From positions 5,418,632-5,482,631 of the forward strand of contig OX453285.1 of assembly GCA_949710005.1 (NCBI GenBank): 64,000 bases of DNA. Direction: 5' to 3'. The position numbers were made by a program, and so were the translations under genes. The stretch is from Ricordea florida. Taxonomy: Eukaryota > Cnidaria > Anthozoa > Corallimorpharia > Ricordeidae. Shown here piece after piece: positions 1 through 64,000 of the stretch; positions within the stretch are counted from its first letter, which is position 1, and the number at the start of each line of letters is the position of its first letter. The notes under the pieces were generated by a model that was not told the origin of the DNA, did no database searches, and was given only the letters and a program-made list of their open reading frames with translations.

Positions 1-398
1 CACACTGCTATGGTCCAATCAGATTGCATGGATCAGATTGCATGTGATCTCAAAATGTATCTCTTTAAGTGTTAAACCTTCTTATCTCACAAGACAAACA
101 GGAGGTATCCAACAAATATTCTTCATCCATTTTTTACCTTGAAATTTTCTTTCAAATTCTTTTTGTTACTCCAAGTGTAGCATGAAAGAACTTTTACTAG
201 AAATCATTCTACACAGCCTTTCAGTACCCTTGTTGGTGCTTCGTTTGAAGACGAAATACTCCCTCTCATGTGTTTTATCAGCCTCACATGGACCATTTCA
301 TTCCCAATATATGAATAGTAATTCTCCCTGGTATAAGCCAAACGTTCTCTTATTCATTAGCTTGGAGATTTAAGTGTCTCATAAAATTAATCCCAATT

Positions 399-534
399 CG
401 GGTCAATGTAAGTATCTGGATGACTGTGCACCTACCCCTCCCCTAACCCAACATTAACGCTACCTCTAACTTATTATAACTTGTTGGGTTAGGGGAGGGG
501 TAGGTACACAGTTGCCAGATACTGACATTGATCA
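399..534. repeat. MITE-like hairpin with ~50-bp arms
   Basis: Left arm GGTCAATGTAAGTATCTGG...CCTAACCCAACA (401-453) is the reverse complement, with few mismatches, of 482-533. It would fold into a long hairpin. No transposase and no clear target duplication. Confidence 0.75.
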
Positions 535-688
535 ACTCAATATTCATTATTGCCAACTCTCATTATCTGCTCACTTGACAATGTATTGATATTGTATGGA
601 AAAATTTAAAACTGAACACTTCTGTCCTTGAAAGGCTACATGTAACAATATTAAGGACTTCCTTTGAAGCATGTTATGTGCAACTTAC

Positions 689-3600
689 CTGGTTTACCAG
701 CCTTTATGACCTGTTCCTGCATAGGCATGGTGGCCAGTGGAACAGTCTTCAGGTCAAATGGTGCCGTGTGGGAAGTATCTTTTACATACGCATGCAGGGC
801 TCGCTCCAACCCAACAATCGACACCTGCAGGCCTGGATAAAAAAAAAGGAGAACAAAAAAGGAACGGATGGTCACACTGCATAGTTTGATCTGCAGATGA
901 AAAAGTTAGAACCACACTGTACAGTAAAACAAACAGTACCACAGTACAGTACTGTTCAGTAGCTTTACAAAGAATGGTCACTCTTCATAGTTTGATCCAA
1001 AGATGAAAAAGTTAGAACCACGTTGTATACAAAAACAAACAGTACCACAGTACAATACTGTTCACACTGACTAGTTTTGTTGAGATATTCCTGGAAGTCT
1101 ATCCATATTTTTTGTACTCACCATTTAGAATGTATCCAGATGACAGGACTTTTTCTCTCTCTTTCAGGATGTTCACATAAAATGTTGCCCTGTCTCTCAC
1201 CTCATCATCAGTGTCAAGCAAACACCTGGAATCATCGTGTTAGAGGGCATCAGGAGCCGTCAACAAATGTAAAAAATAGGTACCCATAGGGTACATGTGT
1301 GGGCTACAGATGTGGAAGACAAATGTACATGTCGGAACAAGACAGGTTATCAATTTGCACTTGAACTTAGCTAACAACTTTTACACTGCAGTGAAGTAAG
1401 TAAACTTTGTGATTGCCACTTCTCTCTGTTTTGCATTTTATTGAAAAAGTTTCTCGTTAGGTTAACAGTGTTGCAGGGCAGTAAGGTTGCATCAAGTCAG
1501 CATAACATTGTGTCCTGCTTAAACGTTGCAGTATAAGTAATTGTATTTCTCTGCATTGGACACCTAGTGACAGCTTATTTGAGGTTGGTTAGACTATGCT
1601 TGCCTACTGCTTAGGGCCATTTTCACTTGAGTGTCAAGAGTAATTTGCGTTGACTTTGGTTTTGCATTGCCATGCTGAGCGTTTGCCTTAAAAACTTTGC
1701 GCCACTTTCTCAACCAATCAGAAGAAAAACCAAAACCAATCGTGACTTGCTTGCGCAAGTTTTCCTGTGTTTCGTGTTATTGTCTTGAATGTTGATTGGA
1801 CAATGGATTGCTTTGCGACCTATGTGATTGGCCAGAGTAAGTACTGGTCTATTAGGGTAAAGTGAGACAACAGTCCCATTAGCTAGCAATGTGGTTTTGG
1901 AGAGTCACAATATTAAACTGGTTAAAGGCATAAAACTTGCAAGAGTGACAACAAGAAAGATAATGACTTTGCACTATGCATTCAGTACAGCGCATTGTTT
2001 AGCGTTGTTAAGAAACCTCCTTGATATTTTATCCTTGTTTAAAATACAATACAAAAATAATGAGTAAATTATTTTGTTTAACTCAACCTTTAATAAGAAA
2101 TGACTTGAGACTCAAACGACACTTGTACAACAAAACATGCTGTCTGAAACAGTTCATGGATAAACAGGAACGTGTCTGTAACCGATTTTTAACTCGAACT
2201 TAAGATTTTAATAGAACAATTGCTCAATATGAAAAACGTATTGACACTGTAAAACAACAATTTCAAGTTGATATTGAGCACTTCATTAGTAAACATATTT
2301 TTGTCAACATCTGGCAGGTTCTCATAAAATACTAGTCACAAAATTTAATAATTAATATCAACAGTAATTTATAACAAAACAGTCCATGTAGTTGCCTTTA
2401 CGGCAATATGTTCATAGCTTTTATGGTCTTGTGCATTTGGCAACAATGACCTATGGCAATATTATATCTGTTATAACTCTTGATTTCTTATGACAGGTCA
2501 CCTTTAGTTGTTACGGAAGGTACAAAAGCAAAGCATGGATTGATGCTTTATCCATTGTTGATTCATTTCTAGTTTTTTCCTTGATGATGTCAATCATTTC
2601 TTGGAAGAGTGTTAACTTCTTTCTTTCACTGCTGCAGGTTTGAAATAGAACTTGTGCAAACCAATTTTGTTTGCATGCAGATGCCTTCGGGACTATGTGA
2701 CAATTTTTGCATTCTGCCATAAGGGTTCCTTGGCTAAGTTCAATCTTTTTTTGACATTTGCAGCAAGACAGATAGTGGTCAACACGTTCAATGGCTATTA
2801 TTTCGCCCACTACAGTGGTGTTAATGTATTCTTCTGGTATGAATTCATAAGATTAACGATAAAAACAAAGGCAGAATTGCTTTCTTTAGGAATTACCACA
2901 GTTTTTGGAGGTGCTTCGTGTGCGAGAGCACGTGGCATGACACGGTCCAAACTTGCTTCACGAACGAGTGCATTTATCCCATCATACACATATGATATGA
3001 GCTCATTTATCCCGTAAACGGACTCATTTATCCTCCGAAGAGGCTCAATCATCCTTCAAAGAGGCTCAATCATCCTCCAAAGAGGCTCAATCATCCTCCG
3101 AAGAGGCTCAATAATCCTCCGAAGAAGCTTGTTTTGTTCGTGACCTGACAATTAACCTGACAGCATCTGGTTCGCGATTTTAGCCCGTTTATGGCTCCCT
3201 CCACGTTAAATGAAGCGACTTAAAGTTGCTGCAAAATAAACACCCCTTTCTTGTATTCGGGAAAGATTCATGCTCTGAATACTGTAAGTCGAAATCACTG
3301 TGAAAACAGGAAATCTGTTCGCCATTTTCGGTCCACTTTGCAGAAAGCGACCAAAACCTGCTGCGAAATAAAAACTGCTTCCTTTTATCCGACCGACATT
3401 CACGCTCTGAACACTGTGATAAGTGGAGAAAGCAATTCTGCCCTAAATCATTGTGAAAAGCCGGCAAATCTTTCTCACCAACTGTGAAGAAAAACGAAGA
3501 AAACGACCAGCCAAATCACGAAGAACACGAGCGAATCTAAAATCCACCAGCGAAAATGACAATGGTTGGGAGCACATGGATCATCTCGATTCTTATTGGC

Positions 3601-4680
3601 CGAAGGGAGATCACGTGATGTTTACGGACGGACACACCATTTCGCTAGCATAAGTGTGGAGCTACCACAGGTAGCCCACACAAAAACAGTAAGCAACAAG
3701 GGTAAACAAAAAGAATTATCGTTCACTAGTTTTCTGACATTAAACTCCCACATGGCATGGTTTGGTGGAAACATGAAAAATGCTTGAACTGTAATGTATA
3801 GTATTCCTAACAATGCCAAGTCAAGTCAAGTCAATTTTGATTTAACTTACACAGAATATTATGTACATAAAGTTATAATGGTTTCACAATATTGTTTAAA
3901 CAAAATAGGAGAAGAAGGGAAAGTAAGTTTGTTAATATGCTGTTATGATGTAGAGTCTGGAACACCTAAATGGTACATGACTGGACAGTACTGTTGAAAA
4001 GAATGGTCACACTTCAAGCTTTTATAGACAAAATTATTGAACTTACTACGAGTGTAAGCACACTGTATAGCAAAACAAACGGTACAATACTGCTGTTTTG
4101 ATTACAAACCTTGAGAGAAGAACAAGAATGCTTGGTAACAAGCTGTCACAATGGGCTCCAAACTTGGCCAAAGATGTCACTGCAGCTGTAGAATTTGAAA
4201 CAAGGGAAAAAGGCATAGTTCATTTTTCAGTTTTGCATTTTATTCCTTCCTCTAAAAGAAGACAAATTCACAGTTCTGTTTGTGTCTTTTGTAATGGGGA
4301 TCATACGGTTTCGCATTCAATTTGGAATTAATTTGCACAAGTGAGTTTTTCAAAAAGCTTCAAAATTGCATGAGCCACTTCCACAAGTGCAATTTCAGCT
4401 TTTTGGAAAACTCACAAGTGCAAATTAATCACAAATTGAACAAGAAGAATCGTATGATTAGTTATTAATAAAATAAACATGGAAAAAAGTATTGGCCAGA
4501 GTAAACCTTTCTTGATTTAATGTAGCCATTTTTTCTCACTCAAGAAATCTTTTCACTCAAAATTTCTGCAGAAAATTTTTGTTATCATTATATGTGATAT
4601 CACTGGCTTAGAAAATTTCCTATTGTCTTTCAACCAATCATAATCTAGAATTTTGATGTGCAATTTGCAGTGGTGTTACA

Positions 4681-4713
<33 letters not shown>

Positions 4714-7577
4714 GAGTAATTTTTTCATGCTGACAACATGGGTACAATGGCACTTCACTGAGATGAAAATTCTACTGTTATAGCAAAGTGATTGCATGAT
4801 GCCACGGTCAGAAGCAAAATAACTGAGCCCTTCATTTGTTTGAGACGAACAAGTGGTTGTAATGAGATAGTTGGATTAAGGGGTTGCAAAGCCATGGTGT
4901 GATTCAACCCTTCCAAATAAACTGGTGCTGCATCGGTGGGGAATTGAAACACAAGAAATTGGGATAATCAAACAAATTAATAAAGTTACACAACTATAAG
5001 GTAAAAGGGAGGTGCTGATGTTTCAAGCTTTAGCCCTTCGTCAGAGCGAATGACTAAGGGCCAACCCTTGAAACATCAGCACCTCCCTTTTCCCTTACGA
5101 TGGTATAACTTTCTTAATTTGTTTGATTATCCCAATTTCTTGCGTTTCCCAATCATTTAACTCACCAGCCCTAACTGCCGCATTTTCCAAGATGACTCTG
5201 TTGTAGATAAACCTGATGTACTTGGACGGGTTCTGGCTACGGGGACCCTCCCGTCCCAAGAGGTGGAGGATTCTAGTCGCCAGTACAGTGTGTTCACAGT
5301 CTTCAATAAACTCACAAAGATGGCCAAGTCCTAAAAAAGAACAAAACAGTAGAAAGTTAACTCTGAGGAAGACGCTGAATAGCTGTATTTGACCAGGATA
5401 CTTTACTTTGTAATCAGGACATTTTTATGCTAAATCGTGTCAATAACAAAATGCTTGAATATGATTGGTTGTTAACAGGCCTTATTTATGGCTTAATTGG
5501 CTGTTCCAGGTCCAAACTGTCAAATTTGACCTGTATGATTACAAGCATTAATTTGTAATTTGACAGACCAAATTGGACAGTTAAGCAGCCAATATAAATT
5601 ATGCATTTCATGCCATTAGCCAATAAAATTTAACAACCAAGCTCATCCTAGCCAATCAATATTGACACAATTTATCGGTAATGGAATCTTGTGTTGTACA
5701 ATTCAGGGATAATCGTGCTCATAATTTCAAATCTTACGCACTCAGCTGATTTGAAATCTCTTGCCGATTACTCCCTGAATTATACTCCACTTAGTCCTAT
5801 TACAATTACTAATCATTGGCATTTTATTATATAAGCAAGAACTAAATGCACACATGAACTTAATCAAAACCACTTAAATGCTCAGTGTTATACAGGAACC
5901 AAACAAATAATTTCAAGCACACATTACAGATAAAATCCTATTTCATATCCTTGATCTTATGATTTTCTTCATTCTTGTTATCTTTTCAGTTAAACTTGAT
6001 AATGTACAGTCAAACTTGGATTATCTGACTTGTTGAGCCTTGTCAAAAATGTCTAGATAGTTGAGAGTCCAGATAATAAAAACATGAATGTTAATGAGCC
6101 AGCAATGTAACCAATGGAAAGGTGTTATTCCATGATCATTTTCAAAGTTGCTTAACCAGCTAGTTGATGTTTCAAAGCTTTTCCGATCATCCCACTCAAC
6201 AAAGCTGAGAAAGCTTTTTGCCTTCCCAATGTCACACCATATTAGTATTTATGACAACAATGCAACCAGAGAAACAAGTCCAGATAATCAGAAAGTCTGC
6301 ATAAGTGAGGTCTGGATGATCGAGCTTCAACTGTATTCATATCTTCAGGCAAAGTTGCACATCACAAACATGTAAATCTGTATAATCTTAATCACTTTGG
6401 AATACATAGTTTTGCTCTAGATTGCTTTCACTATACCTGCTTCTTTTGCCTCAGAGTTCTCTTCAATGATGGTGATAATGGTATCAACAATGGCCTTCTT
6501 GTACTCAAACCCTCCCTAAGATAAACACAGAAGTCATTAATTCAAGCACAAAAAGTTACACTAGGAAATAATTCTCTTTTTCCCACTTCTCTTCATCAAT
6601 CAAAATGATCTTTGAACTGTACCTCATCTCTCAGCATAGAGGACAAAAAGTTCATCATTACATGGTGCTTTCTGGGAAACTTCAGGCAAAGAGACCTGTC
6701 GGCACAATTCATCAAGGAAACAATATTGACTCAGTGTAATGGCCAAGTGTGTTGACAGTAGTGTAATGGGTGGCATGGCCAACTTGCATTTCCACAACTT
6801 AATATTAACACTTAATGACTGGTCTCAAGGGGAATAATGAATTTTGTTTCCCAAGAATCTCAATGTTTCCCGAGATGAAGTAAAGGCAAACACTGAGATT
6901 CAAAGGAAATAAAATTAACTGTTTCCCAAAGGACCAGTCTTAAAGCGATTAACTTTTATAAATGCAATTCTTAATTTTTAGGATAGTAGGTCCACATCAG
7001 CCCTTTGGCTGCCTGTTACTCAACCTACTCATCAAATAAAGTATGTATGTATGTATGTATGTATGTATGTATGTATGTATGTATGTATGTATGTATGTAT
7101 GTATGTATGTATGTATGTATGTATGTATGTATGTATGTATGTATGTATGTATGTATGTATGTATGTATGTATGTATGTATGTATGTATGTATGTATGTAT
7201 GTATGTATGTATGTATGTATGTATGTATGTATGTATGTATGTATGTATGTATGTATGTATGTATGTATGTATGTATGTATGTATGTATGTATGTATGTAT
7301 GTATGTATGTATGTATGTATGTATGTATGTATGTATGTATGTATGTATGTATGTATGTATGTATGTATGTATGTATGTATGTATGTATGTATGTATGTAT
7401 GTATGTATGTATGTATGTATGTATGTATGTATGTATGTATGTATGTATGTATGTATGTATGTATGTATGTATGTATGTATGTATGTATGTATGTATGTAT
7501 GTATGTATGTATGTATGTATGTATGTATGTATGTATGTATGTATGTATGTATGTATGTATGTATGTATGTATGTATG

Positions 7578-7609
<32 letters not shown>

Positions 7610-10600
7610 GCAAAAACACTCCAATCACATGCAACAGTGGTCAACACTTCATAGGTAACAGTGAACTGTTCTCTGTTTGATGTCATAGTTTCTACAATGT
7701 AGCCTGCTCATGGCATTTGGCGGTAAACAGTTTCATTGTTAGATGTCATGTAACCATGAAATGGCCAATGAATGGGCGCACTGAAGCAAGAAAAACGCCA
7801 GCTAAATAACAAATTGCATTCATCTACTATCCAATTAAGAAGGCATTGCTTTGAAAAACAGCCATTTACAATCACATGAATAAGCAAGGGCCATACACAG
7901 TTGGAACAATGTATTAACCTGATGGCATCCACAACCACAATCTTAAACTCATCAGAGATCTCAGACATGAATGATGAAATCTGCTTCATCAGCCGGTCAA
8001 CACTGCTCTCATTACCAGTCTATAAACCAATACAACAAATATAAACTTAACTCAAGAGTAGCATGCTGTGTGGGCTCTGACAACACAGAGTGGTTCATGT
8101 TTGTTATACTATACAATGTGGTTTTAGCTTTTTCATATGTGGATCAACCATGCAGTGTGACCACTCTATGGAAAGCTTCAGAACAGTACTGTACTGTGGT
8201 ATTGTTTGTTTTACTATACAGTGTGGTTCTATCTTTTTCATCTGTGGATTAAACCATGCAGTGTGACCATTCTTTGTAAAGCTGCTGAACAGTACTGTAC
8301 TGTGGTACTGTTTGTTTTACTATACAGTGTGGTTCTATTTTTTTCATCTGTGGATCAAACCATGCAGTGTGACCATTCTTAATAAAGCTACTGAACAGTA
8401 CTGTACTGTGGTACTATTTGTTTTACTATACAGTGTGGTTCTAACTTTTTCATCTGTGGATTAAACCATGCAGTGTAACCATTCTTTGGTTAGCTTCCAA
8501 CCAGTGGTGTACTGTGGTATTATAGCGTGGTACCTTGAGCAGTGTGGTGATGGCCAAAGTCGCAATGCTGCGGTTGACATCAGTGATCAAGTTCTCCAGG
8601 TCCAAGTTGCATGTCGTCACAGACATGGGCTGAGTCATGGCCACTTTATTCAATGTACGCACAGCAGCAAACCTCAGGGTGGGACGAGGGGAGCTTAGGA
8701 ACAACTGCAACACTATAAAAACAAACAGGACAAATGTGCCATGAATGACAGAAAAATGCATGAAAATTGCAGTGCTGTTCTATACAATTTATCCATAAAA
8801 CTGAATTAAACCTTTCACAACCAAAACTTATCTAGATGCAACTTCTCCTTCCAATGTCAGTACACAGTCAAACAAGCAGACAATGGGAATTGTAAGAATA
8901 ATCATCTTAGGGATTCTTAAATTGAGAGTTAACTTAACTCAACAAAGAGGATTACTGTAATTATTCCACATTCGCAAGCAATTCTCTGTTGTTGTTAATG
9001 GCTTTGGCCTGTGCTACTACTTTCCACTGGAAGTCAATTGTATGTGTGACGGCAAGTGCCTTGCAGAATGTTAAAAACTTTTTGGACTACAGAGTATGCT
9101 TTATAACTGGAAAATGACCTTGGAGAGAAGTAGTGGAGCTGGATTTTCAAATACATACTTGATGTTTATAAACACAAAAATGGATTGAAGATTACATTGT
9201 CTCCTGCATGAACTATGACTTGTGTATCATCAACAGGTGTCACTTTTCATCTTTTCTTACAAAAAGTGTCTGTTTTTTCTTTTGTTCCATTCATGAAAAG
9301 AAGTTGTTTGGAGAATTCGATAACATTTTGTTTTCATAAAAGCAAACTTGCAGAAAAATCTAAGATTCGATAACATTAATTTTTGTTTTCGAAAAGGAAA
9401 CTTGAAGAAAACTTACCCTTAGTTTGGGTTGGGTTTTATAACTGAATGCTTTGGTGAATTTTTCATTTTTTTTTTTTTGCTTGACAGAAAAAAGATATTG
9501 AAGTTAGAAGTGTGCCTTGTAACCCAGTGAGTCTTACATGACTTGTATAACCAAATAACAAGGGAACTAGCGTGATCTTGAGAGAAAAAAATGGTCGAAG
9601 TAGCCTAATTAACTAAAATGAGACAGATGAAGAGAGAAAGAAAGACAAGTGCTTGATCTTGGAGAGTATCGATTCTCCTTAACAAAAAAAAAACATTGGA
9701 TAATCAGAGGCTGATCTGCAGTGTCTGATAATCTTCATATTCCTGATCACAACTCCTTCAACTAAGGATTAGTCACCATCAGCAGCGTGTATACCTGAAA
9801 TCGCAGGACAAAGGTCACGGGATTTCAGACTTTTGAGGTTCACCAGGGCACGTGCAGCTTCATAAATAACCATCTGTATCAAACACAAATAAAGAAACAA
9901 GTCATTGTTACATGTAGCCAGTAAACTCAATCTTTGAACACTTTATTTTGTCACTCACTTTATGCCTTTAACACCTGTATCAGTATAATAAATAGAGGAT
10001 ATTACAAAGCTGTGAGAAGACATGAATTTTACTTTCTTGTGTTAAAAACAACATTTTACTTGTTTGCTGGGCTCACTTGTAAAATGTTGTTTTCACCACT
10101 CAACAATAAAATTCATATCTTAATTCAAGTCACAACTAAAAATTCATTAAAATTGATGATCTTCACGTCCAGGCAAAGAAACAAAGAGAAAGGTAGTCTA
10201 ATTAAACTACACAGAGTTTTATTTTTATCTTTGTACTTTGCAAAATTTACATTGCAACTTTTCTGTAGAATAGCCAAACATCAGGCGTTCAAAACTGAAC
10301 TTTTGGGCGCTTACCAAAAGTCAGAACTGACCAAACGAGCAGGTCAAGTTGAAAACTAAATTAGACTTCTTTTAAGAGTTTATGGCTAAAAACCTGTCAC
10401 TGCTATACATGCTATGTAGAAACAAATTGATCTGGCTGGACAGTTTTGATTGATAGTGGAATACTATTTACAAATGGACTGGTCTGACTGGCCAGTTCTG
10501 GCTAATGGTAAGCATCCTTTGGTAGCCCTGGTCAGTTTTAACTCGCCAATTTTTTAGCCCTGTACTTTAGAAAGTTTACTCACTTCACTTTTGTGCCTTA

Positions 10601-13600
10601 AACAGCTCTCCAGGAAATCGTACAGTGGATCATCAGAACTATTAAAAGTAGAAAAGATTTAACAAAACCAATGCCAACTACATTTTTTCTGGGGATAGTT
10701 TCTAAAGAAACTGGTGCTGCGTTGGTGGGGAATTGAAACACAAGAAAGTGGGATAATCAAACGAATTGATGAAGTAAGTTACACCACCGCAAGGTAAAAG
10801 AGGGAGGTGCTGACGTTTCGAATGTTTAGTCCTTCGTCATTAGCCATTCACTTCGACGAAGGTCAACGAGATGTCACATCTACGCCAAGTCTATGAGATG
10901 TCACATCAGTTGAGACGTTTGAGAAAAGTCTAAAGACATTTTTATTTAAGACTAGACGCATAGCTGCGTGAACTCGGGCTTCTGAATGTGAGCAATGCTA
11001 TAAACGTAATCTGCGAAGCATTTGTTGTCGGAGAGGAGCTGAGGAGAGAAAGAAAAGGAAAGGGTGCCCGCAACCCCTGTGAATTTAAGAAATGTTATCC
11101 AATCAAACGAAGATTATGTGAAATTTGAACCAAGATAAAACATGAAAAGGCATGCAGTTGTCAAAAATAACTGTAACATGATGACGTTACGTTTATCTTT
11201 TGTGTCTGTGTCTGGTAAGTATGCTTGCACATGCCGGTCAACATATTCTATGTATTCTTGCTTGGTTTCATGGGTTAATTTAGGGCAGTCGGATGTCCAT
11301 ATCAGTGCATGTAGATGAGGTGAACCTCTCATTTGAAATTCTATACGAAGTGCATAATATACTATTTTGCCGATAGGATTTGCATTAGCTAGTAATATCT
11401 CAGTGAAGAATGTCTCTACTCTGTACTGGAAGTGTTTTGCTACAATAACTGGATTGAGATTCAGAAGTCTGCATCTTTCGTCATATGATAATGCTTCTAC
11501 TTCCTCATCAGTCATGTTTTTGCCATTAGTTCGAGCAATAATCTGGAATAATTCAGGCCATCTTAGGTCAGCACATGAAAGTGTCATAAACCATGTTGGT
11601 ATGCCGAGCTGTTTTACCATTGCCACTACTTCATACATGAATTTTTGCCAGTATGGAGGAGACCCTGGAATTTGTCTAAGGAATAAGTAGGCTTGATCTT
11701 GGGAAATGAGGTTTTGTAAGATTTGTGTGTTAGATCTAACTTGTGAAGCTGTTACACTCTGACCATGGACTTTCTTCAGAGCAATATTTATACTGTCAGA
11801 GACTTTTTTCTGTTCAATAATAAACTGAGCAAAGAAAAGGTATTCTGGGTTTGTTGCAAACCGTCCACTATAATGTAAAAGTCTGGTATTAAAATATTTT
11901 ACAGGTGATAATTTAACATCTCTGTCAGCAGTATACCCAAATCTGCCTCTTGGGAATAAGACTGGAAATGCAAGCTCTTCACATTGTTTATCGGTCATTA
12001 AAGATACTGGATGTTTGTTTTCTCCAGGTGCTATGTTGTAAATTTCTCTCCCAGTAGAATTGTTGGAGGTGTGTTCCTCAGTAAGGATAGGATAATCCGG
12101 AATAACTGACTGCAGACATGTCTCACTAGCAGGTGACCTGTGCTCATTTAAAGGGTCTTCTACTTCTTCATTTAGTGCTTCCCTGTTATCTGGAGTATTC
12201 ACAGAACAACTTACTTCTGATGAGTCTACATTAGAGGTATCAGAATCTTCTGAATGATTTTCAGTAGAGTTTGTAGGTAAGGGGATGTCATTATCATCAT
12301 TGTGCTGTGTCATACCTGTCAATCCTTCACTAATATTGGTACAATCAATATGTATGTCTTCATATAAGGTGTTATTAGTTTTTAACCAATGAAGTGCTTG
12401 CATTAAAAATTCAGGCCTAACTGACTGAAAATAAACATGTCCTCTGAACTGAAGTTTTCTCTTTAATTTCAGAAGAATGATACCAGATCTTTCAGGAGGA
12501 CGAGGCAATATGTTACATGTTTGATCACAGTCTACTGGAACATTACATATGGCACCTTTAATTTTTCTTTGTTGTCCCTTGGGCATTATTACTATTTTTT
12601 CAAATACAATCCGCCTTGCTATTATTATTTGTTCTAGTTTTTCAAGAGTTTTAAGTTCAGGTGGTATGTCATCAACATATAAATTGTTTACAATTGCCTG
12701 ACATGGAAGTTTGCCTTGTATGGCTTTAGAGTGACATGTGTAACAGATATATTCTTTTCCATCAAATGATATCTGCATGTTGAAAACATTCTGAAGGGTA
12801 CTTACTAATGGTTAATTTTAGGACCGATTTCTTATAGAGTGTTCTGTTACACATACAACATATATAATGTGGACCTTCCGTAATTTTCTTTTTAAACTTT
12901 TCAATACATGAATCCTCGGTATTATTCTTATCATTATGATATTTTTGTTTGCGTCTGTTGAGAAGCTCTTGTTTCTTTGCACTATCCATTGTTTTGTATC
13001 TTTCCGTTTGTTTATTTAATAGTTTTTGTTTATTTGTAATATCCATTGTTTTATATTTTTCTGCTTTCTGGATTAATAGGTTTTGCTTCTTTGCTCTATC
13101 CATTGCTTTATATTTTTCTGCTTGCTGGTTCAATAGTTCTTGTTTCTTTGCAGTATCCATTGTTTTGTATTTTTGCGCTCGTTTCTTCAGTAACTCATCT
13201 TTATTTGCAGTATCCTTTGCTTGTACTTTTTCTAATAATAGCCTCTTCTTTAATGGCTCCATTGTTTGATAATTTTGTTTCTGTCTCTGATTTTTCATTA
13301 TTTTCTTTCTTTCATTTCTGTCATCATTTTTGCACGAACATGATAGAAATCTTATTTTGTAATGCTCTGCACAATGAAACTGCTTTTGAATATTACCAAT
13401 AACCTCAACAAGAAAAGATGTACCATTGATGTTTTTAGTGTACTGGATTGGAGATGTCCGACTTTGATTAAAATTCAAGAGGGAATACAAATATTTTGAT
13501 TTTTTTGTAGGTTTAAAAATACAACTAATGCAATAACCAGAAAACCACATCACAAACCCAGTCTAGTCACTATTTTTTATTATTATATCTTGGAGAATTG

Positions 13601-15819
13601 ACTTGCTGTGAACTGAATCAGACAGTAATCCTTCAAAACAATCACTTAAAAGTTCTAAAGATACTTCAGCTCCACAAACATGAACAGTTTTTGGGAAGTC
13701 AGGTAATTGCATAAAACTTGTCATGCACAAATTGTCATGTAATCTTTTGCCATTGTCAACTATAGTAAGTAATGTGTTTGTATTTCAGTAACCACATGGT
13801 TTCATTATAGCATAATAGAGAGAGTAGATAGCTACAGCACAACTTAGACTAAAGTTGGTGATTACATGTGCATGGTTCTGATCAAGTATGCTATTTTGAA
13901 CTGCATTAATTTGCAATCCCTTCACCTCAAATACATCATTGTTGTGTATACTCTGGAAATAATGTACTAAATTGTTAACATGTTGTGTAAGTTTATTAAA
14001 GCTTACTCTCTTACTATTAAGCCTGTAATCGTAGTTTCTAAATTCTCTCACATAACAACGTACCTTGGAAGAATTGGGTGTACTTTGACAAATCCGTTTG
14101 TGGAGAAAGGCTTTTAGCTTTCTGTTCTTTTTCCTCAGACTTTTAAGAGTTCGTACTGGTACTCTACTGGGTTCACAATCACGTCTATATACACGATGAT
14201 GATTATTTGAGTCAAGATAAGATAGATTTGGTATAGTAGGTATAGCATTGTTCACGATAAGAGGTTCACGATAAAAGGTTCACGATAAAAGGTTCACTCG
14301 TAAAGGTTCTCTCATGAAATTCGCGGACCTACCCGTTCCGAAAACGCTCTACATCTTTTAGCGTGGGTCTACCGCGAAAAATGTGTGCTTTTGTATGTGT
14401 TTTGAGCGTCTTAGACTCCATAAAATCCAATAAACAAAACGTCGAGTATTTTGCCATGTCCGCCGCCATATTGCTCAAGCATGTGCTCGTGGCCAACGTA
14501 CCACAGGAAGCCCATAGATCTTAGCTTCGCGCATGCGCTTTAGGTTTTCGAAGGCGATTTGTGACTGAAGAAGAAAAAAAATAACGAAGCCGAATTTAAA
14601 CCTCGGGCGTTTCCTTCGGAAAGCCCGAGTAAAAACGTTTGCAGATACGTTTACTCTAATCAAATTTTAGAAATTATAATTTTTGTATTTTACTTGCACA
14701 TATTATAATTATTATATTTTTCACTTTTATATTAACTATTGTAATTTGATTTATTATTATTTTATTTTAATACATGTAAAGCGCTTTTGACCTTTTATTG
14801 TAAAAAGCACTATAGAAATATTATTAATGCTCGAAAAGTCAGCACCTCCCTTTTACCTTACAGTGGTATAACTTACTTTATCAATTTGTTCAAACTAACT
14901 ACAGCCTTTTCTGCCATTTCATACAATATAAATGATTGCAACAACACTATTTATATCATTAAATTTTTTCACAGCTTACACTTCTGCCTCATCATCAAGA
15001 TACTTGGATGCAATGCGGATCTGAGGACAACACAAAGAACAGTTCTTAATCCATGCTGACGTCTGATCTCACCCCATAGAAGTGTAAAGTGCCTTTGAAC
15101 ATATTCACATGAAAAAGTGCGCTATATAAATTCATTATTATATCTCTCAGTTAGTACGCGCGCTGTGATTGTTCAATTTAGCGGGCCGTACTTCACTGTA
15201 CGGCCCGCTAAAGTTTGTCTTGGTCGCCAAAATGACTCCAGAGATATAATAAATATCTTATTAACCTCGTCGCTTCGCGCTTGGGCCATAAATCGACGGG
15301 AAAAAACTTGGTCCATATTTTACAGTACGGACCTTGAACTCGATTAATAAGAGGTATTTATCATTATCATTATCATTCCTATGAAACATACAGTATGACA
15401 GGATTGCATATCATTTTGTTATGGAGAATCACTTCTTAGATTTTGGAATGACTTACCAACATACAAACAGCGTAAGGTGATCTCAGTGAATGTCTGGTAT
15501 ACTTTGAGATCAGTTTAGATACAGCAAGTCTGTCTGTCTGCTTGATGTGGTACAGGAGACCAAGGGCATGGTACTACAGGACAGAAAAACCAAATAAATT
15601 TTTAATGAAAGTACCCCGCTCTTACACAAATAAAATATAAACCTAAACATTTTGCATTACTATGGATCATACATGTACCTGAACCATGTTGTTATCACTG
15701 GACACTGCTTCCTGTGCTTCATTAACCCAGCGCTTGACAACATCATGGTTTGGTTTCAACAGATGCTACAAACAAAGGTTAAACATGTTCTTTTAGTGAA
15801 CCCTTATAACGTGAAATCC

Positions 15820-15858
<39 letters not shown>

Positions 15859-18800
15859 TACTCCATTTATATTGCGCATATTCTATATTAATAATCATAT
15901 GCGCATTACAATCAGACCAATAGACAATGACACCGGGAACACGCCCTACGCTTTTCAAACAGTGCCATGGATTCTTTTACGTCCCACATTACAGATTGAG
16001 TTGTGAGACGGGGCTTACGGTTTATCGTCCTTATCCGAGAAGACTAGAAAGTCTAACCATTTGCAGATGTCATAACAAAGGCAGCACATTCTACTCAATT
16101 ATTTTAAGACCATGAGTGTTGGTCCGGCCGGGGTTTTGAACCCGCGACCTCCCGCACGGTAGTCCAGTGCTCTACCAACTGAGCTAACTGGTCGGCGGTT
16201 AACATACTTTGAAGTACTAGATGGCTCTTAAGTGGTATTTTCAAGTCAGGATCATGTCATACATGTTTTTTTGTAAAAACTGTTTAACAAAATTGGATCA
16301 TCAATTACTTATGATTAAATACCAAATTCTCTTAACCTAATATAAAGAAGTGTACATGAATGCCTATCACTCCATTTGGAAGATCTCCTATGCAGGGCTC
16401 GACGTTGCGACCTGTGGGGTCGCCAATGCGACTAGATTTTATTCACTGGCGACTAAGTTTTCACGCCTGGTCGCCAGGCTTGCCCCAAGATTTTTTGATT
16501 TAGTTTTAAAATTTCTTATTGAGTTCAATACTCTGATACTTTCGTGTTCGCGTATGAAGCCAATGAAATCGTTTGTTGAGGTTTATTAAAAGACCTTTAG
16601 TGTATTATATTCTATTTTTTTCTTGAAGATAATTTTGGCGACTAGAATACTTGTCCTGGCGACCAAAAATGAAAACTTGGAGGCCAGGTCGCCCCAAGAT
16701 TTTTTTCTGAAAGTCGAGCCCTGCTATGTTCAAATTGTCGCTATTCTTTATACTGCAATTGTTGGTCATAGTGACTGATGCCTCATTAAGGACCCCCTGT
16801 CCCCCTCTACCTCTACTCCTGTGTAATTCTTTCAAACTCATCATTTCAACTAATTAATTATTATTTAACTTTCATATTTAAGGATTGAAACTACATATCA
16901 ATACTCATCTTTATTTGGGTTTTGTTTGTAACTGAATTTGTTTGTTTGTAAAGAACATACATTTATATTATTTGTAATTTATTTAATCTTTTTTTTGAGG
17001 TTCATAAGTTAGAAAACTGTAAAAGGTTATTGCGTTTCCCTCCTTAAAATTAATAAAGTTATTGTGTTGTAGTATTGTATTGTAGGGTTGCTACAAGATC
17101 GTGGGAGTGAAAAGGTTAGAGGAAAACGATTTCAAATATCAAATCTGTTATGAACAATGTTAGCAGGTCTGTGGAAACTTGAGCCAAATGTGATGGATGT
17201 GTGCTGTCTTATTTTCAGAGGGATAATGGTGCAAATGTGACAACTATACAAAAAAAAATCCAAAACTTCTAAATATACGAAAAAATAGTAAACAAGGTGG
17301 TTACATACCAAGGCCGATACCAATGCTGCACTTGAAACACTAGGGTTCTTGTCGACAATAGCCTGCTTCAAGTAACGCTCAATTCCTTGCAACATTGTAC
17401 TCTAGGGAATTAAAAAAGGATCAGTAAAACTTAGACATGGCACAAATGGCAATTTAAATGTTTTAGTGAAAACAAGGATAGCATACAATTGTACCAAAAA
17501 ATGGTGTAGAGTACTCACATCTGTGATTTTACAGAGTGCTCTAATGGCACTTGCACGATACATGTCCTCCTAAAAAAACACACATGCCTTCTGATTAGGA
17601 CCAAAGCAACAGTAGATGCAACAGCACCAAACATCAGTGTTGCATCCAGAGTGCGTCATTGCGTCCTGGGACGCAATATTTTGCTTTTGGACCCCCTAAA
17701 ATACTAACAAGGGGTCCCTGTGGACGCACAAATATCATGCTTGAAATATATGCACATTCCTTCCACTTGTATCGACGCAAAGAAAAACAATCCGCTAGCC
17801 ATGTGCGGAACAACGAACTTCCAAAGATGAACACTGGAGCGTCACGCCTTCTGATGCACAATTGCCACCAATGACGGATTTTCACATTCATTCGCTCCGC
17901 ATTTTTTGAGTTCTGACTTCTCATAACAAAAGCTTTTTAGTTCGAGAGACCCGTAGCGTTACGCAGAGGTGAACGAAGAAACATTTACTCGGCCCAGTAA
18001 TAGCAGTTTTCAAAATGGCGGACACCGACAATGCGATTTTTCACTCGTCTTCATCATCTAATTAAGAGGTGATTGAAATCAATATTTATGATAGGACCCC
18101 CAAGATTCAGGTCTGGGCCCCAAATATTTCTCCAAGGCGTCCAGAGGACCCCTACCCAGTAAAACCTGGATGCAACACTGAAGCATTGAGCATTTATTAA
18201 AAAAACTACCTCCCTTAACCCTTTAAGCCCTAAGAGTGATTTTATAGATTTTACTCTGGCTAATGCCATTATTACTATGATTATTAGAATTATTATTATC
18301 ACTATTATTGCTTTTACTGTTAATATTATTATCATCATCATCATCATCATCATCATCATTATTACCTTTCCAGTCATGTCCTTGGTTAAACTACAAAAAA
18401 AGGCAAGAACAATCAGGCATTAAACAAATGCAAAATTTCATTAAATCATTGCAACAATGCTGGTAATAACAAAGTCACGAGGCACTGTCCAATGAACTAT
18501 AGAAAATGTGTAACTATGCCCACAAAATGATAGCCAAAAATTGTGCATGTCTCGGCTTTCTCCCTTAAAGCTGTTCTTTTAGGGCTATTTTCCTTCAAAT
18601 CAATGTGGACAATTTTATGGTGAGCCTGTGAATAAACTCTTAACTTAAATGTTAACAATATTGAGCAGTGTTGCATCCAGAGCGCGTCATTGCGTCCTGG
18701 GACACAATATTTTGCTTTTGGACCCCCTGAAATACTAACAAGGGGTCCCTGTGGATGTACAAATATCATACTTGAAATATATGCACATTTCTTCCACTTG

Positions 18801-21800
18801 TATCGACCCGAAGAAAAACAATCCGCTTACCATGTGCGGAACAACAAGCTTCCGAAGATGAACACTGGAGCGTCATGCCTTCTGATGCACAATGGCTAGC
18901 AATGACGGATTTTCACGTTCATTTGCTCTGCGTTTTTTGAGTTCTGACTTCTCATGACAAAAGCTTTTTAGTTTGAGAGACCCGTAGCGTCACGCAGAGG
19001 TGAACGAAGAAACATTTACTCGGCCCAGTAATCGCAGTTTTCAAAATGCCGGGACACCGACAATACGATTTTTCACTCGTCTTCATCATCAAATTAAGAG
19101 GTGATTGAAATAAATATTTATGATAGGACCCCCAAAATTCTGGTCTGGACCCCCAAATATTTGTCCAAAGGGTCCAGAGGACCCCTACCCAATAAAACCT
19201 GGATGCAACACTGATAGAGGAATGTCTAGTATTTTCTTAAGTGCACAAGTGTCTTGCAGGAGTTTAATGCAACATGGTTTTGATTGTCTCTCAAGTGCCA
19301 AAGACTATATTTTGTTCCAGTACAAACACCAACAAACAAAATGGCTTCTGCTTCTTAAAACCTTTAGTGCCATATGAACTCTCGCTCGATCATGTGATAA
19401 GTATGATAACTGTGATTAGGTATCACAGAACGAATCTTCCAGATGATCCTTAATTACATGGGAAATCCAAGGTCACTATTGGCTCTGATGTTTCTTTTGT
19501 GACATTTCAGATCCACCATCCTGATAACTTGTGAATCCACAAGCTAACAATAAGGAAGTAATAGATGTATACGGTACCTGCTGGTGACAATAATGACATC
19601 TTCAGCAATGTTGGCCAGTTCTTTGATAGCTAAGTAAACCATTCTCCTGAGCATAACCTATTTAAACAAAATGATGAAAAGTGGTAGGGTTGTGGGATGT
19701 GGCTTGAAATGACAATGTCAAAATGTAATAAGGGTAAGTTGAAGCCACACATGTGCGCACTGAGACGACAGTGGTAGAAGGGATAAAACCCTGTTGCTAC
19801 CAAAAAAAAAGATGAAAAAATTGAGCTCAAAAGCCAGCAGCCATGGGCAGCTGTTTCGGCCTTGTTAGGCCTCATCAGCATGGCACAGCTAGCAGATGAG
19901 CTCTGGGTTCCCACATTACGAATGTCAAGATGATCAAAAATGGTAGGGTTGTGGGATGTGGCTTGAAGTGACAACGTCAAAATGCAATAAGGGTAATAAT
20001 ATTATTATCTTTTTAGTGCATGGTATTGTACCTTATCAGGCTCATCTCCAGTGTAATATAATTTATTCACATAACTGACGTAAAACAAAGGACACAACGC
20101 ATTCTTAACAATGTACCTAACCCTAACTAACAAAGAAAAGGAACAAATTATATTACACCAGGCATGACCCCCTTATCATACAGATAAGACTATAAGATGC
20201 ACTTTAAAAATAAATAAATGTGACCCTCCATGGGAAAACGTACACTAGCGCTTACCCGTTAAACGGGCAAAAACTAACGAATGGCCAATGGCCAATAAAG
20301 CTTTCTAACGGCTTACAGCTAACGGCTAACGGCTTACAGCTAACGGCTTACAACTAATGGCTAACGGATAGCTGCTAACGGCTAACGGCTTACAACTAAC
20401 GTTATTGACCATTTAACGGATAAGTGTTAGTGTACGTTTTCCCGTGGAGAGTCACAAATAGCTTCTTGCAGTGGCACATCCACCAGGTGGGGATTTGTCC
20501 ACTGTTTCCTGATCAAAATGAAATTTGGAGGTGTTTGATTTTTATGGAAGGAGGATGACCAAAGCACTCATAGAAAAACCCTTCAATATTGTGCCTTCAA
20601 TATTGTGCCAAACTTGCTCCCTTCATGCTGCCACACAATATGGAGAACTTCCTATTAAATAATAGATTTTGCATAATTTATACTACAGACCTAATACATG
20701 TAAATTAAGTATAAGGTCACAAAGTTTAACTTTGTGCAAGCATGAATAAAGAGAAGTTGAAGAAATAAATTAAAGGAGGGACCAAGAATTGCACTCTACT
20801 TACATCTTTTGACTGAAATAACTTTGTCATGGCAAAGAATGCTTCTGTCGCCTCAGTTGTACCCAAGTGTTGTCCCTGAAAGGTAATAATCAATGTTAGT
20901 ATAAATACTCAGGTGATTATACAAAATCGTGTGCTCTGATTGGTTCGCTATCTTGGATTATCAGCCTGTAATAACCTTGACGAACAAAATGGCTGCCAGT
21001 CGTACAATGTGTGTGCGTTTTTGTGTTGTACAATGCATTATTTTTAAAACTAGAAATACGACTCCCGCAAAAACCTCGCGAAGCTAGTTTTTGAAGAAGT
21101 CACAATGCTTTCATATTTTATTCTTTATTTTTTTTTTATATTATATATTTTATTTTTTATATTAGCGTAATCCCCATTATTTTATTTCTTATGCTGTGTT
21201 TGGTACACAATTAGTGACACCTGGTGCAAATTACATGATCAGTATACCGCTCAACACAGTGCTTAAAAATTGACCTTCATTTAGCTCTTTCACTGCCACT
21301 GAGATTGCACCAGAGGGAATAGAAGTAAAATTATTTATTATCTTGACAGGGAATACAGAGTCGATGAAGTATCACAATAATATTCACTTAACACAAATTG
21401 AAAATGATTGTAAATCTTTTGCAGGTGAAATCTTGAAGAGTTGATATGAATGCTTGTGTTTACCACGGTGTAAAAACCTGTGTTTTTTTTCTTTAGTTTT
21501 ATTTTCTTAGTCTCTACTGCTTTGTCTTCTTTGTTGTACATCACTTTTGAACACAATATGTTCTTACACAGAGGATGAGCTGAACGTTCCAATTATTTTT
21601 TGTTTATGTTTTTTTGGTTATAATTGCATGAGATTCATTGTAAGAAGAATCTTCTGATTAGATATTTTATTGTCTACTGCAGTCATTATTTCATTCCCGG
21701 GTAACCACAATTGAGAGCATTATGAATAGTGCATGTTTTAATGTGTGTACTCTTTCCAGTTGCAATGGTACCCCCAGTGGTAGATAGAAAAATTCCTCTT

Positions 21801-22967
21801 CCCTCAAAAGAGATGCCATATCAACAAATTGGGGGTAAAACAATTGGATTCTACAAAAGCTTTGAATAAAGGTTTGGTAATAGTGAGTGCCCACTGTATA
21901 GTATGTGGTTGTGCTATTTTTAGGTCATATCATAAAAACAATACATGTAAGAAAGAGTTATTGAAATCTTAATATGTTCAAAAAGATTGCTGCACTACGT
22001 ACTCCTGTAAAAAAATAATGTGAAATCAACATCAATCAGTCAAAAGTATATACCACATGAAAGTTTAATTGTGCTGTTACAGAAACAGGCAAAATATCCA
22101 TACCCAACCATAGAATAGTACATTATTTTGAATATATGAAAATTTCTATTATAAAAACTGCAGAAGAAAGATTTAATATAAGGACGGTATTTCATCGAAA
22201 AAGTCATGGCAGCCAGAGGTATTGAACTGTAACCAATGACATATAGTAACGAGAAGAACTATCATTATATTATTATCATTATTATTATCATTACTATTAT
22301 TATTACTGGTATTGATATTATTATTGTTATATTTTTTATGTTAAACATAATATATTTTTATGGGGTGGGATTCATGTCTTAATCTTGGTAAAGTTATTGT
22401 TACTCTACTACTAAAAGCAATACAAAAATCTTCTTAATAGGCTTTCCATCAGAGGTGGTAGTAATCAAAACAGCTCCAAACAATACCATTTCTTCTAAAA
22501 GGCTTAGAATCTAGTGCAGTCATTTGTCTAGAAAGTTTGTGTGGAAAATCATTATTGAAAGCATAGGGCATTTAGGAAACTTGAAACACTTGTTACTACA
22601 TACAGCACACTTGCAATGAATATATGAGAAAGATCATAAACATTTTGGCATTACAAAATTTATTTTCTTCTTTATAAAGTTTTTCCAATGTAAAAGGTTA
22701 ATTGCATGTTGTGGTTGTTATGAAATATTGATATTTGACATAAAAATAAAGTAAACGGCAGAAAGTAACAAAGTTAATATGTTATGTCTAACTTTGCAAA
22801 TTAAGGCTTGAATTAACATTTCATTTGTGAAAAAAGGGCAGGGGTTCTAGATAGCAATATTATCAGGGGGGGGGGGGGTCATTGCACTCTAAGGTAAAAC
22901 TGACCCATTGTGAAAAGGCTATGAAACTTGTCTCTACACAATATTATTGAAACCTTTCAATCAGAGA

Positions 22968-23008
<41 letters not shown>

Positions 23009-25090
23009 GCAAAGAGAAATACTACTCAGAATTCAGTAATCACATTTGCTTTATTTTAAAATGATCACATTGATCACTGATAATATTGCAGAACCAGTAC
23101 TTTATAGTGACACAGGGTATACATTCTGTTGAAAATGTTTAACATAACTGCTAGATCAAGAAAATTTACAATATTTTCACTGTTGCAATGATATCAGATC
23201 ACATCGTTATAAATGATTGCTATAACAACTGCAACTCTCTGTGTTGGAAATTACTTCAAACTGGAAACGCTATCGTTTTATTATGAAAAATACCTATTTA
23301 CATTCTCTTGTAATCTGTTGGTCGTCTTCCGATTCCGGTTTTAGACTAATAGAATTATTTTCCAGAGACATCTCCAATCGTTGAAGTCGTTCTTACTCGG
23401 TGTCCCTTCTAAGTCGTTTTGCTAAATGTAGTACACCAATATATTTCGTTATGTAATCGTTCACTCATGTCCTGTATTTCTATCAATAACACATTCAAAT
23501 TCAAAACTAACTTGATTGAATTCCTGGTCCTTTTCCCTGCTGTTTCGTTTGCCTTTTTCTGGAGCGAGCAGTTGTTGTCTTGGCTGCGATTTCTGTTGTT
23601 ATTCTCCCTGCTGTCGTTTCTCTATCCCTGCTTTGAGTCGTGCTTTCCTCGTGTTGATTTTCACGGTATTCGAACTTACTCGGCGACGATCTCGTGCTAA
23701 TATTTCTTGAATATCTTGGAGATCACCTTGCTGGGATGTACTTCCAGGACGAGTGAAATCGGTTTCCACAAAATTTACATTACTTTCAAAAAGGCATCAC
23801 CAAATAATGGCGGAAATTCAGCGTTCTCAAGTGCGTTACTATTGCCAGGAAACCTGGCCTGCGAACGGACACCTTTAAAATATAGATATATATAAACATA
23901 TATATAAATATATATATATACATATATAAAAACTCTCGGCTCGATTTACTCGGGCTTGCGAGCCACGTGGTCTGACCGGAACCGACACGATTAGTAACCT
24001 CGCTACGCTCGGCCTTCGGCCTCGCTTCGCGAGGAACAATCACATGTGTATTTATACTAACTAAAAACAATTATTCGCCTCAGGCTCAGTGATTATCAGT
24101 GAATATTCACTGATAATCACTTTGTCTTTGATGAATGATTGTTAATTAACATTTAAGTTAACATTAAGCAATTTTCCCTTGACAAAGATCTACTGAGACT
24201 TTTCTCCTAACTGTTGTCACATATTTGTTACGATACTAGTGAGGAGAATTTGTTTAAATAGAGTGCATCACTGCAACTCTTTTTTTGGTGACCATTCTTG
24301 TTATTCCCATAACTTGAATGGTTGATGAACAGTGAATACTGTAATGAGAAAGGTTCGCTCTATGAGAAAAAATCTGAACGTCCCAATTTGAAGGTCACCT
24401 GCAAGGTCAGGGGAAATTCGATGCCGGTATCATTTTCTACATCCTATTGAAATGGCTATGCGGTCACCAATTCGTTTCTTCTCAGAAAAAAAGGCACGAA
24501 ATAAACGGGCTCACAAAATAAAACTATGGACTTCACGTAAAAAGAAGTTTTGATAAAATTATCTGCAAAACAAACACTAAGCTTACCTGATTTAGGACGT
24601 ACAGGATCTTCGTCAAAATATGAATACATTTCCGTGGATTTATCGGCGTCTCGTTGAAAGTGCGAGCCTATTAAAGTAAATTGCATATGATATTTAATTT
24701 TTTTTTCCATGGTATATCAATACGATAAAAAAGCGAATTTAGGAATTTCCTTAACTGGCATTGTAATATAATCGGCAGAAAGGTTGTAGTTTCGACTCCC
24801 ACTGAGAGGACTCGGGTTAGCTTTTCCAGAGTTTGCCTGTGACTGTGCCGAAAAATACATCTTTCACATATTTTCCAGGCGTAAAATATACGATCTTCAT
24901 TATTTTACAAATCCTTACCTCTTGAAGAACGGAACTTTTGTCCAAGTTCTGGAACGGATTCGATTGAAGCCCTAGAAAAATAACGCAGTAACCCTCGATT
25001 AAAAAAACGCTAATTTTTTAATGATTTATCGGTCCAAACCTCTGTCTTACCGTCTTCTTCATCCTTCTTGTCTCGCCGTAAATACTGCAT
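689..25090 (-). CDS. COPG: Coatomer subunit gamma (gamma-COP), 21 exons, 3' end outside window
   Basis: Gamma subunit of the COPI coat, which drives retrograde Golgi-to-ER vesicle transport. Exons in transcript order: 25051-25090, 24919-24971, 24587-24667, 20804-20875, 19578-19657, 18366-18390, 17519-17569, 17309-17401, 15679-15765, 15457-15573, 14980-15020, 10584-10638, 9795-9873, 8534-8712, 7919-8019, 6623-6695, 6437-6515, 5166-5330, 4110-4185, 1122-1225, 689-832. All have AG acceptors and GT donors, and the phases join to 1795 nt, about 598 codons. The start is the ATG at 25090 ([14 protein letters not shown]). Recognisable family segments include [73 protein letters not shown] and [15 protein letters not shown]. 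These cover the N-terminal HEAT-repeat adaptin-like trunk and the start of the linker. The gamma appendage domain must lie left of position 1. No frame disruption is seen despite very TE-rich introns. Family assignment is from remembered animal sequences, not a search. Confidence 0.95.
872..1066 (-). repeat. 106-bp satellite, 2 units, fills COPG intron 20
   Basis: Two units of the dispersed satellite (GTGACCATTCTTTGGAAAGCTACTG on the other strand) make up two thirds of the 289-bp intron between exons 20 and 21. Confidence 0.85.
2511..2858 (-). pseudogene. RPA-like OB-fold/zinc-ribbon fragment
   Basis: The minus strand reads [20 protein letters not shown], then a zinc ribbon ([14 protein letters not shown]...[26 protein letters not shown]), to a stop at 2511. 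The CxxC...CxxC pattern, with an OB-fold strand order after it, resembles the C-terminal DNA-binding domain of replication protein A large subunit. In cnidarians such RPA-like genes are multicopy and often carried by Helitrons or other elements. The frame closes at a TAA just upstream, so this is a partial copy. It sits in the COPG intron between exons 20 and 19. Family assignment is from the cysteine pattern only. Confidence 0.55.
3027..3130. repeat. 21-bp minisatellite
   Basis: About 4.7 tandem copies of CTCAATCATCCTCCGAAGAGG with few mismatches. It lies immediately upstream of the RPA-like fragment on its coding strand. Confidence 0.85.
3205..3480. repeat. Two diverged tandem copies of a ~135-bp unit
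   Basis: The segments near 3209-3345 and 3346-3480 share AAGCGAC...TGCTGC(A/G)AAATAAA, TTCATGCTCTGAA / TTCACGCTCTGAA and GTGAAAACAGG / GTGAAAAGCCGG. They form an old tandem duplication in the COPG intron. Confidence 0.55.
3985..4096 (-). repeat. 106-bp satellite, one degenerate unit
   Basis: A single diverged monomer (GGACAGTACTGTTGAAAAGAATGGTCACACTTCA...CACTGTATAGCAAAACAAAC) ends 14 bases left of COPG exon 19. Confidence 0.7.
4325..4435. repeat. Imperfect palindrome (AATTTGCACAAGTGAGTTTTTC...)
   Basis: AATTTGCACAAGTGAGTTTTTCAAAAAGC and its reverse complement flank a roughly 45-bp core. It is a short MITE-like hairpin in COPG intron 18. Confidence 0.65.
4932..5150. repeat. Penelope-like inverted hairpin unit 1
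   Basis: Two head-to-head copies of the GAAATTGGGATAATCAAACAAATT...GGAGGTGCTGATGTTTCAAGC sequence form a ~210-bp palindrome beside the exon 18 donor. The minus strand retains CTGACGA (5038-5044) and GAAAC (5020-5024), a layout like the small hammerhead ribozymes of Penelope-like retroelements. Related copies are at 10705, 33655, 35000, 50090, 52705 and 54060. Confidence 0.6.
5695..5795. repeat. Hairpin ACAATTCAGGGATAATC...GATTACTCCCTGAATT
   Basis: Inverted arms AATTCAGGGATAATCGTGC and GATTACTCCCTGAATTATA flank an inner ATTTCAAAT(C) palindrome. MITE-like, in COPG intron 17. Confidence 0.6.
6826..6950. repeat. Hairpin GACTGGTCTC...GGACCAGTC
   Basis: Terminal inverted arms GACTGGTC / GACCAGTC, with inner repeats of GTTTCCCAAGAATCTCAATGTTTCC and its inverse. 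A small non-autonomous element of unknown class in COPG intron 15. Confidence 0.6.
7041..7607. repeat. Pure (GTAT)n microsatellite, ~142 copies
   Basis: 567 bases of uninterrupted GTAT with no visible substitution, in COPG intron 15 between exons 16 and 15. The open frames across it are consequences of the repeat, not genes. Confidence 0.98.
8085..8532 (+). repeat. 106-bp satellite, ~4 units, forms most of COPG intron 14
   Basis: Unit spacing measured at ACCATGCAGTGTGACC (8253, 8359, 8465) is 106 bp. The array fills nearly all of the 514-bp intron between exons 15 and 14, and its last unit decays into the donor of exon 14. Confidence 0.9.
8713..9794. other. COPG intron 13, no recognisable element
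   Basis: AT-rich intronic sequence with homopolymer runs (T-run near 9470, A-run near 9684). I see no exon, RNA gene or repeat with defined ends. Confidence 0.6.
10018..10116. repeat. ~100-bp hairpin ATGAATTTTACTTT...AAAATTCAT
   Basis: ATGAATTTTA and AACAACATTTTAC on the left pair with GTAAAATGTTGTT and TAAAATTCAT on the right. It produces part of a long but non-genic open frame in COPG intron 12. Confidence 0.6.
10705..10870. repeat. Penelope-like hairpin unit 2 (degenerate)
   Basis: Contains CTGGTGCTGCGTTGGTGGGGAATTGAAACACAAG, GGATAATCAAACGAATTGAT and GGAGGTGCTGACGTTTCGAATG, then a mutated inverted partner. It immediately precedes the LINE remnant and lies downstream of the decayed Helitron gene. 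A small fragment of the same family is at 14836-14890. Confidence 0.6.
10903..10971 (+). pseudogene. LINE reverse-transcriptase ORF C-terminal remnant
   Basis: The plus strand reads [22 protein letters not shown] and then stop. This matches the usual C-terminal end of animal non-LTR retrotransposon ORF2 proteins (VxxFKxxLKTxLF). It is followed by a short 3' UTR-like stretch. Only the last 22 codons are present, a typical 5'-truncated insertion. Confidence 0.5.
11114..14255 (-). pseudogene. Decayed Helitron Rep protein (N-terminal part; helicase missing)
   Basis: Three open stretches read leftward as one broken gene in COPG intron 11. From 14255 the frame runs through an in-frame TGA at 13785-13787 and a TAG at 13563-13565 into the ORF beginning at 13553. 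That ORF ends at 12762 after a one-base frameshift near 12780-12795, and the frame continues as 12778-11114 (554 aa). The first part ([15 protein letters not shown] and [19 protein letters not shown] regions) looks like the cysteine-protease/OTU-like N-terminus seen in some animal Helitrons (low confidence). Next are Lys-rich 19-residue repeats ([19 protein letters not shown] type), a CxxC zinc motif, a [17 protein letters not shown] segment (DUF6570-like) and a Helitron_like_N region with [10 protein letters not shown] and an HUH motif in [10 protein letters not shown]. The frame ends soon after the HUH motif, so the catalytic tyrosines and the Pif1-type helicase are absent. It cannot transpose by itself. 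Confidence 0.85.
12950..13275 (-). repeat. 57-bp coding tandem repeat in the Helitron ORF
   Basis: About five units of 57 bp encode 19-residue Lys/Gln-rich repeats with the core KYKTMD-x-AKKQ-x-LLN. They lie between the N-terminal domain and the zinc motif of the Helitron protein. Such repeats probably form a basic helix, but their role is not known to me. Confidence 0.8.
14254..14306. repeat. Short tandem AGGTTCACGATAAA repeat upstream of the Helitron ORF
   Basis: Three to four imperfect copies of a roughly 15-bp unit lie immediately 5' of the Helitron reading frame. They may be part of its promoter or terminus. Confidence 0.7.
14603..14630. repeat. Hairpin CTCGGGC...GCCCGAG near the Helitron 5' side
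   Basis: A near-perfect inverted repeat (CTCGGGC-GTTTCC-TTC-GGAAA-GCCCGAG) sits about 350 bp upstream of the Helitron reading frame. AAGCCCGAGTAAA at its edge also occurs in the end of the 3-kb HINE-like element. Whether it marks the Helitron terminus is not established. Confidence 0.55.
14735..14835. repeat. LINE 3'-tail-like fragment (GTAAAGCGCTTTTGA...)
   Basis: TGTAAAGCGCTTTTGACC...AAAAAGCACTATAGAAATATTATTA resembles the 3' end shared by CR1/L2-type animal LINEs and their SINEs. A related fragment is at 15085-15140. Confidence 0.45.
15085..15370. repeat. LINE 3' tail interrupted by a hairpin element
   Basis: GTAAAGTGCCTTTGAACATATTC...AAAAAGTGCGCTATATAAATTCATTATTAT at 15085-15140 is a second LINE-type 3' tail. 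Inside its terminal microsatellite lies a stretch with the inverted pair GCGGGCCGTACTTCACTG / TGTACGGCCCGC and an outer TTACAGTACGGACC echo, ending in a CATTAT run. Within COPG intron 10. Confidence 0.45.
15821..16198 (-). repeat. tRNA-derived SINE
   Basis: Read on the minus strand, it begins with a tRNA-like head (GCCGACCAGTTAGCTCAGTTGG, A-box TAGCTCAGTTGGTAGAGC; B-box GGGTTCAAAACCC). A conserved body follows (TGTGGGACGTAAAAGAATCC, TTCCCGGTGTCATTG), and it ends in an (ATT)n tail at 15821-15857. That is the full layout of a tRNA SINE. It lies in COPG intron 8. It is not a functional tRNA. Confidence 0.85.
16393..16723. mobile_element. 331-bp MITE with CAGGGCTCGA termini
   Basis: Termini CAGGGCTCGA and TCGAGCCCTG are inverted repeats, flanked on both sides by CTATG (16388-16392 and 16724-16728), a 5-bp target duplication. 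Internal GGCGAC/GTCGCC motifs recur in both orientations. No coding capacity. In COPG intron 8. Confidence 0.8.
17635..18180. mobile_element. CAGTGTTGC-type non-autonomous element, copy 1
   Basis: Perfect 15-bp terminal inverted repeats CAGTGTTGCATCCAG / CTGGATGCAACACTG. CAGxG-type ends suggest hAT, but no 8-bp duplication is clear. Contains the GGACCCCC...AAGGGGTCC inverted motif. About 1 kb from a second, highly similar copy in the same orientation, with COPG exon 6 between them. Confidence 0.8.
18266..18362. repeat. ATT/ATC trinucleotide tract
   Basis: Impure (ATT)n/(ATC)n tract ending four bases from COPG exon 6. On the transcribed strand it is purine/pyrimidine-asymmetric and lies just inside the exon 6 donor. 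Confidence 0.8.
18666..19213. mobile_element. CAGTGTTGC-type non-autonomous element, copy 2
   Basis: Same 15-bp terminal inverted repeats and body as the copy at 17635-18180, with scattered substitutions. Lies in COPG intron 5, just downstream (minus-strand sense, upstream) of the 25-nt exon 6. Confidence 0.8.
19676..19996. repeat. Direct repeat pair (GGTAGGGTTGTGGGATGTGGCTTGAA) flanking a hammerhead-like motif
   Basis: A ~60-bp sequence occurs at 19680-19735 and 19942-19996 in direct orientation, like short terminal repeats, around a ~200-bp core. The same 60-mer occurs in reverse at 32825-32882 and 51875-51932 next to Ly6 gene B exon 3. It is therefore a dispersed family, possibly a Penelope-type pLTR. 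Confidence 0.65.
19840..19885 (-). ncRNA. Hammerhead ribozyme-like motif
   Basis: On the minus strand: GCCATG (stem I), CTGATGA core, stem II GGCCT-AACA-AGGCC, GAAA core, stem III ACAG/CTGC, one cleavage-site base, then CATGGC closing stem I. Both conserved boxes (CUGANGA and GAAA) and perfect 5- and 6-bp stems II and I are present. Stem III has no loop, as in the minimal hammerheads reported in Penelope-like retroelements. The base expected to be U at position 16.1 is C here, so self-cleavage may be lost or weak. Flanking GAGCTC on both sides extends stem I. Confidence 0.65.
20219..20456. mobile_element. 238-bp MITE with TGTGACYCTCC termini and internal GCTAACGGCTTACA repeats
   Basis: Ends TGTGACCCTCCATGGGAAAACGTACACTA and TAGTGTACGTTTTCCCGTGGAGAGTCACA are imperfect inverted repeats of about 29 bp. 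The interior is a run of GCTAACGGCTTACA-like units. In COPG intron 4. Confidence 0.75.
21049..24035 (-). mobile_element. 2,987-bp Helentron/HINE-like element, copy in COPG intron 3
   Basis: The same element is found at 59196-62183 and, with a nested insertion, at 55621-59090. In the orientation of those copies it starts T(C/T)CTCGCGAAGCGAGGCCGAAGG and ends GCTTCGCGAGG-TTTTTGCGGGAGTCGTATTTCTAGT. It has no terminal inverted repeats, but CCTCGCGAAGC recurs inverted about 25 bp inside the other end. It makes no target duplication. These traits fit non-autonomous Helitron relatives (Helentron-associated elements). Internal landmarks are (TA)n, a G-run and ATT tracts. I see no ORF above 100 codons and no Rep or helicase motif. 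Confidence 0.7.
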
Positions 25091-27434
25091 TTTGTCACAA
25101 AATTCTAAGGATCTTCGCTTACTTCGATGACTATCAAAATGGCGACGTGGCAGACTGAAGGGCGACGGGAAGGTAACGCAGGCTCAGGTGGTGTCCTCGT
25201 TACCAAGGCTCTACATAATCTCTTCCACATTTCGCCCACGGCTTCTGTCTTCATGATAAATCTGGATACAAGAAAATTGTTCAAATTTTTTTCTCATTCT
25301 CTGGTTCCACTTTGAACATAAAACCTTTTGATTCTATTGGTAATTGTAGGTTTAGCAGTCTTTAAAAGGGAAATGGCCATGATTTGTACTCAGAAGTATT
25401 CTCTACTTGTGTGTTGGAAGAGGAGGCGCGCATTTGGACACGCATAATTGCACGCAAAGTGCAACCACACGCTTTGCGCTCCCCACTACTCTCACACGAT
25501 TTCAGCTCGTCACGCTCATTAACGAACCTCCAAGAAAATGCGCAAATCTCCCCGCCAGCCCTCGTTTGAGAAGCATTGAATTCCAGGTAACGTAGGATCG
25601 GTTATAAGGACCTTCTTCAGCGGTACGTGATTAGGCAGGCTATGAAGCAGGTTGCCATGGCAGCAAGAAAGGGCGCTTATTCTTCTGGTATAGTCGAGTA
25701 CGCCACTTAAGGGACGGACCATTAGAAAAGTGATGGGGGTGGGGGGGGGGGGTGGGGAAAAAACCAAAAAAAACATTCATGCAAGGGAAAATGCCAAGAA
25801 AAAAAGTTCATGCAAAGAAGAAGGTAAAAAGAAAAATGCGTGCAGAAGGAAGGTCCAATTGTGACTTTTTCACACGCAGTAAAAAAATTCGTGCAGAGGG
25901 GTTCACCTGAAAAAAAAAGTCCTGCACAAGTAGTGAGCGAAAAAAAAAATTCGTGCAAGCTGAAAATTCCCCTACACCCCCCCCCCCCCCATCACTTTTC
26001 TAATGGTCCGTCCCTAAGGAACCTCAGCTATTTACATCCGTCATTTTTTTTCCGTCGCGGGATTAACTTTACGACCTCTGACGCAAAGAATTGGCCAAGT
26101 GCGTACACGCAGGAAATCGTTTTTGCAGAAGTTTGAACTGCTAATCTCACTTTCATGTTATTAATAACAACTTGTTTATCCAGGTATCATATTTAGGGCC
26201 AGCCCCATTCTGCTCGGCGCTGGAAATAAAAGCAAACAGCTTAACACCAGACGGTGTGTCACCGAAATGTCCTTTGACCGATACAGTTTCCTGATCGTGT
26301 TCAGTAGTAAATCTCCTTATCGGATGTGTCATATACTTTCCTACAGACTGGTTTGGAGAATTTGGTTTTCGATCAATTGCACATCCCCCAGGCCAGTAGT
26401 TGATAATGTTCTCTGTTTGCTTGGCAAGGTGTCTACAATGTATGGAGAACTCGCATGCCAATCAAAACTGAATTAAAATAACTCCGGTGTTAATTTTGTT
26501 TGCTCTTTGCATACTGTGTGATCACTAGTTGGGCAGCCTGCTTAGTAACAATTTACAAATAAACCGTTCCTGTCAAAAGAGAGCTTTATAGCAGTTTGAG
26601 TGTGTAACCATGCAGTGTGACAGGGCTCCTGAGTGTGATCATTCTCTAAACAAAAAACTAGCGATAGATGCTTTTTACTCCGTGGAACGCAGCGGCTCTA
26701 AAATTCCTCTGTCAAGTGAACTGCTCAACCTAAGAACGCGACACTCTTTATGGGTGGCATGCCCTGAGGGGCAGATAACCTGCGATCATTCGTTCTTTTT
26801 TCAGGGGAGTGTCTACTTTCACGAGAGTCTACTTTTGCGCACTCTCCCAAAAAGAATGTTTGATCGCAAAATATACCGATAAAGACAAACCAAATGATAG
26901 TTTCGTTCGAAAAGTGCTTATCACAAGAAATTTCCGAAAAGGGAATTCGACATACGAATACTCATTTTAATCCTCTTCTTTTCCATGTGTATAGTAAATA
27001 TCTGCGCTTGTCATAAAGTCTTCGGCGGTTTTAACTGATCTAATATTGAAGGGAACACAGATTTATTGAAGAAAGCTGTAAACGAAAACTTTAACTCATG
27101 CACTGATCGGTCAAGCTAAGCAATTTTTTTGGAACTTTGATACAAATTCTTTGGGATTAACAACGGAAACTTACTTGCTCATATACACCACAATTACGAC
27201 AATTTAATCTCGGGCTTGTCTTTTCTTGTACAGCAATTATATTTTACTTAATGAAATAGCCTTTGTTTGCCTTGTCAATCGAAGTTCCGATAACTCAGCG
27301 TTGATTAAACAGTACGTCATCAAAGACCTCTTTGACCAGAAATGATCGAGGTTGCTGATAAAACCAGCTATAAGACCCTACGCGGTTAAGGTATACGCGT
27401 TAGCTCTTGCCACTCATTTCAAGCTGTGTACAAG
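25091..27434. other. Intergenic region between COPG and Ly6 gene A
   Basis: Holds the COPG upstream sequence, a 304-bp MITE and a stray GTAACCATGCAGTGTGACAGGG satellite scrap near 26606. The 102-codon minus-strand frame at 26153-26461 has ordinary amino-acid composition but no family I recognise and no splice support. A TATAAG at 27372 lies about 60 bp before the gene A start and may be its TATA element. I see no supported gene. Confidence 0.5.
25711..26014. mobile_element. 304-bp PIF/Harbinger-like MITE
   Basis: Near-perfect inverted termini GGGACGGACCATTAGAAAAGTGATGGGGG, and TAA duplicated on both sides (25708-25710, 26015-26017). A 3-bp TWA duplication is the PIF/Harbinger signature. The interior carries several TTCATGCAAG/TTCGTGCA units. 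It lies about 620 bp upstream of the COPG start codon. Confidence 0.8.
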
Positions 27435-30400
27435 ATGGTTTGTATGAACAAAGTTTTTGCAGTGGTGTCAATAGTTTCATGCCTTAGCATATTCCTGCCC
27501 AAAGGTAAGTGGTTATGTTTTAAAAAAAATCAAATACAAGTCGAATTAGTTACCTCTTTGTATCAAACGCTTAATATAAGAAAACGTCGCATAGAACGGG
27601 GGGCAAAAGTTCGAATTTGAAACGCAAAGGAACGTGAAGTATTTGTCTTTACAAACGACTGCAGTGAAATAGTTTTTCGGTTTCATTGTTCATGGCGCTT
27701 AAGTTTCAAAGCTTTTTTTCGTCGAGGTACCGAACTGTTTGTTTAGCGAAAGCTCGTAAAGTAATTGTTCACACTCACAATAGTGGTCCTCAATTTCGAC
27801 ATAGTTAAAAAAGCTACGTTCGCTCGATATACATGGTCAAAATTTTGACTTTTCATGTGGTGACACAAAATATGCTACTGAACTTATACGCGTACCACCC
27901 AATTAAGACTGAACCCGGCTAACGTTACTCCAGTCAATTCGTAATTAAGACCATGCTGTCTTTGGAATCTCTGGCTGATCGAGAACTTTTTAGAAAGGTA
28001 CTATTCTGTTTGTTGTACTATACAGTGTAAATGTGGTTCTTACTTTTTCATCTGTTGGTCAAACCAGGCAGTTTAACGTACCATTCTTTGGAAAGCTACT
28101 GAACAGCACTGTACTGTGCCACTGTTTGTTTTACTATACAGTGTGGTTCTAACTTTTTCATCTGTGGATCAAACTATGCAGTGTGACCATTCTTTGGAAA
28201 GCTACTGAACAGTACTGCACTTTCCGGTACTGTTTTTTTTTCACTGCAGAGTATGGTTCTGACTTTTCAGTTTTTATGATCTTTGAACAATACCATGCAA
28301 TTTGATTATCAAGCTGCTGAACAAAACTCCCTTGGGATATCCCTAGGTATATTTTATTGTTTAGTGTGAGACATTAAGGTTTCGAAAACTGGGGATATTT
28401 CAACTAATGTTACCGAACTCAAGTATCGTTTGTTTCATTGCGCACTTGGGGTGGTACCAATATCATTTCCCAGCCAATTTGTTTTCTCGAAATCCTTCTT
28501 CTTAGTGCTTAAATCCCATTCCTACTGGCAGTATTCCGAAAAAAAAATCAAATTTCCCATTCTCGGTGACCGATCAAACAAAAAAATCCCATTTTCCCAG
28601 GGCGAAACCCGGCCAATCCCAATTTCTATTTTAACCCTTCGGCACCCTCAAATGAGCATATAGGATCTATATATGTGAGATCTTCAGTAATGTGTCTCGA
28701 AGCTCAGTTTGTTTGTAGAACTTTATCGCTCCAGACATTTTTAGATTGCGTTTGCTACATATATTCAGAGACTAGAGTATTCCTAAACTGAAAATATTTT
28801 GCCATTTCACTAATGAGAACTTAAGAAAGTACACGTTGTTTTCGCATTACTTTTCTTTAACGGGAAATTGGCAATTTATTAACGTAGCAACAACCTCCAA
28901 CAATTACATGTAACAATCGAAGAAACAACAGTTATTGGTACTACGATTTGTTTTGTGTTGGCCATTGTCAGAAACACGAAAATCAAAATAGATGCTTTTC
29001 CGTTTCTGTGTTTATAATTACACCAATTTAATTTATCTTCATCAAAACACGGCTCCAGTTTTGTTTTTAAAAGGGTTAATTCTATGCAAAAATTTTTTGG
29101 CCACTTCGTAAAAGCCACTATAATTTAAATACAAGGAAACTTAAATGTTAACTTTTCTTCGCGGTTTAATTTCCATGATAACCTGCGATCAGGCGATTTT
29201 TTTTCTTTGAAAAAAAAATAACCTGATCGCAGGTTAGATTGTATCTGACCAAAACAAGCTTCAGTGAAATTAAGGCACGTAAAAAAAGATATAGCCATGA
29301 AATCAATTCTCTTAGAAATAGCTCCATTTTTTCGTGTGAAATTCTGTCTCCTTCGAAAAATGGTTGGTCTAAATGTTTGAAAGTGGGCAATACCAAGTTT
29401 CAGGAATTTTCAGATTTACTGAAAAGACTTTAGTTTGCAGATAATTATTCGGTTATTTTAAATTTTCTTTTATGAAAATTTTTGCCGAGGGATTCTCAAC
29501 CCCACCATACAAAAGAAACAGTTAATTTGTTTGACTTTGAAAACAACTCTTTTTCATTTGTAAGTTAACGCTAAGACAATCACAAAAAGCGGAAAATTGT
29601 TCGTGTTGTTTCATTAATTTCACAGTTGATGGAACAGAGAGAAGAAAGCTGGCCAATGATTGACAGCCTAATCTTCCGCGTTTTTCTTAATTCCAACTTT
29701 TTAAATAAAAAAATCACAGGCTTTATTTCTAAATTAAGTTTCCTGTGTGTTCGCACGAAAATTTTGGGGAAGATGACATCGTGGAAAATTTAATTTCTTT
29801 CTTAGTTTCGCTGTATTTGAGAATTTTGATTTGACGAACGAAAACAAATTGTGTAAACTTTCTAATTTTGCGGCGAGCCAGAAAACACCCCATATACATT
29901 TATTCCGCATGGGAAAAAGTTAAGTTTAACAAAATGATGGGAGATTTAGTCGGATGAATTCATTTTACACAGGGATGAAAATCTAACCGAAATAAAATAT
30001 TCTGCATGGCATAGTAAAAAATAGCACTTTTCAATTATGCCAGAAAAGTGGATGTTATTAAGGTCTGTCTTTTAAATTTCAAAGGGATTTTAGACTAAGG
30101 TTAACAACAGACGATTTGCTCAGAGATACTGAAACATTGAATATTTTTTCTCATGTTTCTCAAGCCTCAACAGTGAAAATTTACGAAGAAAAGTCTTGTT
30201 TTACTATAACTTCCTGTTTATCTTGACTTCTACTTGATGTTCTAAAAATGGCGCCTCTGTGAAAGATCGATAACCGGTTATAACACAAATTTCCCGCACT
30301 TTGATTGCGCGCTCTCCTCTTAGCGTTAGTTTTTGTAACAGAAACGAATTTAAAAAAAAAATTATTCGGCCTCTTTTGCAGTGGCCCAAATTAAGCAGAA

Positions 30401-32000
30401 AAGTATTTTGGTATCAAAAATTACCATTTTTTATCAGCACCTTCTAAAACTTTCGCCATGTTGTCGCCACGATGTGATAAAATCTTTCTACAAAATTCAC
30501 TGAGGTAGAGTCACTTAAACCCCAATTTCCTAAAAGGCAAAATGCACGAGAGGAAATCAAATCATCCCAAAGAAGCTAACTACAGTGTAAGCATTGCTTT
30601 TTCCTTTGTGGAAGGTAACCATGCCTGTGGGGAAATCTGTTTTTTTTTTTAACTACACGGAATAGTCCTGTCTTTTTCATCCGTGATCAAACCCTGCAGT
30701 TAGGAAAGCTAGCGCTACTGAAGAGTATTACGTGTTGTTTTACCATACATTTTAGTTCGAACTTTTTCTCCTGTGAATCAAACCATGGAAAGTGACGCTC
30801 CTTAGTGACTCTTCTTAACAGTACCGACTACACTGTGGCTTCTAACTTCTCTATCCGTGGATCAAACCAAGTAGCGAATCTAGATTTACTGAGAAAGCTA
30901 CTGAACAGTACTGTACTGTGGTACTGTTTGTTTTACTATACAGTATGGTTCTAACTTTTTCATCTGTGGATCAAACTATGCAATATGACCATTCTTTGGA
31001 AAGCTACTGAACAGTACTGTACTGTGGTACTATTTGATTTACTATACAGAATGGTTCTAACTTTTTCGTCTGTCGGTCACACCATGCAGTGTGACCATTC
31101 ATGGTACTTTGTTTAGGACATAAAGATGTCCCGGTTTGATGTTGATTAGTGCTTTTTTATTACACAGCCAAGTCCATAAAGTGCTACTCCTGCTACAGCC
31201 ATGTTGGCCTGGAGTGCAAGAGCACAATTATAGAGATCGACTGCAAGCCCCAAGGTCAACTCATTTACGACTCCTGTTTCACTGTTTCGAAACTAATGGA
31301 CTACCTATTCATAGGAATTAGACACGAGGAAATAAGAAATTGTTCGGTGTTTTCAGACTGTGCGTTTTGGGAAACGATTATGTGTTACAACCCTGACGGT
31401 TTTGTCAAGAACTGTTCGATCCATTGCTGTAAAGGAGATCTTTGCAACGGAATGAACAAAACTATGTTGAACTCAACCAGCACGATAACGCACGGAAATG
31501 TGAAGTCCTCACTGGCGCACAGTAACGTAACGAGCGCACCAATGATCGCGCATATAGCGAGCGCGGTAACGCAAATGGATAAATCACACTTCACGCGTTC
31601 CAGCGTTATAAGCTTAATAACTAGCATAGATGTTTCCAACACAATATATCATGCTGAAATCCCACCGACGACATCGCACACCGGGACGATAGTAAACCGG
31701 AACAAGACGAGCGCGCTATCTCGTGCGCCACTATTGAGAGCGAGCTCGCACGCGATATATTCTGGGATGAGAAACGTACTATCGACCACTTTGGAACAGA
31801 GTTTAATGGCTACTACATTACTCCAAAGGCTTAGCACTTCTTATCAAACTCTAGTTTCCCCTGCGAGTAAATTCAGTTCTGCAATAGAGACAGCTAGTCG
31901 GGTTGAAGCTGTTTATGCGGGTGCGGAGAAAATATCAGCTCAGCTTGTAACTGTCGCAATACTAATGTTAATACTGTTTGTTGTTTTCAAGTTTGCATGA
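27435..32000 (+). CDS. Ly6/uPAR (LU) domain protein A, probably GPI-anchored; two exons
   Basis: Exon 1 is 27435-27504 (ATG to a GTAAGT donor, 23 codons plus 1 nt). It encodes a hydrophobic signal peptide (MNKVFAVVSIVSCLSIF). Exon 2 is 31168-32000 after a TTATTACACAG acceptor, and the split codon restores Ala. The predicted protein is about 300 residues. The LU (three-finger) domain spans roughly residues 27-118, from IKCYSCYS to the diagnostic C-terminal CCKGDLCNG. A Ser/Thr-rich stalk of about 160 residues follows, with several N-glycosylation sequons (NKT, NST, NVT). The final 20 residues (QLVTVAILMLILFVVFKFA) are hydrophobic and end at the stop, as in a GPI-attachment signal. An AATAAA sits at 32034. 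The long stalk is unusual next to compact Ly6 proteins such as gene B. Function is unknown: LU proteins act as surface receptors, adhesion factors or channel modulators. Intron 1 contains 106-bp satellite arrays. Confidence 0.85.
27990..28322 (+). repeat. 106-bp satellite, ~3 units
   Basis: Three diverged units (CATTCTTTGGAAAGCTACTGAACAG, ACTATACAGTGTGGTTCT, CATCTGTGGATCAAAC) lie in intron 1 of Ly6 gene A. Confidence 0.85.
28430..30570. other. Ly6 gene A intron 1, mid part
   Basis: Apart from the hairpin at 29178-29238, this is AT-rich sequence without a recognisable exon, RNA gene or bounded repeat. Confidence 0.6.
29178..29238. repeat. Hairpin TAACCTGCGATCAGG...CCTGATCGCAGGTTA
   Basis: Perfect 15-bp inverted arms around an AT-rich spacer, with related scraps (AACCTGCGATCATTC) near 26780. 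A short MITE in intron 1 of Ly6 gene A. Confidence 0.7.
30573..31112 (+). repeat. 106-bp satellite array with conserved left flank (inverted partner of 40785-41110)
   Basis: GAAGCTAACTACAGTGTAAGCATTGC and the following ~330 bp are the reverse complement of 40785-41110. Three to four satellite units follow. The array ends about 55 bp before Ly6 gene A exon 2. Confidence 0.85.
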
Positions 32001-32033
32001 ACTTTGACGAGTTGAAGAATATTTGATATAAGA

Positions 32034-32039
32034 AATAAA
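32034..32039 (+). terminator. Polyadenylation signal of Ly6 gene A
   Basis: AATAAA 34 bases after the gene A stop codon, the first such hexamer downstream. Confidence 0.5.
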
Positions 32040-32394
32040 TAAGCAGTCAATAGTCAAACATGTCAAACGCAGCCGATTGTTACCGAAGATGGCGCGAGAT
32101 CTGGCGAACTGAATTCGTGAAACACGCCGTTGTTCAGGTATGTCCGGAAATGGAAATCGTGAAAATTAAATCTACCACAGAACACCATCATCAGGATTTT
32201 GTGAAGGGCCCTTATGGAGGAATATGTAACACTGTGGCCCTTTTGTTTGAGTATGGTAAATCTCATAGCTTTTAACTGAACTCCCAAACGTCCACCAGTG
32301 TTTCTATAACTCGATAGAAACACGGAAAATGTTTTCCATTTCTTAAATATTAATGGTACATATCGATCACTAAGACCTTAAAGTACAAGAAAAC

Positions 32395-32400
32395 TTTATT
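32395..32400 (-). terminator. Polyadenylation signal of Ly6 gene B
   Basis: AATAAA on the minus strand about 215 bases after the gene B stop. With the gene A signal it leaves about 355 bp between the two convergent 3' ends. Confidence 0.45.
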
Positions 32401-32615
32401 TAAAGATTAAAACTTTTACGAGCACATTATATTTGTTTTCGTCTATATTGCCTACGTAAGACTGGCCATTTTAAGTGCTTCCGTTTGCAGGTAAAAACAA
32501 TGAACACACTTCCCATTATCCAACAGCTAATTATAATTTTAAACTGAAGAGACTGCTCAAACAAAACGACACAACGCATGAGCAGGCTGTCAAAGTGCAC
32601 AGTGGTATTGTGCAA

Positions 32616-35600
32616 TTACATGGCATACAGCATGTACTTCAACAGAATGCAAACTGTGAGGAGCACGAGGGATGTCGTGACTTTGTTACCATAGGAAGTG
32701 TCACCGTTACACAGATCCCAATCGCAGCATTTATACATACAGTCGTTAAAGCTGCTGGAATTGAACAAGTCACAAACTGAAACAAGAATAGAAACAGAGT
32801 TGGTAAAGTTTAACATACCCTTACAACATTTTGACGTTGTCATTCTCAAGCCACATCCCACAACCCTACCAGTTTTCATCACCTTGGTAAAGTATGAACT
32901 GAATTTTATTTTATTTCAATATCAGAGGGGCAATAACGTTTTCGTCTGTGATTAAAAATTAAATTTTGACTTCTGTTTGAAAAGCTACTGTGCCACTGTT
33001 TGTTTTTATTACTATACAATATGGTTCAGTAACTCTTTCCTCTGTGGATCAAACCATGAAGTGTGATCATTCTTTGGAAAGCTACTGAACATGCAGTACT
33101 GTACTGTGGTACTGTTTGTTTTACTATATAGTATGGTTCTAACGTTTTCATCTGTGGATCAAACTATGCAGTGTGACAATTTTTGGAAAGCTACTGCACA
33201 GTACTGTACTCAGGGTGGTACTATTTGTTTTACTATAAAGTGTGGTGCTAACTTTTTCATCTGTGGATCAAACAGTGGCCTCTATCCACAATTACTATAT
33301 ATCAAATGAGCAACTTTGGCATTTTGAATGACCTGATTGGCTATTATCTCTCAGGATATTCACTAGTGATGGGACAGTTGAATAGTGCTAAAAATTTAGG
33401 GAAAGCCCTGTGCAAGTGAGGTTTAGCTAAATAACCAAAAAAAAAAAAATGGCCAGCTTCAATTCGCGCTGGAGAGCTTTTTCCGAGAGATGTCGCTGTG
33501 GTTGCTTCGTTGGTACTTACTAAACTGACAATTATTCTCTTCAATCTCGGTGAATATCGCCTGAAGAAATACCCTCCTTGCTCTTTGCTAAGCAATCTTT
33601 GCTCCCTCTTTTTAATCATACCATTATATTCATATTGTGAGGATAGTTTCTAAAGAAACTGGTGCTGCGTCGGTGGGAAATTGAAACACAAGAAATTGAC
33701 ATAAACAAACGAATATGATAAAGTTATACCACCGTAAGGTAAAAAGGAGGTGCTGACGTTTCGAGCGTTAGCGCCCTTCGTCGGAGCGAAGGGCTAACGC
33801 TCGAAACGTCAGCACTTCCCTTTTACCTTACGGTGGTATAACTTACTTAATCAATTCGTTTGATTATCCTAATTTCTCATTATACTTAAGAGTCATCCTA
33901 ACCTTTATACCCGGCACTGTACAATGGTGACTTGTTGAGGATCCCATTAATATTCAGCAATACAAACACCACAAAAAGCCACAAAAGTTGCTAGAAAAAC
34001 TACTGTTGTTTTCTCTTTTTTTGTAACAACCAGGAGCCCATTTAAACCCGGAGCTTGCAACTCCCATACTAGGTCTGTGAAACGGCGTTTTCACAAGTAA
34101 GGTTATTTTTAGATCGTCTCTCCCGCGAATTGGTTTGGGAGAGCCAATCACAAGCTAGTGCGTGATTGATATGTAGCTTGATAACCGCCTGTAGCGACAA
34201 CGAACATAGCCGACATACACGAGTCTTCATCGGAGTGTTCGGACAGCATTTCTGACGGTAGTCAAGGTATTTTACACAGAGAGTAGTAGCTCCGATGAGA
34301 TAACTGAGACAGCGGAAACAACTCTTTTTCGCGGGAGTGGCCGCTCTAAAAATAACCTTACTTGTGAAAACGCCGTTGCATAAACCTATAGCAGTTGCAC
34401 GCTCCGGGTAATGGGCTCCTGTAACAACACATTCACCTCGAATTCAGGTAATTTTACTATACAGTATAGTTCTAACGTTTTCATCTGTGGATCAAACAGT
34501 GGCCTCTATCCACAATTAATATATATCAAATGAGCAACTTTGGCATTTTGAATGACCTGATTGGCTCACTATCTCAGGATATTCACTAGTGCCGGGACAG
34601 GTGAAAAGTGCTGAAGATTTAGGGAAAGCCCTGTGCAAGTGAGGTTTAGCTAAATAACCAAAAAAAAAAAAAAATGGCCAGATTCAATTTGCGCTGGGGA
34701 GCTTTTTCCAAGAGATGTCGCTATGGTTGCTTCGTTGGTACTTACTAAAACAATTATTCTCTTCAATCTCGGTGAATATCGGCTGAAGAAACCTACCCTC
34801 CTTGCTCTTTGCGACTCGTAAATATTCTACCTACACTATGTTTCATTCACATTCCCTACTTCATAATCCACTATTATTATTATTATAGTTGTTCACTTTG
34901 CCCTATTAAATTAACAAGTTGACATCATTGCTAAGCAATGTTTGCTCCCTCTTTTTAATCATACCATTATACTCATATTGTGAGGATAGTTAATAAAGAA
35001 ACATAAGAAATTGAAACACAAGAAATTGGGATAAACAAACGAATTGATAAAGTTATACCACCGTAAGGTAAAAGGGAGGTGCTGACGCTTCGAGCGTTAG
35101 CCCGTTCGTCATTCGCTCCGACGAAGGCCTAACGCGCGAAACGTCAGCACCTCCCTTGTACCTTACGGTGGTATAACTTACTTAATCAATTCGTTTGATT
35201 ATCCCAATTTCTCATTATACTTAAGAGTCACTTTCCCTGTTGTACACTCATCCTCCCCTTTATACCCACTGTACAATGGTGACTGGGGAACCCATTAATT
35301 AAGTTGAAGATCCCATTCACCAATACAATAGAACACCACAAAAAGCCACAAAAGTTGCTAAAAAAAACTACTGTTATTTTCTCTTTTTTTGTAACAACAC
35401 ATTCACCTCAAATTCAGGTAGTAACTGTTTAACAGCCCATAACAGTAAAGTTAATATACTTACGGTCTATCACACTACCATCGCAGATGAAACTGCTTGA
35501 GCAGTTTTTCAGAATTAAGTTCTGCTTGATGATTGAGATTTCGATGGTTGCATTGAGGGTCGAGCAGCGGTCGAACCCAAACCCGCACTCGATCTCTTGT

Positions 35601-36728
35601 GGGTCATCATCGCAAGTTGCTTGACTCACTGCCGGGTTGTTGGTACACACGACACATTTTATGGAATAAGCTGAGAAATAAGAGTATAAAGAATCTATTA
35701 TATCTCATTGGTGTTCTTGCCGAGATTGTCCTTTGGCAACAAGACCACTTTTTAATTTAAATAGCTTTTCCAGGGATTCGTGCATGATACAGAAGCTTAG
35801 ATTTTTAAGTGTACAATAATACTAATACCAACACCAAGACCAATACCAACACCAACATCAATAACAACACTAACACACTTATACTAATACTAATGCTACT
35901 ACTAGTACTAATACTCATACTCAGACTAATACTTCTAATAATGATGCAAATGAATATATGAAAGACCATATATTTGAACTGCGGAGTAATATGTAATGAT
36001 ATTAATCGATCATCGCAGTTATGTACACAACTTAAACAGCTGTGGAATTAAAGTCTGAAAAAAATGATGATCAATTAATGTCATTACATATCACTCCGCA
36101 ATTCAAATATATGGTCTTTCATATATTCATTTGCATCATTCTTCTCCATCTACGGGTATATTATGAACTCACAACATGACCAGCTCCCAGTTGGCTTCAT
36201 AGCTCAGTTGGTAGAGCACTGCACCGGTATCGCAGAGGTCATGGGTTCGAATCCCGTTCAGGCCTGAGTTTTTTTTTTAGGCTTTAATTTCACAGCTGCT
36301 TAAGTTGACTACTAAAAATACTTGAACACCAGCACCGTACCAAAACCAATAAGAATAGGAATTCTAACACTAATACCAATAGCAATGTCAATGCCAATGC
36401 TAAATGCTAATGCTAATGTTAAGACTAACACTAACACTAACACAAATACTAATACTAATACTAATAATAATACTAATATTAATACTTAAACTAATACTAA
36501 TCATTATACTAATACTAATAATAATAATATATAATTATACTAATACTGATAATTATACTAATTCCTCGCGAAGCGAGGCCGAAGGCCGAGCGTAGCGAGG
36601 TTACTAATCGTGTCGGTTCCGGTTCAGACCACGTAGCTCGCAAGCCCGAGTAAATCGAGCCGAGAGTTTTTATATATGTATATATATTTAGCAATTATTC
36701 CACGAAATCGAGTCGTATATGAGCTAAT

Positions 36729-36761
<33 letters not shown>

Positions 36762-39700
36762 AGCTCATATACGACGAGATTGAGTGGAATAATTGTTTTA
36801 TTATATCTCTAAACCCTCGCTTATGAGACACTGGAATTAGTTTGTACGACAAGAATTGACTTTGTTATTGTTTTTGAACAGAACCATGTCAGTTGTCGAG
36901 CCGACATATTGTAGAGCCGATGTGTAACACTAATACCAATAGCAATGTCAATGCCAATGCTAAATGCTAATGCTAATGTTAAGACTAACACTAACACTAA
37001 CACAAATACTAATACTAATACTAATAATAATACTAATATTAATACTTAAACTTATACTAATCATTATACTAATACTAATAATAATAATATATAATTATAC
37101 TAATACTGATAATTATACTAATACTAATACTAATACTAACACTAATAATTATACTAATACTAATACTAATAATTGTACTAATACTAATACCAAGGCTTAT
37201 GCTATTGCTAATACTACCACGACTAATATAATAATGATAATAATAGAAAAATAAAGATAGAGGAAAAAAAAGAATGAGGACCTCAGGAAGGTGATTGCAA
37301 GAGTGTGGAGATTGAAAGAAAGTTAAAGTTGTGCCTGTTGTGACCTTAGCACTTTGAAGTGCATGTAAAAATAATCGATCTAATATCGATCTTAAGAAAA
37401 GTACTTGAAAATTGATGCGCTCCCCTAGTGGTAAATGAGGAGCGTAGTAATTTTTCAACATTCGCTACTAAAATATCCTGAGCTTGAGAATTTAAAAATA
37501 AACAACGCAAACTGTATTTTACTACAGAAGCACTACAATCAGCACTTAAGTGATGTTATCATCGGACTAGCACGAGTTCTCTAGTGGGAGAAACATTAGA
37601 TGCCTTACGCAGACACTACAGTAACTTTCGGAAAAGCAGAGCTTAAAAATCGTTTTCCTAGTCGTACCGGAGGAGAAATGAATGGTGTAAAGATTCACAG
37701 ATAAAAAGGGTAGAGCTACCTTGTGTAGTAGAACAAAGAGTACCACAGTAAAGTACTGTTGAGTAGCTTTTCAACGAATGGTCGCGTTGCATGGTTTGAT
37801 CCACAGATGAAAAAGGTAGAACCACACTGTATTAGTATAGTAAAACAAACAGCACCACAGTATAGTACTGTTCAGTAGCTTTACAACGAATGGTCACACT
37901 GCATGGTTTGATACACAGATGAAAAAGTTAGAACCACACTGTGTAGTAAAACAAAGAGTACGACAGTACAGTACTGTTCGATGTTCAGTAGCTTTCCAAA
38001 GAATAGTCGCACTGCATGGCTGGATAAACAGATGAAAAAGTTAGAACCACACTGTACAGTAAAACTAGCAGTACCATAGTACAGTACTGTTCAGTAGCTT
38101 TACAACGAATGGTCACACTGCATGGTTTGATCCACAGATGAAAAAGTTAGAGCCACGCTGTACAGTAAAACAAGCAGTACCACAGTGCACTACTGTTCAC
38201 TGAGTAGCTTTACAACGAATGGTCACACTGGATGCTTTGATCCACAGATGAAAAAAGTGAGAATCACACTATATAACATAAAACAAACAGTACCACAGTA
38301 TAGTACTGTTCGTAGCTTTCCAAAGAATAGTCACCCTGCATGGTTTGATCCACAGATGAAAAAGATAGAACCACACTGTATAGTAAAACAAACAGTACCA
38401 CACTACAGCACTGTTTAGTAGCTTTACAAAGAATGGTCACACTGCATGGTTTGATCCACAGATGAAAAAAGTGAGAACCACACTGTATAACATAAGACAA
38501 ACAGTACCACAGTATAGAACTGTTCGTAGCTTTCCAAAGAATAGTCACACTGCATGGTTTGATACACAGATGGATGATAAAGTTAGAACCACACTGTATA
38601 GTAAAACAAACAGTACCACAGTATAGTACTGTTCGTAGCTTTCCAAAGAATGGTCACACTGCATGGCTCGATCCACAGATGAAAAAGATAGAACCACACT
38701 GTATAGTAAAACAAACAGTACCACAGTACAGCACTGTTCAGTAGCTTTACAAAGAATGGTCCCACTGCATGGTTTGATCCACAGATGAAAAAAGTGAGAA
38801 CCACACTGTATAACATAAAACAAACAGTACCACAGTATAGTACTGTTCGTAGCTTTCCAAAGAATAGTCACACTGCATGGTTTGATCGTAGTTACTAAAA
38901 CGAGGAACCACCCAAAACGACCCAAAATGACCCAAAACGACCCACAACCATCCACACCGATCCACAACGAACCTAAAACGATCCACAACGACCCACAACG
39001 AACCAAAATATTCCAAAACGACCAAAAACGCCTTTGATAGTTTTTTTATAAATTAAACACTGACTTGTTGACTAAACTCGTCCCCAGGGCTCCCCTATGT
39101 TAAGATATCGATTTCGAAACATTTTGTGACAAGTTTGCCATGAATGAGCGAAAGTGAATCGATATTAAGTCGAAACATCATCGGATCTTCCTTGTCAATC
39201 TTCGGAAATTTTCGAAAAAAGTCGGAAAATCTTCGGAGACATTCGTACGACCTTCGGACAACATTTTTACAGAGCGGTCATATGAAAACGCAAACATAAA
39301 GTATCCATACTTGAGATATGTTCTTGGTCTTCCTGCAAGTCTGCCATCATCGACTACGCATGCATGCGTGGCAATGATTGGATCTGTATTTTCTCCCAAA
39401 TTGTAATTGTAATGGAGTTTCGTGGCTCTTCCCTTTGCCTCAGGAAGTCGTAAAGTGTGAAGTCTCCTCGGGGGTCAAGGAGAAGGAGCAAACAGCAGAT
39501 CACATAAAAAAACAAATCGCTGTCTTTGCGGACTCATTTTAAGACAAGGCATTTTCATAATTGGAGATACACCCCTCCTCATGCCGACCACCACCCCCCT
39601 CCTCCTTCAAAGCTCACGAAAAAACAATAAGTATAGGCATTCGCTCGACCTCAACAAAATTCCTCCTCGGTTCGTCTTCAGAATACCCCAGGTAAACATC

Positions 39701-41201
39701 CGAAACCTTCCAAAGTGTTAGGGCTAACATTGGAAAGTCTTAGGAAAACTTCCGTTCAACTCCAAAAATCTTCGAATCGACATCGGAAATTTTCCTTAGT
39801 GTTCGGATCAACTTCGAAATTCGTCGGAAGACTTTTTTTGTTTTCCAGTTATTTTATTTTGTCGGGGAGCCCTGGAGATGAGTTTAGTCAACCAAGACAA
39901 TCTAAGTCAGTGTTTAAAGACTATCAAAGGCGTTCTTGGTCGTTTTGGAATATTTTGGTTCGTTGTGGGTCGTTGTGGATCGTTTTGGGTTCGTTGTGGG
40001 TCGTTTTGGGTTCGTTGTGGGTCGTTTTGGATGGTTGTGGGTCGTTTTGGGTCATTTTGGGTCGTTTTGGGTGGTTCCTCGTTTTAGTATCTACGAACAG
40101 TACGATAGTACAGTACTGTTCGATGTTCAGTAACTTTCCAAAGAATAGTCGCATTGCATGGTTTGATAAACAGATCAAAAAGTTAGAACCACACTGTACA
40201 GTAAAACAAGCAGTACCACAGTACAGTACTGTTCAGTAGCTTTACAACGAATGGTCACACTGCATGGTTTGATCCACAGATGAAAAAGTTAGAGCCACGC
40301 TGTACAGTAAAACAAGCAGTACCACAGTGCACTACTGTTCAGTAGCTTTACAACGAATGGTCACACTGGATGCTTTGATCCACAGATGAAAAAAGTGAGA
40401 ATCACACTGTATAACATAAAACAAACAGTACCACAGCATAGTACTGTTCGTAGCTTTCAAAAGAATAGTCACACTGCATGGTTTGATACACAGACGAATG
40501 AAAAAGTTAGAACCACACTGTACAGTAAAACAAACAGTACCACAGTGCAGCACTGGTCAGTAGCTTTACAAAGAATGGTCCCACTGCATGGTTTGATCCA
40601 CAGATGAAAAAAGTGAGAACCACACTGTATAACATAAATCAAACAGTACCACAGTTTAGTACTGTTCGTAGCTTTCCAAAGAATAGTCACACTGCATGGT
40701 TTGATACACAGATCGATGAAAAAGTTAGAACCACACTCTTTGACAGTAAAACAAACAATACCACAGTACAGTACTGTTCAGTAGCTTTCTCAGTAAATCT
40801 AGATTCGCTACTTGGTTTGATCCACGGATAGAGAAGTTAGAAGCCACAGTGTAGTCGGTACTGTTAAGAAGAGTCACTAAGGAGCGTCACTTTCCATGGT
40901 TTGATTCACAGGAGAAAAAGTTCGAACTAAAATGTATGGTAAAACAACACGTAATACTCTTCAGTAGCGCTAGCTTTCCTAACTGCAGGGTTTGATCACG
41001 GATGAAAAAGACAGGACTATTCCGTGTAGTTAAAAAAAAAAACAGATTTCCCCACAGGCATGGTTACCTTCCACAAAGGAAAAAGCAATGCTTACACTGT
41101 AGTTAGCTTCTTTGCTGTCAAGGAGTTTGAACATGAAAGAAGATGATTACTCACCGCAAGGAACGAAGAAAAGACCAGCGACCAAAATCCAGAATGTTTT
41201 C
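32616..41201 (-). CDS. Ly6/uPAR (LU) domain protein B, probably GPI-anchored; three exons
   Basis: Exon 1 is 41153-41201: an ATG, signal peptide MKTFWILVAGLFFVPC and a GTGAGT donor. Exon 2 is 35464-35670, beginning with a CTCAG acceptor and encoding YSIKCVVCTNNP through ICDGSVID. Exon 3 is 32616-32776, with acceptor TTGTTTCAG, encoding CDLFNSSSFNDCMYKCCDWDLCNG and a hydrophobic tail VTTSLVLLTVCILLKYMLYAM. Phases join exactly (16 codons+1, 2+68+1, 2+52+stop) to give 138 residues. That is the usual size of a secreted Ly6 precursor: signal peptide, one LU domain with the CC-x4-CN ending, and a GPI signal. The LU domain is split between two exons, whereas gene A keeps it in one. A minus-strand AATAAA lies at 32395-32400, so the gene converges tail-to-tail on gene A. 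Intron 1 (5.5 kb) is filled with satellite and foldback DNA, and intron 2 holds Penelope-like hairpins and a hAT-type MITE. Confidence 0.82.
32985..33270 (+). repeat. 106-bp satellite, ~2.7 units
   Basis: In intron 2 of Ly6 gene B. Units have GGAAAGCTACTGAACATGCAGTACTGTACTG and TTACTATATAGTATGGTTCTAACG. Duplicated at 52035-52322. Confidence 0.85.
33655..33880. repeat. Penelope-like inverted hairpin unit 3
   Basis: Palindrome centred near 33783 on GAGCGTTAGCGCCCTTCGTCGGAGCGAAGGGCTAACGCTC. The outer arms run to AATCAAACGAAT/ATTCGTTTGATT. The core box reads CCGACGA rather than CTGACGA, so a ribozyme is unlikely to be active. Confidence 0.7.
34031..34420. mobile_element. 390-bp hAT-like MITE with 8-bp TSD
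   Basis: Ends CAGGAGCCCATT / AATGGGCTCCT, flanked by GTAACAAC at 34023-34030 and 34421-34428. The paralogous unit at 35391-35398 has a single GTAACAAC, which is the empty site. An inner 25-bp inverted pair AACGGCGTTTTCACAAGTAAGG / CCTTACTTGTGAAAACGCCGTT is also present. Confidence 0.88.
35000..35205. repeat. Penelope-like inverted hairpin unit 4
   Basis: Head-to-head copies of GTTATACCACCGTAAGGTAAAAGGGAGGTGCTGACG around CGTTAGCCCGTTCGTCATTCGCTCCGACGAAGGCCTAACG. Second member of the local tandem duplication. Confidence 0.7.
35817..35942. repeat. Degenerate ACTAAT hexamer tract
   Basis: A 6-bp periodicity (ACTAAT, ACCAAC, ACTAAC variants) upstream (plus sense, right) of Ly6 gene B exon 2. It continues at 36365-36562 and 36925-37225. 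Confidence 0.75.
35940..36140. repeat. Long hairpin with ~75-bp arms next to a tRNA-like sequence
   Basis: AATGATGCAAATGAATATATGAAAGACC... (35940-36013) is almost perfectly complementary to 36064-36140. The spacer holds TGTGGAATTAAAGTCTG. Duplicated at 54998-55198. Confidence 0.85.
36193..36265 (+). repeat. tRNA-like sequence, probably tRNA-derived repeat rather than a working tRNA
   Basis: A-box TAGCTCAGTTGGTAGAGC and B-box GGGTTCGAATCCC are intact, and D and T arms pair. The acceptor (GGCTTCA/TCAGGCC) and anticodon stem (CTGCA/CGCAG) each have a mismatch, and position 33 is C rather than U. The nominal anticodon at 36226-36228 is GGT (Thr). A T-run follows (36269-36278), which could terminate Pol III. 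Identical copy at 55251-55323. The flanking hairpin suggests a composite SINE-like unit. Confidence 0.6.
36367..37127. repeat. Duplicated ~190-bp hexamer tract on both sides of the truncated element
   Basis: CACTAATACCAATAGCAATGTCAATGCC... to TATACTAAT occurs at 36371-36562 and again at 36929-37122, nearly identical, bracketing the 362-bp fragment. The second large copy has this tract only once before its full element, so the arrangement looks like a template jump or assembly join. Confidence 0.8.
36563..36924 (+). mobile_element. Truncated left end of the HINE-like element with a nested hairpin
   Basis: The first 362 bp of the element copy at 55621-55982 (TCCTCGCGAAGCGAGGCC to GAGCCGATGTGTAA) appear here, and then stop abruptly. 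The sequence returns to a second copy of the upstream hexamer tract (36925 onward repeats 36367 onward). It includes a palindrome at 36692-36795 (CAATTATTCCAC...GTGGAATAATTG). Confidence 0.85.
37690..38884 (-). repeat. 106-bp satellite array, ~11 units
   Basis: Largest array of the window, in intron 1 of Ly6 gene B. Units read CAGTAGCTTTACAAAGAATGGTCACACTGCATGGTTTGATCC on the plus strand. Several subtypes alternate (CAACGAATGG, CCAAAGAATAG; TATAACATAAAAC versus TATAGTAAAAC), which suggests a higher-order pattern. Copy at 62646-63840. Confidence 0.92.
38887..40090. mobile_element. 1.2-kb foldback element inserted in the satellite
   Basis: Left arm 38895-39100 (ACTAAAACGAGGAACCACCCAAAACGACCC...) is inverted at 39865-40086 (...GGGTCGTTTTGGGTGGTTCCTCGTTTTAGTA). 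The arms are made of short GGTCGTTTTGG/GGTCGTTGTGG units and are about 200 bp. The core has scattered CTTCGGAAA motifs and a 73-codon minus-strand frame with no recognised family. No clear target duplication. Satellite continues on both sides. Confidence 0.75.
40091..41010 (-). repeat. 106-bp satellite array, ~8 units
   Basis: Continuation of the array to the right of the foldback element, in intron 1 of Ly6 gene B. From 40785 it is the reverse complement of the array before Ly6 gene A exon 2. Confidence 0.9.
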
Positions 41202-42904
41202 ATGGCTTGGAAGAGAACTGTGTGTTAACAAAGTCTTCAGTTTAAATGCTCTGCACAGTATGGCAATTTCCAAAGTGATTAGAATTCATAGATGCTTGGC
41301 TCGAGCCGCACCCCGTGATCTTTTCAAAGCACAGTCACGCACTTTAAACCATTATGCAAATCTAAATAACTAAAGTTCTTTGTGCTCCCACAAAGTTCTT
41401 TATTGAACAAAACGCTCACAGAGTTTGCAAAATCGAACAGATTTGAACTTAAATGAAGGTTTTGAGACTGACAGAGACTTTGAAGATCTGAAATAATCTT
41501 AGCTCCAGCCATATCGTGGAATTTATTCAACAATGCATCGCGCTAAGGGTTAATTAGCTAGTTAATTAACTAGTGGACTAATGCAAATGCCGCAATCTGA
41601 TTGGCTACGCTGCTACAGAAATATTAGTAACGGTCCTCGAGTAGCGAAATTCGTGGCTCTTTCTTTTGTTTTATTCCCAAATAAATCTTTCTTCAACTTG
41701 CATTTGCTAAGTTTATCATTGCTTTTTCTGTCCGACTAGTTGGGTGATACTAAAACAATTAGACCCTTCGCCCTCAAGGGCTACGGGTCTATTAATTAGC
41801 TGCGTAAACTATAAGTTGAGTAAGACATATAAAAGTGTTAGATTCTGACTGGAAGCAGTAGTTTGAATGGTTAAGACATCACTGACACCAACTTTCTCAC
41901 GTTAATTTGTCAACCAAAAATTTATTAGCTGTTAAAATTGAGTCGTGTTTTTCTCAATTCAAGCTCAAGCTCATTTGCATACCAAAAGCAATATTTGTAG
42001 TCATATATCTCTTCGATGGCTCAATAAGCGGAACCAAAGATTTTAGTGAATTTTATAAATTCATGGTTTTGTTTTCATGATATGTGTAGTAGTTCCAAAT
42101 TAACGATGAGCATTGCAGTTATGTGATGAAGTTTTGAACCTAGGCAGTCATGGGTGAATCATTAATTATAAGTCCTCGGGGATGGACATTGATCTAGAGC
42201 TCTGATTCCTTTCAGTTTATGCGACCCGGCACTCAGTAGTGCCGCGTTCAAGGAGTCAGTCATTTGACCAATCACCGAGTCAAGACAAAAGCTAGGTCGT
42301 GGGAAAAGATTCATTTTGTTGAAAGGAGACTCAAATAAAGCTCAAAAGTAAGTAAACAAAAGATGATGTTATTGATCACTGAAGCATGTGGTCAATATTC
42401 AGTCATCTTGACCGAAGAAGCTTGGTCAATAAAGAATTTATTCTATCGCCTATTTTGTTTTGCGGGACAAAGCAAGTAACCCCAAGAGAGCAAGATAGGC
42501 GCCTAGGGTCGCGAATCAGAACTCAGGATTCTTTCCCGCTCGTGGATCCAGACATGTAACAAAGAAAAGTCCTCTAGAAGGACATGTGGTTATAGCAGGT
42601 ATTGGTATAAACTCATTAAGAAAAAAAAAAAGTCATGTAAGAGGAGGTATATTTTCTTTATTTGAAAATGATGGATTTAAGAAATTTGATAATCGCAATC
42701 GTTTTACTCGGTTTATTTTTATTTTTCGGATCTCAGTACTCAAAATTTAAAACTCCTCACATCAGAACATCAATTAACCTATACACGACGATTTCCGTGC
42801 ATCAGGGCAACACAGAAAGCCGTAAAAACCTAGAACAGAAGTTTATCTTCCAACTCGGTTCTCTTAATCTCCTCGGTATCAACGAACGTTTCTCATTCAA
42901 TTAA
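41202..42904. other. Region upstream of Ly6 gene B, no supported gene
   Basis: Contains the gene B upstream sequence. A hairpin-like CCCTTCGCCCTCAAGGGC lies near 41765, and an 80-codon plus-strand frame at 42662-42904 has one hydrophobic segment (LIIAIVLLGLFLFFG) but no recognised family. Nothing else with defined limits. Confidence 0.5.
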
Positions 42905-43320
42905 GGGGGCATTACGGTTGGATTTTGGGGAAAAATGGAAAATTTGTCATTTTTTTTTCTTTGGCTGTAACAGTTCTTGAAACTATCTACTTTTAGAAGA
43001 GATATGCATTTAATTGAAAATTATTTTTGCTCGGCCTAAAAAAACGAAGCTTCCGAAAGGTAGGATTTGTTTGTTTTTCGGTTGCCATGGCAACGACATA
43101 CAAATCAATCTCCAAAAGCCGTTTAATTTTCTTAAAATTGTTTGAATTGACGTTTCTCAATTGCCTAAGCCTCTGTAGTCCATTCCAACGTCCAAACTTT
43201 AAATAAAAGCCAGGATACAAAGCAGGCAACCGTACACTTTGTTTTGAGCGTCAATGGTCAGCATAAAGCATAGGAAAACCTAAGAATTCCCTCAAGTGGC
43301 AGGTCATTTCAATGAGTTAA

Positions 43321-43326
43321 GGCCTG

Positions 43327-43365
<39 letters not shown>

Positions 43366-43369
43366 GTTT

Positions 43370-43400
<31 letters not shown>

Positions 43401-44984
43401 TCTGATTCAGACGGCGCACCATGTGTCGAACCTAATCTTTATTTCATGTAGGGAGAACGAAAAAGACCTGGGTCCGATATCATATCTTCGCGCCATAATT
43501 CAACTTTCAAAGATGGTGGCTGTGAAGGAGAGGATAGCTCTGATTAGAGATATTTCTCGGGGAAACGAACGCAGGAGGATGTTTTCCGAAAGTGCGCAAA
43601 TGCCCATTGCATTAAGAAGACGACGGATAGCTCTTCTTTTGTCCTTGGCAGGGATATTGTTGCTTTCGCGTAAGCAGAATTTAGCCACGGAGATGGTTCA
43701 TGTACGATCTTGCTGGCGGTCTGCTCAGGAGCAACGGCTGGTGGGAGATGGTTTGGACAACATATACCGATGAACGATTCAAGATAACTTTCAGAATTTC
43801 GAAGAATACATTCAGTTTCATTCTGAACCGGATTCGAAACGACTTGGAACGCCAGACAGTAAACGAAGACCCCATATCACCCGAATGTCGGCTAGGCATT
43901 TGCCTTTATAGGCTCGGAAGAGGTGATTATTACTACACCATAGCGGAAATGGCTGGATTGGGTGTTTCAACTGTACATTAGATTGTAACTCAGGTATGTC
44001 AATCGACCGTTGAAAACCTTTGGGAGGACTGTGTCAAGAAGCATATGCCATGCACTGAGGAGGACTTTAAGGATAAGATGAAGGAAATGAACGAAAGAAC
44101 ATAAATGTAAACCAAGGAAAATAAAATTTAAACCAAGGAAAAAATTGAACCACAACATGGCCACTATTATTGACCTTCCACAGAGGGATAAATATAAACA
44201 TTAACACAAGCAATTTGCAGTTTCAAATTATTCAATTATACCCTTCTGTTGATCAAATTTAATCACCTAACTTAAACTTACGCTTACTTTAAAGCAACAA
44301 AGGAAACCTTGAATGCTGGAATTCCTTCGGCGATGATTTTGTTGTGTTGGAAAAGAGAATCAATCACGCATGAGATAAACTGCAAACATAACTACATCGG
44401 GTGTTTACATTTCTGGTTTGTGACAGCTTCTTGCTCATTATCACTTTTATTAGCGAAAGAAGATTACCCTTCCTTTTCACTGTGGTCTTCATCTGTCGCA
44501 TCTTCCTTTTCTTCAGCTTCTTCATAACTGTGCTTACTTACGATCAGCGACTCGGTTACGGGCCTTACAGTTTCGCACTCAAAACAGTAGCCGACACTCT
44601 TCCCACCTATCCAATATGCTTTCATCCATCTCTGGCTCGCTACATAAGTTGCAAATGGCTACTTTGCAGCGAATGCAGCGATATTTGGTCCATCTTCTGC
44701 ACTGTTTACAGCTCTATCCGTCTCTTGCCGCCATTTTCCCTTCCTCGTAAGACTTACGCGCATGCGTAACAAGTTCTCGGAAGGACTTATGGGAAGATTT
44801 ATAAATTATCATAATGTATGCATTTGATTCGGCACATGAGAAGAACGCCGTATGAATCACCTGCCGCTCCAATGTCGAATAATGCGACAGACCCTGTCGA
44901 ACTTAACGTTTTTGCCGCACCAAATTAAAACTGCCGTACCAAACTGATTCAGACGCCGCTCTTTTGCCGCACTTAATACCTCAG

Positions 44985-45019
<35 letters not shown>

Positions 45020-45025
45020 TGGGCC
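43321..45025 (+). mobile_element. PIF/Harbinger transposon, internally deleted
   Basis: About 45-bp inverted termini, GGCCTGGTTCAGACGCCGCTCC / GGAGCGGCGTCTGAACTGGGCC, flanked by TAA at 43318-43320 and 45026-45028. It carries the N-terminal part of a Harbinger nuclease on the plus strand. On the minus strand it carries a decayed Cys-rich frame (TKYRCIRCKVAICNLCSEPE, about 44680). The DDE region is missing. It is younger than the TTAA element it interrupts. Confidence 0.85.
43513..44103 (+). pseudogene. Harbinger transposase remnant (N-terminal, frameshifted)
   Basis: Starts MVAVKERIALIRDISRGNERRRM, shifts frame near 43700-43730, then continues WWEMVWTTYTDERFKITFRIS and the helix-turn-helix region ECRLGICLYRLGRGDYYYTIAEMAGLGVSTVH. 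A TAG replaces the expected Gln at 43981-43983, and the frame then runs to 44103. This order is the DNA-binding N-terminus of PIF/Harbinger (HARBI1-like) nucleases. The catalytic DDE domain is absent. Confidence 0.75.
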
Positions 45026-45859
45026 TAAGTACCTTTTCTTTGTTGTTTTAGACAGAAGTAAAGTTTTACTTGAGTTTTCCCAAAAACCATGTTTTTCGTA
45101 GTAATTTTGGCGCCCCCTTTAAATTTCTTGTAGAGTATTTAAGAGCGGCCGTCTGTAAATATCGAGAAGTCGCCGTCAAAACTGAAATTTCCAATTCCTT
45201 CATATTTGGTCAGAAAAACCCCTTTAGTAAAACATTTATGAAAATTAGAATCAAAGTTTCTAAAGAGTTTCCTTTTTGGAGAAACGGGGCAAAAAGTGAA
45301 ATGCCGTGTCAACGTCACAGCCGCCATCAAAAATTCGTGCGAATTAGCACTTTTTCAAATCACTTGGAAATGAAAACGGGTCAACTCAACGCGATAATCT
45401 TTTGCAGGTGAGTGAGGTATCACCAGATCAACCCGAAAATGTAAAACTATTTGAAAACACTAATTTTTCACACATCGGGTTTAAAGTGCCGAGATTCCTA
45501 GTCTTAGCGCATAGGAAAACGCTGAAAATTAAGGAAAATTTAAAAGTAAAAATCGCATACTGGTACATCGAAATTCATAACAAAATTTACATCAGAGGAA
45601 AGCTCTATTGCTGTTCTTTAACATATAAAAAATCTGGCTTGGGCAATTCAAAGGCCACCGCTTGAGAGAGGCAAACGCATTGTGAATTTTCATGTGTTTA
45701 CATAAAAGGAATTCCAACTGTCACGCAAGCACAAGAAAGCACATTTTTAGATACGTTTTATAAAATCTTAGTTGTGGATGTAGAAAACCCTTTCTCAAAT
45801 GCAAAATTTAAGGCTTAATGAATCTCTTATATATCTTTATTCATTGTAGCTGAAAATTC

Positions 45860-47270
45860 CAGGTAAAGCAAGTACTAAATTCGTAACCGGAACAATTGAA
45901 AGGTCAAAATCCATGTCAAACGTAAACAAACACGAAAGTAACACTGAATACAACTCAATCGAAATTTTCCTGAAGGTGCGTTGCTTTAACATAATTCGGA
46001 TTTGGATTTGTGATCCGAGATAACACGGATCAAAGGAACCGATTTATCCAATCTGGGCAAGGAATCATTGATGAGCCACGATCCGTTTGATCTCGGATCA
46101 ACGCCGTCGCGATGTTATGTTTCTCGTTGGCGGTACCATAAAAGGCACTGTGCTGTTCCGCCCGGAATGGCTTTACACAAGTCTAAGACAGTAAAGGGCG
46201 ATAAAAGTATCGACTTTCCTCAGTCAGCACTGATATCTCAGACATCTGGCACTCTTGTTTCCATTGGAAGTCGCAAGTACAAAATACAGCGTTTTTTTTC
46301 AGGGGTGGTGGGGGGGGTGTATCTTCTGGCTGCGAAACAGGTGCTAGTTTTGGCCTGGGGACGGAAAGCGAGAAAAAGAGAGGGGCCCGAGAGATTTCTT
46401 TCGCTTCTCCTTCTACGGACTTTCTAGCGCCCATTTTCAAGCCCGCTTACGAGGGCGGGAGAGAGAAAAGCGCTACTTTCACACGTCCCGAGACCGTGTA
46501 TTACAAAACGAAAGAATTCGTATTTTGAGTTTCGTGTAGGCAATTAGAGTGTTGAAGTGCAGAAAATACTAGCCCGCAAAGAAGGTAATGTTAGGTAGCA
46601 GCAAGCCAATGATTAAACCAAGGACATATATTAGAAATTAAAGGCTCTGTACAGGGTTGCCTCTGTATACTGATAGCAATCCAGTGTACCGACAGATAAT
46701 TCTCTCTAAGTTGGACGCTCCTTCGCTTCCTTCTATCTATTCGCGCAAGACAGGTGCCACTAAAAGTTGCAATTTCAAAACCTATAGCGAAAAGGAAGCT
46801 GTCTTATGATATGAGTAAATCCCTATGCGCTAGTTCAATTAACTTGAATGCTTTAAAAAACCACCAGTGAATTTGATTTTGCTCCGTTCACGATACGAAA
46901 TGCCTGTTCACGTTTATTAGGTACTCATACCTGAATGATTGTGATAAATTATTGTTTATTTTTGAATGGAAACTAACTGGAAGCCTTTTTTCTAGCAATC
47001 TGCAGACGATGAAGGTAGCACATTTCGCAAATTTTGAACGAGAACAGGCGCGGATCTAGAATAAATGGTGACCGATTTCCTAAATGAGCGCCGAAGGCGC
47101 AAGTTTCTAGGAGGGTCCGGGGCATGCTCACCCGGTGAAATTTTTTGGATTTAACTCCCTTAAGTCCCGTTTCCTTGGTCTCTGAGTCATTCAGACAGGA
47201 TATTGTCCAGTTCCATTCTCCTCAGATTTCAACTTGGAAAGTTGTTCTTTTTATTAAAAATATATTATTC
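45860..47270. other. Core of the TTAA element, left part
   Basis: Contains a GATCCG-rich palindromic stretch (46020-46105), a G-run and a purine-rich GAGAGAAAAAG tract near 46375, and a GCGCGGATCTAG...GCGCCGAAGGCGC motif near 47050. No supported gene. Confidence 0.45.
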
Positions 47271-47272
47271 AT

Positions 47273-47434
47273 TATGGAAAATCTGACCGATTCCCGTGAA
47301 ACGTTGGCCCGCGCCTGGAGATGGAAAAGCAGACCCGATGGATTTCACGGATATTGTCTTAACCACGACGTGAGGGCCGGAGGAATCAAACCAAAGAGAA
47401 GATCGAAAGACCATTTCCTTGGAAAAGATATGTG
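47273..47434 (+). CDS. Uncharacterised short frame inside the TTAA element
   Basis: ATG at 47273 opens a 53-codon frame (MENLTDSRETLARAWRWKSR...KDHFLGKDM). A further stretch after a plausible acceptor (TTTTTCCACAG at 47680) reads ESDSSSTSDDTAEKFPQYLTFDSHDITCK, and at 47770 MASSETTCTASSVSKTDD...NKSWVE. These could be exons of a decayed element gene. No family is recognised. Confidence 0.25.
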
Positions 47435-50089
47435 ATATTAGTCATGTTTACTTTGATATTCATGACTGATGCAAGTGACAGTGATAAGAGAAAAAGATGC
47501 ACCCACCTTTCTTGGCTAAAAAGAAAACCTTTTTGACATTAATCTTGAGTGGGAAGCGGTATCCGATCCCCTCTTTCTCTAAATGTCCGAAAGTAAGTAC
47601 ATGACAGTTATTAATGATACTGGATACAAAACTCGGTGTATTCTGGTCTGATTGTTTTGTTTCCCTCCTTTTTCCACAGGGAAAGCGATAGCAGTAGCAC
47701 CTCAGATGATACTGCTGAAAAGTTTCCGCAATATCTAACGTTTGATAGTCACGATATCACTTGTAAACATGGCTAGTTCAGAAACCACTTGCACAGCCTC
47801 TTCTGTTAGTAAAACGGATGACGCAGACCAGAAAAAGTCAAAATTGAACGACTTTCTAATATCCTATAGCGTTAAGCCGCTAGGAAACAAGAGTTGGGTA
47901 GAATGAAAATTGGTTCATCCCATAGTCTGTGCTCAAAACAATTTGGGTGAGTTGGTCAAAGCAAACTCTCTATCAAAGTTGAAATAGGGAGACCTGCAAT
48001 TCTGACAGAGCTTGGGCTACTTGTTCCTGTTCCACCAGTACGGAGAAAAGCAGCGTATGTTAACATCTTGCAAGAATTGGTTCAGGAATGTACCTGTATG
48101 AATTTAGAGTCGCGCCAGTAACTTTGAGCGGTAGGAAATGACTGTTAAAGAATTTGTTATTTCAGCTAAAAGTTTTGTTTCCTCTTCTTACGATACTTAC
48201 CTTTCATACCAATCCCCACCCCCTCCCCCCCCCCCCCCCACCCCATTCTTCCTACGGACGTTACTCTCTGCTTCCAAAAAGAAAAAAGAGTTGTTGACTA
48301 AAAGGAATCCGAATGTAAAAGGCCTCAAATAGAGCCTAAAAAGAGTGTGTCGGAAGGAGCAGCCGTGAGGCTTTTCAATATCATTGCATGTGGACAATTG
48401 TACGTGCACAAAATATCTTTTTTATTATTTTTTTTTGGCCGCGAATTTTTCATGCAACTGTGCTGTTAAAATACGCTTCTATGAGTTATCATCGGAGCCA
48501 AATTAGGGTCCATCGGTGTACGTACCTTTTTTTTGTGACTAATTGTATGGATGACTGTTTGATCAGTGTCCGTATTTTAAAACTTATTTGAAGTGTGATA
48601 TTTCCATCACTTCCCTAACACAACATTTTAACGAGGAATTGCAAAAAAACAAAACACTAAAATAGCATCTTTTCGATAAAATGTTTCTAGATGTAATCTG
48701 CAAATGAGAAAAAAATTCAATTGCCCTTGTTTTTACTTTCGTGTTGTTTACATTTGACATGGACTTGACCTTTTCAATTGTTCAGGTTACTAATTTTCTG
48801 TCACGTTATCCGAAGTTTACAGCTAAAATAGATAAAAATGCATTGAAGATTCATTTTAGCCTTACATATTGTATCTGAGAAAAGATTTTCAACATTCACA
48901 GCTAAGATTTTATAAAATGTGTTTTCTTATGCTTGCGTGACAGTTACAATTCCTTTTACGTAACACATGAAAATTCACAATGCGTTTACCTCTCTCAAGC
49001 AGTGGCCTTCGAATTGCCCAAGCCAGATTTTTTATATGTTAAAGAACAGCAATAGAGCTTTCCTCTGATGTAAATTTTGTTATGAATTTCGATGTACCAG
49101 TATGCGATTTTTACTTTTAAATTTTCCTTAATTTTCAGCGTTTTCCTATGCGCTAAGACTAGGAATCTCGGCACTTTAAACCCGATGAGTGAAAAATTAG
49201 TATTTTCAAGTAGATTTAAATTTTCGGGTTGATCTGGTGATACCTCACTCACCTGCAAAAGATTATCGCGTTGAGTTGACCCGTCTTCATTTCCAAGTGA
49301 TTTGAAAAAGTGCTAATTCGCACGAATATTTGATGGCGGCTGTGACGTTGACACGGCATTTCACTTTTTGCCCAGTTTCTCCAAAAAGGAAACTCTTTGG
49401 AAACTTTGATTCTAATTTTCATAAATGTTTTACCAAAGGGGTTTTTCTGACCAAATATGAAGGAATTGGAAATTTCAGTTTTGACGGCGACTTCTCGATA
49501 TTTACAGACGGCCGCTCTTAAGCAATTGCCACCAAATTTGGCACAAACACTGTCCTTGTAGTCGCCTACAACGTAATTGAGCAAATTTTAATTTGCTCAA
49601 AAAACACTGGTTTTATGAGTTTTTTAGTTAAATTGAAATGTAAATGGTTGCCAAAGTAACGAAAATAATCAAAAGTCGATAATTCTCAATTAAGTTGCAT
49701 TTCACCGAGCAAGGATTTACTGTAGCAAATATCATGTGTTTTTTGTTAAAAGACAGTTCTCAAATTGAGGGGCAGGAATATAGCTCGAAAATCGGTAGTC
49801 TTTAAGAAATGGTTAATAATTAACAAAGAGTTAATAACTGACAGACGTAGACTGTGTTATGTGGTTAGCAATGGTCTTGCCCTTAATTCTGGTAAGTTTG
49901 AGTGTAATTGAATGAATCCTTGGTGACATATGCCTTTTTGAATAAGCTGTCAAAATTTTACCCAAAACCAACCGTAATGCCCCCTTAATCATTCATCTAA
50001 TTTATTCACTTCCGTTCACACACTGCTATGGTTCCACCAATAGCATGGCTTCAAACTTCTCTATATAAGTTGTACGTAACCCACAATCC

Positions 50090-50195
50090 TCTCATTCGCT
50101 CCGACGAAGGGCTAACGCTCGAAACGTCAGCACCTCCGATTTTACGGTGGTATAACTTACTTAATCAACTCGTTTGATTTATCCAGTTTCCTATA
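50090..50195. repeat. Penelope-like half unit
   Basis: TCGCTCCGACGAAGGGCTAACGCTCGAAACGTCAGCACC and GGTGGTATAACTTACTTAATCAACTCGTTTGAT match one arm of the hairpin family. The inverted partner is absent. Confidence 0.65.
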
Positions 50196-50512
50196 TATAA
50201 CGATCGAGTTACAATTCACGTGATCAGGAAAACTCATCTGATTGGTCAGTGTACAAAAAAGACGGCTAGAATAATAAAGCTTTATCTAAATGACAAAAAC
50301 ACAGTCCTAGGGCGGCAGAGAAAGTCATTAACAATGGTTGCTAACAATATTGAATAACTGTACTGTGAGGGGGGAGGACAAAGTGAAAAAGCTTCTTCTT
50401 CCTGAACAAATTCCCCTCCCGACTGCCTAGACCAGTAGACTTACGTTTCTCAAACAACTAGTTAAAGGAAAAGTGCACATTGCAACCCTGAGGTGAACAA
50501 TCAGACATAGTT

Positions 50513-50830
50513 TTGCAATAGAGACAGCTAGTCGGGTTGAAGCCCGGGGGGGGGGGGGTACTTTAGGAATTTCTGGGTGGGGATGTGCCGCTGGAACCCT
50601 GAAACCCTTAGCCTATACCAGAGCTAGTTCAGCTGAATTTTGCTACCCTATACTAGAGTAAACCTCCCAAATCACTCCTATTCTAGAGTAGCTGTATTCC
50701 ACTAGCACAGTCTAGCCAAAACAAAACCTTATACCACAATCGTTTCTCTCTCCAAAAATGATTTTATTTATACTAGTTCTGTTTTTTTTTTTATTCTGAA
50801 CCAACTGGTCAGTTTCGTGAAAAATGATAC

Positions 50831-50875
<45 letters not shown>

Positions 50876-50908
50876 ATAAACTGCTTGAAAACCATACCCT
50901 TCACAGCG

Positions 50909-50947
<39 letters not shown>

Positions 50948-51049
50948 GGGGGTTGAAGCTGTTTATGCGAGTGCGGAGAAAATATCAGCACAACTTGTAA
51001 CTGTCGCAATACTGATGTTAATACTGTTTGTTGTTTTCAAGCTTGCATG
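50513..51049 (+). pseudogene. 3' fragment of Ly6 gene A, interrupted by a hAT-like MITE
   Basis: Sequence from about 50513 matches gene A exon 2 from position 31879 (CAATAGAGACAGCTAGTCGG). It is interrupted at 50543-50950 by an insertion with an 8-bp duplication, then resumes to the same C-terminal hydrophobic tail and stop at 51049. Only the last 40 or so codons are present, with no signal peptide or LU domain, so this is a non-functional duplication edge. Two substitutions alter the residual peptide (G to S in the AGAEK stretch, F to L near the end). Confidence 0.85.
50543..50950. mobile_element. 408-bp hAT-like MITE, CCCGGGGG ends, 8-bp TSD
   Basis: Ends CCCGGGGGGGGGGGGTAC / GTACCCCCCCGGG. 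GGTTGAAG is duplicated at 50535-50542 and 50951-50958, while gene A at 31894 has it once. An 8-bp duplication fits hAT. It lies inside the duplicated gene A fragment and is absent from gene A itself. Confidence 0.88.
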
Positions 51050-51665
51050 AACTTTGACGAGTTGAAGAATATTTGATATAAGAAATAAATAAACAGTCAA
51101 TAGTCAAACATGTCAAACGCAGCCGATTGTTACCGAAGATGGCGCGAGATCTGGCGAACTGAATTCGTGAAACACGCCGTTGTTCAGGTATGTCCGGAAA
51201 TGGAAATCGTGAAAATTAAATCTACCACAGGAGACCATCATCAGGATTTTGTGAAGGGCCCTTATGGAGGAATATGTAACACTGTGGCCTTTTTGTTTGA
51301 GTATGGTAAATCTCATAGCTTTTAACTGAACTCCCAAACGTCCACCAGTGTTTCTATAACTCGATAGAAACACGGAAAATGTTTTCCATTTCTTAAATAT
51401 TAATGGTACATATCGATCACTAAGACCTTAAAGTACAAGAAAACTTTACTTAAAGATTAAAATTTTTACGAGCACATTTTATTTGTTTTCGTCTTTATTG
51501 CCTACGTAAGACTGGCCATTTTAAGTGCTTCCGTTTGCAGGTAAAAACAATGAACACACTTCCCATTATCCAACAGCTAATTATAATTTTAAACTGAAGA
51601 GACTGCTCAAACAAAACGACACAACGCATGAGCAGGCTGTCAAAGTGCACAGTGGTATTGTGCAA

Positions 51666-54600
51666 TTACATGGCATACAGCATGTACTTCAACAGAATGC
51701 AAACTGTGAGGAGCACGAGGGATGTCGTGACTTTGTTACCATAGGAAGTGTCACCGTTACACAGATCCCAATCGCAGCATTTATACATACAGTCGTTAAA
51801 GCTGCTGGAATTGAACAAGTCACAAACTGAAACAAGAATAGAAACAGAGTTGGTAAAGTTTAACATACCCTTACAACATTTTGACGTTGTCATTCTCAAG
51901 CCACATCCCACAACCCTACCAGTTTTCATCACCTTGGTAAAGTATGAACTGAATTTTATTTTATTTCAATATCAGAGGGGCAATAACGTTTTCGTCTGTG
52001 ATTAAAAATTAAATTTTGACTTCTGTTTGAAAAGCTACTGTGCCACTGTTTGTTTTTATTACTATACAATATGGTTCAGTAACTCTTTCCTCTGTGGATC
52101 AAACCATGAAGTGTGATCATTCTTTGGAAAGCTACTGAACATGCAGTACTGTACTGTGGTACTGTTTGTTTTACTATATAGTATGGTTCTAACGTTTTCA
52201 TCTGTGGATCAAACTATGCAGTGTGACAATTTTTGGAAAGCTACTGCACAGTACTGTACTCAGGGTGGTACTATTTGTTTTACTATAAAGTGTGGTGCTA
52301 ACTTTTTCATCTGTGGATCAAACAGTGGCCTCTATCCACAATTACTATATATCAAATGAGCAACTTTGGCATTTTGAATGACCTGATTGGCTATTATCTC
52401 TCAGGATATTCACTAGTGATGGGACAGTTGAATAGTGCTAAAAATTTAGGGAAAGCCCTGTGCAAGTGAGGTTTAGCTAAATAACCAAAAAAAAAAAAAA
52501 TGGCCAGCTTCAATTCGCGCTGGAGAGCTTTTTCCGAGAGATGTCGCTGTGGTTGCTTCGTTGGTACTTACTAAACTGACAATTATTCTCTTCAATCTCG
52601 GTGAATATCGCCTGAAGAAATACCCTCCTTGCTCTTTGCTAAGCAATCTTTGCTCCCTCTTTTTAATCATACCATTATATTCATATTGTGAGGATAGTTT
52701 CTAAAGAAACTGGTGCTGCGTCGGTGGGAAATTGAAACACAAGAAATTGACATAAACAAACGAATATGATAAAGTTATACCACCGTAAGGTAAAAAGGAG
52801 GTGCTGACGTTTCGAGCGTTAGCGCCCTTCGTCGGAGCGAAGGGCTAACGCTCGAAACGTCAGCACTTCCCTTTTACCTTACGGTGGTATAACTTACTTA
52901 ATCAATTCGTTTGATTATCCTAATTTCTCATTATACTTAAGAGTCATCCTAACCTTTATACCCGGCACTGTACAATGGTGACTTGTTGAGGATCCCATTA
53001 ATATTCAGCAATACAAACACCACAAAAAGCCACAAAAGTTGCTAGAAAAACTACTGTTGTTTTCTCTTTTTTTGTAACAACCAGGAGCCCATTTAAACCC
53101 GGAGCTTGCAACTCCCATACTAGGTCTGTGAAACGGCGTTTTCACAAGTAAGGTTATTTTTAGATCGTCTCTCCCGCGAATTGGTTTGGGAGAGCCAATC
53201 ACAAGCTAGTGCGTGATTGATATGTAGCTTGATAACCGCCTGTAGCGACAACGAACATAGCCGACATACACGAGTCTTCATCGGAGTGTTCGGACAGCAT
53301 TTCTGACGGTAGTCAAGGTATTTTACACAGAGAGTAGTAGCTCCGATGAGATAACTGAGACAGCGGAAACAACTCTTTTTCGCGGGAGTGGCCGCTTTAA
53401 AAATAACCTTACTTGTGAAAACGCCGTTGCATAAACCTATAGCAGTTGCACGCTCCGGGTAATGGGCTCCTGTAACAACACATTCACCTCGAATTCAGGT
53501 AATTTTACTATACAGTATAGTTCTAACGTTTTCATCTGTGGATCAAACAGTGGCCTCTATCCACAATTAATATATATCAAATGAGCAACTTTGGCATTTT
53601 GAATGACCTGATTGGCTCACTATCTCAGGATATTCACTAGTGCCGGGACAGGTGAAAAGTGCTGAAGATTTAGGGAAAGCCCTGTGCAAGTGAGGTTTAG
53701 CTAAATAACCAAAAAAAAAAAAATGGCCAGATTCAATTTGCGCTGGGGAGCTTTTTCCAAGAGATGTCGCTATGGTTGCTTCGTTGGTACTTACTAAAAC
53801 AATTATTCTCTTCAATCTCGCGATCGGTGAATATCGGCTGAAGAAACCTACCCTCCTTGCTCTTTGCGACTCGTAAATATTCTACCTACACTATGTTTCA
53901 TTCACATTCCCTACTTCATAATCCACTATTATTATTATTATAGTTGTTCACTTTGCCCTATTAAATTAACAAGAAGTTGACATCATTGCTAAGCAATGTT
54001 TGCTCCCTCTTTTTAATCATACCATTATACTCATATTGTGAGGATAGTTAATAAAGAAACATAAGAAATTGAAACACAAGAAATTGGGATAAACAAACGA
54101 ATTGATAAAGTTATACCACCGTAAGGTAAAAGGGAGGTGCTGACGCTTCGAGCGTTAGCCCGTTCGTCATTCGCTCCGACGAAGGCCTAACGCGCGAAAC
54201 GTCAGCACCTCCCTTGTACCTTACGGTGGTATAACTTACTTAATCAATTCGTTTGATTATCCCAATTTCTCATTATACTTAAGAGTCACTTTCCCTGTTG
54301 TACACTCATCCTCCCCTTTATACCCACTGTACAATGGTGACTGGGGAACCCATTAATTAAGTTGAAGATCCCATTCACCAATACAATAGAACACCACAAA
54401 AAGCCACAAAAGTTGCTAAAAAAAACTACTGTTATTTTCTCTTTTTTTGTAACAACACATTCACCTCAAATTCAGGTAGTAACTGTTTAACAGCCCATAA
54501 CAGTAAAGTTAATATACTTACGGTCTATCACACTACCATCGCAGATGAAACTGCTTGAGCAGTTTTTCAGAATTAAGTTCTGCTTGGTGATTGAGATTTC

Positions 54601-54728
54601 GATGGTTGCATTGAGGGTCGAGCAGCGGTCGAACCCAAACCCGCACTCGATCTCTTGTGGGTCATCATCGCAAGTTGCTTGACTCACTGCCGGGTTGTTG
54701 GTACACACGACACATTTTATGGAATAAG
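51666..54728 (-). CDS. Second copy of Ly6/uPAR gene B (exons 3 and 2; exon 1 outside window)
   Basis: Exon 2 copy at 54522-54728 and exon 3 copy at 51666-51826 keep all splice sites and frames of gene B. Exon 2 has one visible amino-acid change (SIIKQN becomes SITKQN) and exon 3 is identical. Exon 1 would lie right of 64,000, because the copied segment is still collinear with the first copy at the window end. It could be a genuine recent tandem paralogue or the other haplotype of gene B retained in the assembly. The intron between exons 1 and 2 carries two HINE-like insertions absent as full elements from the first copy. Confidence 0.75.
52275..54480. repeat. Copy of the local tandem duplication and its Penelope-like hairpins
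   Basis: Matches 33225-35420, including hairpins at about 52705-52925 and 54060-54265 and the MITE at 53082-53471 with its GTAACAAC duplication. Differences are short: a CGATC insertion near 53820, an extra AAG near 53973, and poly-A length. Confidence 0.85.
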
Positions 54729-55250
54729 CTGAGAAATAAGAGTATAAAGAATCTATTATATCTCATTGGTGTTCTTGCCGAGATTGTCCTTTGGCAACAA
54801 GACCACTTTTTAATTTAAATAGCTTTTCCAGGGATTCGTGCATGATACAGAAGCTTAGATTTTTAAGTGTACAATAATACTAATACCAACACCAAGACCA
54901 ATACCAACACCAACATCAATAACAACACTAACACACTTATACTAATACTAATGCTACTACTAGTACTAATACTCATACTCAGACTAATACTTCTAATAAT
55001 GATGCAAATGAATATATGAAAGACCATATATTTGAACTGCGGAGTAATATGTAATGATATTAATCGATCATCGCAGTTATGTACACAACTTAAACAGCTG
55101 TGGAATTAAAGTCTGAAAAAAATGATGATCAATTAATGTCATTACATATCACTCCGCAATTCAAATATATGGTCTTTCATATATTCATTTGCATCATTCT
55201 TCTCCATCTACGGGTATATTATGAACTCACAACATGACCAGCTCCCAGTT

Positions 55251-55323
55251 GGCTTCATAGCTCAGTTGGTAGAGCACTGCACCGGTATCGCAGAGGTCAT
55301 GGGTTCGAATCCCGTTCAGGCCT
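55251..55323 (+). repeat. Second copy of the tRNA-like sequence
   Basis: Identical in sequence to 36193-36265, including the stem mismatches. It is part of the second large copy. Confidence 0.6.
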
Positions 55324-55620
55324 GAGTTTTTTTTTTAGGCTTTAATTTCACAGCTGCTTAAGTTGACTACTAAAAATACTTGAACACCAGCACCGTACCA
55401 AAACCAATAAGAATAGGAATTCTAACACTAATACCAATAGCAATGTCAATGCCAATGCTAAATGCTAATGCTAATGTTAAGACTAACACTAACACTAACA
55501 CAAATACTAATACTAATACTAATAATAATACTAATATTAATACTTAAACTAATACTAATCATTATACTAATACTAATAATAATAATATATAATTATACTA
55601 ATACTGATAATTATACTAAT

Positions 55621-55786
55621 TCCTCGCGAAGCGAGGCCGAAGGCCGAGCGTAGCGAGGTTACTAATCGTGTCGGTTCCGGTTCAGACCACGTAGCTCGCA
55701 AGCCCGAGTAAATCGAGCCGAGAGTTTTTATATATGTATATATATTTAGCAATTATTCCACGAAATCGAGTCGTATATGAGCTAAT

Positions 55787-55819
<33 letters not shown>

Positions 55820-58800
55820 AGCTCATATACGACGAGATTGAGTGGAATAATTGTTTTATTATATCTCTAAACCCTCGCTTATGAGACACTGGAATTAGTT
55901 TGTACGACAAGAATTGACTTTGTTATTGTTTTTGAACAGAACCATGTCAGTTGTCGAGCCGACATATTGTAGAGCCGATGTGTAAAAAAGTTTGAAACAC
56001 GAGTCCGGCTCGTTTTTAAACATCTCTTTAATGTACTTGTCAATTTTTTTTCGAGTTAGCAAATTAGTTTAAGAATTTTAAAGTGGAAAAAGTAGGCAGA
56101 AATAAAATAAAACTCAGTTTACGGGCTTCACAGATCTTTCAAAATGGCGGCTGTTTGTAAGAGTTTCACTTTCGTTCGTAATAAACAATTTCGCAATATA
56201 ATTTGCTCACTTACCGTCGAATAATTTCATCCCATAATTATTTGCTTCGGTAGTATTTCTTCGGTGTATGATTTTTAAGCTTGACTTGAATTTCTCCCTG
56301 TCTAATTCAAGAAATCATCCCTCCATGATGGCCGTTTTCCGTGCCAATGGTATATGAGCTGATATACTATGAGTAGGGAACCAATCAGAGCGCGCGTTTG
56401 CTCATATACAAGGGTTGCAGATATAATAAATATATATATCTATATTTTAAAGGTGTCCGTTCGCAGGCCAGGTTACCTGGCAATAGTAACGCACTTGAGA
56501 ACTGCTGAATTTCCGCCATTATTCGGTGATGCCTTTTTGAAAGTAATGGAATTTTGTGGAAATCGATTTCACTCGTCCTGGAAGAACATCCCAGCAAGAT
56601 GATCTCCGAGATATTCAAGAAAGATTAGCTCGAGATCGTCGCCGAGTAAGTTCGAATACCGTGAAAATCAACACGGGGAAAGCACGACTCAAAGCCGGGA
56701 TAGAGAAACGACAGCAGGGAGAATAACAACAGCCAAGACAACAACTGCTCGCTCCAGAAAAAGGCAAACGAAACAGCAGGGAAAAGGACTAGGAATTCAA
56801 TCAAGTTAGTTTTGAATTTGAATGTATTATTGATGGAAATACAGGACATGAGTGAACGATTACATAACGAAATATATTGGCGTAGTACATTTAGCAAAAC
56901 GACTTAGAAGGGACACCGAGTAAGAACGACTTCAACGATTGGAGATATCTCTGGAAAATAATTCTATTAGTCTAAAAACGGAATCAGAAGACGACTAACA
57001 GATTACAAGAGAATGTAAATAGGTATTTTTCATAATAAAACGATAGCGTTTCCAGTTTGAAGTAATTCCCAACACAGAGAGTTGCAGTTGTTATAGCAAT
57101 CATTTATAACGATGTCATCTGATATCATTGCAACAGTGAAAATATTGTAAATTTTCTTGATCTAGCAGTTCTGTTAAACATTTTCAACAGAATATATACC
57201 CTGTGTCACTATAAAGTACTGGTTCTGCAATATTATCAGTGATCAATGCAATCATTTCAAAATAAAGCAAATGTGATTACTGAATTCTGAGTAGTATTTC
57301 TCTTTGCTATATATATATGTATGTATTCTCTGATTGAAAGGCTTCAATAATATTGCGTAGAGACAACAAGTTTCATAGCCTTTTCACAATGGGTCAGTTT
57401 TACCTTAGAGTGCAATGACCCCCCCCTCCCCTGATAATATTGCTATCTAGAACCGCTGCCCTTTTTTCACAAATGAAATGTTCATTCAAGCCTTAATTTG
57501 AAAAGTTAGACATAACATATTAACTTTGTTACTTTCCGCTGTTTACTTTATTTTTATGATCATCATGTCAAATATCAATATTTCATAACAACCACAACAT
57601 ACAGTTAACCTTTTACACTGGAAAAACTTTATAAAGAAGAAAATAAATTTTGTAATGCCAAAATGTTTATGATCTTTCTCATATATTCATTGCAAGTGTG
57701 CTGTATGTAGTAACAATTAAGTGTTTCAAGTTTCCTAAATGCCCTATGCTTTCAATGATTTTCCACACAAAATTTATAGACAAATGACTGCACTAGATTC
57801 TAAGCCTTAAAGAAGAAATGGTATTGTTTGGTGCTGTTTTGATTACTACCACCTCTGATGGAAAGCCTATTAAGAAGATTTTTGTATTGCTTGTAGTAGT
57901 AGAGCAACAATACCTTTACTAAGATTAGGACGTCATGCATCCCACCCCATAAAAATATATTATGTTAACGTAAAAAGTATAACAATAATAATAATATCAA
58001 TACCAGTAATAATAATAGTAATGATAATAATAATGATAATAATATAATGATAGTGCTTCTCGTTACTATATGTCATTGGTTACAAGTTCAATACCTTTGC
58101 CTGCCATGACTTTTTTGATGAAATACCATGCGTATATTAAATCTTTCTTCTGCAGTTTTTATTATAGAAATTTTCATGTATTCAAAATAATATACTATTC
58201 TCTGGTTGGTTATGGATATTTTGCCTGTTTCTGTAACAGCACAATTAAACTTTCATGTGGTATACACTTTTGACTGATTGATGTTGATTTAACATTATTT
58301 TTTACAGGACTATGTAGTGAAGCAATCTTTTTGAACATATTAAGATTTCAATAACTCTTTCTTACATGTATTGTTTTTATGAGATGACCTAAAAATAGCA
58401 CGACCACATACTATACAGTCGGCACTCACTATTACCAAACCTTTATTTAAAGTTTTTGTAGAATCCAATTGTTTTACCCACAATTTTTATTTTATGTAAT
58501 GACATTGTATCTCACACTTCTGTTGATATAATAACAAAAAACATAAATAAAAAATAATTGGAGCATTCAACTCATCCTCGGTGTAAGAACATATTGTGTT
58601 TAAAAGTGATGTACAACAAAGAAGACAAAGCAGTAGACTCAGACTAAGAAAATAAAACTAAAAAAAAAAAACACAGGTTCTTACACCGTGGTAAACACAA
58701 GCATTCATATCAACTCTTCAAAATTTCACCTGCAAAAGATTTACAATCATTTTCAATTTGTGTTAAGTGAATATTATTGTGATACCTCATCGACTCTGTA

Positions 58801-59090
58801 TTCCCTGTCAAGAGAATCAATAATAATTTTACTTCTATTCCCTCTGGTGCACTCTCAGTGGCAGTGAAAGACCTAAATAAAGGTCAATTTTTAAGCACTC
58901 CGTTGTGCAGTATACTGATCATGTAATTTGCACCAGGTGTCACTAATTGTGTACCAAACACAGCGTAACAAATAAAATAATGGGGATTACCCTAACATGA
59001 AAAATATCAAATAAAAAATAAAATATAAAAGCATTGTGACTTCTTCAAAAACTAGCTTCGCGAGGTTTTTGCGGGAGTCGTATTTCTAGT
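55621..59090 (+). mobile_element. HINE-like element, 3,470 bp, with a nested insertion
   Basis: Inserted in the ACTAAT tract: TATACTAAT|TCCTCGCG at the left and TTTCTAGT|ACTAATACTAAC at the right. The first copy near 37122 reads straight through. About 700 bp near 55745-56430 is foreign to the other two copies and begins with the CAATTATTCCAC palindrome. The rest is somewhat diverged from the other copies (small indels near 58480 and 58640), so it is not a product of the same recent burst. Confidence 0.75.
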
Positions 59091-59195
59091 ACTAATACTA
59101 ATACTAACACTAATAATTATACTAATACTAATACTAATAATTGTACTAATACTAATACCAAGGCTTATGCTATTGCTAATACTACCACGACTAAT

Positions 59196-62183
59196 TTCTC
59201 GCGAAGCGAGGCCGAAGGCCGAGCGTAGCGAGGTTACTAATCGTGTCGGTTCCGGTCAGACCACGTGGCTCGCAAGCCCGAGTAAATCGAGCCGAGAGTT
59301 TTTATATATGTATATATATATATATTTAAATATATGTTTATATATATATATCTATATTTTAAAGGTGTCCGTTCGCAGGCCAGGTTACCTGGCAATAGTA
59401 ACGCACTTGAGAACGCTGAATTTCCGCCATTATTCGGTGATGCCTTTTTGAAAGTAATGTAAATTTTGTGGAAACCGATTTCACTCGTCCTGGAAGTACA
59501 TCCCAGCAAGGTGATCTCCGAGATATTCAAGAAATATTAGCACGAGATCGTCGCCGAGTAAGTTCGAATCCCGTGAAAATCAACACGAGGAAAGCACGAC
59601 TCAAAGCAGGGATAGAGAAACGACAGCAGGGAGAATAACAACAGAAATCGCAGCCAAGACAACAACTGCTCGCTCCAGAAAAAGGCAAACGAAACAGCAG
59701 GGAAAAGGACCAGGAATTCAATCAAGTTAGTTTGGAATTTGAATGTGTTATTGATAGAAATACAGGACATGAGTGAACGATTACATAACGAAATATATTG
59801 GTGTACTACATTTAGCAAAATGACTTAGAAGGGAAGCCGAGTAGGAACGACTTCAGCGATTGGAGATGTCTCTGGAAAATAATTCTATTAGTCTAAAAAC
59901 GGAATCGGAAGACGACCAACAGATTACAATAGAATGTAAATAGGTATATTTCATAATAACACGATAGCGTTTCCAGTTTGAAGTAATTCCCAACACAGAG
60001 AGTTGCAGTTGTTATAGCAATCGTTTATAACGATGTGATCTGATATCATTGCAACAGTGAAAATATTGTAAATTTTCTTGATCTAGCAGTTATGTTAAAC
60101 ATTTTCAACAGAATATATACCCTGTGTCACTATAAAGTACTGGTTCTGCAATATTATCAGTGATCAATGCAATCATTTCAAAATAAAGCAAATGTGATTA
60201 CTGAATTCTGAGTAGTATTTCTCTTTGCTATATATATATATATATATATGTATGTATTCTCTGATTGAAAGGTTTCAATAATATTGCGTAGAGACAACAA
60301 GTTTCATAGCCTTTTCACAATGGGTCAGTTTTACCTTAGAGTGCAATGACCCCCCCCCCTCCCCTGATCATATTGCTATCTAGAACCCCTGCCCTTTTTT
60401 CACAAATGAAATGTTAATTCAAGCCTTAATTTGCAAAGTTAGACATAACATATTAACTTTGTTACTTTCTGCCGTTTACTTTATTTTTATGATGTCAAAT
60501 ATCAATATTTCATAACAACCACAACATGCAATTAACCTTTTACATTGGAAAAACTTTATAAAGAAGAAAATAAATTTTGTAATGTCAAAATGTTTATGAT
60601 CTTTCTCATATATTCATTGCAAGTGTGCTGTATGTAGTAACAAGTGTTTCAAGTTTCCTAAATGCCCTATGCTTTCAATAATGATTTTCCACACAAACTT
60701 TCTAGACAAATGACTGCACTAGATTCTAAGCCTTTAAGAAGAAATGGTATTGTTTGGAGCTGTTTTGATTACTACCACCTCTGATGGAAAGCCTATTAAG
60801 AAGATTTTTGTATTGCTTTTAGTAGTAGAGTAACAATAACTTTACCAAGATTAAGACATGAATCCCACCCCATAAAAATATATTATGTTTAACATAAAAA
60901 ATATAACAATAATAATATCAATACCAGTAATAATAATTGTAATGATAATTATAATGATAATAATATAATGATAGTTCTTCTCGTTACTATATGTCATTGG
61001 TTACAGTTCAATACCTCTGGCTGCCATGACTTTTTCGATGAAATACCGTCCTTATATTAAATCTTTCTTCTGCAGTTTTTATAATAGAAATTTTCATATA
61101 TTCAAAATAATGTACTATTCTATGGTTGGGTATGGATATTTTGCCTGTTTCTGTAACAGCACAATTAAACTTTCATGTGGTATATACTTTTGACTGATTG
61201 ATGTTGATTTCACATTATTTTTTTTACAGGAGTACGTAGTGCAGCAATCTTTTTGAACATATTAAGATTTCAATAACTCTTTCTTACATGTATTGTTTTT
61301 ATGATATGACCTAAAAATAGCACAACCACATACTATACAGTCGGCACTCACTATTACCAAACCTTTATTCAAAGCTTTTGTAGAATTCAATTGTTTTACC
61401 CCCAATTTGTTGATATGGCATCTCTTTTGAGGGAAGAGGAATTTTTCTATCTACCACTGGGGGTACCATTGCAACTGAAAAGAGTTACACACATTAAAAC
61501 ATGCACTATTCATAATGCTCTCAATTGTGGTTACCCGGGAATGAAATAATGACTGCAGTAGACAATAACATATCTAATCAGAAGATTCTTCTTACAATGA
61601 ATCTCATGCAATTATAACCAAAAAACATAAACAAAAAATAATTGGAGCATTCAACTCATCCTCTGTGTAAGAACATATTGTGTTCAAAAGTGATGTACAA
61701 CAAAGAAGACAAAGCAGTAGAGACTAAGAAAATAAAACTAAAGAAAAAAAACACAGGTTTTTACACTGTGGTAAACACAAGCATTCATATCAACTCTTCA
61801 AGATTTCACCTGCAAAAGATTTACAATCATTTTCAATTTGTGTTAAGTGAATATTATTGTGATACTTCATCGACTCTGTATTCCCTGTCAAGATAATAAA
61901 TAATTTTACTTCTATTCCCTCTGGTGCAATCTAAGTGGCAGTGAAAGAGCTAAATGAAGGTCAATTTTTAAGCACTGTGTTGAGCGGTATACTGATCATG
62001 TAATTTGCACCAGGTGTCACTAATTGTGTACCAAACACAGCATAAGAAATAAAATAATGGGGATTACGCTGATATAAAAAAAAATATATATATAATATAA
62101 AAAAAAAAGAATAAAATATGAAAGCATTGTGACTTCTTCAAAAACTAGCTTCGCGAGGTTTTTGCGGGAGTCGTATTTCTAGT
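59196..62183 (+). mobile_element. HINE-like element, 2,988 bp, clean insertion
   Basis: Left junction CGACTAAT|TTCTCGCG and right junction TTTCTAGT|ATAATAATG. The empty site in the first copy (37210-37226) reads CGACTAATATAATAATG, so nothing was duplicated or lost. Nearly identical to the COPG-intron copy over its full length, in opposite orientation. Confidence 0.8.
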
Positions 62184-62645
62184 ATAATAATGATAATAAT
62201 AGAAAAATAAAGATAGAGGAAAAAAAAGAATGAGGACCTCAGGAAGGTGATTGCAAGAGTGTGGAGATTGAAAGAAAGTTAAAGTTGTGCCTGTTGTGAC
62301 CTTAGCACTTTGAAGTGCATGTAAAAATAATCGATCTAATATCGATCTTAAGAAAAGTACTTGAAAATTGATGCGCTCCCCTAGTGGTAAATGAGGAGCG
62401 TAGTAATTTTTCAACATTCGCTACTAAAATATCCTGAGCTTGAGAATTTAAAAATAAACAACGCAAACTGTATTTTACTACAGAAGCACTACAATCAGCA
62501 CTTAAGTGATGTTATCATCGGACTAGCACGAGTTCTCTAGTGGGAGAAACATTAGATGCCTTACGCAGACACTACAGTAACTTTCGGAAAAGCAGAGCTT
62601 AAAAATCGTTTTCCTAGTCGTACCGGAGGAGAAACGAATGGTGTA

Positions 62646-63842
62646 AAGATTCACAGATAAAAAGGGTAGAGCTACCTTGTGTAGTAGAACAAAGAGTACC
62701 ACAGTAAAGTACTGTTGAGTAGCTTTTCAACGAATGGTCGCGTTGCATGGTTTGATCCACAGATGAAAAAGGTAGAACCACACTGTATTAGTATAGTAAA
62801 ACAAACAGCACCACAGTATAGTACTGTTCAGTAGCTTTACAACGAATGGTCACACTGCATGGTTTGATACACAGATGAAAAAGTTAGAACCACACTGTGT
62901 AGTAAAACAAAGAGTACGACAGTACAGTACTGTTCGATGTTCAGTAGCTTTCCAAAGAATAGTCGCACTGCATGGCTGGATAAACAGATGAAAAAGTTAG
63001 AACCACACTGTACAGTAAAACTAGCAGTACCATAGTACAGTACTGTTCAGTAGCTTTACAACGAATGGTCACACTGCATGGTTTGATCCACAGATGAAAA
63101 AGTTAGAGCCACGCTGTACAGTAAAACAAGCAGTACCACAGTGCACTACTGTTCACTGAGTAGCTTTACAACGAATGGTCACACTGGATGCTTTGATCCA
63201 CAGATGAAAAAAGTGAGAATCACACTATATAACATAAAACAAACAGTACCACAGTATAGTACTGTTCGTAGCTTTCCAAAGAATAGTCACACTGCATGGT
63301 TTGATCCACAGATGAAAAAGATAGAACCACACTGTATAGTAAAACAAACAGTACCACACTACAGCACTGTTTAGTAGCTTTACAAAGAATGGTCACACTG
63401 CATGGTTTGATCCACAGATGAAAAAAGTGAGAACCACACTGTATAACATAAGACAAACAGTACCACAGTATAGAACTGTTCGTAGCTTTCCAAAGAATAG
63501 TCACACTGCATGGTTTGATACACAGATGGATGAAAAAGTTAGAACCACACTGTATAGTAAAACAAACAGTACCACAGTATAGTACTGTTCGTAGCTTTCC
63601 AAAGAATGGTCACACTGCATGGCTTGATCCACAGATGAAAAAGATAGAACCACACTGTATAGTAAAACAAACAGTACCACAGTACAGCACTGTTCAGTAG
63701 CTTTACAAAGAATGGTCCCACTGCATGGTTTGATCCACAGATGAAAAAAGTGAGAACCACACTGTATAACATAAAACAAACAGTACCACAGTATAGTACT
63801 GTTCGTAGCTTTCCAAAGAATAGTCACACTGCATGGTTTGAT
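62646..63842 (-). repeat. 106-bp satellite array, second copy, ~11 units
   Basis: Unit-by-unit copy of 37690-38884 with isolated substitutions. Confidence 0.9.
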
Positions 63843-63844
63843 CG

Positions 63845-64000
63845 TAGTTACTAAAACGAGGAACCACCCAAAACGACCCAAAATGACCCAAAACGACCCA
63901 CAACCATCCACACCGATCCACAACGAACCTAAAAGGATCCACAACGACCCACAACGAACCAAAATATTCCAAAACGACCAAAAACGCCTTTGATAGTTTT
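63845..64000. mobile_element. Foldback element, second copy, cut by window end
   Basis: Left arm of the element at 38887-40090 (ACTAAAACGAGGAACCACCC...). It reaches AAAACGCCTTTGATAGTTTT at the last base. Confidence 0.8.

Follow-up and report, generated by a model that had tools for sequence, protein, structure and literature searches.

A high-copy Helitron2-type transposon family in Ricordea florida, its TWRT target word and its head-to-tail stacks

Three element copies and their empty sites

The window analysed here is a stretch of 64,000 nucleotides from the corallimorpharian Ricordea florida (assembly GCA_949710005.1, contig OX453285.1, positions 5,418,632 to 5,482,631 of the forward strand). 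It contains three non-autonomous copies of one transposable element, E1 (21049..24035, minus strand), E2 (55621..59090, plus strand) and E3 (59196..62183, plus strand), the ends of which were read in each case. E2 measures 3470 bp, E1 and E3 about 2988 bp (E3 exactly so); E1 and E3 share 98.6% identity, while E2 is some 95% identical to either of them in MAFFT alignments. The common exact ends of the three copies and the CTAG-type 3′ terminus, both described in a first-pass annotation, were confirmed. The sharing of these ends goes well beyond what chance would give. In the genome of 537.8 Mb the 5′ 14-mer was counted 3081 times and its reversed control pattern once, while the 3′ 17-mer was counted 3243 times and its control never. 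The family comprises about 3,000 copies in R. florida. Three short open reading frames inside E1–E3 gave no match to Pfam, and viral contigs scanned for the family's 3′ end gave none either. Parts of the interior can be aligned to an autonomous element, namely to its 5′ and 3′ non-coding regions, and the 3-kb bodies are largely deletion derivatives of longer relatives. What had been taken for about 3 kb of conserved non-coding cargo is therefore not simply foreign, much of it being left over from the autonomous element.

Empty sites were sought by joining the 60-bp flanks on both sides of an element and matching them against the first of the large repeat units in the window. Base-exact empty sites had been claimed there for both plus-strand copies, and both were recovered at 120 of 120 positions on the plus strand. 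That of E2 (37063..37182) has its junction at 37122|37123, as first located, and that of E3 (37168..37287) at 37227|37228 rather than near 37218. Nevertheless, at the E2 site the first unit cannot be called simply unoccupied. It carries a remnant of the first 366 bp of E2 (36562..36927, plus strand, 100% identical to 55620-55985), followed by a 198-bp duplicate of the left flank of E2 (36925..37122, plus strand, a copy of 36365-36562 at 99.5% identity) and only then by the intact site. Both large copies are units of a tandem array which runs beyond the window and includes a further, more diverged unit downstream, so that the empty sites of E2 and E3 are paralogous. Three Ts are found at the occupied locus and one at the empty locus; one T can therefore be assigned neither to element nor to target, and the true position of the cut may be a base earlier.

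An assembly artefact, with two haplotypes placed end to end, is quite an unlikely origin for the empty sites and the 19-kb unit. The repeat units are indeed 99.5-99.7% identical, and the remnant with its flank duplicate resembles a stitched join, yet downstream the array has one more unit, at 93-98% identity, and 11 other clean empty sites all derive from other insertions.

Target word, element ends and autonomous relatives

The target of the family is T-W-R-T|W. The word TWRT lies directly left of the element in 43 of 50 distinct left flanks, as compared to 8.8% of T positions in the DNA analysed, and in all 50 a T immediately precedes the element. Lower bounds on this fit are given by the 2263 TWRT-preceded 5′ ends among the 3081 14-mers genome-wide, and by 75 of 100 5′ ends in an unselected span of contig C1. 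Since the element itself ends in TAGT|, a TWRT-type word stands at both ends of every insertion. A clean empty site was available for 13 of 34 paired insertions (including one with a substitution at the junction, one with an 8-base gap nine bases away and one with 81 aligned bases only), and in none of the 13 is a target duplicated over 2 bp or more, in agreement with the earlier claim of T-adjacent insertion and zero duplication. The remainder consisted of two matches of lower identity (L010|569 and L017|538), three matches to the element's own junction (L011 twice, L015|300), one poor match (E1) and 15 insertions without any empty site.

The first-pass observation that the 5′-end sequence recurs inverted near the other end also held, as E1–E3 all carry asymmetric subterminal inverted repeats. 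In E2, the 5′ repeat CCTCGCGAAGC (55622..55632, plus strand) falls within a 5′ hairpin predicted at about 55622-55658, and some 25 nt separate the 3′ repeat GCTTCGCGAGG (59055..59065, plus strand) from the 3′ end. E3 has TCTCGCGAAGC, with one base different, at 59197..59207 and GCTTCGCGAGG at 62148..62158, both on the plus strand; the 5′ and 3′ repeats of E1 occupy 24024..24034 and 21074..21084 on the minus strand. The 5′ repeat is 1 nt from the 5′ end; for the 3′ repeat, the distance to the 3′ end is 24-25 nt in 52 of 54 cases. The predicted 5′ stem, CCTCGC/GCGAGG, includes the 5′ repeat, with folding energies of -6.3 kcal/mol in the short variant and -12.2 kcal/mol in the long one. Of the separate hairpin expected downstream of the 3′ repeat, DNA folds give only weak predicted pairing (-2.4 to -5.4 kcal/mol), which overlaps the repeat. 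Against shuffled sequences the z-scores are weak for the 60-61-nt 5′ ends (-1.25 and -0.28) and about -1.5 for the 61-nt 3′ end; fold energies of single ends were accordingly dropped as proof of the hairpins.

An autonomous relative with matching ends and a Rep-helicase, which the first-pass annotation had proposed to look for, exists in the same genome. Four copies of 7.7-8.8 kb (L022, L023, L024 and L027) carry both family ends and a single open reading frame of 1944-1990 amino acids, and a fifth (L021) has both ends and broken reading frames. The three frames scanned with Pfam all code for STPR, DUF6570, Helitron_like_N (the HUH Rep) and PIF1 domains in the order STPR-DUF6570-Rep-PIF1, and no endonuclease was detected in these three. 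HAH, YMAKY and Walker A motifs are present in five of five frames, all of which stop shortly after the PIF1 helicase, and the Rep motif RGSIHAH has the Helentron-type S. With dN/dS values of 0.195-0.376 in ten pairs, these partner genes are shown to be under purifying selection. The Helitron gene of the window itself (11114-12811, minus strand) was rejected as the partner, being 25% identical to the partner's Rep over 270 aligned positions.

Relation to known Helitron groups

Filed by its ends, domains and Rep-motif S, the family is of the Helitron2 type and resembles the 'proto-Helentron'. According to Bao & Jurka 2013 (PMC3627910), Helitron2 elements have a T at the 5′ end, a 5′ repeat 0-2 bp and a 3′ repeat 20-30 bp from the ends, a 5′ hairpin that takes in the 5′ repeat, a 3′ hairpin beyond the 3′ repeat and a RepHel protein. 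The family shares the 5′ repeat next to the 5′ T within a predicted 5′ hairpin, the spacing of both repeats (1 nt and 24-25 nt) and, on elements with matching ends, a two-tyrosine HUH Rep joined to a PIF1-type helicase. Compared to that description, its own traits are the STPR repeats, the weak 3′ hairpin and a TWRT target which is the same kind of word as its 3′ TAGT end.

By description, the family also resembles proto-Helentron-Pi of Phytophthora infestans (PMC4067079): T-adjacent insertion, no target duplication, a Helentron-type S in Rep, no endonuclease and, if the boundaries are shifted by one T, a 5′ TT and a 3′ CTAG. All of these terminal and protein traits fit, but after the shift the 5′ TT is preceded by A in 37 of 50 flanks, by G in 11 and by T in 2, where A is expected for a proto-Helentron. 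The same paper describes proto-Helentron-Pi as Helitron-like in structure, while in the family here the asymmetric inverted repeats are clear and the target is TWRT. FoHeli1/2 of Fusarium oxysporum (PMC5148889) are likewise Helitron2-type, with a one-T uncertainty and no endonuclease. These fungal elements insert between TNAT and A and end in ATTTT instead of TAGT, so that their 3′ end copies the target word differently.

Helentrons, HINEs and DINE-1 (PMC4067079) have in common with the family short non-autonomous RepHel deletion derivatives, subterminal inverted repeats and the lack of target duplication, and differ from it in their endonuclease, a TT target and a 3′ repeat further from the end. 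The earlier label 'Helentron/HINE-like' therefore stands as regards a rolling-circle, Helitron-type element, and fails for a strict Helentron/HINE. That E1–E3 are moved by a Rep-helicase-endonuclease protein is very improbable, in spite of their subterminal repeats, zero duplication, the S in RGSIHAH and the other Helitron families that must exist in a genome where at least 150 of 428 candidates are scored Rep matches. Elements with matching ends lack a detected endonuclease (the discovery of this partner weakens the alternative), the target is not TT, one T standing at the empty-site junction, and the 3′ repeat is set back from the end by 24-25 nt as opposed to the 38-60 nt reported for mite HINEs.

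A canonical Helitron (Helitron1, with 5′ TC, 3′ CTRR, A/T insertion and no 5′ hairpin) was ruled out by the 5′ hairpin and the 5′ inverted repeat, as well as by the above mixture of bases before the shifted 5′ TT. As a separate observation, CTAG and the T that follows it do fit the canonical form.

Head-to-tail stacks and a proposed mechanism

Copies of the family are stacked head to tail. The genome contains 61 such junctions with a pattern gap of 0-8 nt, some of which go back to a single event, as in at least one tandem array on contig C4; 34 are perfect, where about 0.3 would be expected by chance, and neither 3′-3′ nor 5′-5′ junctions occur. Among 100 unselected 3′ ends, 14 have a 5′ end on the same strand within 400 bp, as compared to 0.13 expected, and a TWRT word is found at the 5′ end of the second unit in 54 of the 61 junctions. 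A large-scale strand effect was discarded, there being no orientation bias beyond 4 kb.

Such stacks could be rolling-circle multimers or inserted concatemers of a circular intermediate. In sequence, the 34 perfect junctions look as a circle junction should, and Helraiser forms precise end-to-end circles (PMC5876387). Four of the 34 were read, and in all four the adjoining units differ. In L028, the only one in which both units are complete, these match two different subfamilies (97.6% and 98.6%) and are about 90% identical to each other; the units of L029-L031 differ as well, those of L029 being 95% alike over one 944-bp stretch. Unlike units point to separate insertions, and fresh multimers were rejected for these four. 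In addition, six of six pairs of neighbours separated by 5-362 bp are just 78-94% alike, which makes multimers an unlikely source of the stacks in general.

Equally doubtful is a hotspot effect, whereby AT-rich, TWRT-rich stretches on one strand would draw independent insertions. E2 and E3, with 105 bp between them, lie in a TWRT-rich microsatellite and are both missing from the other repeat unit. In maize, insertion of Helitrons close to others of their kind is reported (PMC12477314, which also refers to Yang & Bennetzen 2009 on Helitron clustering). A hotspot accounts poorly for the zero 3′-3′ and 5′-5′ junctions and for the strict orientation within 400 bp. Insertions into the bodies of resident copies, moreover, have no same-strand preference (7 same-strand and 12 opposite, leaving aside two window flanks mapped by microsatellite only).

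The reading preferred here, held with considerable confidence, is that E1–E3 belong, as non-autonomous copies, to a Helitron2-type rolling-circle family of high copy number and recent activity which targets TWRT|W and stacks head to tail. They would be mobilized by the STPR-DUF6570-Rep-PIF1 protein of their 7.7-8.8-kb relatives, the ends probably being recognised through the 5′ hairpin and the asymmetric inverted repeats. Most likely, Rep would nick a single strand, at the 5′ end behind TWRT (TWRT|TCCTCG) and at the 3′ end behind TAGT (CTAGT|), and the strand may then be joined at a TWRT|W target without duplication. Because one kind of word serves as both 3′ end and target, a nick-type site would be left at either end of every insertion, and later elements may insert at these resident sites, giving head-to-tail stacks. 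The bacterial IS91 and IS200/IS605 elements, which have HUH enzymes and no PIF1 helicase, also insert without target duplication beside a fixed tetranucleotide that recurs at the element boundary; the likeness is by analogy of mechanism only.

The wider proposal, on which the odds seem about even, is that target word and cleavage sites are of one kind, that resident copies offer nickable landing sites at both ends, and that different copies, inserted repeatedly in locked orientation, build stacks which may seed satellite-like arrays. Reuse of the end nick site does not by itself account for the excess at 5-400 bp. Possibly, a resident's replication fork running past the 3′ end exposes a strand which then serves as target, and this would also explain that excess.

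If this proposal is true, stacks that are often read as rolling-circle multimers would be serial insertions and a possible seed of satellite-like arrays. With open RepHel genes under purifying selection, exact ends, a defined target word and some 3,000 copies, this animal Helitron2-type family is good material for the study of non-canonical Helitron transposition. Multimers and serial insertions can now be counted against each other, at 61 close junctions within one genome whose units are told apart by subfamily.

Copies of the family and their target site

The window holds three non-autonomous copies of one Helitron2-type family: E1 (21049-24035, minus strand), E2 (55621-59090, plus strand, 3470 bp) and E3 (59196-62183, plus strand). 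Their ends were read in the sequence as T|T(C/T)CTCGCGAAGCGAGG...GCTTCGCGAGGTTTTTGCGGGAGTCGTATTTCTAGT|, which bears out the three copies with common ends described in the first-pass annotation. E1 and E3 are 98.6% identical, and E2 is about 95% identical to either in pairwise comparison. The two base-exact empty sites that had been proposed are confirmed, with corrections. E2 and E3 are each missing from the equivalent position in the first ~19-kb repeat unit, where 120/120 bases match the joined flanks. These sites are paralogous, since the ~19-kb units form a tandem array that extends past the window, where another unit, more diverged, follows. The first unit also retains part of E2: there (window 36365-37122), the first 366 bp of E2 are followed by a 198-bp duplicate of its left flank and then by the empty site. 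This arrangement may reflect an insertion that was aborted or exchanged, or else stitching in the assembly. The 3 bases common to remnant and flank duplicate at their join suggest that an occupied unit recombined illegitimately with an empty one, or, again, stitching. The array (31900-64000 and fetched locus L032) also carries short cysteine-rich ORFs, which we take to resemble Ly6/uPAR proteins; a Pfam scan of these ORFs gave no match.

The 5' 14-mer occurs 3081 times in the 537.8-Mb assembly, whose gene content suggests an invertebrate, perhaps a cnidarian, and the 3' 17-mer 3243 times. Twenty loci fetched around listed 5' ends were read together with the window, giving 53 5' ends and 35 3' ends. 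Both ends were available for 34 insertions, 13 of which have a clean empty site in the window or fetched DNA, often within another family copy. In line with the annotation, no target duplication of at least 2 bp was found at the 13 clean sites, one T at the junction being ambiguous between element and target. Insertion next to a T likewise extends to many sites, T being the last base of all 50 distinct left flanks, with T at -4 in 48, A/T at -3 in 46 and A/G at -2 in 48. The word TWRT fits 43 of these 50 flanks, compared with 8.8% of T positions in the DNA examined (window and fetched loci); A/T follows the shared T in 32/33 right flanks, and TWRT immediately precedes a 5' end in 2263 cases genome-wide. 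The left junction retains TWRT, and because the element itself terminates in TAGT, the right junction, TAGT|W, resembles a fresh target. The 5' hairpin occurs in a long (51) and a short (13) form among the 5' ends of L001-L032 and the window, both keeping the CCTCGC/GCGAGG stem.

Autonomous relatives and the origin of E1-E3

A Helitron_like_N match lies 2.7 kb downstream of a family 5' end on contig C1. The element at that locus (L021:219-7994, 7776 bp) has both ends, and the frames that encode its DUF6570, Helitron_like_N and PIF1 domains are broken. Six further loci were then fetched (L022-L027), and four of them (L022, L023, L024 and L027; 7.7-8.8 kb) carry both ends and a single open frame of 1944-1990 aa, supplying the autonomous Rep-helicase relative with matching ends that the annotation had called for. 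In L025 the frame is open and the 3' end is present, with the 5' end at the edge of the locus; L026 has a frame that contains unknown bases, and no clear 5' end. The HAH, YMAKY and GTAGTGKS motifs are present in 5/5 ORFs, and dN/dS ranges from 0.195 to 0.376 across 10 ORF pairs. Pfam matches in the three ORFs scanned are STPR repeats, DUF6570, Helitron_like_N and PIF1; an endonuclease domain was not among them. Matches in the PDB are to PIF1 helicases, to Helraiser (for the helicase part alone) and, at the N-terminal repeats, to FMBP-1. In the ORFs of L022, L023 and L027, RepHel is joined to N-terminal STPR repeats, the DNA-binding type of repeat described in FMBP-1; none of the papers searched contains, as whole words, both 'STPR' and 'Helitron'.

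The family is built like Helitron2. Its 5' inverted repeat lies within a hairpin, its 3' inverted repeat stands ~25 nt from the terminus, and its HUH Rep is accompanied by a helicase. Of the proposed Helitron or Helentron traits, the subterminal inverted repeats and the lack of duplication of 2 bp or more were upheld, but the anatomy is that of Helitron2, with no endonuclease detected in the three ORFs scanned.

At the 5' end of L021, the first 127-179 bp align with E1-E3 at 94-96%, followed by 70-73% at 400-643 and 75-78% at 836-949; pieces of its last kilobase align at 77-83% and the terminal 58 bp at 93%. E1-E3 are deletion derivatives with a middle partly of other origin. The ~3 kb of conserved non-coding cargo initially suggested needs qualifying: both end regions align with L021, and only part of the middle has another source.

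Head-to-tail arrangement and a likely mechanism

Among the first 100 5' motifs on C1, 32/37 neighbours less than 4 kb apart lie on the same strand, and C1 neighbours more than 4 kb apart show no strand bias. A same-strand 5' end follows within 400 bp in 14 of 100 consecutive C1 3' ends (0.13 expected), and these 3' ends include no convergent or divergent pairs. Genome-wide, 61 head-to-tail junctions have a pattern gap of 0-8 nt, partly non-independent in that 6 fall on one 22-kb stretch (C4:20465447-20487379), most ~3.09 kb apart, apparently a tandem array grown from the family transposon. They comprise 34 perfect junctions (CTAGT|TCCTCG), 6 that have an additional T and 21 whose units are separated by a short spacer; TWRT precedes the second unit in 54/61, and matching searches for 3'-3' and 5'-5' junctions returned 0 each.

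Four perfect junctions (L028-L031) were read in detail. The units of L028 are ~90% alike, and each matches a different subfamily, at 97.6% and 98.6% identity; in L029, where one unit is composite, aligned pieces >300 bp are 91.5-95% alike; those of L030 are 83-90% alike, and in L031 a single 411-bp stretch aligns, at 88%. In all six neighbour pairs that lie 5-362 bp apart, the units are 78-94% alike. Insertions within resident copy bodies show no same-strand preference (7 same, 12 opposite, by 5' flanks). Those at, or ~110 bp or less from, a resident 3' end run in the same direction in 9/9, a count that includes 4 from loci fetched for having such a junction and 2 from one duplicated locus. 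Repeated same-direction insertions ~110 bp upstream of resident 3' ends occur in L015, L018 and L029, several being nested in L029.

Bao and Jurka proposed that the end of replication is set by pairing of the two inverted repeats (PMC3627910). In the present family, we infer that cleavage at the two ends and cutting of the target would all take place after a TWRT word. An inserted copy would then bear a TWRT-type site at its 5' as well as its 3' end, and any later copy joining at either resident end would create the identical perfect head-to-tail junction; such junctions would therefore be common, orientation-locked and formed of unlike units. By themselves, these end sites do not account for the excess at 5-400 bp; exposure of one strand by the replication fork of a resident element might.

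Among described elements, proto-Helentron-Pi has 5' TT and 3' CTAG ends, an insertion point between A and T, and no endonuclease (PMC4067079), and TNAT|A is the insertion site of FoHeli1/2 (PMC5148889). In maize, it was argued that two adjoining Helitrons, unlike one another, had inserted in succession (PMC2267711), and the Helitrons of this species are said to land close to others of their kind (PMC12477314). Among these reports we saw no description of a target word matching the 3' terminus, of strict head-to-tail orientation without opposite junctions, or of STPR repeats on RepHel.

Other features of the window

A second, unrelated Helitron gene (11114-13562, minus strand) encodes DUF6570 and Helitron_like_N with the Rep motif RGSPHLHA; 57-bp tandem repeats encode its repeated N-terminal stretch, it is cut off before the helicase, and its Rep is only 25% identical to that of the putative autonomous partner of E1-E3. 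Positions 7041-7607 (567 bp) are a perfect (GTAT)n array. Dispersed tandem arrays of one ~106-110-bp unit are found at 868-1064, 8090-8519, 28034-28267, 30893-31100, 33009-33273, 37692-38887, 40124-40788 and 62648-63843.
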